A stretch of 64,000 bases of DNA, from contig CAIIXF020000007.1 in the NCBI GenBank assembly GCA_903813345.2, forward strand, positions 36,604,759 to 36,668,758, in the 5' to 3' direction. Positions within the stretch are counted from its first letter, which is position 1. Every line of letters begins with the position of its first letter. Below are positions 1-64,000 of the stretch, piece by piece. A model generated the notes under the pieces. That model did no database searches. It had not been told where the DNA came from and saw nothing but the letters and a program-made list of their open reading frames with translations. The stretch is from Owenia fusiformis. Its lineage: Eukaryota; Annelida; Polychaeta; Sabellida; Oweniidae. A program made the translations under genes and the position numbers.

Positions 1-2480
1 GCACCTCCTCAAATCCTCAGAAAATAGCCAAAATCCAACATATGATTGCTGAAATCTGTTGCGATACTTTCAGTCCTCCTTTACGATTTCAGGTATAGCC
101 CTGGATGTCCCTCTTTTTGAATGTATGACTTAGCTTAGAAATTAGATGTTGAAAATATTGTGGTCAGGTTTGATACATGTATTGTTAAAAGAAAAATCAT
201 TAGAGTTGAGGACTTAACCCTTGAGTTCCTAAGGGGGTGAGAGGTTAATAAATCCCCCAGTAAGTGTAACTGCTCCTAGGGATATTGTATACAGTGTAGT
301 AATTGATTGATTAAATGGATTATAACTAATAAATTATTATTTGATGATATTTATTATGTGATATAGCATTTTTACTTTTTCACATCAACATGTTCGATGT
401 AATGTTCTGCATTATCAAAATACATAAAGACATGGTTAATTAAAAGAAACATGTTTTCTCTATATTTTGTTATGCCCCTTCTGTAATTAAGCAATGATCA
501 TCTCCTATTACAAAATGTTGTTATGAATTATCAAATTATAATCACTACACTCCCAATAAAACAATTTGTCATCAGGCAATGGTAATTATTTGGGAAAATA
601 AGGATTATAAGGATCATACCCCCCCCCCCGGGCCTAGAAACTTCCGTTAGTGCAATGATATAAGGAACTCTAGGGTAAAAGGGTCTTGTCACATTAAAAT
701 CTTCATGTAGATCAAAAAAGTATATATGGTGATATGATCAATATGTTTCAAACAAACAGACATTGAAGAAAATGTTTACATACTGACTTTGCAGATGACA
801 TTTTCTAGCATAGTTGAAGAATTTTTTTCATTTATTGAAATGATAGTCATAAAATTATAATATCAGTGTCATTTGATGCAAATTACTGCAGTCCCACACA
901 TTCTGCTGAATGTAAAACAGAGTGAATAATTTTAAAATCAGCCTCTTCAGGAGTGGAATTTAACAGGAGATTTCAGTTATCATTTTCACAGATATTTGAG
1001 TTCTGTCAAATAGAGTTCCACTTAAAACAATCGTCAATCTTGACATTTGGCACACTTTTAGAATGCTGCTTTAATTTCTTTGTAATCTTTGAAAATTTGT
1101 CTTATATTACTTGGACAAAGGTATTCATATTTTTATGTAATGGTGTAATTTCTTCTATGGATTAAAGTTCAATAGGGGAAGCATCCATTCTTCGCATTCT
1201 TTCAGAATCCTTTACTGATGGAGACAACTAGCTAGGAGTCTAATATGAAATCTCTTCTTTGGGCTCCTTTACTAGATTTGATGGAGTATTCAAATATAGC
1301 TTTCCAAAACTCTCCAAATTTCAACATAAAAGTTAATCTTCATTTTCCCTTTGTCATAGCCATTGCATCAATCACGAAAGTTTTATCAATTTGTGGTATG
1401 GTTTCATCGATCTCCATTTCAAACCCCTTTTTAAGTTCTGATTTTACAGGATAAGATAGATGATCATTGTCAAACGAACTGTTTGTATCCATATAAGATC
1501 ATAGTTTACTCACACATTTCTAGGCAATGTGTGTCCAATTCCAGCCAATTCAATATTCCATATAACTGCATTCCAATTTACTACTCTCATAAACCCAAGG
1601 TCAATTTTGGATTCTAGAGAAACTAATGATCATAGGGAATAGCATGCCAAGTGCTTGTATTTGAATTTAAGTGGATTACTCATTTGGTAGACACCTTTAT
1701 CAAATGTTAAAGTGTTGTTGATTTTCAAGTTGTACAAGCACAGTGTCATGGGTGCTTTCTTTTCCTGACATAGTATAACATTGTGGTAAAAATTATCAAA
1801 TGCACCTAGTACAGTAGTTCTAGTTCATCATCTTGTATAAATGATATATCAGCAGTGAAACCTGTATATCCCAACATCTGACTATTGTTAACACCTACCA
1901 ATCATCCCAACACCTGACTTATCTGAAAACCAACCAATCTGAACACTTTTCCCCAGTTCAATTTTTCCTTCCTCCCATTGACTCCTATGTTTAAAAATTG
2001 AAATCTGAACACCTCTTAATTCGAACAGTGAACACTCATATTTGAAAAATCAACCTGTTTAACTTGAACTTTTTTTTACCAAATATCACATATTTCTTAC
2101 AAAATTGCTCAAATATTGTTATGATATCAAAACCTTTGAATTGGATTTTGGAATGCTATTAAGCTTTTTGGGTGGTCAGTATAAATATTATTAATATTTA
2201 TTAATATTTTTCATTGAGAATGCATTCATATTTCTTCAAAATCCAGAATATTGCAGATGTAAAAACCTCAAAATTCAAACCCTTCTAATTTGAACGCTTT
2301 TAGCTGGTCCAAATACTATATCTAGTAGCATTTAGATTAGAAAGATTTTACTGTTTTTCATGACTTTTCACTCCATCTATATGCAGCAGACTAACTGCTG
2401 CAACAGGTATATATTCTACACTTGGTCTCTAAGCTAAGATATCACAGTTGTTACTATTATGCTAATAACCTTCGATTATC
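1..2480. other. AT-rich intergenic DNA, no gene seen
   Basis: Short AT-rich reading frames only; none shows a recognisable domain or splice context. A run of ten C occurs near 620. The first 100 bases resemble 47397-47485, so the left edge begins inside a dispersed repeat. I see no RNA gene here. Confidence 0.6.
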
Positions 2481-2493
2481 AGGGCTCATTCAA

Positions 2494-2865
2494 GGCTGTA
2501 CCTGAATAACGTGAATTTGAGACCAATTTTCGAGATCAATTTTTTCAAATTTTGAACTTGTTTAAAACCTTAAACTTCCTTAAAACCCATCTAAATTGTG
2601 TTTTACATATTAGTTCCATACAGCAATACCATAAGTATCACCATAGAGGGATGGATCTAGAAACTATAGGGGTCTGCCATGGCTCTACCTGGAATTCGTA
2701 AATTTGAAACCTTATATTTACAATTTTTCAAATTTTGGACTTGTTTAAAACCTTAAACTTCCTTAAAACCCATCTTAATTATGTTTTACATCTTAGTTCC
2801 ACACTATAAAACCATATATATCATCATAGAGGGATGGATCCAGGAACTATAGGTGTCAGCTATAG
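2494..2865. repeat. Two-copy tandem repeat, unit about 185 bp
   Basis: Two adjacent units share a long block reading ...cttgtttaaaacct... followed by ...catagagggatggatc..., near 2560-2660 and 2745-2840. They differ by scattered substitutions and small indels. No coding content. Confidence 0.7.
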
Positions 2866-3598
2866 TCATACACAAAATCCAGTTGTCAAAAATGTCAGAA
2901 TTTTCGAAAAATCAACAATTTTTTTCTCAGCTCCTACTTCTTCCATGGCTTTGCATCTTTCAGGGTTACTAACCCTGCTATTGGGCACTTCACATGCATT
3001 TTTTCAACCTCTTACAGTGTCTAGTTGAAAAGTTAGGATCAAAATAGTAAGGAAATGGGTCACGAATTTGCCCCCTGGGGTACACACTTTGTACTAATAT
3101 TCAATTTTTTTAGGAGTAATCAGCATCAATTATACTGCAAATGATTCATATATATAATATCTATGTATGTCACTTACAAACATCAAAATATCTAAGGTTA
3201 TTTAGTGTGAACAATTTTTTTCCCCGGGGTGGGGTGTTTTTGTGGGGTAGGGGGCTAACTCTTCAAAAAAAGAACTTCCTACCACTCTGTGAAGCTATCA
3301 CCTAGGTGGAAATTTCATCCAAGACTCTCCCCTAACTGAAAATGCTGCCAAACCAACTATACTCCATTTATTGAGAATTTCCCTCCTCGCCCCTAGAGTA
3401 AATATGGCATGATACAGAGTCATATGAGATAAACGTTTTTATATTCGTATCTGTGCAAGATCGTTTCTACTTGATTCACATTGAAAATGTTTCTTGGACT
3501 TGAATGAAGGATCTAACACAGAGGTACGATAACTAATACAAGAAACTCTATATCTTCCTGGTTCTATTGGCAGATTGTTGAACTACACCATACACTAC
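2866..3598. other. No feature recognised
   Basis: AT-rich, with a G-rich patch near 3225-3250. No gene, repeat or RNA seen. Confidence 0.5.
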
Positions 3599-3599
3599 A

Positions 3600-3660
3600 T
3601 TGCATTGTATTGTATTGTATTGTATTGTAGTGTATTGCAGTGCATTGCATTGCATTACAT
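3600..3660. repeat. TGTAT/TGCAT pentanucleotide microsatellite
   Basis: Repeated tgtat and tgcat units run through this stretch; it has no coding meaning. Confidence 0.8.
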
Positions 3661-3810
3661 TACTTGTTATTACATTACATTTTATACATAGCAAGCTGTA
3701 TTACGTCTGCTTATTTGCTTTCAAATTGCCTTCTATTGAAAATCAGATAGAATATTTCCCCGTTTTTGCCAAAATATTCGCTTTATATAGAAACAAGATT
3801 AAGACAGACG

Positions 3811-4285
3811 AATGGCATTAGTGCTTGCCTTGCAATGGCATTTGTGCTTGCCTTGCAATGGCATTAGTGCTTGCTTTGCAATGGCATTTGTGCTTGCCTT
3901 GCAATGGCATTTGTGCTTGCCTTGCAATGACATTAGTGCTTGCCTTGCAATGGCATTAGTGCTTGCCTTGTAATGACATTTGTGCTTGCCTTGCAATGGC
4001 ATTTGTGCTTGCCTTACATGGCATTTATGCTTGCCTTGCAATGGCATTTGTGCTTGCCTTGTAATGACATTTGTGCTTGCCTTGCAATGGCATTTGTGCT
4101 TGCCTTACATGGCATTTATGCTTGCCTTGCAATGGCATTTGTGCTTGCCTTGTAATGACATTTGTGCTTGCCTTGCAATGGCATTTGTGCTTGCCTTACA
4201 TGGCATTTATGCTTGCCTTGCAATGGCATTTGTGCTTGCCTTACATGGCATTTATGCTTGCCTTGCAATGGCATTTGTGCTTGCT
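3811..4285. repeat. 23-bp minisatellite with a 91-bp higher-order unit
   Basis: About twenty copies of a 23-bp unit (gcttgccttgcaatggcatt plus three bases), some shortened to 22 bp where caatgg is replaced by catgg. From about 3968 the variants recur in fixed order: ttgtaatgac appears at 3968, 4059 and 4150, giving a 91-bp higher-order unit of four subunits (23+23+23+22). All frames are open because of the composition, but the length is not a multiple of three and no gene is implied. Confidence 0.9.
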
Positions 4286-4299
4286 TTACAATTAAACTG

Positions 4300-4915
4300 C
4301 ATTTTAAATTAGTTGTCTGACAAAAAGCAGATTCATTCAATTTCATGCAATTTCGGTGTTGCAATTTAAAATAGTATATACCATACAATATCATCTACAG
4401 AATTTCTTTCGGTACAAGCGATGTGCTCGTAAATGGTTTAAGAATATTTCTTATGGATTGATGCTTAGATCTAGTTTGTTTTCAGAGGCACCTAAGCCTT
4501 ATGTTAAAAAAACTCAATCCACCCAACATACCACTACATTAAGCGATAGATTTTAAAACAAAGCATTTAAGAAATTCAAGGATCCCATTAAAGTATGAAT
4601 CAAAACTGAACAAGTTTCTTAAAACGTTTTACAATTGTTTGAAGTTGAGGTTCTGTAGCCATATTCATTTGATCAATTTACAAACTGATAAAATACATGA
4701 TATATGTGAAAATATACATTTAGGATATAAGTCAAAATGTAATTTAGTTTTGAAATTAAACAAGTTTACAAAACAATCTACTTACAATTATCAGAGAACA
4801 TATATATCCATAATTAATCCTGATATTTGTAAATATGTAAGTAATCCAAATAAGCTTTTATGAATTCAGTCTCCAGTTAATGGCAAATAAGACTATTATT
4901 TGCTTCATAATAGTT
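4300..4915. other. No feature recognised
   Basis: AT-rich flank downstream of the terminal exon. Nothing supported. Confidence 0.5.
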
Positions 4916-4916
4916 T

Positions 4917-5160
4917 TCACATTGTTGTTTTATAACCGATCATTGTTGTTGTATCTCTTGGCATTGTTGTTGTTGTTGTTTGTGTTGTAATTGTCACTGC
5001 TTTCATTGTCTTTGATTTGTTGTTGTTGTTCTTGTTGTATTTATTGCCATTATTCGAGTAATTGACGTTGTTATTGTCAATATTGGTGTAATATCAGTGT
5101 TGTAATTGTCACTGCTCTCGTTGTCGTTGGTTTGTTGTTGTTGTTGTTGTTGTTGTTGTT
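4917..5160. repeat. (TTG)n-rich simple repeat in probable 3' UTR or flank
   Basis: Imperfect ttg trinucleotide runs, longest near 5130-5160. They lie 320-570 bases downstream of the NHL stop codon on the minus strand, so the 3' UTR may end with or run through them. Confidence 0.8.
5040..5045 (-). promoter_or_regulatory. Candidate polyadenylation signal AATAAA (distal)
   Basis: TTTATT on the plus strand reads AATAAA on the minus strand, about 440 bases after the stop codon of the NHL exon. Position and sequence only. Confidence 0.3.
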
Positions 5161-5165
5161 TTATT
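5160..5165 (-). promoter_or_regulatory. Candidate polyadenylation signal AATAAA (proximal)
   Basis: AATAAA on the minus strand about 320 bases past the stop codon, at the edge of the TTG repeat. It is the first canonical hexamer I noticed downstream of the gene, and is not otherwise supported. Confidence 0.35.
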
Positions 5166-5483
5166 TGTCAGTGTTGTTGTTTCTCACTCGTATCAGGACG
5201 CTGGGCTGAAACATATTTTTGATAATTAGTTGCAATTAAATTCATTAATCTGTTTGGCAAAAACAGTTCATTTTACTATAATTGTTTACTTCTATTGTTT
5301 ACAATCTGCTGTTTTACTACTTGTCTATTCATTTTATCAATAATTTGACATATTTGCTCATTTTCCTTCATTTGAAACCATTTATCATCCTTAATTAATG
5401 CATTTATAATGTTATATTCATGTAATAATGCAGTATTTGATTGATATTTGCTAATTGTTTTAATGTTTTGTTTTCTATTTACC

Positions 5484-6293
5484 TTACTTCCTGTATGTGA
5501 TAGTGAATATGTTGCCATCCATGTCTCCAACTATCAGTTGCCCCTCCTGGTTGATGGCAACAGAATTGGGGCCACGCACGCCATCTTTCTTGGAAAGCAG
5601 ATAGTGAAGGAATTTGGCGTCAGGGGTCAGGAGATGTACCCTGTCGTTGATACTGTCTGCAACTATGATGTGGTTGGCTGCATCTGTGCAGACACCATAG
5701 GGGGAATTCAACTCACCCTGACCACTGCCATAGTTCCCATATTTAAAAACTTCCCGGCCATCTTTATCCAATCCTTTAATACAATGCAGATCCCAGTCGC
5801 TGACTATGGTGACATCAGATGTTGTCGATGCCACATAGAAAGGGTCCTTGAATGTATTGGAAAGGGGAGTTGTGTCTCCAGTGGACGGATTCACACGGTA
5901 CACTGTCTTGGTGTTGTAATCACATACAAGCAGCTCACCTGCAGGGGTTGATGTAATACCCCGCAGCTGTAGCTCTCCAGGTCCTCTGCAGGTGATGTCC
6001 CGTGTGGGGGTCCCGTCTACACTGTAGACACTTATGGTGTTCGTGAAGTCGGTGAATGCCAGATGGCCATCGGAAGTTAATGTTACGTAACCGAACTGCT
6101 TTCCAAGATCTTTCAACTGGTTGTGCTCTCGGCCATATATCTTTGCAGAAACGGGATAACCGGTTAGCCGATTATATCCTGTTACTGCAAAATGGCCATT
6201 GGGAATGAGAGTTAGATCGAATATCGCATTTGATCGTAGATTCTTCTTCTCCACTATTGGCTCACAGAGTTTCATTGCCACAAGCTTGTTGAA
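5484..6293 (-). CDS. Terminal exon: NHL-type beta-propeller, C-terminus of the composite gene
   Basis: A 269-codon exon ending in a stop. It starts after a clean acceptor (pyrimidine-rich, ttgatttcAG) and enters in phase 0 with Phe-Asn-Lys-Leu. It reads as successive propeller blades: short strands ending in patterns such as GHLAFTDF, GELLVCDY, HIIVADSINDRVHLL and GQLIVGDMDGNIFTI. The best NHL match is a GxGxGELNSPYGVCTD block followed by VADSxNDRVHLL. The length suits about six blades. NHL propellers bind protein or RNA and close TRIM2/3/32/71-type proteins, but no RING or B-box is seen here. The nearest upstream exons are 20- and 32-residue coiled-coil exons, also phase 0. The binding partner is unknown. 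The family call is firm; the claim that it belongs to the same transcript as the 44-46 kb exon is inferred from strand and phase. Confidence 0.87.
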   Translation of the reverse strand, partial: FNKLVAMKLCEPIVEKKNLRSNAIFDLTLIPNGHFAVTGYNRLTGYPVSAKIYGREHNQLKDLGKQFGYVTLTSDGHLAFTDFTNTISVYSVDGTPTRDITCRGPGELQLRGITSTPAGELLVCDYNTKTVYRVNPSTGDTTPLSNTFKDPFYVASTTSDVTIVSDWDLHCIKGLDKDGREVFKYGNYGSGQGELNSPYGVCTDAANHIIVADSINDRVHLLTPDAKFLHYLLSKKDGVRGPNSVAINQEGQLIVGDMDGNIFTITYRK

Positions 6294-7030
6294 CTGAAAT
6301 CAAATAAAAACAAATCATCAAAACATTAATATAAAATTTAGCATCAATATTTCAAGTCGAATCTATACATTTATGAGATCAAAACAAATAATTTTAATGA
6401 GTTTTATATGAATTTTCTAAACTAATTTTGTAGTAATTTGAATTGAAGATAATCCGACAAGTAATTAGGAGGATCAAACACAAGTTTTTACTTTGACTTA
6501 TTGGAATTTGCATTAAACGTAACATTTTGTTGTTTATGAGATCTATAATAGTTTGTGTGTATCTTCAAAGTCCAAATAAACAATTACAAATAAATAATTC
6601 ATACTACCTGATATTTAGATAATTGTAGCGCACAATAATGTTATGTGTTACTGAATAGAACAAGCAGACGAATATGATGCGTTGCAAAAGTTATCTTAGC
6701 AAATTTTAGCGCCATAAACATCATTTTAGGGAAAGGGATGAAAACGAAGTTTTGTTTACTTTTTGTTGCATTGAACCTGTATTGATTTTCTAGCTGCCAA
6801 CCCTCGCTAAAAATAAATAAACTGGTCCACAAAGATCCGCTGTCAATCAAGTTCGCTCTATTTTGAGATTTTGTTGCACAGATTGGCCACCTGTTCATCT
6901 TATTAAAAAATGCATTACCCTTACAATATTCTATTTAAAATCATGTAATATTTGAATTCTTGACAATGCAGTATTATTAATAATGAGTTCAAAACTTGTC
7001 TTTTTGATTTTACTTCTGAGCTACATTCTA
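6294..7030 (-). other. Intron, first part; nothing recognised
   Basis: AT-rich intron DNA upstream of the terminal exon, with no domain-bearing frame. Confidence 0.5.
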
Positions 7031-7267
7031 CAGTTGGGGACATAAATAAATGACAGGTGGATTTGCTGAAGTGAGGATTTCCCGTGTTAAAAATAAGAGA
7101 ATTTACAAGAGGTCATACATCAGTGGATGAGATTATACAAAATGTAAAATATACAAATTTTAAGGGATATATATCTAGACAATATTTGAAATTATGGGCT
7201 TTCAGACCACCATAATTAGGAAATGGTGATCGAAAATCGACCTGTCATTTATTTTTGTCCCCAACTG
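7031..7267. mobile_element. 237-bp TA-flanked MITE
   Basis: Ends read cagttggggacataaataaa and, inverted, tttatttttgtccccaactg, so the terminal inverted repeat is about 35 bp. TA dinucleotides lie directly outside both ends (7029-7030 and 7268-7269), as for Tc1/mariner elements. No coding capacity. Confidence 0.8.
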
Positions 7268-7707
7268 TATCTCGAGAGTTTATGTTTAATCATTTAAAAT
7301 AAAGGCATAAAATCTTATTTTTAGTTTCTGATTTTTTGTAAGGTTAAATGCGCTTTGGTTAACCATTATTATATATAAGACCAAGCAAAATAAAACGCCC
7401 AGAACTTTCTTAATACTTGAGCTAGAATGTTGAAATGAAAGTATTTTAAATCTGACAACATTCCACAAGGTTTGTTTATTATATCATGTTTCTATAGATG
7501 TGACGATTTAGTGAATTTAAACGTTGAAACAGTAAACAATTTGTTTACAGTGATTTTAAGGGATCTGAATTTGGCTTAACTCCATATCATTCCACTTTTC
7601 TTACTTTACTGCTATCATTTTCCATAATTTTATTCATCATTAGATTGGACCATTAAGTATAATTCAATGTGGAAATAGTTAAGGAGTTTTCAATAGAGAG
7701 TTTTATA

Positions 7708-8749
7708 CAGGGTGTTCAAAAACGCAACCAAAAGAAATCGCTAAATCTTGGAAAATATTGAACCAATTGTGTTCATCCTTTATGCCTGGGTCACATTTGT
7801 ACCGATTTATCGGATGGCACCCGGCCGATTGAGTATACTGTTCACAATTGTATTCAGTTGTATTACTCAATCGGCCGGGCGCCGGGCGATGAATCGGAGC
7901 AAATGTGACCAAGGCATAAATGAAAGAAAGAATCGAAGATACCTTAAATGAATAGCCCGTGTAATTGTAGAAAAACATTATGACACCTGCTCAGAAGACA
8001 TTCGTAAAAGAGAAATGCTTCAAAACGGAGTCATGGGTGTTCAAAAAATGAAACCGCAATAAAAAAATAAGCTTCATTCAATGTGTGGTTAGTAGGTGAA
8101 GTTTCATCAAAATCACTCCAGTGAGTTTATGGACGAAATGCCGTCTGAAGTCTGCCTGAACCAAGACGTATATGACTGACTCTATTTTGAATGTCTCGAG
8201 CAGGTGGCAAGGGTATCAATTACAAGAGCTATACATTTAAGGTCTTTATTTCCTGAAATAATGAACACAATTGATTAAGCATTTTCCAAGATATAGCGAT
8301 TTATTTAGGTAAGGTGCTTATTTGATCTAAGCCATGATACAACCGAAACAGAAACATTTAAAAAAAAGTAGCCGTGTGGCCTGCCAAAAGTAATAATCAA
8401 GGGTCAGAATACCAACCGTCTAAAGTAATGTACCAATAATAGCATTTGGGAATGCTAAATATATAATTAGTAGTATTTGAAAGAAGCGTGTATTAAATAT
8501 TTCAAAGAACTACCGAGAGAGCTCTAAATGATGCAATGGATTATATAACTACACGTATCTGCTCCTCTCTTTAAATCCATTATTAGTAGAAAGCCATCAA
8601 TTGAGCAAATTGGTGAGATATTGACTGATCAATTATATGCCAGTTCGTCCAGAATTGAAAAAGATTCGTAATGACATTTTAGTGTAACTTAAGGGCCAGG
8701 TGATTCGAATTGAATGTGGATGGGGAGACGGTCATTATGAGACACCCTG
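7708..8749. mobile_element. Probable mariner-type element, 1042 bp, asymmetric ends
   Basis: Starts cagggtgttcaaaaacgcaa and ends ...gacaccctg, flanked by TA on both sides. The first 70 bases match the left end of the element at 41991. The right end shares only the terminal ten or so bases in inverted form, so this may be a chimera or two half-elements. No transposase is readable. Confidence 0.5.
7780..7920. mobile_element. 141-bp stem-loop MITE, GGTCACATTTG family, copy 1
   Basis: Begins ttatgcctgggtcacatttg and ends with its inverse (caaatgtgaccaaggcataa). Inner arms repeat gcccggccgattgagta in inverted form. It lies inside the larger element at 7708-8749. Related copies are at 12066, 14527 and 27761. 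Confidence 0.85.
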
Positions 8750-8879
8750 TACTACTATCACTTTCTAAAGAAATGCGCTTTGGCAGTCTTGATGTGTATT
8801 ATGTTGAATGGTGTTTCAAAATCTGAAGGCAATCATTGAGCTATACATGAATGACAGTTTCATCCTTTTATGTAGTGTT

Positions 8880-9560
8880 ATTGAGCGATGTCACTTCATC
8901 TGGTTTGTTTGGTAATTTAAGATACCACTTGGCGAAGCACTAAGATGAAAAGCGCAAGCCACATGGTACCATAGTTTAGATTCAAAAATCAAGATACTAC
9001 TAGATGGTTATGGAACCAAAATTAAAAGGAAATATTGTAATTGCCTTCAAATTGTCAATGTCAATAAAATAAATAAGTATAACATCATGTGGTGGAGCTG
9101 CCGGTGATTGCCGACATGCAACTTTTCATTTTCTCAGAGATGTGTCTTAGCGAGATCAATAGTGCAAAAAATAGTTCATTCATGGACCGAAGAGTGAAAC
9201 TTTCCAGACATCATCAGGACACCATTCCATTTGATTGAATAGCCAGGGCAATTTTTGTGGCTCATTAGAATGACCGGAAAATTGCAAATTCCCACTCCCA
9301 TTAATCCTCGGGGGAGGGGGAGGGGGAAATTATTTTTTTGTTAAATCACTTTTTTGAAAATGATCCAATGTCACTGTTTTCCAGTGTTTTAAAACAATTT
9401 TCAAGATTGCATCAGTATTTTCCATGGATATTTAAACAATATTAGTTGTAATTGCCTTAAAATTGTCAATAAAATGAATAAATATAAGATCATGTGGTGG
9501 AGTTGCCGGTAATTACCGACATGCAACTTTTCATTTTCTCAGAGATGTGTCTTCCAAATA
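8880..9560. repeat. Dispersed repeat with two copies of a 90-bp core
   Basis: The core catgtggtggagctgccgg...cagagatgtgtctt occurs near 9075-9150 and again near 9480-9555. Upstream text (gcgcaagccac..ggtacc, atggaaccaaaatta) is shared with 12250-12350 and 12500-12800, so this is one repeat family scattered through two introns. No coding sense. Confidence 0.7.
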
Positions 9561-10305
9561 TTGAACATTATTATTTCCATGCCGTGATGCTCGTTCTCTC
9601 ATTGGTCAATTAGGGAAAAAACTGGTAATGGTAAAAAACGTCAGTGTATCATTCTCATGAAGTGAGATATCTCTGTCTCTGGGAAATTTTCATTGCGATT
9701 CCAAATTAAGTTAGAAACACATTACGCATTTTGTTGATTGTGCCATCTTGTTTCATTGATTAGAATACCTTAAAGCAATTTAAACATTTTCCCGACATGA
9801 ACTTTTAAGAAAATACAAAGATGATAGGCGTCCAAGGCACACTTATTTTGTCTTTTTCGCCCTCTTTATAGCAGAATTTAATTAATCGTTCAGGAACTGA
9901 GAAGTTATATATAACGCATAGGACTTTAGAAATGAATGTGAATCTTTTTTGCAAAATGACAACTTAACGTGCGTTAAGTTTTTATTAAAGATATGACATA
10001 GCTAACCACAAAATTCAGCAATTCATAGAAATGGTTGCTTTAACTTTAAAAGAAATTTGAATATTAGAGTATTTTGAATGCTCACTCCTGTGTGAAAAGT
10101 ATTTTTAACGATCTCTCGTGAGTAAAGGATATTTTGAATGCTCTCTCATGTGTGAAGAGTATATTTTGGATGGTGTTTCATATCTGGTGCCTTGCTTTTT
10201 GATCATTTTTTAAACAAAAAAGTATATACGTAATATCTTGTCATTTACCTCTTTTTATGACATATTTAGTATCTGTACATATTACAATTTTACTTATCAT
10301 CCTCT
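9561..10305. other. Intron DNA with a short three-fold motif
   Basis: Around 10070-10170 a roughly 50-bp phrase (tgaatgctc-ct--tgtgtgaa-agta) recurs about three times. Nothing else is recognised. Confidence 0.45.
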
Positions 10306-10309
10306 TACC

Positions 10310-11340
10310 CCCTATCACACCAAATTAGTTCGCTTCTTTCGAGTCATACAAAAAAGTCGTACAATGGACTAAATCTGATTGCGGTCTTGAAAAATGTATA
10401 AAATAATTAGCTACTTCGCCCATAAACAGTCTTCAATACGTCCATCTCAATCGCAGTTCGTTCAGATCGCACCATGTCGGTGTGTACACGTACTGCAAAC
10501 GATATCCGATTCAACAACGTCGTTAACGCGTCCCTAGTAGGGTCTAACTATGGCAATTACACTCGTCTAGTATCTCAACGTTTGATGTACGTTGTCAAAC
10601 GATCTAATTACTCAGATGTGAGTAGGTAGTTACCAGTTTCGCCACCAGGCGGCTAAGTCGGGGGAAATAACATGTCAGGGTATTACAAAGTTCCTTAAAC
10701 TTAAATATTCATCAGTTTTAGTGGTTCACTTTTCATATTACCCTTATGTATCTGATAGTTATACAAATTAAAAAAAAGAAAATATTATTTGCCCAACACA
10801 AGAAAAGATATTTCACTTTTAGTGATTTTACAACATGGGGTCTATGGGAAATCTCCCCGACCTAGAAGTCGCATTTTCGAAGAAAATTAAATTTTCAAAA
10901 TTGATAAACTCTTCAAAACCACATTTCTAGATGTTACTTTACATGTAGATTCCAAATATGACATCAGTTTGACTGAATTTTGAATTTTAAATGACGTAAA
11001 TCAAGATTATTCCTACTCGCATCTATTCTATTACAGAACGGTATGGTCGCAATCAAATGCTGAAATGATTCTAAATTGTATAAAATCACCTTTCCGTCCG
11101 AGCACGTCCATGAATTTCGAAAATAGACCATAGATAGTTGCAGCTACGTTCATTCCGTTCACTCACAGTTTTAAACCAGTTCGACACCGTTTTGAAGAAT
11201 GCAGCAGTGAAACTAGTAAAGTTTAGTGTGATAGCTATTTTTGCCGACTCTTTCATCAGCATTCGTTCATATATGCTTTCATCTCGTCTTTATTTCGTCT
11301 GCAGTACGTTGCAACGTTGCAGGATGTAAGTTTAGATCGT
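10310..11340. repeat. Dispersed repeat, copy 1, split by an insertion
   Basis: Segments 10310-10610 and about 11032-11330 match the two halves of an uninterrupted copy at 40376-40850 (shared: ccctatcacacca, aacgtcgttaa, tccctagtagggtc, gaacggtatggtcg). The middle is a separate inserted repeat. The function of the family is unknown. Confidence 0.75.
10614..11030. mobile_element. Insertion of about 415 bp inside the dispersed repeat
   Basis: It begins agatgtgagtagg and ends cctactcgcatct, a 13-bp terminal inverted repeat with one mismatch. It interrupts a repeat whose intact version is at 40376. Its left two thirds match 29400-29640. The exact target duplication is not clear to me. Confidence 0.6.
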
Positions 11341-11647
11341 TTTTTAAATGCAATCAGTTTTAAAAAAAATATATACTCATCGTCCGAGCACCAGTGTTCA
11401 AGATCGGAGCAAATGATAACGATAATAGCCAGTGCAATGGTTTCCTTCTAGGTTTAAAGCACGACAGTTCGGTTCATAGTACGTTGAGCTCTAAAGTTAC
11501 TCGTTCTGAATGCATCGTGACGACCACGAGACAGTCTAATCCGTTCGTGCACAGTTTAAGCCCATGTTCGAGAAAAAAGTGAGAACTGGTTTGGTGTGAT
11601 ACAAGGGTAAGGGTAAGCAATCCACATATATTAAACTACATATTTAC

Positions 11648-11707
11648 CTTTGCTGCCTGCTGCAATACAGTTATTGATTGGGCAAGGGCATTTTGAAGTT
11701 GCTGTAC
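11648..11707 (-). CDS. 60-nt linker exon (20 residues) of the composite gene
   Basis: Flanked by an acceptor (ttatattatAG) and a donor (GTAAAT), phase 0 at both ends, no stop. It encodes a Gln/Ala/Leu-rich helix beginning VQQLQNALAQ. It lies immediately before the NHL exon in transcription order and continues the coiled coil into the propeller. It is short, so the call rests on splice signals, phase and composition. Confidence 0.6.
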
Positions 11708-11828
11708 CTATAATATAAAATTAAGAAAGGAGAACGTGATGCCAAAGCATTTTTGTGAACTACCTATAGTACTTGAATGAAACAAAATAATTCTTGATAA
11801 GTGTCTATGTATTCATAAGTGTTGATAC

Positions 11829-12830
11829 AGGGTGACACAAAAAATGCAACCCTCCATTTCTTCAATATTTTTCTTAAAAGTATGTGAATTGCTCTGAAAT
11901 TTTGCACACAAAGACTTCATTCAATTCAAAGCCTATTTTGGAATGACCAAAACTCTTTCAATATAAGACTAGAAATTATTAAATTGTATTTGACTCAAGA
12001 ATAACTAGTTTGTCAATAGATTGAAACAAAACAATATTACATGGTGGAGCTGCCGGGTATCGCAGTGGTCACATTAGCTCTGATCTTCAACACTGGCACC
12101 CGACCAATGAGTACTTTGTTCAAAACTGAATGTTATTTTATTTTAAACAAAATATTCAGTCAGCCGGGTGCCGGCCGATAAATAAGAACAAATGTGACTC
12201 AAGCATATGGAGCGATGTTTCGCGAGATGTCTCACCTGGTTTGGTTATTCGACATACCATATGGCAATGTGCGCCAGATGTAAAGCGCAAGCCACGGGGT
12301 ACCTCAGTTTATATAAATAAATCGTAGGGTAATGGAACCAAAATTATGAGGAAATTAAATTACTAATCTGTATTTGACTGAAGATTACTTAGTTTGTCAA
12401 TAGATTGAAACAAAAGAATATCATATTGTGGAGCTGACAGGTATTGAGAGATGTTTCTGGTTTGATTATTTGAGATGCCATATGGCAATGTGTGTCAGAT
12501 GTAAAGCCGGGCCATGGGGTACTTCAGTTTAGATAAGATAGATTGTACAGTAATGGAACCAAAATTATGGGGAAATATAATTATTAAATTGTATTTGACC
12601 CAAGACTACTTAGTTTGTGAATTGATTGACACAAAAGAATATCACATGGTGGAGCTGCCGGGAATAGTGAGATGTTCTACAAGATGCCTCAACTGGTTTG
12701 GTCATTTGAACTTCAAAATGGCGATATGCGCAAGATGTAAAGCGCAGGTCACTGGGTACCTCAGTTAAGGTAAGATATAGATGGTCATGGAACCAACATT
12801 ATACGGAAATAAAATTATTGAATTGTATTC
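11829..12830. repeat. Degenerate tandem copies of the same repeat as 8880-9560
   Basis: The phrases tttgt-aattgattga-acaaaa-aatatcacatggtggagctgccggg and gatgtaaagcgcaggtcac-gggtacctcagtt recur near 12010-12350, 12385-12560 and 12600-12830. At 11829 a mariner-like end (cagggtgacac preceded by TA) begins, but I found no matching right end. Confidence 0.65.
12066..12207. mobile_element. Stem-loop MITE, GGTCACATTTG family, copy 2
   Basis: Inverted ends ggtcacattagctctgat and aacaaatgtgactcaagcata. Inner arms carry the gcccgaccaatgagt / cagccgggtgccgg pair. It is more diverged than copy 1 and sits inside the tandem repeat region. Confidence 0.7.
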
Positions 12831-13186
12831 TACTAATACTTTTACAACACATTTTGGATGATATTTAATATGCGAAATTCGCCCAAAAAGCTTCAGAAAT
12901 CCGAAATTGTGAAATCTGAATAATGTTTCGGTAATTAATGTCTGGTGTTCATGAATTATGTTCAAACATTTGAATTAAAATTGCAAAATATATCTGGCTT
13001 AATTTTATCTTCAAATATGAGGACTGATTGACAACTGAACAAATATGCATCGATTTGATTAAAGATTTGTCATTAAGGAAAATAAACGCATTTGAAAATA
13101 AGCGTCCATTGCTTATTGTACGCTCCTTCTATAGCTTGTATAGACAATATTTCATTCAGGAACTGTACACCATTGTGTTTAAATAC

Positions 13187-13282
13187 CTCAGTCTCATATT
13201 TTAGTTGAGCATCCACCAGCTTTTCATTTGACATTAACAACTCATCCTGAAGGGTTGTCACCTTTGTGGAAAGGCCATGAAC
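13187..13282 (-). CDS. 96-nt coiled-coil exon (diverged copy)
   Basis: Acceptor ttttatttcAG, donor GTATTT, phase 0 to phase 0, 32 codons without stop. It starts Val-His-Gly-Leu-Ser and contains TLQDELLMSNEKL, the same spacing of leucines as the 33-kb exons but clearly older. The conserved donor-proximal ending is ETE. It sits between the 21.8-kb and 11.7-kb exons in transcription order. Confidence 0.75.
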
Positions 13283-14526
13283 CTGAAATAAAATAACTAA
13301 TTTTTTATGTTTGTTTTAATCCAAATGAGCTTTTTAGCTTAAAATAACAGAGCCTTGTTTCAGCTAGTTTGAAACATATTTAATTCCCTTGAACGGATTT
13401 TAAGCAATTAAACAACAATCTTGAAGATCATAAATGTGTTGATGTCTTAAAAAACAATATTCAATTACACAGTAGACACTCATCGTTCTCGCGAGGATAT
13501 TTTTGTTAAGCAGGAGCAGAATTATTATTCTCACCATTCCAAACATAGTTGATTAAAATACGCCAATTGATATGGTAATGCGATAGATAATTGGAAGTTT
13601 TCCTTTCATATACAATGTTTCTATTTAGTTGGGCATGACACATACCCATGTCTAACCATAGACATCGTATAGTGACAAAACATACTGTCGTGCAGTTTAA
13701 ATGTACGTTATCAAATATTGAAGCACACTCACGGATTTGAAGCTAAAACTATAATAGATAATCTAAGAAAAAAATTATCCGAGGAATACAGTTATGTATT
13801 TCACGTTTAATTACATGTGCATGCTCTTGGCAAGATGTATAACTTTATAATTAAGTTAACATATTCTCGAACAGCGCTCGAGTTTTTTCTTCGTAATTCC
13901 ACCCACATAACTGACTGTTGGGAAATGTTGGCTTTATTCACATTTCCATTGATCTTTTTTCCCCTGCCGTCTGAGAGTGTCGATTATTTTTAAAGAATAT
14001 GTTTTTCTAAACTACACAATTAGGTCGGTCCAAGATTTAATTAATGTTTACGCTTTGGCTATATTTAAAAAACAGAAGTGTACGTTGTCAAATCGATTAT
14101 ACGTTGTCCATTGAATTTACCAATTTCATCTCACAGTTTTAACCCTAATATAGGCACCGCGATTTTCATTTACATAACACCTACATCATAGTATTTGCTA
14201 CAAATCAGTTAACATTGACAACGCACATCCAAAGTGTACAACTATATTTTTGTCACTGTATGTTGTCGATGGTTCGGCGTGAACCCCGCTGTTCTGTTTT
14301 CAACAGATGTGTGACCATGCGGTCATGCCATATTTTAATTGATGACGTAAATATACATATTTATGTAATGTAAAAAAACTCACTCCGAGCACCAAACGTA
14401 TTAACCTTTTGACTAAGCAGTCGAAATACTCAAAAGCGACGTGGTTGAAAGCAATAAAATTCGCGCATGCGCTATCGAGGTAGGGTAGTGTGTGGTATCC
14501 TAACAAAATAAATTCATACTACACTG
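13283..14526 (-). other. Intron DNA, nothing recognised
   Basis: AT-rich. Contains several phrases like cgttgtcaaa that resemble the repeat at 10560, but no bounded element. Confidence 0.4.
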
Positions 14527-14645
14527 ATGCCTGCATCACTTTTGCTCCCTTTGTTCAAAATTGTATTCAATTTTTGTTCAAAATTGAATTCAATTTTAAA
14601 CAAAATACTCAATCGGCAGGGCGCCGTAATGAAAATAGGAGCATT
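14527..14645. mobile_element. Stem-loop MITE, GGTCACATTTG family, copy 3 (truncated)
   Basis: The left end atgcctgcatcacttttgctcc and the inner right arm actcaatcggcagggcgcc are recognisable. The right terminus is lost after ggagcattcg. Confidence 0.6.
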
Positions 14646-15749
14646 CGGAATTACTTGTACACAGTGAATACCAATAGCCTATTTTCAGTATAGCAATTTC
14701 TGAGAATGGTTTACACATTTTATAAATAAGGGTTTCGAAAATGCTCCATCATGGAATACGATGACCCTCTCTTCTTGCATCATTGACACAGACATGATTT
14801 TAGATGCGATGTGTATCAGAATGAAAATGTTCTGACTTTCTTCCTATATAACTTGGCGGGAGCGTGCAAAGTACTTTCTTGATCACTAAAAATAAATGCC
14901 ACTGTCACAGGGACTCTGCATTTAATGAAAATCCATTGAAAATTAATATGCTAAAGTAAAGAAAGATACGAAGATCAGATTCTTTATAACACTTGATACA
15001 CATCTATATTGATATAAGTAAACCTCATATTTTGAAGAACCAACTATCCATCATATTACTCAGATTGGATTAATCAATATTCTCATAGTCTCTCTAGTTT
15101 GTATGATTGTTCAGTTTGTTTAGATCAAACATCTCAAACGTTGAACTCATTCCATTCTTCAGGGTGTATAAACTTACAGTTTGTACTTTCTCCAGTGTGG
15201 GTTAAGGAAGTAGTTATCAGAAATTTACACAAAACAGGAAATGAAAAAAACACGTGGATATTCGACTTTTTAAAAACTGAATAGAGTTCTGTTTTGCCCA
15301 CCAATCACATATCTCACATATCTCAACCTTACATATCATTTACATGACCAGGACTACAATGATCATGCTCAGAATGACTCTAAAAATCATGTGAGACTTT
15401 TCAGCCCTCTGAAGTTGTGACTGAAATATGCTTAAAAAGATTACCTTTGGAAATGTCGCTAAACAGAATTTTTCAGAAAATGTGCCCAATATATTGCTCT
15501 AAATCATAGGAGCTTTGAAATTTTGAAAAGTTGTCTGAAACAAAAATTGTAATCATGAAAAGAAAATGGATTGCTTTCCAAATCAATTTCTCATTTTTTC
15601 CATTTCTACGAATGAATTAAGATTTTCAAAGCTCCTATCATTTCAAATAATATATTTGGCACACTTTCTGAAAAATGCAATAGATTCTGTCTGGTGACCT
15701 TTCCAAAAGTCCAACTTTTAACTGTTTTTTGAGTCACATTTTTGAGTCA

Positions 15750-16330
15750 CACTCCTGTGTATATACTTTCTCAAGTATGTATAAACCGAAACTAGGTTCA
15801 TTTCCCATGTGCCTAAACCTATATTTTATTTTTTTTATTCACCAATGTTTCAGAATCAATATATTGTACTTTCTTCTGTGTGTATGAACTACTATAACTA
15901 TGTGTATTGACAAATATCATATACTTTCTCCAGTGTGTATGAGCAAATATTATGTACTTCCACCAGCTATTTAACAAATACTCTGTACGTAGGATGTATG
16001 AACAAATATTTTGTGTCCATTCTCCAAAATGTTTAAGCAAATCATTTGTACTTTCTCCATTGTGCATGAACCAAAACTTTGTTCATTCTCTTCATTGTCT
16101 CAACAAATATTTTGTTAATTAATCAATGTTTCAGAACGAATAAAATGTACCTAAACCAGTGTGTATGAACAAATGTCATGTTCTACTAAATCTATAGTGT
16201 GTATGAAGAGACAATACATTCAATCTCCAGTATGAACATGTATATGAACCAACACGCCTGTGTCTATACTTTCTCCAGTATGTATGGACAAATATTATGC
16301 ACATGTACTCCATTGTTTATGAACACACAT
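15750..16330. repeat. Degenerate minisatellite, unit 40-55 bp
   Basis: The phrase actttctccagtgtgtatga followed by acaaatattttgt recurs about a dozen times with heavy drift, and again at 17413-17490 beyond the inserted elements. In reverse it reads like a zinc-finger linker, but the period is not 84 bp and Cys/His pairs are absent, so I treat it as non-coding. Confidence 0.65.
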
Positions 16331-16476
16331 TTTGTATCACCAATTCAAACATGACCGTGCTCTAATTGAATTTCTCAACCAATCAGAATGCAGCATAACC
16401 AATATAGAACGTTCTCTAATTCTCCATAGATGCACGACCGTGCTCTATCCAATCATCCGGGAATCTACGTATTGTA

Positions 16477-17120
16477 CAGGGTGTCCCGAAAGTATGGGCC
16501 CCCCCCTAGGCAGACATATTCCAGTATCCTCATAGTATGTGTCATATATTATTTTAAAGCTTATCCAAAGTTACATTGATTTGCCAAGTATCATGGTTTA
16601 ATTCCCAAATGGGAAAAAGTTACAGTCATTTTAAAAGTTAGTGTTTTGTCAAAATAAAGTTCAATTTTACACCACATTACTAGTCAATGTGTCCCCCCTT
16701 GGCCATGTTAACAGCAGCAATTATTTTCAGATATGACCTTAAAAGCCCTTCAAATAGGGGTGTGGGATTTTATAACCCTCTTAAAACCTGTTAGGGGACT
16801 TTAGAAGAGTTTCCTTAGAGTTTCTACCCTCACCATTCTCTTTTTCCAACTCAATATCCCTCCGACCTGAAAAGAATTGCTGCTGTTAAGATGGCCTGGG
16901 AGGACACATTGACTAGTGATTTGGTGTAAAATTGAACTTAATTTTGACCAAACACTAAATTTTCAAATGCCTGTATTTTTTTCACATTTGAGAGTTCAAC
17001 CATGATACTTGGCGAATCAATGTAACTTTGGATAAGCTTTCAAATGATATATAACACATACTATGACGACACTGGTATATGTCTGCCTAGGGGGGGGGGG
17101 CATACTTTCGGGACACCCTG
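16477..17120. mobile_element. 644-bp foldback MITE with TA target duplication
   Basis: Ends cagggtgtcccgaaagtatg and its exact inverse, followed inside by a C-run (left) and a G-run (right). Each arm is about 270 bp and a short spacer lies near 16780. TA lies at 16475-16476 and 17121-17122. No coding frame. Confidence 0.9.
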
Positions 17121-17246
17121 TATTTGCATTGTGACGTCACACCTGGGAATGGCGAAAATAACAGCGAGCTCGAGTTTGGTGTATCTCATGTAGCTCCAAT
17201 CCCCAATTCTCTGAACAATGTTTTCATTTTTTTATATGTTTGAATC

Positions 17247-17405
17247 GGAATAAATAATGATAGGCCATTCAATATGGTGAAATTCAGCACTCGTTGGACA
17301 GAATGTCAGTACAAATGCACTCACCTTCGGTTCGTGCTTTGTACAACATTCTGTCCAACTCGTGCTGAATTTCACCATATTGAATGGCCTATCATTATTT
17401 ATTCC
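17247..17405. repeat. 159-bp hairpin
   Basis: ggaataaataatgataggcc at the left is exactly inverted at the right end. The arms are about 70 bp and hold the pair cactcgttggacagaatgt / acattctgtccaactcgtg, with a short central loop. Probably a foldback mobile repeat. Confidence 0.85.
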
Positions 17406-18546
17406 TTAAATAATATGAACTTTCTCCAGTGTGTATGAACGCAGATGTTGTACGTTCTTCAGTTTGTATGAACAAATATTTTGTTTATTCATCAATGTAC
17501 ATGCATGAACCAACACTATTAATTTGTATATGGAACCCGACGGTTAATTATAAGTACCGTATTTCCAAGTAAGATTTTTCATTAGAAATGTGCCTGTTTG
17601 TATAATTAAGTCAATAAACAACTTATAAATGTCTGCAATAATAGAAAAATTCATAGTAGTGCAGTCAGTTATGACAATAAAACCCTTGAATTGCACTTGC
17701 TATATATACAGCACCATTTTTTGACCAAAGTATCATTATTACATATATTTATGAAATCCACCGAAGTGGTGTCAAAAAGTGACCCCAGTGGATAATAACA
17801 GGCTTCAAGAATTTTGCATGTTTCCATTAGGCCCCATGTTAATTCATCAATCTTCAAAAGACCCCCTGCAGAACAGTTCAAGAGCAATATAGTCAATCTT
17901 CCTAGTGTGTAACCATGACTCAAATGTCTTCAAAATAAGAAGGGTTACAAGCTAGATTTTGTCTAGTTCAAAAGATATTGGTGTTTGAATTTTGGAAAAT
18001 TCCCATTGACCGCCATTATAAACTACTCTCAATATGGCTTTACTAAAGGGTCATTTTCTCCAAAAGTCCACTATGGAATTTTCTAATGTTGCAGATTTCT
18101 ACAGCCAATATATTGACTTTCAAAAAACCAAACAGGCACATTTCTAAAAATTTCTTATTTTTAATATATCTAGTTGTAAAGTTGCTCACGAAAACTCCAT
18201 TGAGTCCCATGTTAATTTATCAATCTTCAAAAGACCCCCTGCAGAACAGTTCAAGAGCAATATAGTCAATCTTACTAGTATGTAACCATAACGTGGATGT
18301 CTTCAAAATGAGAAGGGTTACAAGCTGGATTTTACCTAATTCAAAAGATATTGACGATTAAATTTTGGGAAATCCCGATTTACCGCCATTATAAACTACT
18401 ATCAATATGGCTTTACCAAAGTGCCATTTTCTCCAAAAGTCCACTATGGAATTTTCTGATATTGCAGATTTCTATAGTTGATATATTTACTTTTTAAAAA
18501 CCAAACAGGCACATTCCTAAAAATTTCTTGTTCTTAATATATTAAG

Positions 18547-19385
18547 TAGCCTTGCCCAAGTCGTATTTTTTACTTATCTGATCTTGAATTATTACCGCCT
18601 TGTACAATCCAATACACCTGCGCTGATATTATGCAGAGTTATTCAACGGTTTCGAGATTTCCATAATACCTACGCTATCAGGGGTATCGCGAAACCTTAT
18701 GGATTAACAGATATACGCGTGGACAGTCTGGACACGACGTGTGACTTCAGGCTGATTGACCAATCAAAAACGTTATCAGGTTGACCTGCATAAGCAAAGC
18801 AATCTTCCCGATTTGAAATTCAATGCCGATGATCTGATCGATCGTTTCTTTAGAGTTACAATATATTATGTAATTAAATGTACATAGGGAATGTAAGAGT
18901 CATTAATATAAATTAGATATATAAATTAAATCATGCAATAGATTTAAAACTGATTTCGCGATGAAAATGCAAGACCGAGTCCAATGTAGCGGGTCATGTA
19001 GTCGATCAGTGATTGAATCTCAGCCTACATGTTCATTTGAATTCAGCGATCGTTTTAACGTTTATTGTTGAAATCTTCTCACCTCCGGTTATCGATCGAT
19101 GCTCCGGCATCCACTAAACTCTGATTGATATTTATCTGATAAAATATTTGTATTTTCATGATGAATTCATGCAAGTTTGTTCGTGAAAAGTCCCGGCGAA
19201 AAGTAAAAAGTGTACTTGTTTTTGACCTTGCATAATAATGAGCTAACGCTGTAGGGCCGTCGCTGATTGGTCAACTTTTACCGACATAAACATTGAGTCG
19301 GTAAAGCACGTGTGGCTTTCTCTTTGGTACAAGGCGGTCATAATAGAAATCAAGATAGTAAAAGAGACCGACTTGGGCAAGGCTA
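18547..19385. mobile_element. 839-bp element with 60-bp ends and 9-bp target duplication
   Basis: The left end tagccttgcccaagtcg and right end cgacttgggcaaggcta are inverted, and similarity continues for about 60 bases to accgccttgtac. The 9-bp flank TATATTAAG is present at 18538-18546 and 19386-19394. A 9-bp duplication with long ends is typical of MULE elements; that family assignment is inference. It lies within the repeat array. Confidence 0.88.
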
Positions 19386-20318
19386 TATATTAAGCTAAAA
19401 ATCACATACAAAAATCCCCATTGACTGCCATTATAAACTGATATCAATATGCTTTTACTAAAGTGTCCTTTCCCCAAAAAGTCCAATATGAATTTCTCTG
19501 ATATTGCAGATTTCCTATTTCTATAAATCAGAAAATTTCATAGTGGACTTTTGGAGAAAAGTATACTTTATTCTTAAATTCATGTTTATAGCAGTTTATA
19601 ATGGCAGCCAATGGGGATTTTCATTCAACTTGAGGGCTAAATATATTTAAAATAAGAAAGTTTTAGAATTGTGCCTGTTTGGTTTTTTAGAAGTCAATAT
19701 GTTGGCTATAGAAACCTGCAAAATCAGAAAATTCCATCGTGAACTTTTTGAGAAAATGGCACTTTAGTAAAGCCATATTGATAGAAGTTTATAATGGCGG
19801 TCAATGGGAATTTTCCAAAATTCAAACCCCAATATCTTTGAAACTATACAGAATCAAGCTTGTCACCCTTCTTATTTTGAAGACAAGCACGATATGTTTA
19901 CATACCAGGAAGATTGACTTTATTGCTCTTGAACTGTTCTGCAGGGGGTCTTTTGAATATTGATAAATTAACATGGGACTCAAAGGAGTTTTCGTGAGCA
20001 ACTTAATAAGTAGATATATTAAAAATAAGAAATTTTTAAAAATGTGCCTGTTTTGTTTTTGGAAAGTCATTATGCTGGGTATAGAAATCTGCAATATTAG
20101 AAAATTCCACAGTGAACTTTTGGAGAAAATTGCACTTTATTAGTAAAGCCGTGTTGATAGCTTTTATAATGGTAGCCAATAGGAGTTTTCGTGTGCAACT
20201 CAATGGTAAGATATCTAAAAAAATAATGAATTTTTAGAAATGTGCCTGTTTGGTTTTTTAAAAGTCAATATATTGGCTATAGAAATCTGCAATATCAAAA
20301 AATTCCATAGTGGAATTT

Positions 20319-20698
20319 TTACCCTGCGTGCAGAGTCTAGTTAAAACTACACCCTGCCTAGTAGAGACCATATTGCAGTTTTGTAGCCCCGCCCCCACGA
20401 TGGGTACCAGTGACAGTTTGGGTAATAAATCACTTCTGACCTACGCGCTGACCTTTCTTCCACCAATCAGCGAGCTTGAAGAAACATACGCCAAATGCGT
20501 TCTAATTAAATATGCACATGTCATTGGTCAATTCCGGGCTCAACGATGACGTCAGAAGGAATGACCATATATAGAACGTCGGTCAAATTTGGCCGACGAA
20601 CACTGATTGGCGCGGTGAGTTCACAGGTTTGTTTTAGTTTGAAAGAGTGAAGACGAAGCTCTCTTTTAAGAAGTGAAGTCAAACGAATGCAAAGGGTA
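20319..20698. mobile_element. 380-bp element with 8-bp target duplication, copy A
   Basis: Begins TTACCCTGCGTGCAG and ends GCAAAGGGTA. The 8-bp flank TGGAATTT is present at 20311-20318 and 20699-20706. A sister copy is in opposite orientation at 32279-32657. Eight-base duplications point to hAT or P superfamilies. The body carries a GC box (20387-20396), CCAAT and ATTGG boxes, TGACGTCA (20547-20554) and TATATAG (20568-20574), in promoter-like order. No transposase. Confidence 0.9.
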
Positions 20699-21060
20699 TG
20701 GAATTTTGGAAAAAATGACACTTTAATATGGCCATATTGAGGGTAGTTTATAATGGCCGTCAATGGGAATTTTCCAAAATTCAAACACCAATATTTTTGG
20801 AACTAGACAAAATCCAGCTTGTAACCCTTCTTATTTTGAAGACATTTAAGTCACGGTTACATACTAGGAAGATTGACTTTATTGTTCTTGAACTCCTGTG
20901 CAGGGGGTCTTTTGAAGATTGATAAATTAACATTGAACTCAATGGAAACATGGAAAATCTTCGAGACCTGTTATTATCCACTGGGGCTACTTTTTAACAC
21001 CACTTCGGTAGATATCAAAAATACATGTATTAATGATACTTTGGTCAAAAAATGGTGACG

Positions 21061-21833
21061 TTTATATAGCAAGTGCAATTAAAGTGCTAACTGACTGCAC
21101 TAAAGTGATTTTTTGGGCGTCTTGGCAAAGCCTTTGGTTTGTAATGGGAAGACTGTCTTTATCACTAGAACTGTTCTGCATGGGGTCTTTTGCACATTGA
21201 CAAGTTATCTAGATATAGTACATTTACTCCATAGATTTGCAATGTTAAGGTTTTATTCAAGTAACTGGGTTCACTGAGTGTGTATTCAAATGTTGTGCTT
21301 ATGAAATGTAAAGACTCCTGTACTACCTTATGAATGAAAATAAACTCTTCCAAAAGTGATAGGACCTTAGTGCATCCATGCCATCGTAAGGACCTTAGGT
21401 TGGCATGCCAAAATGTAAAATCTCTAATAGGATTCCCGCTTTTTGGCAGAGGTCGAACGGAGTAGATCAATATAAGAAATTGCCAGTTTGATCAACTCAC
21501 TATCTCTAGTACACGATATATTTATAAAGGAATGATTGGTCACCACTGTTGTAAATGCCAAAAGACATGGGATTGTTTGAATTCCATATATATGATTAAT
21601 GTATACCCGTAAATGATGACACTCTTTCACTCCCAATTATAAAAATTACTAATTCCGACATTCTATCAATCTTGTTATTTGTTCTATATGTCATTGACAA
21701 GACCAGGATAACAATGGTCACAGTGAAAAATAAAACCAACATAAAATAAAGAAATCATATGAATGTGTAAAGGTTCATATGGCAACATTATACTAGTAGA
21801 TGAAAAATCAGTCTTGAATATTTCCCGACAAAC
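21061..21833 (-). other. Intron DNA, nothing recognised
   Basis: Tail of the repeat array to about 21200, then AT-rich DNA without bounded repeats or domains. Confidence 0.4.
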
Positions 21834-21929
21834 CTCTGTCTCTGATCTCTGCTTTTCTTCTGTCAGGTTATTGTTTGCCATTGCCAGCTCATCTTGTAGA
21901 GATTTCACCTTGGAAGAAAGATCTAGAGC
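21834..21929 (-). CDS. 96-nt coiled-coil exon, displaced member of the young array
   Basis: The acceptor follows a T-run; the donor is GTTTGT instead of the GTATGT of its sisters. Phase 0, 32 codons, beginning ALDLSSKVKSLQDELAMANN and ending SETE. Its flanking intron sequence (aaatgttaccatttgagct) matches the introns at 33 kb, so it belongs to the same tandem array and was separated from it by the 10.8-kb insertion at 22006-32814. Confidence 0.8.
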
Positions 21930-23149
21930 CTGAAAAAATATTTGATATACAAAAATTAAAGGAATGTGTTTCAGCTCAAATGGTAACATTTATATATATA
22001 AAAAACAGGATCTTAAGAGGTTCTGGACAAATCATTTGATTCTGGACTTGTCATATTTTTTTTTCAACGAAATCACATCCAAGGGTTGAATTTTTATTAG
22101 CTATTTAGAGAGTGAGTCCTGCCTAGTATTAATTTCAATAAAAAAGTTAAAATAGAACCCTATTTGAGAGTCAATCTAATACTTACATTACATTGATAAA
22201 TTAAGGCAATCCTGAAATATTTTTAAAGTGCATTTTTTATGAAATATTATCCAGCAAGTATTTAGATGAAACGGTCTTATTTAAATACAAATCATAACAT
22301 GATGATATTTTTCATGAAACATTTTTCATTTTTAATTTAGGTGAAAACCCTTACATGATGATGTGTTTTCATAACTTCTGTCATAAAATTCCATCAAAGG
22401 GTGAAGATAAAATGATCGAATTTAAGTGATTTAAGGATCACGAGAATATGTTTTCTTGGATATTTTCTATGAAATCCCATCCAATGGTCAAGGTAAAATT
22501 TTGATTTTGATTTGGTATTAGGTCACGTGTTCCAAAGATCCATATAAGGCCCATAGAACCATATAGGAACGTCATTTTGAATGTCACGTGATAGATCCAT
22601 ATAAGGCTTTTAGAACCATGTCGGGAACGATGAGGGGAAGCCCCTGACACCTGTTTCACGATTTTATCCGAACATTGTTCGGATCATTTCGGTTTTTATG
22701 CACTTCATTATTGTACCGAAGTTTGCCGATTCGATTCGTCGTATTTCGGAATCCTGGTGACAATTTCATACTCCATTTGGAGTATTTTTGATCTACTTCT
22801 TATGACGAAAATTCCCGAACCTTGTTCGGATTAATCTGGATTTTCTGACCTACTTTATCTTCCGAGATTTCACGAGTTAACATTCGTCTCATTTCGGAAT
22901 CCTGGTGACAATTTTATACTCCATTGGAGTATTTTTGATCTACTTCTTATGACGAAAATTCCCGAACCTAGTTCGGATTAAACCGGATTTTCTGACCTAC
23001 CTTATCTACCGAGATTTAACGAGTTACATTCGTCTCATTTCGGAATCCTGGTGACAATTTTATACTCCATTGGAGTATTTTTGATCTACTTTTTCTGGAT
23101 TTTGCCCTACTTATTATATCTTGACAACAAGCAAATCAAAAAGTTCGAC

Positions 23150-23225
23150 ATGAACGGGTCTCGATCAACTAACCTTGAGCGTGGAAGCCAGGCACGCTAA
23201 CCATGAGGCCAACGTGCTACCGATA
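23150..23225 (-). other. tRNA-like segment in the left arm
   Basis: On the minus strand an A-box-like TGGCCTCATGGTTAGC is followed about 35 bases later by a degenerate B-box-like gatcgagaccc. The cloverleaf stems do not close well. It is mirrored in the right arm at about 31205-31285. Probably a tRNA-derived piece of the element rather than a gene. Confidence 0.35.
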
Positions 23226-23504
23226 TGAAAGAACAAAAGTATTATATATTTATACCGAGCGTCAATTCAAAATGATCCTCACTTTTGACTCCACTCTTGA
23301 CTTACGACTCGTCAGTTGTATCCAGAATAGGTGAATGCCTAGGGCGCTAGTGAATAACCAAGTCCCATGTGAGTGGTTCGTATCCCTCCGTAGTTTACTA
23401 TTTTTGTTTTATTAAATACGACAGAAAGGAGCAGGGTGTAGTTTGAAAACAAGACGTTAGTTTGTTTCAAAACAGTTTGGAAACATTTGAAATTCCTTAA
23501 TCCA

Positions 23505-24222
23505 CTCAGTAAAAATACGATTTCTCTGCAACCTGATGTCCAATCAAGATCATTTCAATATATATGTGTTCCTGACACGTCTGGGCGTCCGGGAATAGCA
23601 AAGTCTACACAAAGTTTGCACGCGAAATTGACGTAATTTATGACTGAAATCGGGAAGACAAAATTTGAGATTCACAAACAAAATTGCTTTTGAAAACTAT
23701 TTACAAAAGTGTTCCAGAGACTCTAATCTACTTGGCTAAGGTTTTATTTGAAGATACATTGCCTTATTAAGCAGGTAGAGGGGCATACAGAATACGGTAG
23801 CAAATGCTATGTTGAAAATTTTCTATATTTCAATTTGAACCTGTTATTACATGTCACGTAGGCCAGTGTTTTATTTGGGGATTATATGACTTTACTTGTT
23901 TACATGAACGTAAATCATTACATGAAATCTGCATTTTTCCGGGTTTAATCTGGGTTTGTATTGTCTTATTGGGGCTTTTCGACTTTAAAACAAACCCTAC
24001 CTAAATGGATTGTGTCTCGGCAACGTTTTTGTAAATAGTTATTATAAACAATTCTGAAAGAATATCACATATTTTTGTCTTCCCGATTTCAGTCATGAAT
24101 TACGTCAATTTCTCGTTCAAACAAACGGATGCCAGAACGTGTCAGGAACATATAGATACTCGAATGATGTTGATTGAACATCAGGGTGCAGAGAAATCGT
24201 AATTTTACTGAGTGGCTTCACG
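23505..24222. mobile_element. 718-bp palindromic insert at the inner end of the left arm
   Basis: ccactcagtaaaaatacgat and tttctctgca at the left are inverted at 24190-24222. An inner pair, gaattacgtcaattt / attgacgtaattta with cccgatttcagtcat, supports arms of roughly 200 bp. Non-coding. Confidence 0.7.
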
Positions 24223-24254
24223 AAAAAATAAGCAGCACTTTAGGCCACCTTAAG

Positions 24255-24650
24255 GTCAGGGTGCATGATGGGAAATTTTCTGCATTCCTCAATTGAGTCA
24301 CATGTTATTTTTCAAACAAGAATCACTCCTTCCCCAGAGGGTCTATATCTTCCAGGTTTGCACAAAGAGTGCTCTTATGTGCCTAGAAAAGACTTGTGAG
24401 ACGAATGTTTTGATAAAGTGTATAAAAAACAAGAAAATTCAGTGAAAAAATTCAGAAATTTTTCAGAATTTTTTTTCACTGAATTTTCTCGTTTTTTATA
24501 CATTTTACAAAACAAATCTTCTCACAAGGCTTTTCTAGGCACATAAGTGCACTCTTTGTGCAAACCTGGAAGATGTAGACAATGTGGGGAAGGAGTTATT
24601 TTTGTTTGAAAAATAACATGTGACTCAATTGAGGAATGCAGAAAAGGATG
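24255..24650. repeat. About 395-bp hairpin inside the TTAA element
   Basis: Left arm phrases tctgcattcctcaattgagt, gtttgcacaaagagtgc and gaaaattcagtgaaaaa return inverted in the right arm. The centre lies near 24455. Confidence 0.85.
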
Positions 24651-25117
24651 AGTCTGGGAATGAGTCTGGGTATCGACTTAGAAAATATTGAAAATTGTAA
24701 TGTCTGAAAAACCAGCTCAATCACACATATTATTAAACTTCAATATCTTATCCTTCTTCTGAGATTACTAAAATATCAATTTGTATCACAATTGATGAAG
24801 AATATTGGCATCAAAGACAGTGCATATCACTTTGTCAGAATTGAAAAAAAATCAATGGCAAATATTAAATGAATTATTTATACAAAAGGTTTGAAACATA
24901 TCCTCCAAAACATTGCTTATTTTCTTTGTATAGACATTGAATGGTATTTCTGGATAAGTGAATTTGTATTTATCTGGGTAATCAAGGGATTATAGTCACT
25001 CAAAGTTACTGAGCATCCAGTTTTGAGACTTCAATTGTGTTGGTGAAGTTACACATATTTCAGTCAAATTCATGCTGAGCACAACATTTTGGTTTCAATT
25101 TTATAATCCCTATACAT

Positions 25118-26857
25118 CACGGGGTGCCATCGAATAATTTTGGCAACGTACCGGAGAACGACATTTTACTAAGAAATGGCAATAATTAAGCACAATATAT
25201 TTTTAACTAGAGTTCTATTTTGATTTTGACAAAAGTAAGTATTCCATGCAATAACTATTTCATTCATGAGTTTGTAGGAATTCTGTTGGAACCCAGTTCT
25301 GATCAAGTACGAAGTTATTGAAATCGGCGCAGACGGACTTTACTCCGAAAGATGGTTTTTCGATTATAACTTTTCACAACATTTAGGTATAGACTTTTGA
25401 AAAAAGTACAGAATAGTCCTTATACTTTTGAATAATTCTGTTATTTCTGATTCACACGACTCTGATTTGTTTAATTAAAAAAAAAGTTTTAAAAATATTA
25501 CTTAGGAACGTAACCGGAGCTGGGAACGTAACCGGAGCAGATCAGTTGAATTATTTAATCAAAAAAATTAAAATATATGATTTGTAACATGGTCATTTTC
25601 ACATTGTTTATATTTCTACTTTTCATATTGACCAATCCCCATCCATGTCATTTTAACAGGTCCCTTCATTACTTTACACCAGTGTTTCAAATATTTAATT
25701 CCAATGTTTTCAATTCTTTTGTATACTTTCTACTATATCTTCCTTTATTTAAAGCAATTTTTAGCTTTTCATGGTGTGATTGTTTCGTACTGTTTTTGTA
25801 TTCCATATAATAGCATTCACTCACATGTAGCTGAGTTTGGGTGTTGGCCCAGCCTAAGTAGTTGCTTAGAGTTAGATGATAATGTAGATTGTACAGAGAA
25901 CGTTTGAAGTTTATTTGAAATAGACTATTTTATATATTTTAACTTTAGTTATCTGTTACTTTTATTTGCCACCCACGGGCCTTACACTCGCCCCGTTACA
26001 GATTTAAAGCACATATACTAATTTAAAAACATACGGGATTGTTCGAATGCGTATTTATTACATTTAATTTAAAGAAAAAAATTTATCCATTGTGAAAAAT
26101 TAAATTTGGTATTTACCATGCATAAGTGCACTTACCTTAGAAAGGCTATCAGACATAGAACAATCATTGTATGGAGAATGAAGTGATTAAATGTAGTAAG
26201 CAAATATTTCCATTTGATTTCACCCATTGTATTTGTTCAGCAAACTATTAGAACCCACTCTGTTATACTAATTTCTAATTAATTTCTAATTTATACTAAT
26301 TGCCATGCATTGATTTTCCTGTAAGTGAAGGGTAATAAATAATGCTCATTTTAACATTCATATGTGTTTGTAAATAATATATATGCTTTAAATCATATAT
26401 TGTATTTTTTTTAAATTATATAATTCAACTGATCTGCTCCCGTTACGTTCCCAGCTCCGGTTACGTTCCTAAGTAATATTTTTAAAACTTTTTTTTTAAT
26501 TAAACAAATCAGAGTCGTGTGAATCAGAAATAACAGAATTATTCAATAGTATAAGGACTATTCTGTACTTTTTTCAAAAGTCTATACTTAAATGTTGTAA
26601 AAAGTTATAATCGAAAAACCATCTTTCTGAGTAAAGTCCGACTGCGCCGATTTCAATAACTTCGTACTTGATCAGAACTGGGTTCCAACAGAATTCCTTC
26701 AAATTCATGAATGAAATAGCCATTGCATGGAATACTTACTTTTGTCAAAATCAAAGTAGAACTCGAGTTAAAAAATATATTGTGCTTAATTATTGCCATT
26801 TCTTAGTAAAATGTCGTTCTCCGGTACGTTGCCAAAATTATTCGATGGCACCCCGTG
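25118..26857. mobile_element. 1.74-kb element with 450-bp inverted arms and 6-bp target duplication
   Basis: Ends CACGGGGTGCCATCGAA and TTCGATGGCACCCCGTG. The arms run to about 25560 and from about 26420, nearly identical. ATACAT flanks at 25112-25117 and 26858-26863. The interior 25570-26010 matches 29640-30035. No convincing protein: the open frames are low-complexity and hydrophobic. The superfamily is open. Confidence 0.88.
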
Positions 26858-27760
26858 ATACATGACCCTGGTGATGAAGAGTCAGATTCAGTCAAAAAAC
26901 CCAAACCGGAAAACTGTGCTCATTGTGAAAACTAAAAGTGAAGCAACTTTTTTCTGATATTTCTTACATCGAATGGCAGCCATTTTGTTTTTCCCCCTTC
27001 AAATTAAACTGGCGGGAAATTCAAAAATTTGAAAAAAATTTTAATTCTTAAATATATTTCAAAAATATGATTTTCTTATTAATTCTTCATGGGTTTTAAG
27101 TTATTTCTTCTTTGTATGTCATACATGTTGCCATTGGTGTTTTTTTCTATGATAATGACTATTTCTTGTTTGTTGGGCTACTTATTCTGACTCTCAGCAG
27201 GGGGCTAATTATGCATCAAAACTCATGAAAAAGTAAATATACTTATCAAATATGACTAGGACAGTAATAAAAACCATATTTCATATACATTTGACTGAGG
27301 GACCAAAAGGGCATATACCCAGACACATCCTTTCCCAACATGCACCCTGTCCTTAAATACAACTCGTCAGTTGTATCCAGTTGGAACCCCAGCGTATTTT
27401 TTTAATTTTTTTAATTATATGGTTGTGCTTTGATTTTACGCTGAAAACATTTATAACTACGTCAACTTTATATTAAAACATTTATTATCTTTTCGGTTGT
27501 ATTAAAATGTAAAATATGATATATGTCAACTAATTGCTTTCTGGAGAACAGTCAAGGTTTAAATTTGGTACAATGAATCGTACACTCATGTAAATCGACA
27601 TGGTTATAACATTGAGCTCAATGCAGTAAATTAGTTATTTCTATGAATCACAGCGGGATTGGTTTCATTTTATATGATTGCCAACTCCGGCGGTATTTTT
27701 GTAAATGCTTTTGACCGCGGTAAATGTGAAACTGATACAGTTGTGTATTATTCAATTGTT

Positions 27761-27878
27761 TTAGGTCTTGGTCACATTTGCTCCGATTTTCACTACGGCC
27801 CCCGGCCGATTGAGTATTGTGTTCAGAAATGTATTCAATTTTGAACAAAATACTCGCAGCAAATGTGATCCAGGCATT
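27761..27878. mobile_element. Stem-loop MITE, GGTCACATTTG family, copy 4
   Basis: Ends cttggtcacatttgctccga and gcagcaaatgtgatccaggc, with the inner arm cccggccgattgagtattgt. The right inner arm is partly deleted. Confidence 0.75.
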
Positions 27879-27959
27879 ACACAGCGGTATTTCGAACATA
27901 CTATTGTTGCATAACCACGACCCAGCCAATTTTAAAATCATACTTCTTATTTAAATCCA

Positions 27960-29362
27960 ACGATAGGAGCTCATGGAAAGTATACATTTTAACTTTTATA
28001 CATCTTTACAAATACTAGAAATCTACATGTTCGAGTGGATCACATAGCAGCAGTCTCCATAAAATGCAAAATACCTGTATTGATAACTTGACTTTGACTG
28101 ATTTTTGAATTGAGATGAACTTGTTGAAACCTCGTGAAACGCCAGATACTAGTACCTAGATGTGACCTTGAAATAATGTTGGCCAATACACATTGACTTT
28201 GACCTTAGGTCACCTAATCATGTGTCGTCAAGGGTCATTGTAGCCCTCAAGGTCCTTACAACGCCAAATACTTAGATATTAAGTTTTGATCTTGAAACAA
28301 ACATGACCCAGTAACATTGGCCTTGAACTCAGTTCACCTAATCGTTGGTTGCCAAGGGTCACAGCAGTCCAAAGGACTTTAAATCACCAAATACCTAGAT
28401 ATTGATATTTTACATAGGAATGACCTTGACTTCAGGTCAACTTATCATGCCTCATCAAGGGTCGAATCTCAGACTGAGGGTAAAAAACGCGTAAACCTAG
28501 ATATTGACATTTTAAAGAGAGAATCTGATCTAGCAAGCAGTCTAACAAAAAAATGTTTCAATTTTAGAATATTTCTGGCTTATGTCATTCCTTTTCATGT
28601 CTATTTTCTAAAAATATAATCCCAAAAGTGCACACTTTATTTCAGGAAAACTAAAGAGTTTACAACAATGACTTTTGTATATTTCTTTTATAAGAATGGT
28701 TACTTATTATTTACAATTTTGCACTTTTAATCTATTATAACTTCATCAATTTCTAACATATCGTAAATATTCTGTGAGATATTGTATTTGAGATTGTAAG
28801 GAATAGTGTACGTCAGTTGTACATGTTGCTTGTAATTTTGTCACCTCCATATATCTGATTCTGCCTTTAACCTAGAATGACTTTGACCTCTGACCTTAGT
28901 AGAACGCTCACTGGCCCATCAAGTATGAGGGCAAAAGGAGATGTCGAGACCTACTATAAAGCATGTTCGGTCTGTCTGTCATTTTGTCTGTCTGTCGGGA
29001 CATCTCCTTCTACACCATTTAACCTTAGTAAGTTGGTCTCCGAAGGTCAGAGTTAAGTTCATTCAAAGGTAAACGATCAATGTCTAGGTATTTGGCGTTT
29101 GATGATACTATGGCCCTTGGCGAATTATGATTAGATGAACCGAGGTCAATATTAATGTTTCTTGTACAAGGTCATCCCGTCATCCCGAGGTCAAAGATAA
29201 ATATTTAGGTATTTTACATTTCAAGACCTTTGGACAAATTCGATTCAATTCAAGAATCGGTCAAGGTCAAAAAATCAATATACAGGTATTTTGTATTTTT
29301 TTTGTAAAGATGTATTAAAGTTAAAATGTAAACAGAGATAAAATAGGTTAGCTCCTATCGTT
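27960..29362. mobile_element. About 1.4-kb inverted-repeat element
   Basis: The left end cgataggagctca and right end gctcctatcg are inverted, with further matching tacattttaacttt-atacatctttacaaa inside. The interior has direct copies of a phrase like tgaccttgacttcaggtcaact / catcaagggtc (28140-28470), partly inverted at 29000-29290, and tctgtctgtc runs near 28970. Non-coding. Confidence 0.7.
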
Positions 29363-29389
29363 TCCTTGTGTATACGTTTATGTCTTTGC

Positions 29390-30140
29390 GTAATAACGCA
29401 GATGCAAGCAGGTAGATACCAGTCTCACCACAAGGTGGCTTGTTCGGGTCAGATAGCATGGCGGGTATGGTAGAAGGTTCCCTTTAACTTAAAGTACATC
29501 TGTTTTCGTGGTTCAATTTTCATATCACCCTTAAAATGTATCTAATAGCAATGCAAATTAAAATATGTCCAGTGAAAGAAAATGCAATACAAGAATAGAT
29601 ATTTCACTTTTTGTGATTTTGTAACAATGGGGTTATTTTTTGTATATGTAACATGGTCATTTTCACATTTTATATTATTACTGTTCATATTTATCAATCC
29701 CTATTCATCTCAATATAACAGGTCCCTAAGTAGGTTGTTTGCAGTTTTAATCTTTTAATACCATGTTCACTTTTCACCTTTTATTGAAACCAGTTATTCA
29801 ACTATGCAAACTGTGTCAGTTTTATATATCTATTGTTCCCTTATATGGTCTTTCTCACTCACATGTAGCTGAGATTGGGTGTTGGCTTGTCAGTAGTTGT
29901 TGTAAGAGTTCATGGTGTAGATTACAGAGCATTGTATTTTGAACATTGAAGTTTGAAATATACTATTTTATACATATTTTAATTTGAAGTTCGAGTTATT
30001 TTATTGCCACCCACGGGACTTCCACACGCCCATTTACATATAACGCATTGAAACAACTTTAAAAAGTGAGCAATGTCAGTGTTGTGATAATAACGCCCCT
30101 CATACCTATTTATTACAGGTCGTGTAGACCATTGTTGCCT
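29390..30140. repeat. Compound of dispersed repeats
   Basis: 29400-29640 matches 10620-10850. 29640-30035 matches the interior of the element at 25570-26010. 30036-30133 (taacgcattgaaac...cctatttattacaggtc) matches 50972-51066. Three repeat families therefore abut here. Confidence 0.65.
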
Positions 30141-30359
30141 GATTTATAGCAAAAACATTGACTTTTGCACGTTGATGATGATGCGCCTTTTATAATAGAT
30201 CTCATATCTTAGAAGCGTATCAGTTCAAAAAAATACTAGAAGACCTTACATATTTTGCCATGCACTGCGCCTATTCATTTGGCAATTTAGTTGTAAATTC
30301 TATCTTGAAAAAAATAAATCTTCCAAATTTATTGAGTTTTCTTGCAGAAATCGCCTACC

Positions 30360-30950
30360 CCCCCCCCCCCATCCATCCATTTCGTATGATCACCGGGCGT
30401 GATTTAAGCTGCTGATATTCTTCTTTAAACGAGTCTATAAGTTGGACTCCCTTTATAGAAGCTTTGAACTGAATTTGCCTGCTTAATGCTGAAATTTTAT
30501 TGTTTATCCATACATTTTAAGAAAAAAAATGTATAAAAAGAGATGTTAAGCCAAATGTTGCCATAACAATTCAGAAAATGTAAAAAATTTCGAATTTTAT
30601 ATGTACAGGCCGCGTTGCCCCTTTAAGAAGCTCAATATGAAAATTATCTAATCAAACATTTCATCCACCATTTTGAAACACTAATCAATCCAATCTGTGC
30701 TAGCGATTCATAGGGCGAGCCATTTGGATATTTCCAGGCTTCGTACACACCTGCAAATGTCAGGGAAATTGACTTAATTTTCCAAGTGCTGGAAATGTCA
30801 GGGAATTTTAAAATCAGGTCAAAAGGGCAAACGATGACCGGGAATTTTGAAACGGTAGATATGTCAGGGAAATTGGATTGAGTGGATTAATGAATTTCAT
30901 AGATCTAGAGGCCCTTCAGGAGTGGAAAATCTTAAAATATCAGAGATTAA
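30360..30950. other. Interior of the 10.8-kb element, nothing recognised
   Basis: A C-run near 30360 and AT-rich DNA. No gene. Confidence 0.4.
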
Positions 30951-31204
30951 TGTTTCCAAACTTTTTTGAAACAAACTAACGTCTTGTTTTCAAACTACAC
31001 CTTGCTCCTTTCTGTCGTATTTAATAAAACAAAAATAGTAAACCACGGAGGGATACGAACCACTCACCTGGGACTTGGTTATTCACTAGCGCCATAGGCG
31101 TTCACCTATTCTGGATACAACTGACGAGTCGTATTTAAGTGGAGTCAAAAGTGAGGATCATTTTGAATTGACGCTCGGTATAAATATAAATAATTTTGTT
31201 CTTT

Positions 31205-31285
31205 CATATCGGTAGCACGTTGGCCTCATGGTTAGCGTGCCTGGCTTCCACGCTCAAGGTTAGTTGATCGAGACCCGTTCATGTC
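31205..31285 (+). other. tRNA-like segment in the right arm
   Basis: Mirror copy of 23150-23225, with tggcctcatggttagcgtgc and gatcgagaccc. A second B-box-like ggttcgtatccc lies on the minus strand nearby (its left-arm counterpart is on the plus strand near 23380). Stems are weak. Confidence 0.35.
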
Positions 31286-32278
31286 GAACTTTTTGATTTG
31301 CTTGTTGTCAAGATATAATAAGTAGGGCAAAATCCAGAAAAAGTAGATCAAAAATACTCCAATGGAGTATAAAATTGTCACCAGGATTCCGAAATGAGAC
31401 GAATGTAACTCGTTAAATCTCGGAAGATAAGGTAGGTCAGAAAATCCGGTTTAATCCGAACTAGGTTCGGGAATTTTCGTCATAAGAAGTAGATCAAAAA
31501 TACTCCAATGGAGTATAAAATTGTCACCAGGATTCCGAAATGAGACGAATGTTAACTCGTGAAATCTCGGAAGATAAAGTAGGTCAGAAAATCCGGATTA
31601 ATCCGAACAAGGTTCGGGAATTTTCGTCATAAGAAGTAGATCAAAAATACTCCAAATGGAGTATAAAATTGTCACCAGGATTCCGAAATACGACGAATCG
31701 AATCGGCAAACTTCGGTACAATAATGAAGTGCATAAAAACCGAAATGATCCGAACAATGTTCGGATAAAATCGTGAAACAGGTGTCAGGGTCTTCCCCTC
31801 ATCTTTCCCGACATGGTTCTAAAAGCCTTATATGGATCTATCACGTGACATTCAAAATGACGTTCCTATATGGTTCTATGGGCCTTATATGGATCTTTGG
31901 AACACGTGACCTAATACCAAATCAAAATCAAAATTTTACCTTGACCATTGGATGGGATTTCATAGAAAATATCCAAGAAAACATATTCTCGTGATCCTTA
32001 AATCACTTAAATTCGATCATTTTATCTTCACCCTTTGATGGAATTTTATGACAGAAGTTATGAAAACACATCATCATGTAAGGGTTTTCACCTAAATTAA
32101 AAATGAAAAATGTTTCATGAAAAATATCATCATGTTATGATTTGTATTTAAATAAGACCGTTTCATCTAAATACTTGCTGGATAATATTTCATAAAAAAT
32201 GCACTTTAAAAATATTTCAGGATTTGCCTTAATTTATCAATGTAATGTAAGTATTAGATTGACTCTCAAATAGGGTTC

Positions 32279-32657
32279 TACCCTTTGCATTCGTTTGACT
32301 TCACTTTTTAAAAGAGAGCTTCGTCTTCACTCTTTCAAACTAAAATAAACCTGTGAACTCACCGCGCCAATCAGTGTTCGTCGGCCAAATTTGACCGACG
32401 TTCTATATATGGTCATTCCTTCTGACGTCATCGTTGAGCCCGGAATTGACCAATGACATGCGCATATTTAATTAGAACGCATTTGGCGTATGTTTCTTCA
32501 AGCTCGCCGATTGGTGGAAGAAAGGTCAGCGCGTAGGTCAAAAGTGATTTATTACCCAAACTGTCACCGGTACCCGTTGTGGGGGCGGGGCTACTAAACT
32601 GTAATGTGGTCTCTACTAGGCAGAGTGTAGTTTAACTAGACTCTGCACGCAGGGTAA
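32279..32657. mobile_element. 379-bp element with 8-bp target duplication, copy B
   Basis: Inverse orientation to copy A at 20319. Begins TACCCTTTGCATTCG and ends CGCAGGGTAA, flanked by TAGGGTTC at 32271-32278 and 32658-32665. The left arm of the 10.8-kb element (near 22150-22165) shows the uninterrupted site, so this is a later insertion into the right arm only. Confidence 0.92.
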
Positions 32658-32850
32658 TAGGGTTCTATTTTAACTTTTTTATCGAAATTAATACTAGGCA
32701 GGACTCACTCTCTAAATAGCTAATAAAAATTCAACCCTTGGATGTGATTTCGTTGAAAAAAAAATATGACAAGTCCAGAATCAAATGATTTGTCCAGAAC
32801 CTCTTAAGATCCTGTTAAAAGAAATGTTACTGAAATGTTTCCCTACATAC

Positions 32851-32946
32851 CTCTGCCTCTGATCTTTGCTTTCCTTTAGTCAGGTTTTTATTTGCCATTG
32901 TAAGCTCATTCTGTAGAGATTTCATCTTGGAAGAAAGATCTAGAGC
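32851..32946 (-). CDS. 96-nt coiled-coil exon, array member 1 (genomic order)
   Basis: GCTCTAGAT start after AG, donor GTATGT, phase 0, 32 codons. Contains MKSLQNELTMANKNLTKGK, so two glutamates of the consensus are replaced. It is the last intact copy before the 10.8-kb insertion in transcription order. Confidence 0.8.
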
Positions 32947-33047
32947 CTGAAAAAATTATTTAATACAAAAATTAAAGGAATGTGTTAAAGCTCAAATGGT
33001 AACATTTATATATGAAAAGAAAATCTTCTGAATGTTTCCCTACATAC

Positions 33048-33143
33048 CTCTGCCTCTGATCTCTGCTTTTCTTCTGTCAGGTTATTATTTGCAATTGCCA
33101 GCTCATCCTGTAGAGATTTCATCTTGGAAGAAAGATCTAGAGC
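33048..33143 (-). CDS. 96-nt coiled-coil exon, array member 2
   Basis: Phase 0, AG acceptor, GTATGT donor. Reads ALDLSSKMKSLQDELAIANN then NLTEEKQRSEAE. Starts 197 bp from its neighbour at 32946. Confidence 0.85.
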
Positions 33144-33247
33144 CTGAAAAAATTATTTAATATACAAAAATTAAAGGAATGTGTTTAAGCTCAAATGGTA
33201 ACATTTATATATGAAAAGAAAATATTCTGAAATATTTCCCTACATAC

Positions 33248-33343
33248 CTCTGCCTCTGATCTCTGCTTTTCTTCTGTCTGGTTATTATTTGCCATCGCCA
33301 GCTCATCATGTAGAGATTTCACCTGGGAAGAAAGATCTAGAGC
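33248..33343 (-). CDS. 96-nt coiled-coil exon, array member 3
   Basis: Phase 0, intact splice signals. ALDLSSQVKSLHDELAMANN then NQTEEKQRSEAE: a glutamine replaces a core leucine. Spacing to member 2 is exactly 200 bp. Confidence 0.85.
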
Positions 33344-33447
33344 CTGAAAAAAATATTTGATATACAGAAATTAAAGGAATGTGTTTAAGCTCAAATGGTA
33401 ACATTTATATATGAAAAGAAAATCTTCTGAAATGTTTCCCTACATAC

Positions 33448-33543
33448 CTCTGCCTCTGATCTCTGCTTTTCTTCTGTCAGGTTATCATTTGCCATTGTCA
33501 GCTCATATTGTAGAGATTTCACCTTGGAAGAAAGATCTAGAGC
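33448..33543 (-). CDS. 96-nt coiled-coil exon, array member 4
   Basis: Phase 0, intact splice signals. ALDLSSKVKSLQYELTMAND then NLTEEKQRSEAE. Spacing to member 3 is 200 bp. Confidence 0.85.
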
Positions 33544-33646
33544 CTGAAAAAAATATTTGATATACAAAAATTAAAGGAATGTGCTTAAGTTCAAATAGTA
33601 ACATTTATATATGAAAAGAAAATCTTCTGAATGTTTCCCTACATAC

Positions 33647-33742
33647 CTCTGCCTCTGATCTCTGCTTTTCTTCTGTCAGGTTATTATTTGCCATTGCCAG
33701 CTCATCCTGTAGAGATTTCACATTCGAAGAAAGATCTAGAGC
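33647..33742 (-). CDS. 96-nt coiled-coil exon, array member 5
   Basis: Phase 0, intact splice signals. ALDLSSNVKSLQDELAMANN then NLTEEKQRSEAE. Spacing to member 4 is 199 bp. Confidence 0.85.
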
Positions 33743-33846
33743 CTGAAAAAAATATTTGATAAACAAAAATTAAGGGAATGTGTTTAAGCTCAAATGGTAA
33801 CATTTATATATAAAAAGAAAATCTTCTGAAATGTTTCCCTACATAC

Positions 33847-33942
33847 CTCTGCCTCTGATCTCTGCTTTTCTTCTGTCAGGTTATTATTTGCCATTGCCAG
33901 CTCATCTTGTAGAGATTTCACCTTGGAAGAGAGATTCAGATC
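33847..33942 (-). pseudogene. 96-nt coiled-coil exon with a lost acceptor
   Basis: The reading frame and GTATGT donor are intact, and the codons after the first few match the consensus. But the two bases before the exon are AA, not AG, and the usual T-rich tract is replaced by unrelated sequence. Use of the nearest AG would start one base inside and shift the frame to an early stop. The exon is probably skipped, which the 96-nt symmetric length allows without harm. Confidence 0.75.
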
Positions 33943-34049
33943 TTACAAATGAACAAAGATTTGAAATAGAGGAATAATCAAATGAATATGTATAGATTCG
34001 GATGAACATTTATGTATAAAAAAAACATTCTAGATATTCCCCTATATAC

Positions 34050-34145
34050 CTCTGCCTCTGATATCCGCTTTTCTTCTGTCAGGTTATTATTTGCAATTGT
34101 CAGCTCATCCTGTAGAGATTTCACCTTAGAGGAAAGATCGAGAGC
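34050..34145 (-). CDS. 96-nt coiled-coil exon, array member 7
   Basis: Phase 0, AG acceptor, GTATAT donor. ALDLSSKVKSLQDELTIANN then NLTEEKRISEAE. It starts 203 bp from the broken copy. Confidence 0.82.
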
Positions 34146-34199
34146 CTGAAATTCAAAACAAATATTACATATAGAAATCAGTTAATTAAGTAAAAATTA

Positions 34200-34265
34200 A
34201 TTAATCAAAATAATTAATTAATTTAATAAATTAATTAATTAATTAATTAGTTAATTAATCAATGA
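34200..34265. repeat. (TTAA)n-like simple repeat
   Basis: Runs of ttaattaatt in the intron upstream of array member 7. Confidence 0.85.
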
Positions 34266-34346
34266 GTAATAAAATGATTTTTCGGCATCTTGTCAGAGGG
34301 TATAAAAGTCATAGTTCATATCTATTTTAGTTGATTCATAGTATAC

Positions 34347-34421
34347 CCCAGTTTGGGATTTTAGTGTTTCGTCCCTGTGCTCATCGTCCAGAAATTTTAT
34401 CTTTGAAGAAAGTTTGTGGAC
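34347..34421 (-). CDS. 75-nt diverged coiled-coil exon (25 residues)
   Basis: Acceptor ttttattttAG, donor GTATAC, phase 0 at both ends, no stop. It starts VHKLSSKIKFLDDEH and lacks the ...NNNLTEEK part. It may be a shortened old copy that is still spliced, or a decaying one. Confidence 0.5.
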
Positions 34422-34429
34422 CTAAAATA

Positions 34430-34975
34430 AAATATTGATTTAAAAGGGCATGTTTAGTGATATTGTGCTTTATATATATTATTATTATTTTAACAAAATG
34501 ATATGGACCATACCGCCATCACCTTGGTTACCATAGCAACCGTAAAATGTTTAGTAATAGTCATATATATTATATGAACAAGATTGGTTCATTATTTTCA
34601 TAATTATATATATTTGTGCAAACGTTTTTGAACAACCCTTGTATATAGGATACAAAACAGACAATAAACACACATTTCTGAGTAAACAGCTCATTTTACA
34701 GGCATTCAAAAAACCGGAAAAACGTCCACGCAAAAGTATATAAAGAAGACCGCTGAACCAATCTGTCATTTTCTGAGATTCAATGAACAAGAAGAAACCA
34801 CCTCATCAGAGGATAAGAGAGCAACGCATTCTTTGACTCCACCCAGAATTAAAGTAACACATTTACGATGTATCTAAAATCTAAAACCTCAGAAAGTAAT
34901 AGATATGACTATATGTTGTATAAAAAGAGATTTAAAAATAAATTGTGTCTGAGAGATAAATAAAAAAAGAAAAAA
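34430..34975 (-). other. Intron DNA, nothing recognised
   Basis: AT-rich, with short repeats tta/att. No bounded element. Confidence 0.4.
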
Positions 34976-34980
34976 AACTT

Positions 34981-35067
34981 GGTCTCGATCGGGAATCGAA
35001 CCACCGACAGCTGGATTCAAACTATCAAAAGTGAGTCCAGCGCATCTGTCCATTAGGCCACAGAGCA
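34981..35067 (-). tRNA. tRNA-like sequence, probably a pseudogene or SINE head
   Basis: On the minus strand: A box TGGCCTAATGG, a five-pair stem CTGGA/TCCAG enclosing a 20-base loop (an intron-sized excess), B box GGTTCGATTCC, then a run of eight T immediately after the 3' end as for a Pol III terminator. It resembles intron-containing tRNA-Arg genes in layout. The acceptor and T stems pair poorly (several mismatches), so I doubt it is functional. The anticodon cannot be assigned safely. Confidence 0.45.
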
Positions 35068-35559
35068 GGATGAAATTGTTATTTTAAAGCTATGTTATGA
35101 ATTTTAGAAAACAGTCAAATCACTGCACAAGATTAATAAAAAAAATAGTCAATAATCATTTTAATAATATTTAAATATCTATTTCGGTAAATTTTTAAGT
35201 CAAAACCAGGATTAATGATGTAAATTCAGTTTTCAATTAGATAATCTATTTCCTGTTATGACTCGTAAAAAAACATGGCTCCGAAAAAATATTTCTTGCT
35301 TCCAATTTTCAAAATGATATATATCCATGGATCAGTTAATTCTGGCACCTGAACCCATCCTAATAGAAAGGTAAGACTATTTTCTTGAAATCATATCGCT
35401 TAAATTGTCGAAAGTCGGCCTAGAATCGTCCGAGAGTTATTTTAACTAATATACCAACAATATAATACCTCAAACCACAAAACCCACTTTGGTACAACCC
35501 GCGACTCGTTTAGTTTATTAATATGCATATACTGTAACTGATCGTTTTAGAGATCTTAG

Positions 35560-37175
35560 GTCAAGGTCACAATGACATTATATCTTGTAAACAAAACTGA
35601 ACTGAATGACTCATTACCCATATCAAAATTTACAAAGGCTTTACACCTACAATTTACACTCAGTTTATACTTACTTTACACCCAGTAAATAGGTGACCAA
35701 TTTCATATGCAAATGAGCTAATTTACACTTTAATTTACACTCAGTTTACACCTTAGTATACACCTACTTTACACTTAAGTTTACGTCTACTTTACATCCA
35801 GTTCGCACTTAGTTTTCACTTAAGTTAACACTCAGTTTACACTTACTTTACACCCAGTAAATAGGTGACCAATTTCACATGCAAATGAGCTAATTTACAC
35901 CTAAGTTTACACTCAGTTTACACTTTAGTATACATCCAATTTACATCAAGAGCACATTCTGATTGGTCAGATTTTAAACTTAATTTAATTTAATTTACCT
36001 AATCCTTAATTGGCGAAATGCTAACTGCTTATCGCAGGGGGAGAGAATGCAAAGATATTCTGAATTTTGAAGCACTGTGATCAGAGAATAATATTAATGA
36101 AGATACAGGGGGTCCAAAGGGTAACGAATTGCAAAAACAAAAATCCCATGTTAAATCGCAATGGGGATTTCCTTGAATTTTCTATCTAAGCGCTTTAAAA
36201 GGTATTTGTAGGAGTTATGCTATACAGTAGTACAAATATCACAGAATGATCAGCATTAAAGATCTATACAAGGAGTTCTGCTCAGATTTTTAAATTGAAG
36301 TTTTAAACAAAAAATGCTAAAATAATTCTGTTTTGTAAAAAGTTCAAATCCGCCATCTTGAACTATGATGTCACAATGACACTCTTTTGCATATTCAATT
36401 TTTTCAAGAAAACCCCCCATAAAATATGGGTCTCTATAATTTATTGGGCCTTGCTTCCTTCTCTTGCTTCTAGATTATTTGACAAATAACTTTTTATTTT
36501 CTTCATTTTTCCAAAAAGTTTCCATTCTCCAAGGAGTTAGTGAATGTATATGTCCTATGTAAAACCTATACAAATAAACTGACCCATATTGAATTACAGC
36601 CCAGGATATAATGCCATCATGATTCAGATTAGAATGAATTCTAGGTGAAAAGATCAAAACAAACAGGCAAGCACAAAAGGTAGAAAGATTCAATGGATAT
36701 ATTGAAAAGTAATTTGAAGCTTAAGAAAATGGATAACTAAATGAACAATGATGATGAAACTGGAACAAATACACAGTCAACTAATACCTAATGGTAAAGT
36801 TGACACCAAAATCAAAAAAAGTAAAACTGTATCAGGGCCGATGTTATAGGATTTTGTGAAGACTTACCAAAACCAAAATGGCTTAGCCAGCTTTGATTGA
36901 AAGAGAGGCTGCATGAGCCTCGTTTTGGAATTAGGATTCAGTCAAGTATACACTTAGTTTACATTTTGACCAATATTTGATTTTTCTGAGTCTAATTTAC
37001 ATCCAGTTTTCACTTTTAACAAATTCAAAGTCAAGTTAACACCTAGTAAATCAGTGTTTAGTTTCTGCTAGTAAATACCTATTTACTTGAGGTAAAGTTA
37101 ACATCGAAGTATACACCAAGGTCTGGTGTAAATTAAGTGTAAACTGGATGTAAACTTGAATTCATTTTTGTTTGG
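35560..37175. repeat. TTTACAC-motif repeat region
   Basis: Many copies of tttacac, often as tttacactcagtttacac. A longer phrase (cagtaaataggtgaccaatttca-atgcaaatgagctaatttacac) appears twice, near 35682 and 35850. The same motif returns in inverse sense (gtgtaaa) near 37080-37155, suggesting a bounded element of about 1.6 kb. The middle (36050-36900) shows nothing recognisable. Confidence 0.6.
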
Positions 37176-37188
37176 GTAACCCTTGGCC

Positions 37189-37787
37189 TTCTATAGTGCT
37201 GATACAAAATAATAAAGGGTGAGTTTTCAAACTAGACAGACTTCTTCTATCAAAATGGGTTTGCCTATATACCCCTGAGGCCTTTATCTGATAGATAGAA
37301 TGCACAAATAAAACAAAAGTGTTGCTATTATAGGTAAAAAGTTCTCTTAAAATTACGAATTACCTGCTAATTCTGTCATTTGTCCGCCATTTTTGGGGAA
37401 GTTACACTAAAACACAAACTCTATGAAACGAAACGAAATCACTAGAAAAAGACATGGAACACATCGTGATTTGTGAGCATGCGCACTAAAAGTTTAAACC
37501 AATCAGATTATTTGATTATTTTGCGCACATGAATTATTTGCTTCTGAGCACTTAGCTAACCACAATAAACAAACCTGGCGGAGATTACCCGGGCCCTTAC
37601 TTCATTTTGCGAAATTTCAGGTCAAACTCGTGACAAATGCATTTTGCATACGCTGGTATGAAGCCTTGGAGACAATTATTTTGGTAAACATGATTTACGG
37701 TGTATACTTTTCTGCAGTTTGGGACATTTAATATTAGAATTCAAGAAAATATGCGACTTATCAATTAATCTGTATCAGCACTATAGA
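37189..37787. mobile_element. 599-bp segment with 18-bp inverted ends
   Basis: TTCTATAGTGCTGATACA at the left is exactly inverted at the right (TGTATCAGCACTATAGAA). No target duplication was found. Non-coding. Confidence 0.5.
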
Positions 37788-38042
37788 AAGTACTGGAACT
37801 ATAATAATTTGGTCATGTGACTTCAGATCTCCAATCAGGTTGTTTTCTAGAAATCGTAACATTCTGGAAGCGTCTGAACTTTGCCTTTGTACTATATATC
37901 GAGAGAGCTTTTCGCTGGCAGTAGAAGATCAAAATTATTTAATAGGACACCTACTCTGAGAACATTTTATAACAATACAAACATACAACATGAGGACTTT
38001 ATATGGACATATATTAGAACATACACTCTTTACACTCTTTCG

Positions 38043-38170
38043 GGGATTATCATAAATAATTGTGGATTATCATTTAACATTTGTGGATTATCATCAAACA
38101 TTATTGGATACAACATTATAGGATTATGACGAACATTATTGGATTATTACAAACATTATCTATGTTGTAT
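38043..38170. repeat. GGATTATCAT minisatellite, unit 25-30 bp
   Basis: About five drifting copies of ggattatcatnaaacattntt. Confidence 0.65.
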
Positions 38171-38432
38171 TGATACCTATGTCACACTGTTATCCACGTT
38201 AACACAATCTCAGTAACATTGAGCTCCATGGTAACATAACCTATATAACATTGATTCCCATGTAAATATTATCTATGTGGTATTGATATCTATATTAACA
38301 TGACCTATGTCACACTGTTATCCATAAGGAATGTAACAGAAGTCATAGATTTGTGTTGATCGGATAATTTTGTTGATGCTAAAATTTCAATATTTAAATA
38401 GAAGGAACTACTCAAAAGCATTTCAAGAATAC

Positions 38433-38528
38433 CTCTGCGTCTGATCTTTGTTTCACTTCTGTTAGGTTACTATTTGCTTTCAGCAGCTCATCAGGTGTAC
38501 TTGTCAATTTCGATGAAAGATCGAGAGT
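38433..38528 (-). CDS. 96-nt coiled-coil exon, older copy
   Basis: Acceptor AG after a short tract, donor GTATTC, phase 0, 32 codons. Starts TLDLSSKLTSTPDELLKANS and ends KQRSDAE. A proline at position 12 would kink the helix. Intact but diverged. Confidence 0.7.
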
Positions 38529-38637
38529 CTGCAATTATAGAATAGTTTTGAATATTGTAGAAATAAAATTGTTGGTTTGAGGCTCAATTGACACCAGTTG
38601 GATGCGTTGAACTATTCTGAAGAATTTTAACAAATAC

Positions 38638-38763
38638 CTCTGCCTCCGACCTCTCCTTTGCTTCTGTCATATTATGATTCACCATTGACAGTTTTGTTAT
38701 GTTATTGTTTGCCAATACGAGTTTGTCCTGTAGAGATTTCATCTCGGAGGAAAGATTCAGAGC
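38638..38763 (-). CDS. 126-nt coiled-coil exon with a 10-residue expansion
   Basis: Phase 0, 42 codons, donor GTATTT. Starts ALNLSSEMKSLQDKLVLANN and ends AKERSEAE; the middle has an extra segment (ITKLSMVNHN) absent from 32-residue sisters. Forty-two residues are exactly six heptads, so this exon keeps heptad register where 32-residue exons add four extra residues. Confidence 0.75.
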
Positions 38764-38862
38764 CTGCAATCAAATGATGATTTGAAATATATAAATCACA
38801 TGACTGTGTCGAGGCTCAACTGGCAACATTTAAATAAATGGAAAAAATCTAAAAAAAATTAT

Positions 38863-38935
38863 TTAAATAGCTCTTCCTCTGATCTCTGCATTTCTTCTGT
38901 CAGATTATATATTACAGCATTTAGATCGATGTGTT
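38863..38935 (-). pseudogene. Relic of a coiled-coil exon (3' half)
   Basis: Matches the NLTEE-QRSE part of the consensus, but the donor GT is replaced by CT and the 5' half is missing. Confidence 0.65.
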
Positions 38936-39059
38936 GAGGCCCAATTAGCAACATTTGAATGATTTACAATATTGTAGAAATCGCATCACTTAACTGAACA
39001 GGCTCAAATTGCAACATTCAGATGAATTTGTCGAAGCTCAACTAGGAACATTTCAATTG

Positions 39060-39160
39060 CTTTTCGTCTGTCAGATTAGCATTTGCCACTGCCAGCTCAT
39101 TATGTAGAAATTAAAGAATGACCAAGTTTCCATTTTTGAGGAAAGATCCCATTACATAAT
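39060..39160 (-). pseudogene. Relic of a coiled-coil exon
   Basis: Pieces matching aacctgacagaa, gagctggcagtggcaaat and tctttcctc in reverse are recognisable, but the start, the donor and the frame are gone. Confidence 0.6.
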
Positions 39161-39341
39161 TGTGATGATCAGGCTCAAATGGAATTATTTAGATAAATGT
39201 GTCGAGGCCCAATTGGCAACATTTTAATGATTTACAATATTGTAGAAATCGCATCACTTTACCGACATTTGGATGAATCGCTGAGACGTAAATGGAAGCA
39301 TGTGATTAAACGGGACTATTCCAAAACATTTAATAAAATAC

Positions 39342-39437
39342 CTTTGTCGCTGTTCTCTGCCTTTCTTCTACCAGGCTATTATTTGCAATTGAAAGCTCAT
39401 CTTGTAGAGTTTTCATCTTGGAGGAAAGATCCAGAAG
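39342..39437 (-). CDS. 96-nt coiled-coil exon, most upstream intact copy
   Basis: Phase 0, AG acceptor (tgaattgcAG), donor GTATTT, 32 codons. Starts LLDLSSKMKTLQDELSIANN and continues SLVEERQRTATK. In transcription order it is the first intact coil exon after the nucleotidyltransferase/TPR exon, whose donor is also phase 0. Confidence 0.72.
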
Positions 39438-39534
39438 CTGCAATTCAATTATGATTTAAACATTGAAGAAATCAAATGAGGTTTATTGCAGCATTAAGAT
39501 AAAGTAATACAGTCAAAAGCGCTTCAATAAATAC

Positions 39535-39619
39535 ATTTGCCTCTGATGTTTGCTGCATCCTGCCAGGTTATTGATTGCTCATCTTTTAGAGTTTCCACCT
39601 TGGAGGAGAGATCCGGAAC
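39535..39619 (-). pseudogene. Frameshifted coiled-coil exon (85 nt)
   Basis: Acceptor AG and a GT donor are both present and the first 14 codons fit (VPDLSSKVETLKDE). A deletion of about ten bases in the middle and one more base leave 85 nt, which is not a multiple of three. Inclusion would break the frame. Confidence 0.7.
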
Positions 39620-39656
39620 CTGCGTTTGAAGAATAATGTAAAACATTTTAGAAATA

Positions 39657-40273
39657 GCATAAGTGTGATGATCAGACTAAAATGACAATATTTGGATGAA
39701 TGTGTCGAGGCTCAAATTCGCAACCATTCGAATTAGCGGAACTATTGATGAACATTTAATGAAATACTTCTGCCTCCGATTTCTGCTTTGTATCAGATGC
39801 TGGCACCCTTTTGCCGAAATATGGAGATAAATATATTTTGACCATACATCATGTTAGCCTAAGCATAAGTGTGATGATCAGACTAAAATGACAATATTTG
39901 GATGAATGTGTGGAGGCCCAAATTCGCAACCATTCGAATTAGCGGAACTATTGTTGAACATTTAATGAAATACTTCTGCCTCCGATTTCTGCTTTGTATC
40001 AGATGCTAGCACCATTTTGCCGAAAGGTCGAGATAAATACGTTTTGACCATACATCATGTTAGCCTAAGCATAAGTGTGCTGATCAGACTAAAATGACAA
40101 TATTTGGATGAATGTGTCGAGGCTCAAATTCGCAACCATTCGAATTAGCGCGGAACTATTGTTGAACATTTAATGAAATACTTCTGCCTCCGATTTCTGC
40201 TTTGTATCAGATGCTGGCACCATTTTGCCGAAAGATGGAGATAAATACATTTTGACCATACTTTATGTTAGCC
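39657..40273. repeat. Three tandem units of 204-207 bp derived from a half coil exon
   Basis: Units begin gcataagtgtg-tgatcaga near 39657, 39861 and 40068. Each contains acttctgcctccgatttctg, the reverse of the ...KQ(R)SEAE/donor end of the coil exon, while the acceptor half is missing. The exon-intron unit has thus been amplified as non-coding satellite. Confidence 0.8.
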
Positions 40274-40375
40274 TAAACTGGTAGGTGTAAGAAAATATAA
40301 GGTGTTTGGCTCTCAAATGGTAACGCATATCGTTTAGCAAACCAAACGCTCGTTTTTTTGGTGTTGCTCACCGTT

Positions 40376-41030
40376 TACCCCCTATCACACCAAGCTAGTT
40401 CTTAACCGTTCTTTTCAGTCATACAAAAAGCCGTAAAACGGGCCAAGTCTGCCTGTGGTCGTGAAAGATGTCAAAAATAATTAGCCACTTCGTACATAAA
40501 CAGTCTTCAGATTGTCCATCTCATTCCCAGATCGTTCAGGTCGCACCATCTCGCACACACACAAATTGATATCCGATTACACAACGTCGTTAAGTCGTCC
40601 CTAGTAGGGTCGAAGTACGGCAATTACGATCCTAGTCTAGTAGGTCATTTCGTTTGAAGTGCGTTGTCACACAATCTAATAACAGAGCGGTATGGTCGTC
40701 ACCGAATTTTGAATCGATTCAAAATTCAAAATCACATTCACCGTCCGGGCAAATGCATGAGTTCGAATACAGACCAAAGAATGTTGATTACGTCCATTCA
40801 GTTCAAACACAGTTTAAAACCAATTCGGCAACGTTTTGAAGAACGCAATGACGGCTGGTTTGGGTGTGATAGCTATTTTTGTTAATTCGTTCATTTATAA
40901 TCCTCTTTTTCTGATTGCGGTAAAACTCAGTGCGATGTTTTCCGTATTCACTCACGTTCGCAATTTACGTCTGATTACACAACGTCGTTATTGAACTACG
41001 TGTTAAAGCCTCTTTTACTCTGAATTTTTA
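40376..41030. repeat. Dispersed repeat, copy 2 (uninterrupted)
   Basis: Matches 10310-10610 and 11032-11330 without the 415-bp insert. The junction aatctaata-acagagcgg shows the empty site. Function unknown. Confidence 0.75.
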
Positions 41031-41736
41031 TTTACTTAAAGGGGCAATAAGGACTGTAGAGAAAATAGGAAAGATTTTTCTATTTTTTATTATTATTTAT
41101 TTTCTATTTTTTCTGAGCTATCAAGGCAACATTTGGTTTAACATCTTCTTTGACATACCTATTTTCTTAAAATGTATGGATAAATTATCAATTTCAGCAA
41201 AACTGTTTTTCAAAACTCTCACATTGAAATAACACAGGAGGCGAACAATTATTTCCAAAAATGACTTTGAAGCGCCGTAATTACATAAGTATTCATCAAA
41301 TAAACTAAACACTTAGTGTACAAAAAAGTTAGACAATTTATTTATTTTTGCTGAATCTTTTACTGAAAAGATATCCTGATTTCTGATTTGTCCCGAACCC
41401 TTCATTTCCCAATGGACTAATATTTGGAGGTATTGGAAATAAAGTCAAATTACGTTTCCATCAATATTATAGTTATTTCATCGCCGGTTAAGTAAATGAA
41501 AATTCAAACGTAAACTGGCGATAAGATGTAACCATTTTGCTCAGTAAACAAATTTATGTTCTCATCTCCTATCCCTAATTTTGTACTGAAGAGGGGCTTC
41601 TGAATTATATTGACTGATTTGTCTACAAATTTTCACTGGATTGAAACCTTTTTAAAATGGTGCATTGCTCTAAACTTAAAAATTAAATGTTCTGTCTCAG
41701 AAGATCCCCCTTCTTGAGCACATTACTGGGTATTAA
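41031..41736 (-). other. Intron DNA, nothing recognised
   Basis: AT-rich intron of the composite gene. No bounded repeat seen. Confidence 0.4.
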
Positions 41737-43042
41737 AGGACGATTCTCAGTTTGGAGAACAGTCACCTGGGCTAATAATTTTTTCATGAAAAATATAGAA
41801 ATATTACCCAAATTAAACTATGAATATTCAAAAGAGGACATTTAAATCTACAAGATGTAAAAATAACGAATTGGTCTGAAGCAGGGATAACGCTCAATTA
41901 GACCGATTCAATAAAATACAAGTCTCGATTTGGGGAAAGAAGTTCATCAGTGTACTGCGCTAATATTTTTTGGCGAAAAATCTAGAAATACAGGGTGTTC
42001 AAAAAAACGCAACCCAAAGATATCGCTATATCTTGAAAAATACTGGTTCAATTATGTTCATATTTTCAGGAAATAAAGAAGAGACTGTGTATGTATAGCT
42101 CATGTAAATGATAAGTTGTAAAACATGATGCCTTAGACACCTGCTCAAAAGACAGTTGTACTAGGAAAATACGAAAAACGCAGTCGAGGGTGTCTGCAAC
42201 CGCAAAAACATTAAATAACTTCCTAACCATAGTGTTTTGGCTCTTCAGATTTGGCACAAATTATCTTCATTCACTGTTTGGTAAATCTGTAGAGTGAAAT
42301 AAAAATCACTTCAGGGACTTTACAGTCATGGTTGAAATGCTTTCAAATCGCAGTCAAACGCCCTGGTTCAGGGAGACTTAAGAAGGAATTTTGACCATGT
42401 CTGTAAACTCCCTGGAGTGATTTTAATGAAACTCCACAAATGCACCACACATTGAATGAGGATAATTTGTGCCAAATTTGAAGTGCCAAAACACTATGGT
42501 TAGAAAATTATTTGGTTTTATTGCTGTGGCAGTCACCTCTGACTGCGTTTTCATATTTTCCTAGTACAACTGTCATTTGAGCAGGTGTCCAAGGCATCAT
42601 GTTTTACAACTTACTGACAACAGGAGCTATACATACATAGTCTCTTCTTTCTTTTCCTGAAAAAATGAACATAATTGAATTAGTATTTTCCAAGATATAG
42701 TGGTTTTCCATGAGCGTTTTTCGTATTTTGCTAGTACAACTGTCTTTTGCGCAAGTGACCAAGACATCATGTTTTACAACTAAATTACAACAGGGGCTAT
42801 ACATACACAGTCTCTTCTTTCTTTCCTGAAAATATGAATATAATTGGATAGGTATTTTCCAAGATATAGCGATTTCTTTGGGTTGCGTTTTTTGAACACC
42901 CTGTATTACCCAAATTAAATTATAACTATTCAAAAGAAGATATTCAAATCTATATTATGTAAAAAAATCAAATTTGTCCGAAGCAGGGATAATGCTCATT
43001 TAGATTGATGAACTTCGTTCTCCAAACCGAGAATCGTCCTTT
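41737..43042. mobile_element. Element with 26-bp inverted ends, host to a nested MITE
   Basis: aaaggacgattctcagtttg at the left is inverted at the right with one mismatch in 26 bases (AAAGGACGATTCTC[AG]GTTTGGAGAAC). A phrase ttacccaaattaaa-tat...gaagcagggataa occurs on both sides of the nested element (41810-41890 and 42905-42990). Confidence 0.7.
41991..42903. mobile_element. 913-bp TA-flanked MITE, nested
   Basis: Ends cagggtgttcaaaaaaacgcaa and inverse, TA at 41989-41990 and 42904-42905. The arms carry aagatatcgctatatcttga and its inverse. Inner blocks such as ctagtacaactgtc-tttg-gca-gtg recur, so the inside is itself repeated. Same family as the left end of 7708. Confidence 0.88.
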
Positions 43043-43236
43043 GTCATATTTATGACGCCAACTTATGGTAAAAAGTTACACTTGCGATTTTGTGAGTTGT
43101 TCTATTCAATCCATTCTAACTTTTACCATATGTACAAAATTCTTTGAAATGTTCTCCATTTTGCCAAAGTATACTTACACTGTACCTGTACATTTGAATG
43201 TTCAGTATGATAATTCAAAAAATGATCGATAAAGGA

Positions 43237-44087
43237 CACCCTATGCAGACAGAGCCTGTGGGAAATATTGGGTGCGGCGCAAATGAGCGGAGGGTGCGGA
43301 GCTAACGGTCATTTTTGAATTTAAAATGGGGGGATTTCTGAAACTAAGCCGTTTTGGGACTTCAAATATACCAAGATATGTGTATTTGACACCAAATATC
43401 AATAAAATTGTGAAAATAGTAGTGCAATTCATTTTATAGCGACGCAGTATGCCTTAAACATTTCCCAGACCTATATATTTTGAGACTATCCTTTTAATAC
43501 TGCGTCCCCAGCATTCATAAAAAATGGTGTTCAAGATACACTACCCATGCAAATTATTTTTGCATCTTGGAAGCCAGGCAGTATCTGTGTGATTTTATAA
43601 AAATTCGGAAATGTTCTTCAGATATGAGCCCCCTCTAAATATTGGGTGCGGAGCTACGTTTATGGAGCTGCTCCGCACCCAATATTTAGAGGGGGCTCAT
43701 ATCTGAAAAACATTTCCGAATTTTTATAAAATCACACTGATACTGCCTGGCTTCCAAGATGCAAAAATAATTTGTATAGATAGTGTACCTTGAACACCAT
43801 TTTTTATGAATGCTGGGGACTCAGTATTAAAAGAATAATTTCAAAATATATAGGTCTGGGAAAGGTTTAAGGCACACTGCGTCGCTATAGAATGAATTGC
43901 GCTACTATTTTCACAATTGTATTGATATTTGGTGTCAAATACACATATCTTGGTATATTTGAAGTCCCAAAACGGCTTAGTTCCAGAAATATCCCAAATT
44001 TAAATTCAAAAATGACCGTTAGCTCCGCACCCTCCGCTCATTTGCTCCCCACCCAATATTTCCCACAGGCTCTGTCTGCATAGGGTG
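43237..44087. mobile_element. 851-bp near-perfect palindrome with 5-bp target duplication
   Basis: Ends CACCCTATGCAGACAGAGCC and inverse; AAGGA at 43232-43236 and 44088-44092. Each arm is about 420 bp and the centre is near 43660 (gtgcggagctacgtttatggagctgctccgcac). Arms match base for base over long stretches. The open frames in the arms are mirror shadows. Confidence 0.9.
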
Positions 44088-44493
44088 AAGGACCATGTTC
44101 CTTTTTTTCTTTACTGAGCTTAGCTTTAAGTGAGAATGATAAATGCTTTTGTTTATGATAGACTCTGTAACGGTATATTCAAGTAAAAGCAATATGCACA
44201 TTTCCAGGAAATCATTCCTTAGTTGGAGAATCTGAATAAAGTGATGGAATTTGTTCAATATGTATTTATAGTTCGTTCCTTTGGATGGGTTATTGAGTTG
44301 TTGTTAGTAGAAATTGCTAAATATCAACAATAGGTATGTAACTTGAAAGACAATATTCGAAAACATATGTATCACGCTTCAAGATCTAATGTAACCTGAT
44401 CATTCTTAAACTGCAGAACAGATCAGAACAACTGATAAATTATAAGGCACCAAAAGTATATACAAGTACAGAATATAACATTAATGTGCTCAC

Positions 44494-46617
44494 CTCTGCT
44501 AATGCTGGGTGTTTCTTTAGGAGGTCTTCATATTCTGCTGTCCTCCCACCCTCTTCATACGCTGACAGCAAGAGCTTTAGTGAATCGACATCTTGAGGTG
44601 AATTTTGAACACTTGTTTCTAGTACCCCAGTCGCCTCCTCAATGTTACCCTTTTGTTGCAGGGCACATCCTAATGTATTCATGGTTCCTGAGCTTTCACT
44701 TTCAATGACTCTAATTTTCAGCTTGTCCAAAAAGGGCTTGCTTATACTGTCATCTTCAATGTACATATTGCACAGAATGTGCATAATCAGTTGTGTTGTC
44801 TCAGAGCTCTCACATGTCTCGTTTGCTTTTATCAAGTGTTCCTTGGCCTTTTCTTGATTTTGCATCAGCATGTAGGCGATTGCATTATTCAGGTCAGATG
44901 GATCATACAGGGATGATTGTGCAATCCTTTCCAGTGTTTTCTCTGATTTTCCTACTTCAATAGCATAGACAAGTGGTATAGCTGTTTGGTAGTAGCGCAA
45001 AATAAGATATTCACTAAAGGTTTTTGTATCAATGCCATCTAGTGTGAGGAGTTTTGGCAAAAAGTGGTCTTTCAACTCGTCTAATTGACCATTGTTCTCT
45101 GTGTAACATCTTAGTCGTAGTTCTGCAGCGCTGGATAGTATCATTTTTAGGTTGTGTGTTGCCATCTCGCTGAGCCCTTCTAGTTCTACCACATCCCATA
45201 TACAATCTGCATTACTGTTCACCAAGTGGAGTAAGTTGTTAATTATAACACTTGGTAAGCGGTAAATCTCTTTCTTTACATGGAGTGACTTTTTCTTTAT
45301 AAGTGTTTTCTTATATTTTGCGTCGTACATTTTTTTTATACAGGAGTACTTTTCCAAGTCTTGCCTGAGCTCCTTTTTAATAAGGTCTATAACTGTTTTT
45401 CGTTGAGCCTCGTTTTCCCTGAATTCTTTTTTCAAATCAACCTCAACTGATTCGTCTCCAAAGATTGTTATAAAGTCTCCTTTGAAGAAAAACAATAGGT
45501 TTTCCAGATCACCTTCTTTCATTTCACGATAGTTCGCTATGAATGCGGCCTTTGTATTTGTCAATCGGAAGCTGTTATTTTTAGGACTGGTGTAATAGGG
45601 TGTTTTGTTTGCATTAGGCATCATTCCATCAAATGAGATTCCCTGTTTTGTATTTACATAACTTCGTAAGTCAAGGTACCAGTCCTTTATTTTGTCATTA
45701 AGATCAGATTCATTAAGTGCATCTATCCACATTGCTGGGAGGACGGTTTCGCCAAATGCTAGGACCTTCAGATGAAGAATCATAACCATCTTGTTTATGG
45801 TTTCTCTGTTTTCAGGCTGCATTTCCAAATCATCTGAGTTCTGCACTACAGCAAATTCTACATCAGAGAAAGGTGATGTTTCTTTTCTCGAAAGAGATCC
45901 AAATGCAATCAAGGCAAAGTCTTCATTATGGAAATTAAGGACATCCATACTCTGTTGTACCAGACTTGATATGAAAGTTTTCATTTTCTGAAATATCCAC
46001 TTAAAAATCTCTCCAATATGTTTTATTCTTTCTACTTCAGATTTCACCTTTTCCTTATTTTTGATCCCAGTTGCAAAACAGTTACATTCCTTGTTTTCAT
46101 CAATCTGTAAGATTTTCTCTTTCAATTCCTTTCGTATTTCTTCAAGTCTGTCTTTATTCGTTCCTTCATCTTCAAAGTATCTGTTTGATATATCTGTTCC
46201 GATGCAATATTTAAAGAAAAGTTCAAGAGCAGATCGCTTTTCTTTTTCATATGCAGATAGCTCACTGCGCAGATCGTCTCCGCACTGCACTATTCCTGTT
46301 TCGTAAATGCTGACTGCCTCAACATAGCCCATTGGCTTATTTTCGATTTCTGCAATGGATTTATGAAGATTACCAAGTTCCCTCAACAGCTGCACATGTG
46401 TCTCTCTATGTTTTTGCCATTCCTTTTTAGATACATTCCCTGGATCCTTTTGTAAATTCTTGTTTATGGATGGGAGTTCTTTAAGGGATTTTGTTATTTC
46501 AAGTTCTTTTCTTTTAAAATCATCAAGCTTTTGTTTCGTGCCTGGATTCCTTAACATCTGGAAGTACTCTTGTAGTTTGCTGATTAGTTGCCTGATGTCA
46601 GACAAATTTAAGGATAC
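44494..46617 (-). CDS. Giant exon: helical N-region, DUF294/Pol-beta-type nucleotidyltransferase, TPR-like C-region
   Basis: 708 codons, phase 0 at both ends: acceptor tgtattacAG before Val-Ser-Leu-Asn, donor GTGAGC after ...PALAE. Residues 1-95 and 115-225 are charged helices. At about 240-255 the motif FGSLSRKETSPFSDVEF gives the Gly-Ser...Asp-x-Glu signature of the nucleotidyltransferase fold as in DUF294 and the GlnD N-terminal domain, so catalytic metal ligands may be retained (Asp252, Glu254 in exon numbering). Conserved-looking text follows to about 430 (ETVLPAMWIDAL, FRLTNTKAAFIANYR, FITIFGDES). The last 150 residues read as helical pairs with TPR character (MNTLGCALQQKGNIEEA, then LETSVQNSPQDVDSLKLLLSAYEEGGR). 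The substrate is unknown: it could modify a protein or nucleotide, or be a dead scaffold. The exon has no internal stop. The reading frame is certain; the domain names are motif-based. Confidence 0.88.
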
Positions 46618-47647
46618 CTGTAATACATGAAGTTTATGTCATAAAGTTTTCAGTTTAAACTATCCGATGATAATAAGGCATTGATCATTAGAAACTTGCC
46701 AAAATGAGGCGATAATAGTGTGTTGCTGCCTGATTATTTTACATTTTCAAAACGACCAGCGTTTAGATAAAATATAGGATTTGCTACTACAGGGAATTGA
46801 TGCAATATAATTTGTTGCCAACGTAAAAATGGCGCATTTAAGTGAATTAAGATAAGGAAATAGTGATGTAGGTCAAATATAGTTCTAAGTGTCCATGTTG
46901 TACACGTCATATGAAAAAATCATTGCAGAACAGAGCAAATGATATTGAAAACAATTAGTACAATAAATTGATGCTGATTTCTCTTTATGTAACTCAACTC
47001 CCTCTAATTTTTAAACAAGTGCGTGTAAATGATGGATATATATTGGATATTAGGATGTTATTTGGTCAAATTCCCCAGTATCACGCCCGGTGATCGGAAA
47101 ATGTGACGGAGCGGGAGCAGGCAATTCCTGCATTTTTTCAAGAAAAGGATTACTATCAAATTCTTAAATAAACAGGTGCACGGTATAATAAAATATGCTG
47201 GGTGTTCTACAAGTGCGGGCTTGTTTACCCAGAAAGCAAAATGGCCACGAAAATATTAATCAGCTGTAGAACATGTAACGTGTGGAAAGATTTGATTTAA
47301 ATCCGCTCAGTGGGTTAGAATACCCTGTCTCAAAGTCGAAATTATTTTATCATCTCTAGAAGTGATATTTCTGGAGGAATGCATTCGCCTAACATATGCA
47401 CCTGTTTAAATTACCAGGAAATGGCCAAAATCAAACATATGACTGTCCAAAATCTGTTGCGCTAACTTCCCTCCTCCTTAAAACAACTAACGTAATTTGA
47501 AAACTATTGCAATTTATTTTGGGTTAAGCCTTTTTTCATTAGTTTGACTGATCTATATTTAGTATTACTAGATAGTATGTATCATATATGTAGCAAACTA
47601 ACATATAAACAAACCCCTATACGAGTTAATTTAAAAGTAGTTCTTAC
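46618..47647 (-). other. Intron; partial dispersed repeat at 47397-47485
   Basis: About 1 kb of AT-rich intron. Bases 47397-47485 resemble the left edge of the window (1-95). No other feature. Confidence 0.6.
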
Positions 47648-47848
47648 ATCATTCTGTGTCCGCTCCTTATGTGTCTCTGCTAGTTCCCTCTGTTCTCCTT
47701 CTTGCTTTCCTGCTTCCTCTACCTTCTTTGGTGCATCTTCGGTCATTTTTCTTCCTGTCTCAAAATGTTTTTCATCGTCTTTTGATTGATCGCTACGGCT
47801 TGGTAGTACGTGTGATACCTTTTCATCAAGGATTGTTAGAGAAAGGAG
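47648..47848 (-). CDS. 201-nt charged exon upstream of the nucleotidyltransferase exon
   Basis: Acceptor tgctactttcAG, donor GTAAGA, phase 0 to phase 0, 67 codons. Starts LLSLTILDEKVSHVLPS, then becomes rich in Lys, Glu and Gln (EDAPKKVEEAGKQEGEQREL), a likely disordered or helical linker. It joins in frame to the exon at 46617. It has no family signature, so the call depends on splice signals, strand and phase. No start codon suits it at the 5' end, so at least one more exon must lie at higher coordinates. Confidence 0.58.
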
Positions 47849-48063
47849 CTGAAAGTAGCATAACAAAATCAATCAAAATTAAAACACATGTCTAATCTAC
47901 AATGTCTAATAAGAAGGCATTTTGTGAAAGGAAACATAAAAAATCGGTCAATCTCAACATTTTGAAAAATTTCTTTAGCCGATAGATTTATTGTGTTGGC
48001 GTAAACGTGTGATAAACTTGATCAACCATGTTGTCAAATTTGACATATCAGCTTTTGCATGTG
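47849..48063 (-). other. Upstream intron or flank, nothing recognised
   Basis: No promoter, start exon or CpG-rich patch was found immediately upstream of the charged exon. Confidence 0.4.
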
Positions 48064-49093
48064 CAGGGTGTCCAAGAAGTAACGTCAACGACCCTGGCAT
48101 TTTGTCATTTATGCTTCAAATGTCATGAAACTTGGTCAGAGTGTTCCCTGTACATTTATACATATAAATACGAAGTATGGAGTGACTGGCATTGATTGGC
48201 CGATTTTACGGTTGCCATATAACACAAGTGCATGGACCCCGGGCAGTTCAGAATGTACTTGGTAAATATTATGTAAATCAGGTTATTATAAGGTAAAACC
48301 TTTGGCAAAAATGAAATGCAATGTCTTGGGACCTTTTCAAATCTTAACGGTTTTATTGTTTATTGGGAGTTACCATAGTAACATTTCTTTGGAGTACTTT
48401 ATGACATCATCATATGTTTTCTGTCTCTTGGACCGAATTCTTAGAATTACCATGGATGATGTCCTGGTTGTATCACAATCAAAGTCGGACACAGCTAAAA
48501 TGGCACCTACTACTGCTCCATATTCGCCTGATTTGGCCCCTAGTGACTTCTATCTTTATGGTGCACTGAAGGCTAAACTTGCTGGACAGTCTTTCTCTTC
48601 AAATGAGGAACTTAAGAGCTCTGTTCTGTCATCCCTTGCAGAAATGGGCTCTGGTGGTTTCAATAGAGTTTTCTTATAGTGGGTAAGAAGACACCAGAGA
48701 TGTGTGGAACCTGGTGGTGATTATGTAGAGTAACATTCAATAAACTTTAATATAACACTTATATAACGCCAGCAACAGCTATATTATGAATGAATGATGT
48801 GTAGTTGAAAACATTATATTTGTGGTCATATAATAAATAAAAGATGTACACTTCAAAACTAGTATTTATGGTTATTTTATTTTCCAAAGATCTTACGGAT
48901 TGCAGAGCTGCCCCGGGGTCCGTGCACTTGTGTTACTATGGTAACCATAAAACCGACCAATCAAATGCTAGTAACTCCATACTTCATATTTATATTTATA
49001 AATGTACAAGGAACATTCTGACCAAGTTTCACGACATTTGAAGCATAAATGACAAAATTCCAGGGTCATCGACGTTATTTCTTGGACACCCTG
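48064..49093. mobile_element. 1030-bp mariner-type element
   Basis: Ends cagggtgtccaagaagtaac and inverse (gttatttcttggacaccctg), with arms of about 190 bp reaching the pair gtgcatggaccccgggcag / ctgccccggggtccgtgcac. Holds a transposase relic. The flanks are gtg/ttc, not TA, so the target site has mutated. Confidence 0.85.
48470..48679 (+). pseudogene. Mariner transposase C-terminal relic
   Basis: The open stretch contains APYSPDLAPSDFYLYGALKAK, the conserved block holding the third catalytic acid region of mariner transposases, followed by a short C-terminus ending in a stop at 48677-48679. The N-terminal DNA-binding part and the first two acidic positions are missing, so it is inactive. 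Confidence 0.85.
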
Positions 49094-50286
49094 TTCACGT
49101 ACGTAGCCTTTTGACAATTTGAATATTTCATTATGGTTAACTTTGGATAGCATATTGATGAAACTTAAGTATTTTTTCATCGTAATGGCCAATGGTAGAG
49201 CCAATGGGTTCGACTTCAGGTACGGAAAACGTGATCAAGCTATAAGATTAGACATATTAGCATGCACATTATTTTATGACTATTTGAATATTTTATTAAG
49301 GTTAACTTAGATCATAGATAACATTTCGTTGGAGGCCATACTTTATTTTTATTCTCGAAGGGCCTGTCACGGTTTGGTTCGGTACGATTTTCGGTTCTTG
49401 TCTCTCGGTTTGGTTGGTTCGTCAATTATATACTTAAAAATGTGGGCCCCGGGCGTTGGGCCTCATAAACTGCATAAGATGCCTCAAATATGCCAACGTG
49501 CTCTACTTTATTAGTACGAGATATCATATGTATTTTCAACCTTATAATTGATCAATATGGAATAGTGATAACTGATAATAATCATTGAATATTAAGGAAA
49601 TTAAATAAGTAGAATTGAATCATTTGTAGCTGATCATCAAAGTTGCTTGCCCCGTACTAGATGGGAGGAATTCCTTTTTAAAGTGGGTCTTGTTGGGTAA
49701 TACCTTTCACTACGTTTCCTCATGTTAGACATGTGTCCTGATATTCGCAATGATATGGATAGTACAGACGTCCTTCAGTCGGGAATAACAGTGCAATGGG
49801 CTAGGGGGGGGGGGGGCTAGGGGGGTCGGGTTGCACAAATTATCCACCTGACTTAGGACCTGGGAGTAGGACAAATGAAAAATTGTATATATCAGTCATA
49901 AAAAATGTTACTATGAGTGGGTAGAACGCAGTTGCATGATAGGAAATAAATTAAAGTCTCATAAAGATCGTCTAATTTTGAAAAAAAATATTTACAAAAA
50001 AATGTAATCACAAAAATGGGAAACCTGCAGCTTATTTCGATGTCGAGTTGCACAACTGAAATACGGGCGACGTATTATCTTCAGAGAAACCGATTACTTT
50101 CCAAACATCCAACTTAGGCGTCGCGGGGATAGGCTTTATTATGGTCTTACTAGCTCTTTGGCCTTTGGGAAAATTGTCCGCCACAATAAAATATCCAAGG
50201 AAATGATTTTATTATCCTAGCTATAGATCATGTAAAGTCGTAATTTGGTTGTTTAAATGATACTTTCATTCGCTATTTAGATTATA
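49094..50286. other. No gene seen; G-run near 49805
   Basis: AT-rich with a run of about a dozen G near 49805 and ctagggggg copies. Nothing else supported. Confidence 0.45.
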
Positions 50287-50730
50287 TACGAGGGGTGATT
50301 CAAAAGTAATGGACAAAATTTTATAGGCATACTAAATTTCACCCAATCAGTCTAATTTTTTCACAGTGAATAGATCAATCAATTCTCTACTTTGTGTCGA
50401 ATTCTCATTTAAATGCATTTGAAATTGTTTCAGCTATGCATAACCATGGTAACAAGGGTAAGCATGGGTGGAATTGGTTTTTTACTGATAATTGAATGTT
50501 TTTGTCATTTTTGCTTGATTTCGTTTTAATGACTCAATTACCACACATGATATGTCTAACAAGCATGGTAATGCAATTGTCAAGCAAGACTCACATGCCC
50601 ATGTGTTTGCTGTTGAGTTCTAAATTCAGCAGTCAATTGTGCTATAACATCACAATGATATTTCTAAGAATGATGAGTCACAGTGAGTCAGAAAGTAGAT
50701 CAGACTCTTAGACTCACACTCATCCAAGAA

Positions 50731-50945
50731 ATGTCTACTTTACAACAAATCAAAGTTAAGCAAAGGATTGTTATTGAATATTTGGTAGCTACTGGAGAGA
50801 CAAGGCAGGCAGTTGTCAAGAAAATAAAAGAGACACATGGAGACAAGGTCTTGTCAAGGCAAGCCATTGAGCGATGGTACAAAGACTTTAGTGAAGGGGA
50901 TACGAGAGTCTTAGATCTAAAGCGATCTGGAAGGCCCAAGACAAT
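50731..50945 (+). pseudogene. Mariner transposase N-terminal relic
   Basis: From a Met at 50731 the frame reads a helix-turn-helix pair of mariner type: IKVKQRIVIEYLVATGETRQ, then DKVLSRQAIERWYKDFSEGD and the GRPKT hinge motif. It ends abruptly where sequence matching the repeat at 30036-30133 begins. The catalytic domain is absent, so it cannot transpose itself. Confidence 0.88.
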
Positions 50946-50971
50946 ATCAATTTATTTCGATTATTTTTTGT

Positions 50972-51066
50972 ATAACGCATGGAAAGTAACTTTAAAAATT
51001 GAGCAATGTCATTAGTGTTGTGATAATAACGTCCCTTATACCTATTTATTACAGGTCATGTAGACC
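50972..51066. repeat. Fragment of the repeat also found at 30036-30133
   Basis: The phrases gttgtgataataacgtccct and cctatttattacaggtcatg match closely. It fills the space where the transposase catalytic domain should be. Confidence 0.75.
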
Positions 51067-51382
51067 ATGGGCATGTGAGTCTTGCTTGACAATTGCATTA
51101 CCATGCTTGTTAGACATATCATGTGTGGTAATTGAGTCATTAAAACGAAATCAAGCAAAAATGACAAAAACATTCAATTATCATTAAAAAACCAATTCCA
51201 CCCATGCTTACCCTTGTTACCATGGTTACGCATAGCTGAAACAATTTCAGTTGCATTTAAATGAGAATTCAACACAAAGTAGAGAATTGATTGATCTATT
51301 CACTGTCAAAAAATTAGACTGATTGGGTGAAATTTAGTATGCCTATAAAATTTTGTCCATTACTTTTGAATCACCCCTCGTA

Positions 51383-52818
51383 GAGCTGTAATTATTTGCA
51401 CGATTCATGTTACACTGCACAAAAAAAACTATTTCTCCGGACCTGATGGAACCGTTCTGAACTCGCTTCTTCTTGATGATCAGACGGTCCCAGTAGAACC
51501 GACCCTTCTCCAGTTGACTGTGCACGAATGGATTTTTCGGCTAGATGTTGGTGCTAGCTGCAGTTATGTTTGTATTTAATGTATATCTTTATAGATATTG
51601 TATTATAGGGGTATTAAAGAGGGTATGCTTATTTGCTATAAAGAACACCGCTCCAATCCGATCACCTTTGTCGATGAAATACTAATTTCACAGAATATAT
51701 GATTTGGGTCTCTAAGCTATAAGTATGAGGTATTCCGCGGTGAACATTATCAATAAAGGAGGGCCTATTGCTCTTCCTTGACTAATTGGGACTACAGCTG
51801 AAATTCTATTTCTCGTAGTTAGATATAGCTCAGTTGCTTATAAAACAACCACCAAGGCTTGGTCGAATTCATGAATAATTGAGAAAAATCGTTATCATTA
51901 TCTTCCTTAAATTTGATTCTATCCAGTGGTAAGGTCAAAGAAGAAACAACCAATAGAAAACTTGATGATGGCCAGCAGTAACGCCGAGAATGAATTGTAA
52001 AGCGTTCTATAACATATGACTCCAATTGATTATTAGACATGCCCTTGGACTATATGAACATTCCAATACCTCTGTAACATTTAATTAGATATAAATCTAA
52101 CCTATTTGTTATTGTATCATGTTTTATAAAACATGAACGATAATTTGTTGTTTGAGCCCTTGCGGTTATATGGAAAATTCTGGTAATAAAATGTTTTAAA
52201 TGGAAAGAAAACGAATATGTTCCCAATCATAGATTACCTTAATATTCCACACAATTTTGTTAAATCTGCTTGGTTCATATTAGAAAAATCAAACAAAATC
52301 TGAAAAACGCACTTGCGTAATTACACTATTTAAACAACGACATTTACAGTAAAATTATAGTATGTTATTACATGAAAAACTGTTTTTGTTCGTATGCTTA
52401 GAATAACGGCCTCATGTCTTATAAAATGTAATAAAGTTCGAATCAAAATGTTTACGTTTTTTGAACCCTTGTGATGAAATACATTTTTCGACCCGAAAGC
52501 CAGAAGTTTTTTCAGCAAATGGTATTTTAAAAGAATCAAGACATATGCACCTCCATAAATATTGCTTCAAATGTTGCTGCCCTATAGTGTGCTACGGATC
52601 CTTCATATTCATTTAAGTCTATTAACTCTTGGGACCGCATTGTTTAAAAATAAATTACTTAAAATAGAGTTCACCAGTCGAACAATAGTTTATATAACTC
52701 ACACTTACGTTTTTGCCTTCACAAACCATGATTTAAAAATGACACACCATGATGTAACATTCATTTCGGCATATCGCATTGTAGAAACCAAAATATAAAT
52801 GTCTAAGAAATTCTCCAT
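51383..52818. other. No feature recognised
   Basis: AT-rich DNA. No domain-bearing frame, bounded repeat or RNA gene seen. Confidence 0.45.
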
Positions 52819-53542
52819 CTAAAATGTCACTCGACTTTTTTGTGATTATGAGTCAAAGAAAGCATTCTTGAGTTTCAAATTGACTTCTGTGGTAACTTGA
52901 AACCATCTTCTAATTTATTCCACTTACCTTTTATTGTTTCTCCAAATATATTCTTTGAAAATCGGATTTTAAGGGTGTTAATCAGGGTAATTCTGTGCCA
53001 TTTATCAAAAATCTTTTTGCTATCTAGAAACGAGCAATTGTGATCTTGTTGTTACCTAGGAACGAGCAACTGTGATGTCACGTCACACTCATGTTAATTT
53101 AGTAGTCATATATTGTCATGTGCATAATTTTGAAACCATATCCTAATTATTTCACAAACCCTTTGTTGATTCTGCCATAGTTTCCAATTTGTAAACAGCA
53201 TTTAGCCTTTTTAATTGGGAACATTTTTGAAATTTCCAAAATGGCTGCCACGTGATTCCAGAATTAACATGAGTGTGACGTGATATCACAGTTGCTCGTT
53301 CCTAAGTAACAACAAGATCACAATTGCTCGTTTCTAGATAGTAACAAGATTTTTGATAAAATGGCACAGAATAACCCTGATTAACACCCTTAAAATCCGA
53401 TTTTCAAAGAATATATTTGGAGAAACAATAAAAGGTAAGTGGAATAAATTAGAAGATGGTTTCAAGTTACCACAGAAGTCAATTTGAAACTCAAGAATGC
53501 TTTCTTTGACTCATAATCACAAAAAGTTGAGTGACATTTTAG
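52819..53542. mobile_element. 724-bp palindromic element, arms about 280 bp
   Basis: Ends ctaaaatgtcactcgactt and inverse with one mismatch. The arms contain aaccatcttctaatttattc and gcaattgtgatcttgttgtta in inverted pairs. The non-palindromic centre is about 53110-53240. No target duplication identified. Confidence 0.88.
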
Positions 53543-55135
53543 CTGGCGAAGAACTTAATGCATGTCATACATTCATAGTTTTATAGTAGGCAGGGCATAC
53601 CATGGTTAGTCAGTGCCAGAAATGTCCAATCTCTAACTTATATGGTTACCATGGAAACAGTATTTATATCTCTAAATCTTCTCAATTCGACCTCCTCCAA
53701 AATATGTTCCTTAGCCCTCAAAGTGAAATATTTGCAAATTTGTTTGGATTTTGTGGCTATCAAAAGTTGTATAAATATGTACATATTCACACTAAAGCAC
53801 TAAAAAGTTGATATAATGCTCTAATAAATCTATAATATTTATCAAATATAGTCACACACAACTTTATTTAGGGAAAAGTGGGCGTGGAACTTTTTGGTAC
53901 TTGTGTAATTGTTGCAGCATTAAGCGAAAAATACATATTACACTAACAATAATTGACATTTAATTTTCATTTACTAATATTGTGTAACATTGTAATATGT
54001 TCATTATCATTATTAGATACTTAGGATATTTTATATGTAAGTGTTATCATGATCTTTCCTTTTATCCCTATACCATACAAGGTGGGCATCACCAATGTTG
54101 TCAAACTAACTTTTCTGTTTACTTATTTTTTACCATAGACAAAGGAAAAAGCTTAACTTGAAGTAGTGTCCTCATTAGGAGCTATGTATATGGATAGATG
54201 GATTGATACTAGTCGGTAGATGGCATCACTTGTGCTAGTTGAGCTAGATACTAGTATTTACCATTGACTTGACATTATGTCACTTAGTCTATTGATTTAC
54301 CATATTCGTTCTGTTGGATTAAAGTAAAACTGCATTTGCATTGAATTTGATGATGTTCAGATTGTGCTTGAAACTTGATGATAATAAGAAGTGTTTGAAA
54401 CTGGATGTTCTTCTGATTGTGCATACATGGACTTTAAAAGGACCACTGAAACAATAAGTAAATGTTTAAGATTCTTTAAAATCTCAATGAGAATTTAGCC
54501 TGTTAGCCTATAGTTAAACTATACTTCAGCAAGATTTCGAAGCTATAGCAAATCTCATCATTTGCAACTTTTGATAATTTAACCCGTTATTCTTTATTGC
54601 TGATTTAAAAATCGCAAGGAATTCAAATGACCTAGGGAAGCCAGTGATATACATGAAGTCAAACTACCCAGATTGTGTCCAGCATAATCATACAGATTGT
54701 TTGAAATATGTTGGAATGTGTGACCTTCCATGAAAAGAAGAATGCATTTCTAGAGCACTTCTACAGAATAGTCCACAGTCTAAATATACAGTTGAAAACG
54801 AGGCTGCGGCTGGCGACTGCAGGAAACAATGAAATACACCCTAATATTTTTAATCATGTGATCGGTTCTTATCCAATGATAAGATTATTTCCTCATTAGT
54901 TTCAACGTATTTCCAAATGTTTGCCAATATTCTGTTATAAATCACGATCTCTGTCACACCATAATATATAAAAAAAAAATTAGATTCGGATCTTCCATGG
55001 TAAAGTCCATAGTCTTCGTGGTTTCATTAGTTGACATTTTGAATACATTTGTAAAATCTTTATCCCGCGTTTGTTATACAGTATTGAACCTTTTCTTGGA
55101 AAGACTTCGTGATACAACTTCACCGTCTGTCCTAT
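53543..55135. other. No feature recognised
   Basis: AT-rich; short open frames lack any recognisable domain. Confidence 0.45.
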
Positions 55136-58096
55136 GGTATGAGGTTCCATATCCATCCGCCAAAAGGTATGACTCCTATATAGTCCATTTAAAAACTTGT
55201 GGTTTTGTTCTAAATAACGCCATAGTTGGCTTCTAGGGTACCTAGTATGCCACTATTTGGTATCAAAATAAAGAGGAGGAGTTCAACTTTCATTTGAATT
55301 ACGAAAATAGCGATGTAGGTCAAAAATAGTTCCGACGTGAGCATGTTTACTACGCGTTTGCCCATCATATCAGAATTGAGGAAGTGGTAGCAAACGCGAG
55401 TCACAATAAATGGACGCTGATATCTCAAAAAGTAACCTGACTCCCTATAATTTGATGTAGATCAATCGAACCCCTATATGAACAGGTACATTTTGATATA
55501 TAACACTATGGGGGGTAAGCGTTTTATAGTTGGTCACGAACGCCATATGTGCAAAGTATTGTTATGAATTTTCGAATTTGGTGTTGGATTACGGTACTCA
55601 TACCTTAATATGAGGCCTAAAAGTGTCTGTTAGGTGGCCAGAGACCAATATTCTAGCAGAATTTGAGAACAGAATCGATTTTTTCGTTCTGCGTAGGGCA
55701 AACAATGATTTGAAATCACTTTCAACCATTTTGTGAGTATAAGAATGGTCATAAGAGGCCCGTGGAGGGTCTGGAATGAAAGAAAGCCCTCTGAAATTCC
55801 GTCAAAATTGCAGGTTATTTCTTCATTTTTTGCTAAAATTACATGATTTTCAGGGCCCATATCTCAGTGAAATTGCTACAATGTAGCGATTTTTCATTTT
55901 TACAGGCTAGATACACGTGTCAGGTAGACAGAAACAGTAAGCATGTGTGATTTTTAAATTGCTACATTGTAGCAATATTTTTTTCAAAATACAGGTGTGA
56001 GGGAAACTGCAATTTAGTTAGATTTGGGCGAAAATGGCCAAATTTCAGTCAAAATCCTCGGGACACAGGGCCTTTGTCTTAGATTTAGTCAATGATGCAA
56101 CTCTTAGTAGAAGGTGTGCCATATAGGGAATGAAAGCTGTTTGTCAGACGTATCATTTTCTGCAATAAACTCAGAGATAGTCAGGTAAGATTTGTGACGT
56201 CACAGTGGCAAAGTTAGACCAGCATATTTAGACGTATTTGGGGTAGGGCAAATTAACCCTTTCTAGCCTAAATGGATAACTTTTTCACATATTCAGCCAG
56301 TTCCGACGTTTTTATGCATTTTTGAACTAGAAATGATATTTTCTGCCAAAAAAAGTTGCAGAGACAAAAATCAGTGTGATGTCATAACACATTAAGGTAT
56401 GAGGTTCCATATCCATCCGCCAAAAGGTATGACCCCTATATAGTCCATTTAAAAACTTGTGGTTTTGTTCTAAATAACGCCATAGTTGGCTTCTAGGGTA
56501 CCTAGTATGCCACTATTTGGTATCAAAATAAAGAGGAGGAGTTCAACTTTCATTTGAATTACGAAAATAGCGATGTAGGTCAAAAATAGTTCCGACGTGA
56601 GCATGTTTACTACGCGTTTGCCCATCATATCAGAATTGAGGAAGTGGTAGCAAACGCGAGTCACAATAAATGAACGCTGATATCTCAAAAAGTAACCTGA
56701 CTCCCTATAATTTAATGTAGATCAATCGAACCCCTATATGAACAGGTACATTTTGATATATAACACTATGGGGGGTAAGCGTTTTATAGTTGGTCACGAA
56801 CGCCATATGTGCAAAGTATTGTTATGAATTTTCGAATTTGGTGTTGGATTACGGTACTCATACCTTAATATGAGGCCTAAAAGTGTCTGTTAGGTGGCCA
56901 GAGACCAATATTCTAGCAGAATTTGAGAACAGAATCGATTTTTTTCGTTCTGCGTAGGGCAAACAATGATTTGAAATCACTTTCAACCATTTTGTGAGTA
57001 TAAGAATGGTCATAAGAGGCCCGTGGAGGGTCTGGAATGAAAGAAAGCCCTCTGAAATTCCGTCAAAATTGCAGGTTATTTCTTCATTTTTTGCTAAAAT
57101 TACATGATTTTCAGGGCCCATATCTCAGTGAAATTGCTACAATGTAGCGATTTTTCATTTTTACAGGCTAGATACACGTGTCAGGTCGACAGAAACAGTA
57201 AGCATGTGTGATTTTTAAATTGCTACATTGTAGCAATATTTTTTTCAAAATACAGGTGTGAGGGAAACTGCAATTTAGTTAGATTTGGGCGAAAATGGCC
57301 AAATTTCAGTCAAAATCCTCGGGACACAGGGCCTTTGTCTTAGATTTAGTCAATGATGCAACTCTTAGTAGAAGGTGTGCCATATAGGGAATGAAAGCTG
57401 TTTGTCAGACGTATCATTTTCTGCAATAAACTCAGAGATAGTCAGGTTAGATTTGTGACGTCACAGTGGCAAAGTTAGACCAGCATATTTAGACGTATTT
57501 GGGGTAAGGCAAATTAACCCTTTCTAGCCTAAATGGATAACTTTTTCACATATTCAGCCAGTTCCGACGTTTTTATGCCAAAAAAAGTTGCAGAGACAAA
57601 AATCAGTGTGATGTCATAACACATTAAGGTATGAGGTTCCATATCCATCCGCCAAAAGGTATGACCCCTATATAGTCCATTTAAAAACTTGTGGTTTTGT
57701 TCTAAATAACGCCATAGTTGGCTTCTAGGGTACCTAGTATGCCACTATTTGGTATCAAAATAAAGAGGAGGAGTTCAACTTTCATTTGAATTACGAAAAT
57801 AGCGATGTAGGTCAAAAATAGTTCCGACGTGAGCATGTTTACTACGCGTTTGCCCATCATATCAGAATTGAGGAAGTGGTAGCAAACGCGAGTCACAATA
57901 AATGGACGCTGATATCTCAAAAAGTAACCTGACTCCCTATAATTTAATGTAGATCAATCGAACCCCTATATGAACAGGTACATTTTGATATATAACACTA
58001 TGGGGGGTAAGCGTTTTATAGTTGGTCACGAACGCCATATGTGCAAAGTATTGTTATGAATTTTCGAATTTGGTGTTGGATTACGGTACTCATACC
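55136..58096. repeat. Alternating module array M-S-M-S-M
   Basis: Module M (469-470 bp: 55136-55604, 56395-56864, 57628-58096) begins GGTATGAG and ends CTCATACC. Module S (790 and 763 bp) separates the copies and has TTAA at its junctions. M copies are nearly identical; S copies differ by a deletion of about 27 bp. CTAT lies directly outside both ends of the whole array (55132-55135 and 58097-58100). The frames repeated in each M (72 residues) are not recognisable proteins. Confidence 0.9.
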
Positions 58097-58245
58097 CTAT
58101 CGGATTAAAATACTTTTTACTAAATTCTCGGGAATTCAGTGATGTGACGTCATTTTTAGTGAATACTAAAGTGTATTATCCTTTATTTAGTCTAAATGTA
58201 TAATAACATTAAAAAATAAATTTGATATTTATGGGCAAAATGAAT

Positions 58246-58350
58246 ATCCGGAGGATATCGTAACGATATACTCCGGGCGGAGGATATCGTGACGATATAC
58301 TCCGGAAAACCCAATATGCGGAGGATATTGTGACGATATACTCCGCTTGT
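58246..58350. repeat. Three copies of a near-palindromic CGGAGGATATCGT motif
   Basis: cggaggatatcgtaacgata followed by tactccg occurs three times with one or two changes within about 100 bp. Each copy can fold on itself. Confidence 0.85.
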
Positions 58351-58464
58351 TGATTTCCCGCCAAATTGACTCTATTTGGCATGAAATTCATTTTGCAATG
58401 ATATTATACATTTAGTACACTCCTTGTAAGTGTAGGATAATAAGAACATCCTATGATTTTTTTC

Positions 58465-58567
58465 GGAATATCATTTTAATCTACTCGGTGATATTGATAT
58501 ATGCACTCGTTCGCTTCGCTCTCTCGTGCAGATATCAATATCACCTCGTAGATAAAAATGATATTCC
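58465..58567. repeat. About 100-bp hairpin with a cactcg...ctcgtg loop
   Basis: gaatatcattttaatctac and its inverse bracket ggtgatattgatat / atatcaatatcacc. The loop is cactcgttcgcttcgctc followed by tctcgtg. Confidence 0.85.
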
Positions 58568-61500
58568 TCAAAATCATAGGATATCCTATAATTATCCAAT
58601 TGTGATATCAAGTAAATTCCATATTTGTATTCACAAACATACTTTATTTAAATCACGCCCATCAGTGTAACATTATGATGTCCATTCAAATTGTAGGATA
58701 TGATCACCTGAACAATCATGAGCCCATGTTTACCCAAGACCGCACATCCGCAAAGCAGATCGTGGAAATGGCATTATTTCAGTTACACGTCATGAATTCC
58801 AAACTACGGGATACTACAGGGTGGGCCAAAAAACACCACTTTTTCAAAATGCTATAATCTTTTTAATTTTTGATAATAAATCATAATTTGGACACCAAAT
58901 GAGACTTGAGGTTGTTATCTAGCTATGGATCATAAATTATACACTTTTACTTGAATAATATGTGTCACCAGTGTCTCATTTAAACATGTGGTGTGCCATG
59001 AGAAATAAACATAATTTGCAAATTTGCTTACAATCTTATTGCTTTGGTTCTTTCGCAGTATTATTACATAACACACAACAAATACTGATGAAACTTCCTC
59101 CATGGTGGAATTTCCTGTTCTGTTATACTTCAAATTATATCGTATGATTTCAAGTTCAAAGTCTAGCGTTGTTTTTGCAATTTTTTGAAATAAGACAATA
59201 GGTATCTAATGTAGTATCAATATGGAGGTTTGTCGCAACAATCATTTGATCAGCATGATGATCGAACAAAATGTATTTGCCCCATGTTTAAGCAAAGTAT
59301 CGTACCTATCGGTCCTGGTCACACTGAGCTATGATCTAAAAGGTTATAAACACAATACAATCCAGGAAAAGTGTCCATGATACAGAAGACAGGTGAATGT
59401 TCAGATTTGTAAGGGTAGTTCTTTATCTGATCATATTTTATGACTTGATTTTTAACGTCGTCAGTGGTGTGTTTTACAAATTATGGTCATATCGAGCTGA
59501 GGTTTATTCCCAATAGCGTGCTTATCCAACCCATCTCGGCAAATAGTGCTGAATTAGGGGCGTATTTACCAGGTCCCAAACGTCATGTAGTATAGCACGA
59601 TCTCCTTCATGACAATATAAGGATTTTCTCAAGGTCATGTATGATAACATATAAAGCAAACCTAATTTTTAACTGAATATCTACTTGAGGAAGGACACAA
59701 TCAGAAAAGGCAACATCACAAAACAATACAATTGCAACTGCTGTTTGTAGCTAGAACTTGTTTTTCTCAAGGTTAACTTATGATAATGTAAAGTCTAATT
59801 TTTATCTGATTATATGCCAAGGGAGGGTCACCACTCACCATCCAAAGAGGCGGCATCACAAGACAAAACAATTGCAACTCATGTCTAGAACTTGATTTTC
59901 TCAAGGTCAATATACGTTAGTGTATCAAGAGTTTAAGTATCTATCGACCTGGGGAGATATGTAGCAAAAGCCGTATAATCTGAAGTTAATTTAGATTGTC
60001 TAAATACGTTGGGATTGGCATGTACTTAATATATTCTTAGTTTTTTTGCATTCACAATATTCTGAATTTGAAGAAACTTTAAGAAGTGTTAAACAAAAAT
60101 TTGAAGTTGTCTTTAACGCATATTTCCTACAAAAATTGGCTGCGTTTTCTTCACGAATTTAAGAGAAAAATGTTTTCCCAAAATACTTGATGTGCAAATT
60201 ATAGTGGAAGGTTTACATGATAACTAGTATCTTGTATTCACTTTTAAAAGGAAAAATGTCCCCTCTTTCTCGCGCGTTAGTTTTCAACTTCACTAATCCG
60301 ACTCGTTGCCCTCCCCCCGTGTCCCAGTTTTTTAGATGTCAAAACGATCCTAGAATTGACAGCTCCAGAGCTTATTAAAGTCAACGTGTAATAATGAAAG
60401 AAATGATTCTATGTCAGTAAATAGTAGTGGCGTCAATTAACAGCCAAAAACATTGTTCGATTATCTGAAGATTTGACGGTTAAAGTCGGTTAACTGACAA
60501 AAAGAATTACTTGATGATTTTAGAAGGTTTTTGAACAAATAAATAAAAAAATCTAGCTGCTGATTGGTTAATTATGAGGGACTTATTTTCAGCGCCAAAT
60601 TTGTCAAGCTAATGTCATTGATTGAGCTTATATTGAGACCCTGACATCTGTGACATCTGGCTTCTGTGCGTCTGTGAGTGTTACGTCTGGATTGATTTAT
60701 ACACTTTAGATGTTGAATTGATGTATTTCTAATCATTTGAAAGGTTTGAAGCATCGTTGTAAGCACATTATATCTTGAGATATATCATTCGGGTTATCTT
60801 ACACTATACTTAAGAGAAGTTGCATTGTCTTTTTGTCACCAACCTGCCTAAAACAATCTACTAGAGGTTCAGTTTGACTAATGATTGTTTTAAGTACTTG
60901 TTTTCGAATTAGGGTAATGTAATTTTTGTGCAGAAAGTCACGTCGTCAACAGTCCAGTATGTGAACCGCAGGTCGACGTGATTGGCGAAACGTCGAGAAG
61001 TTATTTTTTAATTTTTTTTCGAGAAGTCGTTTTTTAATTTGAGATATATTTGTGACAATTAAGCTTGAATGGTTTTCATTTGTTTTCTGATAGGTTTATT
61101 CATTTCCTGGTGAATTTGGTTATCAAAATTAATTCAAAACAATTACAGCCAGTTGTCACATTATTCACTGAACTTTTGATTTACTAAATCTTCGAAAATT
61201 AACTTGAGATATAAATAAAGGATCGACCTGTACCTCATAGTGTACCTATAAGAACTTAGACATTTATTGAAAAGGGTAACATGGAATTTCAGAATTATTT
61301 TTTTGCAGTTTGAATATTTATTAAGTATATCTTCAACAAATAACAAAAATAGTCTGAAAATGTGGTAAACACTTGTTTTTAACACATGTCATGTTATTTG
61401 TACCGTCGGGATACTCGTTTTGGTCAGTCGTATACAATTTGACTAAAAATAATTAGCGGTATTCCTTCAATATGCCTGAAAAGATGTATTCTTCAAGAAT

Positions 61501-62640
61501 ACCAGTACGTATCAGGAGGGGGGTGGGGATTTCCCAAAGATGACCTTTCGTATTGGCACGTTCGAAAACAAATTTTATAAATGGGCCTCATTTGCCATTG
61601 AAATGGATTCCCAAATGTTCGCTGTAGTTTTATGAGTATTCTCTTAAAAGTATGGATCAAGTAACTTCAATAGTATTACCGTAGGTTTGAAATGCTCATG
61701 ATTGTTCACGTGATCACATCCTGCAATTTGATTGGAGATGATGCGGGAGATGATGTAATGGGGAATCCCCGAATACAATAGAATATGCAAGAATTATGGG
61801 AGCTACTGACTTCTTCTGAATTATTCAACGATCGTGACGTCACACCTCAAATCCCCGGGAAATTGATCAATTTAACCTCCGGATTGCAAGTAAAAATACT
61901 ATTTCAATTTTGTAATTTGTAGAATTAAGAAGTCACCTAAAGAAAGGACGGGTGGCGGTTAACCCCTATTTTAGCCCCCTACAAAACAAGTATATATTGA
62001 CATGGAATTGAGGAGGAAGTATGACGTATTATAGCTAAGCCTAATCGCCTTACGATAATTCTTTTTATGATAGAAGCACCAAAATTGGTACAAGTGTAAC
62101 TGAAGGCAATTGAAAAAATTGGCTCGAGGCAGCAATTGATTCGGAGCCTCGTTCTGAAAAAATCCAAGATGGCCGCCAATACATATAGATTTTCAAGAAA
62201 TTTGAATTATCTTTGAATTAATGTTGTATTCTAGCTCTAAACCAATTGTATTTGTTTAAGGGAATTCCAGACAGTTGCTTGTGATATAGGAACTACTTTG
62301 CAATATATTTAACTATTAAAACGGGTGTTCAGGAAGGCTCAGTATTAAGCCTTGTACTATTTTATAAGCTTTTATTGAATTACTCATAATTATACATATC
62401 AATATGAGAGTCACACATATGATTGAGAATAAATGCTGGATAGACTCTGCACTGAAGGGATTTTAAATATATTTTCTTTTGGAAAAAATCTCTAGCCATG
62501 TTAAAACATGGTATGTACATAGTCAAACGTGACATAGATATAGTAAATCCTGGTCATATACCAGTTCTTGCGGCTGATAAACCATTGTTTGCTTCCCTGA
62601 AAACCATTCAATAGATATACCCTGATACACATGGGGAAGA
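58568..62640. other. About 4 kb without recognised gene
   Basis: A mariner-like left end (cagggtgggccaaaaaac preceded by TA) begins at about 58818 without a matching right end. Otherwise AT-rich with phrases such as tttctcaaggt repeated near 59630, 59765 and 59890. No host exon could be supported on either strand. Confidence 0.45.
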
Positions 62641-62647
62641 TAAATAC

Positions 62648-64000
62648 TTGATCATGTTTGGAGGTCTCCATATAGAAATGGCATTCCAGAAGGTGATTAA
62701 TGATTGGCTGACACACAGCGGTTGGGTAAATGTAATTACCCAGTCAAATACAGAAACAGTTGGTACTGCAGAGTCCTTCCTAAAGAGAAGCCATATAAGA
62801 CTCGAAGAGCACGTCAGATTATGTTGGCAGCATCCACATCCTAATGAAGAAAGCTTTCAACATACCTAGCTGCTGCCGAACTCAGTGATGTAGCCCCCCC
62901 TATCTTTTGAAGAATGGAAAGGGAAGGGGAAGACAATTCCCCCCATTTCAAATACTGGGCTATAACACAGGACCTTGAATTGCTGCTTATGATCTTTGTA
63001 AGATCCCTGAGAGAGGCAGACTTTAAACTCTACATATCTGTTTTGACCAAGATGATGCCCTGGTTAGATCATACACACTATTAGAGATGGCTCCCAATAC
63101 ACCTAAGGGACATGGTCCAATTGGAGACAACTCACCCTGACCTGTATCAGCGTTTCAATGAAGGTCTCTTTATAGTTTAGAAGACACCTAGGTCATTCTC
63201 AACCATCCCTATAGACCAGGCCCATGAGCAAATAATGCTCTGATTAAGGGTTCTGGTGGGGCTATAGGAATAACAGAGAATCCTACTGCACTGAAACAAT
63301 GGATGATAGCTGGTCCTGCAATATCCCAGATCATCAAAGAGTTTGAAGAAGTCTCAATTATAGGAGACATGAACGCCAACGAAGACTTTAGCCACCAAGA
63401 GCAAACAGCAAGCATCCAACAGAAATTAAGAGATGATGTATTTGCTGTTGTGACTACTATTGATAAATTAGGCAATCCATTCCTTGTGTCAGGTGAAGAT
63501 ATATTTACTATTGACACAAAGGATGTTATATGTATCAGTAAGTGACACCATCAGAAGTATAGAAGACATTGGCAACCAAAGCTTCACTAAGTATACAACT
63601 GATCATGAACGTCTTGTGGAGAGAACTGAACCATTGGATGCACCCATAAAACGCCACAAGATCGCAATGTTTAGCAGCAAAATACCCAAAAGAACAAATC
63701 AGAAATCTCAAATCAGGAAAATGAGAAATGACTGTGATTTATTCTCCAAATTATACATCACATGCCAGATAAGAAACATTGATCTTGATGACTTTCTCAT
63801 GCATGAGAACCAGGAGTATCCACCTTCACTGGCAAAGTATGGTGTCCTCAGAAATGGTGACAAATCAGAGCTACTTACAGTACTGCAGCAACTGCATGGA
63901 GGATATTGTCCCTTGGGGAAAAGATAGGTCTGTTGTTGCTGAAATAATAGATGGTGCATGTTCAGTACACCTTCTAAAACTAACTACAGCAAAGACCTTT
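62648..64000 (+). pseudogene. Frameshifted fragment of a multicopy invertebrate gene, runs off the window
   Basis: Consecutive pieces in changing frames look like one protein: GGLHIEMAFQKVINDWLTHS at 62655 on; DLELLLMIFVRSLREADFKL and HLRDMVQLETTHPDLYQRF from 62947 with in-frame stops at 63082 and 63175; FSTIPIDQAHEQ near 63200; then shifted pieces to HENQEYPPSLAKYGVLRNGD near 63800 and a stop at 63925. I recognise the pattern (GLHIEMA..., DQAHEQ, ENQ-YPPSL) from a multicopy, probably transposon-associated, gene of marine invertebrates, but cannot name the family. Several stops and shifts show it is dead here. Confidence 0.7.

Follow-up and report, generated by a model that had tools for sequence, protein, structure and literature searches.

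On the minus strand of the 64,000-nucleotide stretch of Owenia fusiformis DNA analyzed here (the window) lies a real and unusual assembly of exons, in which known modules are newly arranged and which leads to a concrete enzymatic prediction. On balance, we favor the reading that these exons form one gene for a protein of about 1400 amino acids, which would combine a polymerase-beta-fold protein nucleotidyltransferase (NTase) carrying tetratricopeptide repeats (TPRs), a coil and an NHL head. The N-terminal 741 residues would be a protein nucleotidyltransferase of the GlnE/DrrA type that most likely transfers AMP from ATP, with the helical domain and the TPRs holding the substrate. The NTase would be connected to the NHL propeller, which would recognize a partner, by a coil of about 382 residues that is mostly one 32-residue exon copied many times. 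The coil would also serve for dimerization and fix the spacing between the enzyme and its recognition head.

Gene Model

In silico splicing of the minus-strand exons between 47.85 and 5.48 kb yields one open frame of 4179 nt, or 1392 aa. Starting from ATG 47746, this coding sequence is a multiple of three and its sole stop is the final codon. All internal junctions are phase 0, with acceptors and donors inspected base by base. A first-pass annotation of the window had claimed that the exons from 47.8 to 5.5 kb can be spliced into one frame, and the joined sequence is indeed open; each part that it named is present where it was placed. The usable coil exons, bordered by AG and GT and phase 0 at both ends, number 12. 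The earlier length of at least about 1450 residues was slightly high. The conservative set consists of the N exon (33 aa), the NTase-TPR exon (708 aa), the 12 coil exons (382 aa) and the NHL exon (269 aa), and only the optional addition of copy 33942 (32 aa) and of the N-exon stretch 5′ of the ATG (34 aa) raises the total to 1458 aa. The window is AT-rich (32–37% G+C in 4-kb steps). It contains the following features:

47648..47848, minus strand: N-terminal exon, likely ATG at 47746 (33 aa); acceptor ctactttcag, donor GAT/GTAAGA, phase 0
44494..46617, minus strand: NTase-TPR exon, 708 aa, 2124 nt, donor GAG/GTGAGC; in order a helical N part, a DUF294/GlnD-like NTase, a helical domain and a TPR-like end
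45856..45900, minus strand: NTase catalytic motif G240-x11-D252-x-E254 (exon numbering), invariant in 9/9 aligned rows
39342..39437, minus strand: coil exon, 32 aa; splice sites and homology to the array
38638..38763, minus strand: coil exon with a 10-aa insertion, 42 aa; splice sites and homology
38433..38528, minus strand: coil exon, 32 aa; splice sites, coil filter and homology
34050..34145, minus strand: coil exon, first unit of the ~200-bp tandem array
33847..33942, minus strand: array copy that lost its phase-0 acceptor, probably skipped
33647..33742, minus strand: coil exon, array unit
33448..33543, minus strand: coil exon, array unit
33248..33343, minus strand: coil exon, array unit
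33048..33143, minus strand: coil exon, array unit
32851..32946, minus strand: coil exon, array unit immediately before the inserted element
22004..32816, no strand: inserted element with long terminal inverted repeats, interrupting one array intron; outside the protein
21834..21929, minus strand: coil exon, array unit severed from the others by the 10.8-kb insertion
13187..13282, minus strand: diverged coil exon, 32 aa; splice sites, coil filter and homology
11648..11707, minus strand: last coil exon, 20 aa, no match to the coil-exon profile; splice sites and frame alone
5484..6293, minus strand: NHL beta-propeller exon, 269 aa and stop (810 nt)

Chance open reading frames were ruled out as an explanation by two results. 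Firstly, a filter for coil-like phase-0 exons passed 21 candidates from the minus strand but none from the plus strand. Secondly, both strands were scanned for exons with a codon score whose training was confined to the NTase and NHL exons. Among the 22 best non-overlapping internal candidates of the minus strand, 17 were pieces of model exons (5 of them from the two training exons); the other five were the 33942 copy and four unrelated candidates. The best plus-strand scores were 16.7 for internal, 14.5 for initial and 21.4 for terminal exons. Against these values the N exon scored 41.2 as an internal and 26.1 as an initial exon, the tandem-array exons 18.4–23.4 and exon 38763 17.6. For the older coil exons the scores were 14.1 (13282), 12.0 (38528) and 11.2 (39437), all under the plus-strand best of 16.7, and exon 11707 was absent from the list of candidates. 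Exons 13282, 38528 and 39437 were accepted because they are homologous to the array: an array peptide matches 39437 with E = 1.6e-10 (and 38763 with 2e-9), and the 13282 peptide matches an array exon with 3e-4 and 38528 with 6e-4.

Coil Exons and the Inserted Element

Hydrophobic residues occupy positions 4, 8, 11, 15, 18 and 22 in 9–10 of the ten 32-residue copies, a 4-3-4-3-4 spacing that resembles that of coiled coils, and the unit may consist of three heptads and one hendecad. Against Pfam the coil gave pXO2-34, a family of unknown function, at E 9.3e-7 and 29.4 bits. This is below the cut-off of 30.8, and the match was taken as coil-on-coil similarity.

The array units from 34145 to 32946 lie in a ~200-bp tandem repeat (34151–32817). 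Several further copies are not usable: 33942 has no phase-0 acceptor, 39613, 39140 and 38906 are decayed, and at 39.8–40.2 kb only three tails are left (40211, 40003 and 39797). The coil exons are symmetric (phase 0/0), so that the frame survives the gain, loss or skipping of a copy. Such tandem symmetric exons illustrate cleanly how the copying of exons can lengthen a protein rod.

The array is split by an element (22004–32816) with an inverted repeat of about 1.5 kb at either end, the two being 98.6–99.4% alike. Taken together, both flanks of the element align over the full length with one complete array intron, with a surplus of 18 nt at the join; element ends account for 11 of these. Exon 21929 is no stray copy: the array once extended to it, and the 10.8-kb element inserted into the intron in between.

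The insertion and the several decayed coil copies could also be taken as marks of a decaying gene. We consider a pseudogene very improbable, as the joined exons run for 4179 nt without a stop or frameshift and the splice sites are present. In addition, 14 of the 36 changes from the consensus in eight array copies are synonymous against 8.2 expected (P = 0.022), although this test is weak because a change shared between copies is scored each time, and transition bias is uncorrected. Compared with four inner copies, the edge exons 34145 and 21929 are 5–12% divergent and their downstream introns 26–32%; divergence in the intron upstream of 21929 is only 8–11%. Among the five innermost copies the divergence is 4–8% in exons and 3–7% in introns, so the data give no exon constraint for the newest copies.

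One Gene or Two

Judged by the sequence, the composite gene proposed in the first-pass annotation is the better of two models, and the exon assembly is most likely one gene, with a single transcript as its probable product. The donor at the end of the NTase exon (44494, GAG/GTGAGC) is among the seven highest-scoring of the 3198 minus-strand GT dinucleotides, itself counted, and the rough chance of so strong an in-phase donor within the last 18 codons of the open reading frame is 0.2%. A donor of this strength makes it probable that splicing continues from the NTase exon in the direction of the coil. If left unspliced, the frame meets a stop 54 bases past the donor, 17 residues beyond 44494.

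This stop could instead belong to a separate NTase-TPR gene ending at about 44.4 kb, next to a second gene for a coil-NHL protein (TRIM-like without RING or B-box) that starts before 39.4 kb. Compatibility in phase 0 is cheap by itself, non-coding first exons are invisible to a coding scan, and coil-NHL can stand as a self-sufficient TRIM-like unit. Still, the very strong in-phase donor speaks against two adjacent genes, and between 44.4 and 39.4 kb the coding exon scan found no initial or terminal exon above the plus-strand background: the best initial candidate (44201–44031) scored 10.7 against 14.5 and the best terminal candidate (44231–44019) 12.9 against 21.4. Because non-coding exons escape a coding scan, this result favors one gene and does not prove it. 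Weaker evidence comes from polyA-like hexamers, of which one occurs in the 1441 bp past the NTase stop where 3.2 are expected; in the 1485 bp past the NHL stop there are three, no more than expected. We regard two genes as unlikely.

Relatives of the NTase-TPR Exon

On its own, the NTase-TPR exon matches Pfam DUF294 with 19.1–19.9 bits, under the gathering score of 21, and the NCBIfam GlnD model with 2.1e-5; TPR matches in the window are below the cut-off. A tblastn search of plasmids with the NTase exon gave a single record at E ≤ 1, from Neochlamydia sp. S13 (E = 1e-19, residues 62–670), which is matched in 11 places. Compared pairwise, the window exon and the Neochlamydia protein are co-linear over residues 62–670 (E = 8e-32), and a domain scan of the latter shows an F-box, DUF294 and many TPR matches. 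When the Neochlamydia stretch was used as the query, three Vibrio plasmids were found as well, with matches confined to the NTase core (22% of the query, E 2e-7 to 7e-7).

In genome contigs, a DNA pattern for the motif retrieved ten stretches, nine from Chlamydiae/Parachlamydiaceae and one from Alphaproteobacteria. The alignment built from these has nine rows, the window and eight open frames from seven of the ten stretches; L006, L010 and L012 were left out as they have no open frame under the residue pattern. Invariant in all nine rows are G240, S241, R244, E246, P249, S251, D252, E254, G289, E290, T291, G326 and D330, while identity between the window and the aligned relatives is 15–25%. 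Pfam matches among the nine rows are DUF294 in seven, SidM_N in seven and DUF294_C in six. In the window row DUF294 is below the cut-off, IpaB_EvcA is at chance level (0.006) and SidM_N is unmatched; all five full-length chlamydial relatives that were scanned pass the DUF294 gathering score. A profile of the family matches 18 of the 116 genomes in the phylum of one Parachlamydiaceae MAG, with at least 16–17 matches in three genomes and at least 18 in the seed Parachlamydiaceae MAG. In a tree the window groups with Parachlamydiaceae rows with support of 100/99, but its branch measures 2.32 changes per column and the program warns that long branches meet there.

No relatives were found in viral contigs (queries: NTase exon protein P0001, P0002, A2 and the motif pattern) or by tblastn against phages, a first scan of genome contigs with A2 confirmed none, and Rfam gave 0 matches. 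Other DUF294-TPR proteins occur in invertebrates. The description as DUF294-type in the first-pass annotation was right as far as it went: beyond it, the exon aligns co-linearly with a chlamydial NTase-TPR protein, and the family leads by its profile to DrrA and by fold to GlnE. The plain label ‘unknown DUF294’ was rejected for the relatives that were found.

Fold and Predicted Activity

Searched against the PDB, the family profile matches chains of DrrA with 1.2e-12, 7.7e-6 and 6.4e-4, and the only other hits at E ≤ 1 (0.11 and 0.53) are noise. By phmmer, the window NTase exon (P0001) found no NTase in the PDB. An AlphaFold model of the window module made with the nine-row alignment has a mean pLDDT of 57 (65–83 for residues 11–100), and a single-sequence structure model one of 39.6. 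With the former, weak model, Foldseek gave DrrA as the best PDB match (E = 1.4e-5, TM 0.50, rmsd 10.4), the only one at E ≤ 0.001 among 238 fold matches. Next come domains of the E. coli glutamine synthetase adenylyltransferase GlnE (3.7e-3 to 1.2e-2). The link between the window NTase and DrrA thus runs through the relatives and not through the window sequence alone.

A 2021 review gives G-X11-D/E-X-D/E as the motif of protein adenylyltransferases (PMC8097203), which G240-X11-D252-X-E254 of the window satisfies. E290 lies 38 residues past D252, compared with 40 between Asp110 and Asp150, and may be the third ligand. As the profile reaches DrrA and the fold GlnE, the end of the protein that had been called possibly catalytic becomes a specific, testable prediction: our best guess, resting on homologs, is a protein nucleotidyltransferase that transfers AMP (or UMP).

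A single composite gene could nevertheless encode a pseudoenzyme or pure scaffold, which we consider unlikely. The long branch (2.32 changes per column) and the low identity to the aligned relatives (15–25%) are in line with lost activity, as is the second acid of the motif, which is Glu in the window and Asp in DrrA. However, the chlamydial rows also have Glu at this position and the motif as published permits it (PMC8097203). Furthermore, the window retains the motif residues that do not vary within the family (G, S, R, E, P, S, D, E, the GET triplet and D330).

The predicted catalysis might also serve another end. Polymerase-beta fold enzymes act on protein, RNA or small molecules, or make nucleotide signals, and TUTases (E from 0.056) and CdnC (0.58) do appear low in the fold list. 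It is improbable that the NTase here uses RNA or a small molecule as its substrate or produces a nucleotide signal, since its best sequence and fold neighbors are protein adenylyltransferases and the TPR context would fit protein substrates.

The NHL Domain and Comparison With Known Systems

The NHL exon matches Pfam NHL with E 1.5e-10 and the PDB chains of TRIM3, TRIM71 and TRIM2 with E down to 4.5e-33. Like the TRIM-NHL proteins (TRIM2, TRIM3, TRIM71, brat, thin), the predicted protein has a coil followed by a C-terminal NHL propeller. It differs in that NTase-TPR takes the place of RING/B-box and in that its coil is made of tandem 32-aa exons. Pfam scans matched neither RING nor B-box in the NTase, NHL and N exons (E ≤ 1) or in the coil (E ≤ 1e-4), as the first-pass annotation had described for the coil and NHL, and the stretch separating NTase and coil holds no further coding exon that scores above background. 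The protein is therefore not a TRIM, and membership in that family was rejected.

Closest to the NTase-TPR part is the NEX2 family, described from two Neochlamydia genomes that together encode 50 such proteins. All carry C-terminal TPRs, the majority also an F-box, most of them DUF294 and ten an OTU domain; one member was tested and has a functional type III secretion signal, although only two members are predicted to be secreted (PMC4209131). From their architecture, the Neochlamydia sp. S13 proteins probably belong to NEX2. The window shares with NEX2 and the chlamydial relatives a helical region, the DUF294 NTase, a helical domain and TPRs in the same order, as well as the same invariant motif. 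In the chlamydial relatives the leading domain is an F-box (P0004) or ankyrin (L005, L007) and TPRs are far more numerous, NHL is not among the best families of the five that were scanned, and they are bacterial open frames, whereas the window gene has introns. An F-box was found neither in the NTase or N exon (Pfam, E ≤ 1) nor in the coil (E ≤ 1e-4). With a shared NTase-TPR core and no F-box match, the window protein is a relative of NEX2 and not a member.

The N-terminal AMPylase of DrrA/SidM and GlnE (GS-ATase) share with the window the motif G-X11-D/E-X-D/E. The family profile and the weak fold model lead to them too, but the window sequence alone gives no direct match and its row lacks SidM_N; both are bacterial, unlike the window gene. 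The group of GlnD, GlnE, DUF294_C and DrrA is listed as bacterial in the consulted part of an earlier survey (PMC3710099). As for animals, the accessible sections of a 2021 review name only Fic and SelO as metazoan AMPylases (PMC8097203). FICD and SelO have the proposed activity in common with the window protein, and Fic AMPylases also pair TPRs with the catalytic domain, but their folds are Fic and kinase-like and not polymerase-beta. Literature searches found nothing on the combination of NTase, NHL and TPR, on metazoan DUF294-tetratricopeptide proteins or on oyster uridylyltransferase.

Biological Implications

If transcripts confirm the joining, the gene would encode a new kind of composite protein, whose enzyme module has its relatives chiefly among chlamydia-like bacteria. 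Tentatively, and with less confidence than we place in the single gene, we propose that it is a native multi-exon animal gene in which an AMPylase with the DrrA/GlnE fold, shared with chlamydia-like endosymbionts, is mounted on a TRIM-style coil and NHL, and whose reach would be adjustable by the gain or skipping of symmetric coil exons; its source would be a transfer between bacteria and animals, in either direction. If this is true, the two classes of metazoan AMPylase named in the review cited above (PMC8097203) would be joined by a third, represented by a conserved module of the DrrA/GlnE type within an animal gene and open to testing with a single purified protein. It would also link a chlamydial protein family, in which the representative tested carries a secretion signal (PMC4209131), to an animal gene, and this link would bear on how such enzymes are exchanged or countered between hosts and intracellular bacteria.

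Repeats and Mobile Elements in and Around the Proposed Gene

Coil exon 38638-38763 has a 10-residue in-frame insertion that separates its two halves and still keeps phase 0 at both ends. A single intron of the array of 32-residue coil exons hosts a large element, and the intron sequences flanking it together align with a complete intron. This element and further features of the window are:

22004-32816: 10.8-kb element with terminal inverted repeats of ~1.5 kb (98.6-99.4% alike)
43237-44087, 42026-42700 and 16475-17122: palindromes of ~650-850 bp (80-94% alike)
3811-4292: tandem repeat downstream of the gene, with a 91-bp unit composed of 23-bp subunits
55133-58099: head-to-tail units of ~1.25 kb (97.8-99.2% alike)
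50677-51015, plus strand: ORF matching the Mos1 transposase HTH domain (E 1.4e-6)

Two inner ORFs of the 10.8-kb element (27648-27950, minus strand; 25632-25907, plus strand) gave no matches in a Pfam scan. A 380-bp sequence occurs in two copies that are 96.6% alike (20319-20698 and 32279-32657); one splits the right inverted repeat of the element and the other lies just beyond the element. It is probably a small mobile element itself. The palindromes are probably foldback or MITE-like elements within introns, and the ORF at 50677-51015 is a mariner-type remnant.

At the window end, plus-strand ORFs at 63228-63927 received the top internal and terminal exon scores of that strand in the exon scan of the window, and had no Pfam matches. 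They possibly represent an exon belonging to a neighbouring gene or to an element.

Bacterial Relatives of the NTase-TPR Core

The nucleotidyltransferase of L011, a bacterial stretch whose record is labelled Alphaproteobacteria, is very close to that of L004 from a Chlamydiae MAG (tree branches 0.087 and 0.053), which would reflect misbinning or recent transfer. Two chlamydial relatives have ankyrin repeats ahead of the NTase-TPR core:

L005, 244-3210: ankyrin repeats followed by the core
L007, 2198-5410: ankyrin repeats followed by the core

Different bacteria thus pair the NTase-TPR core with different heads.
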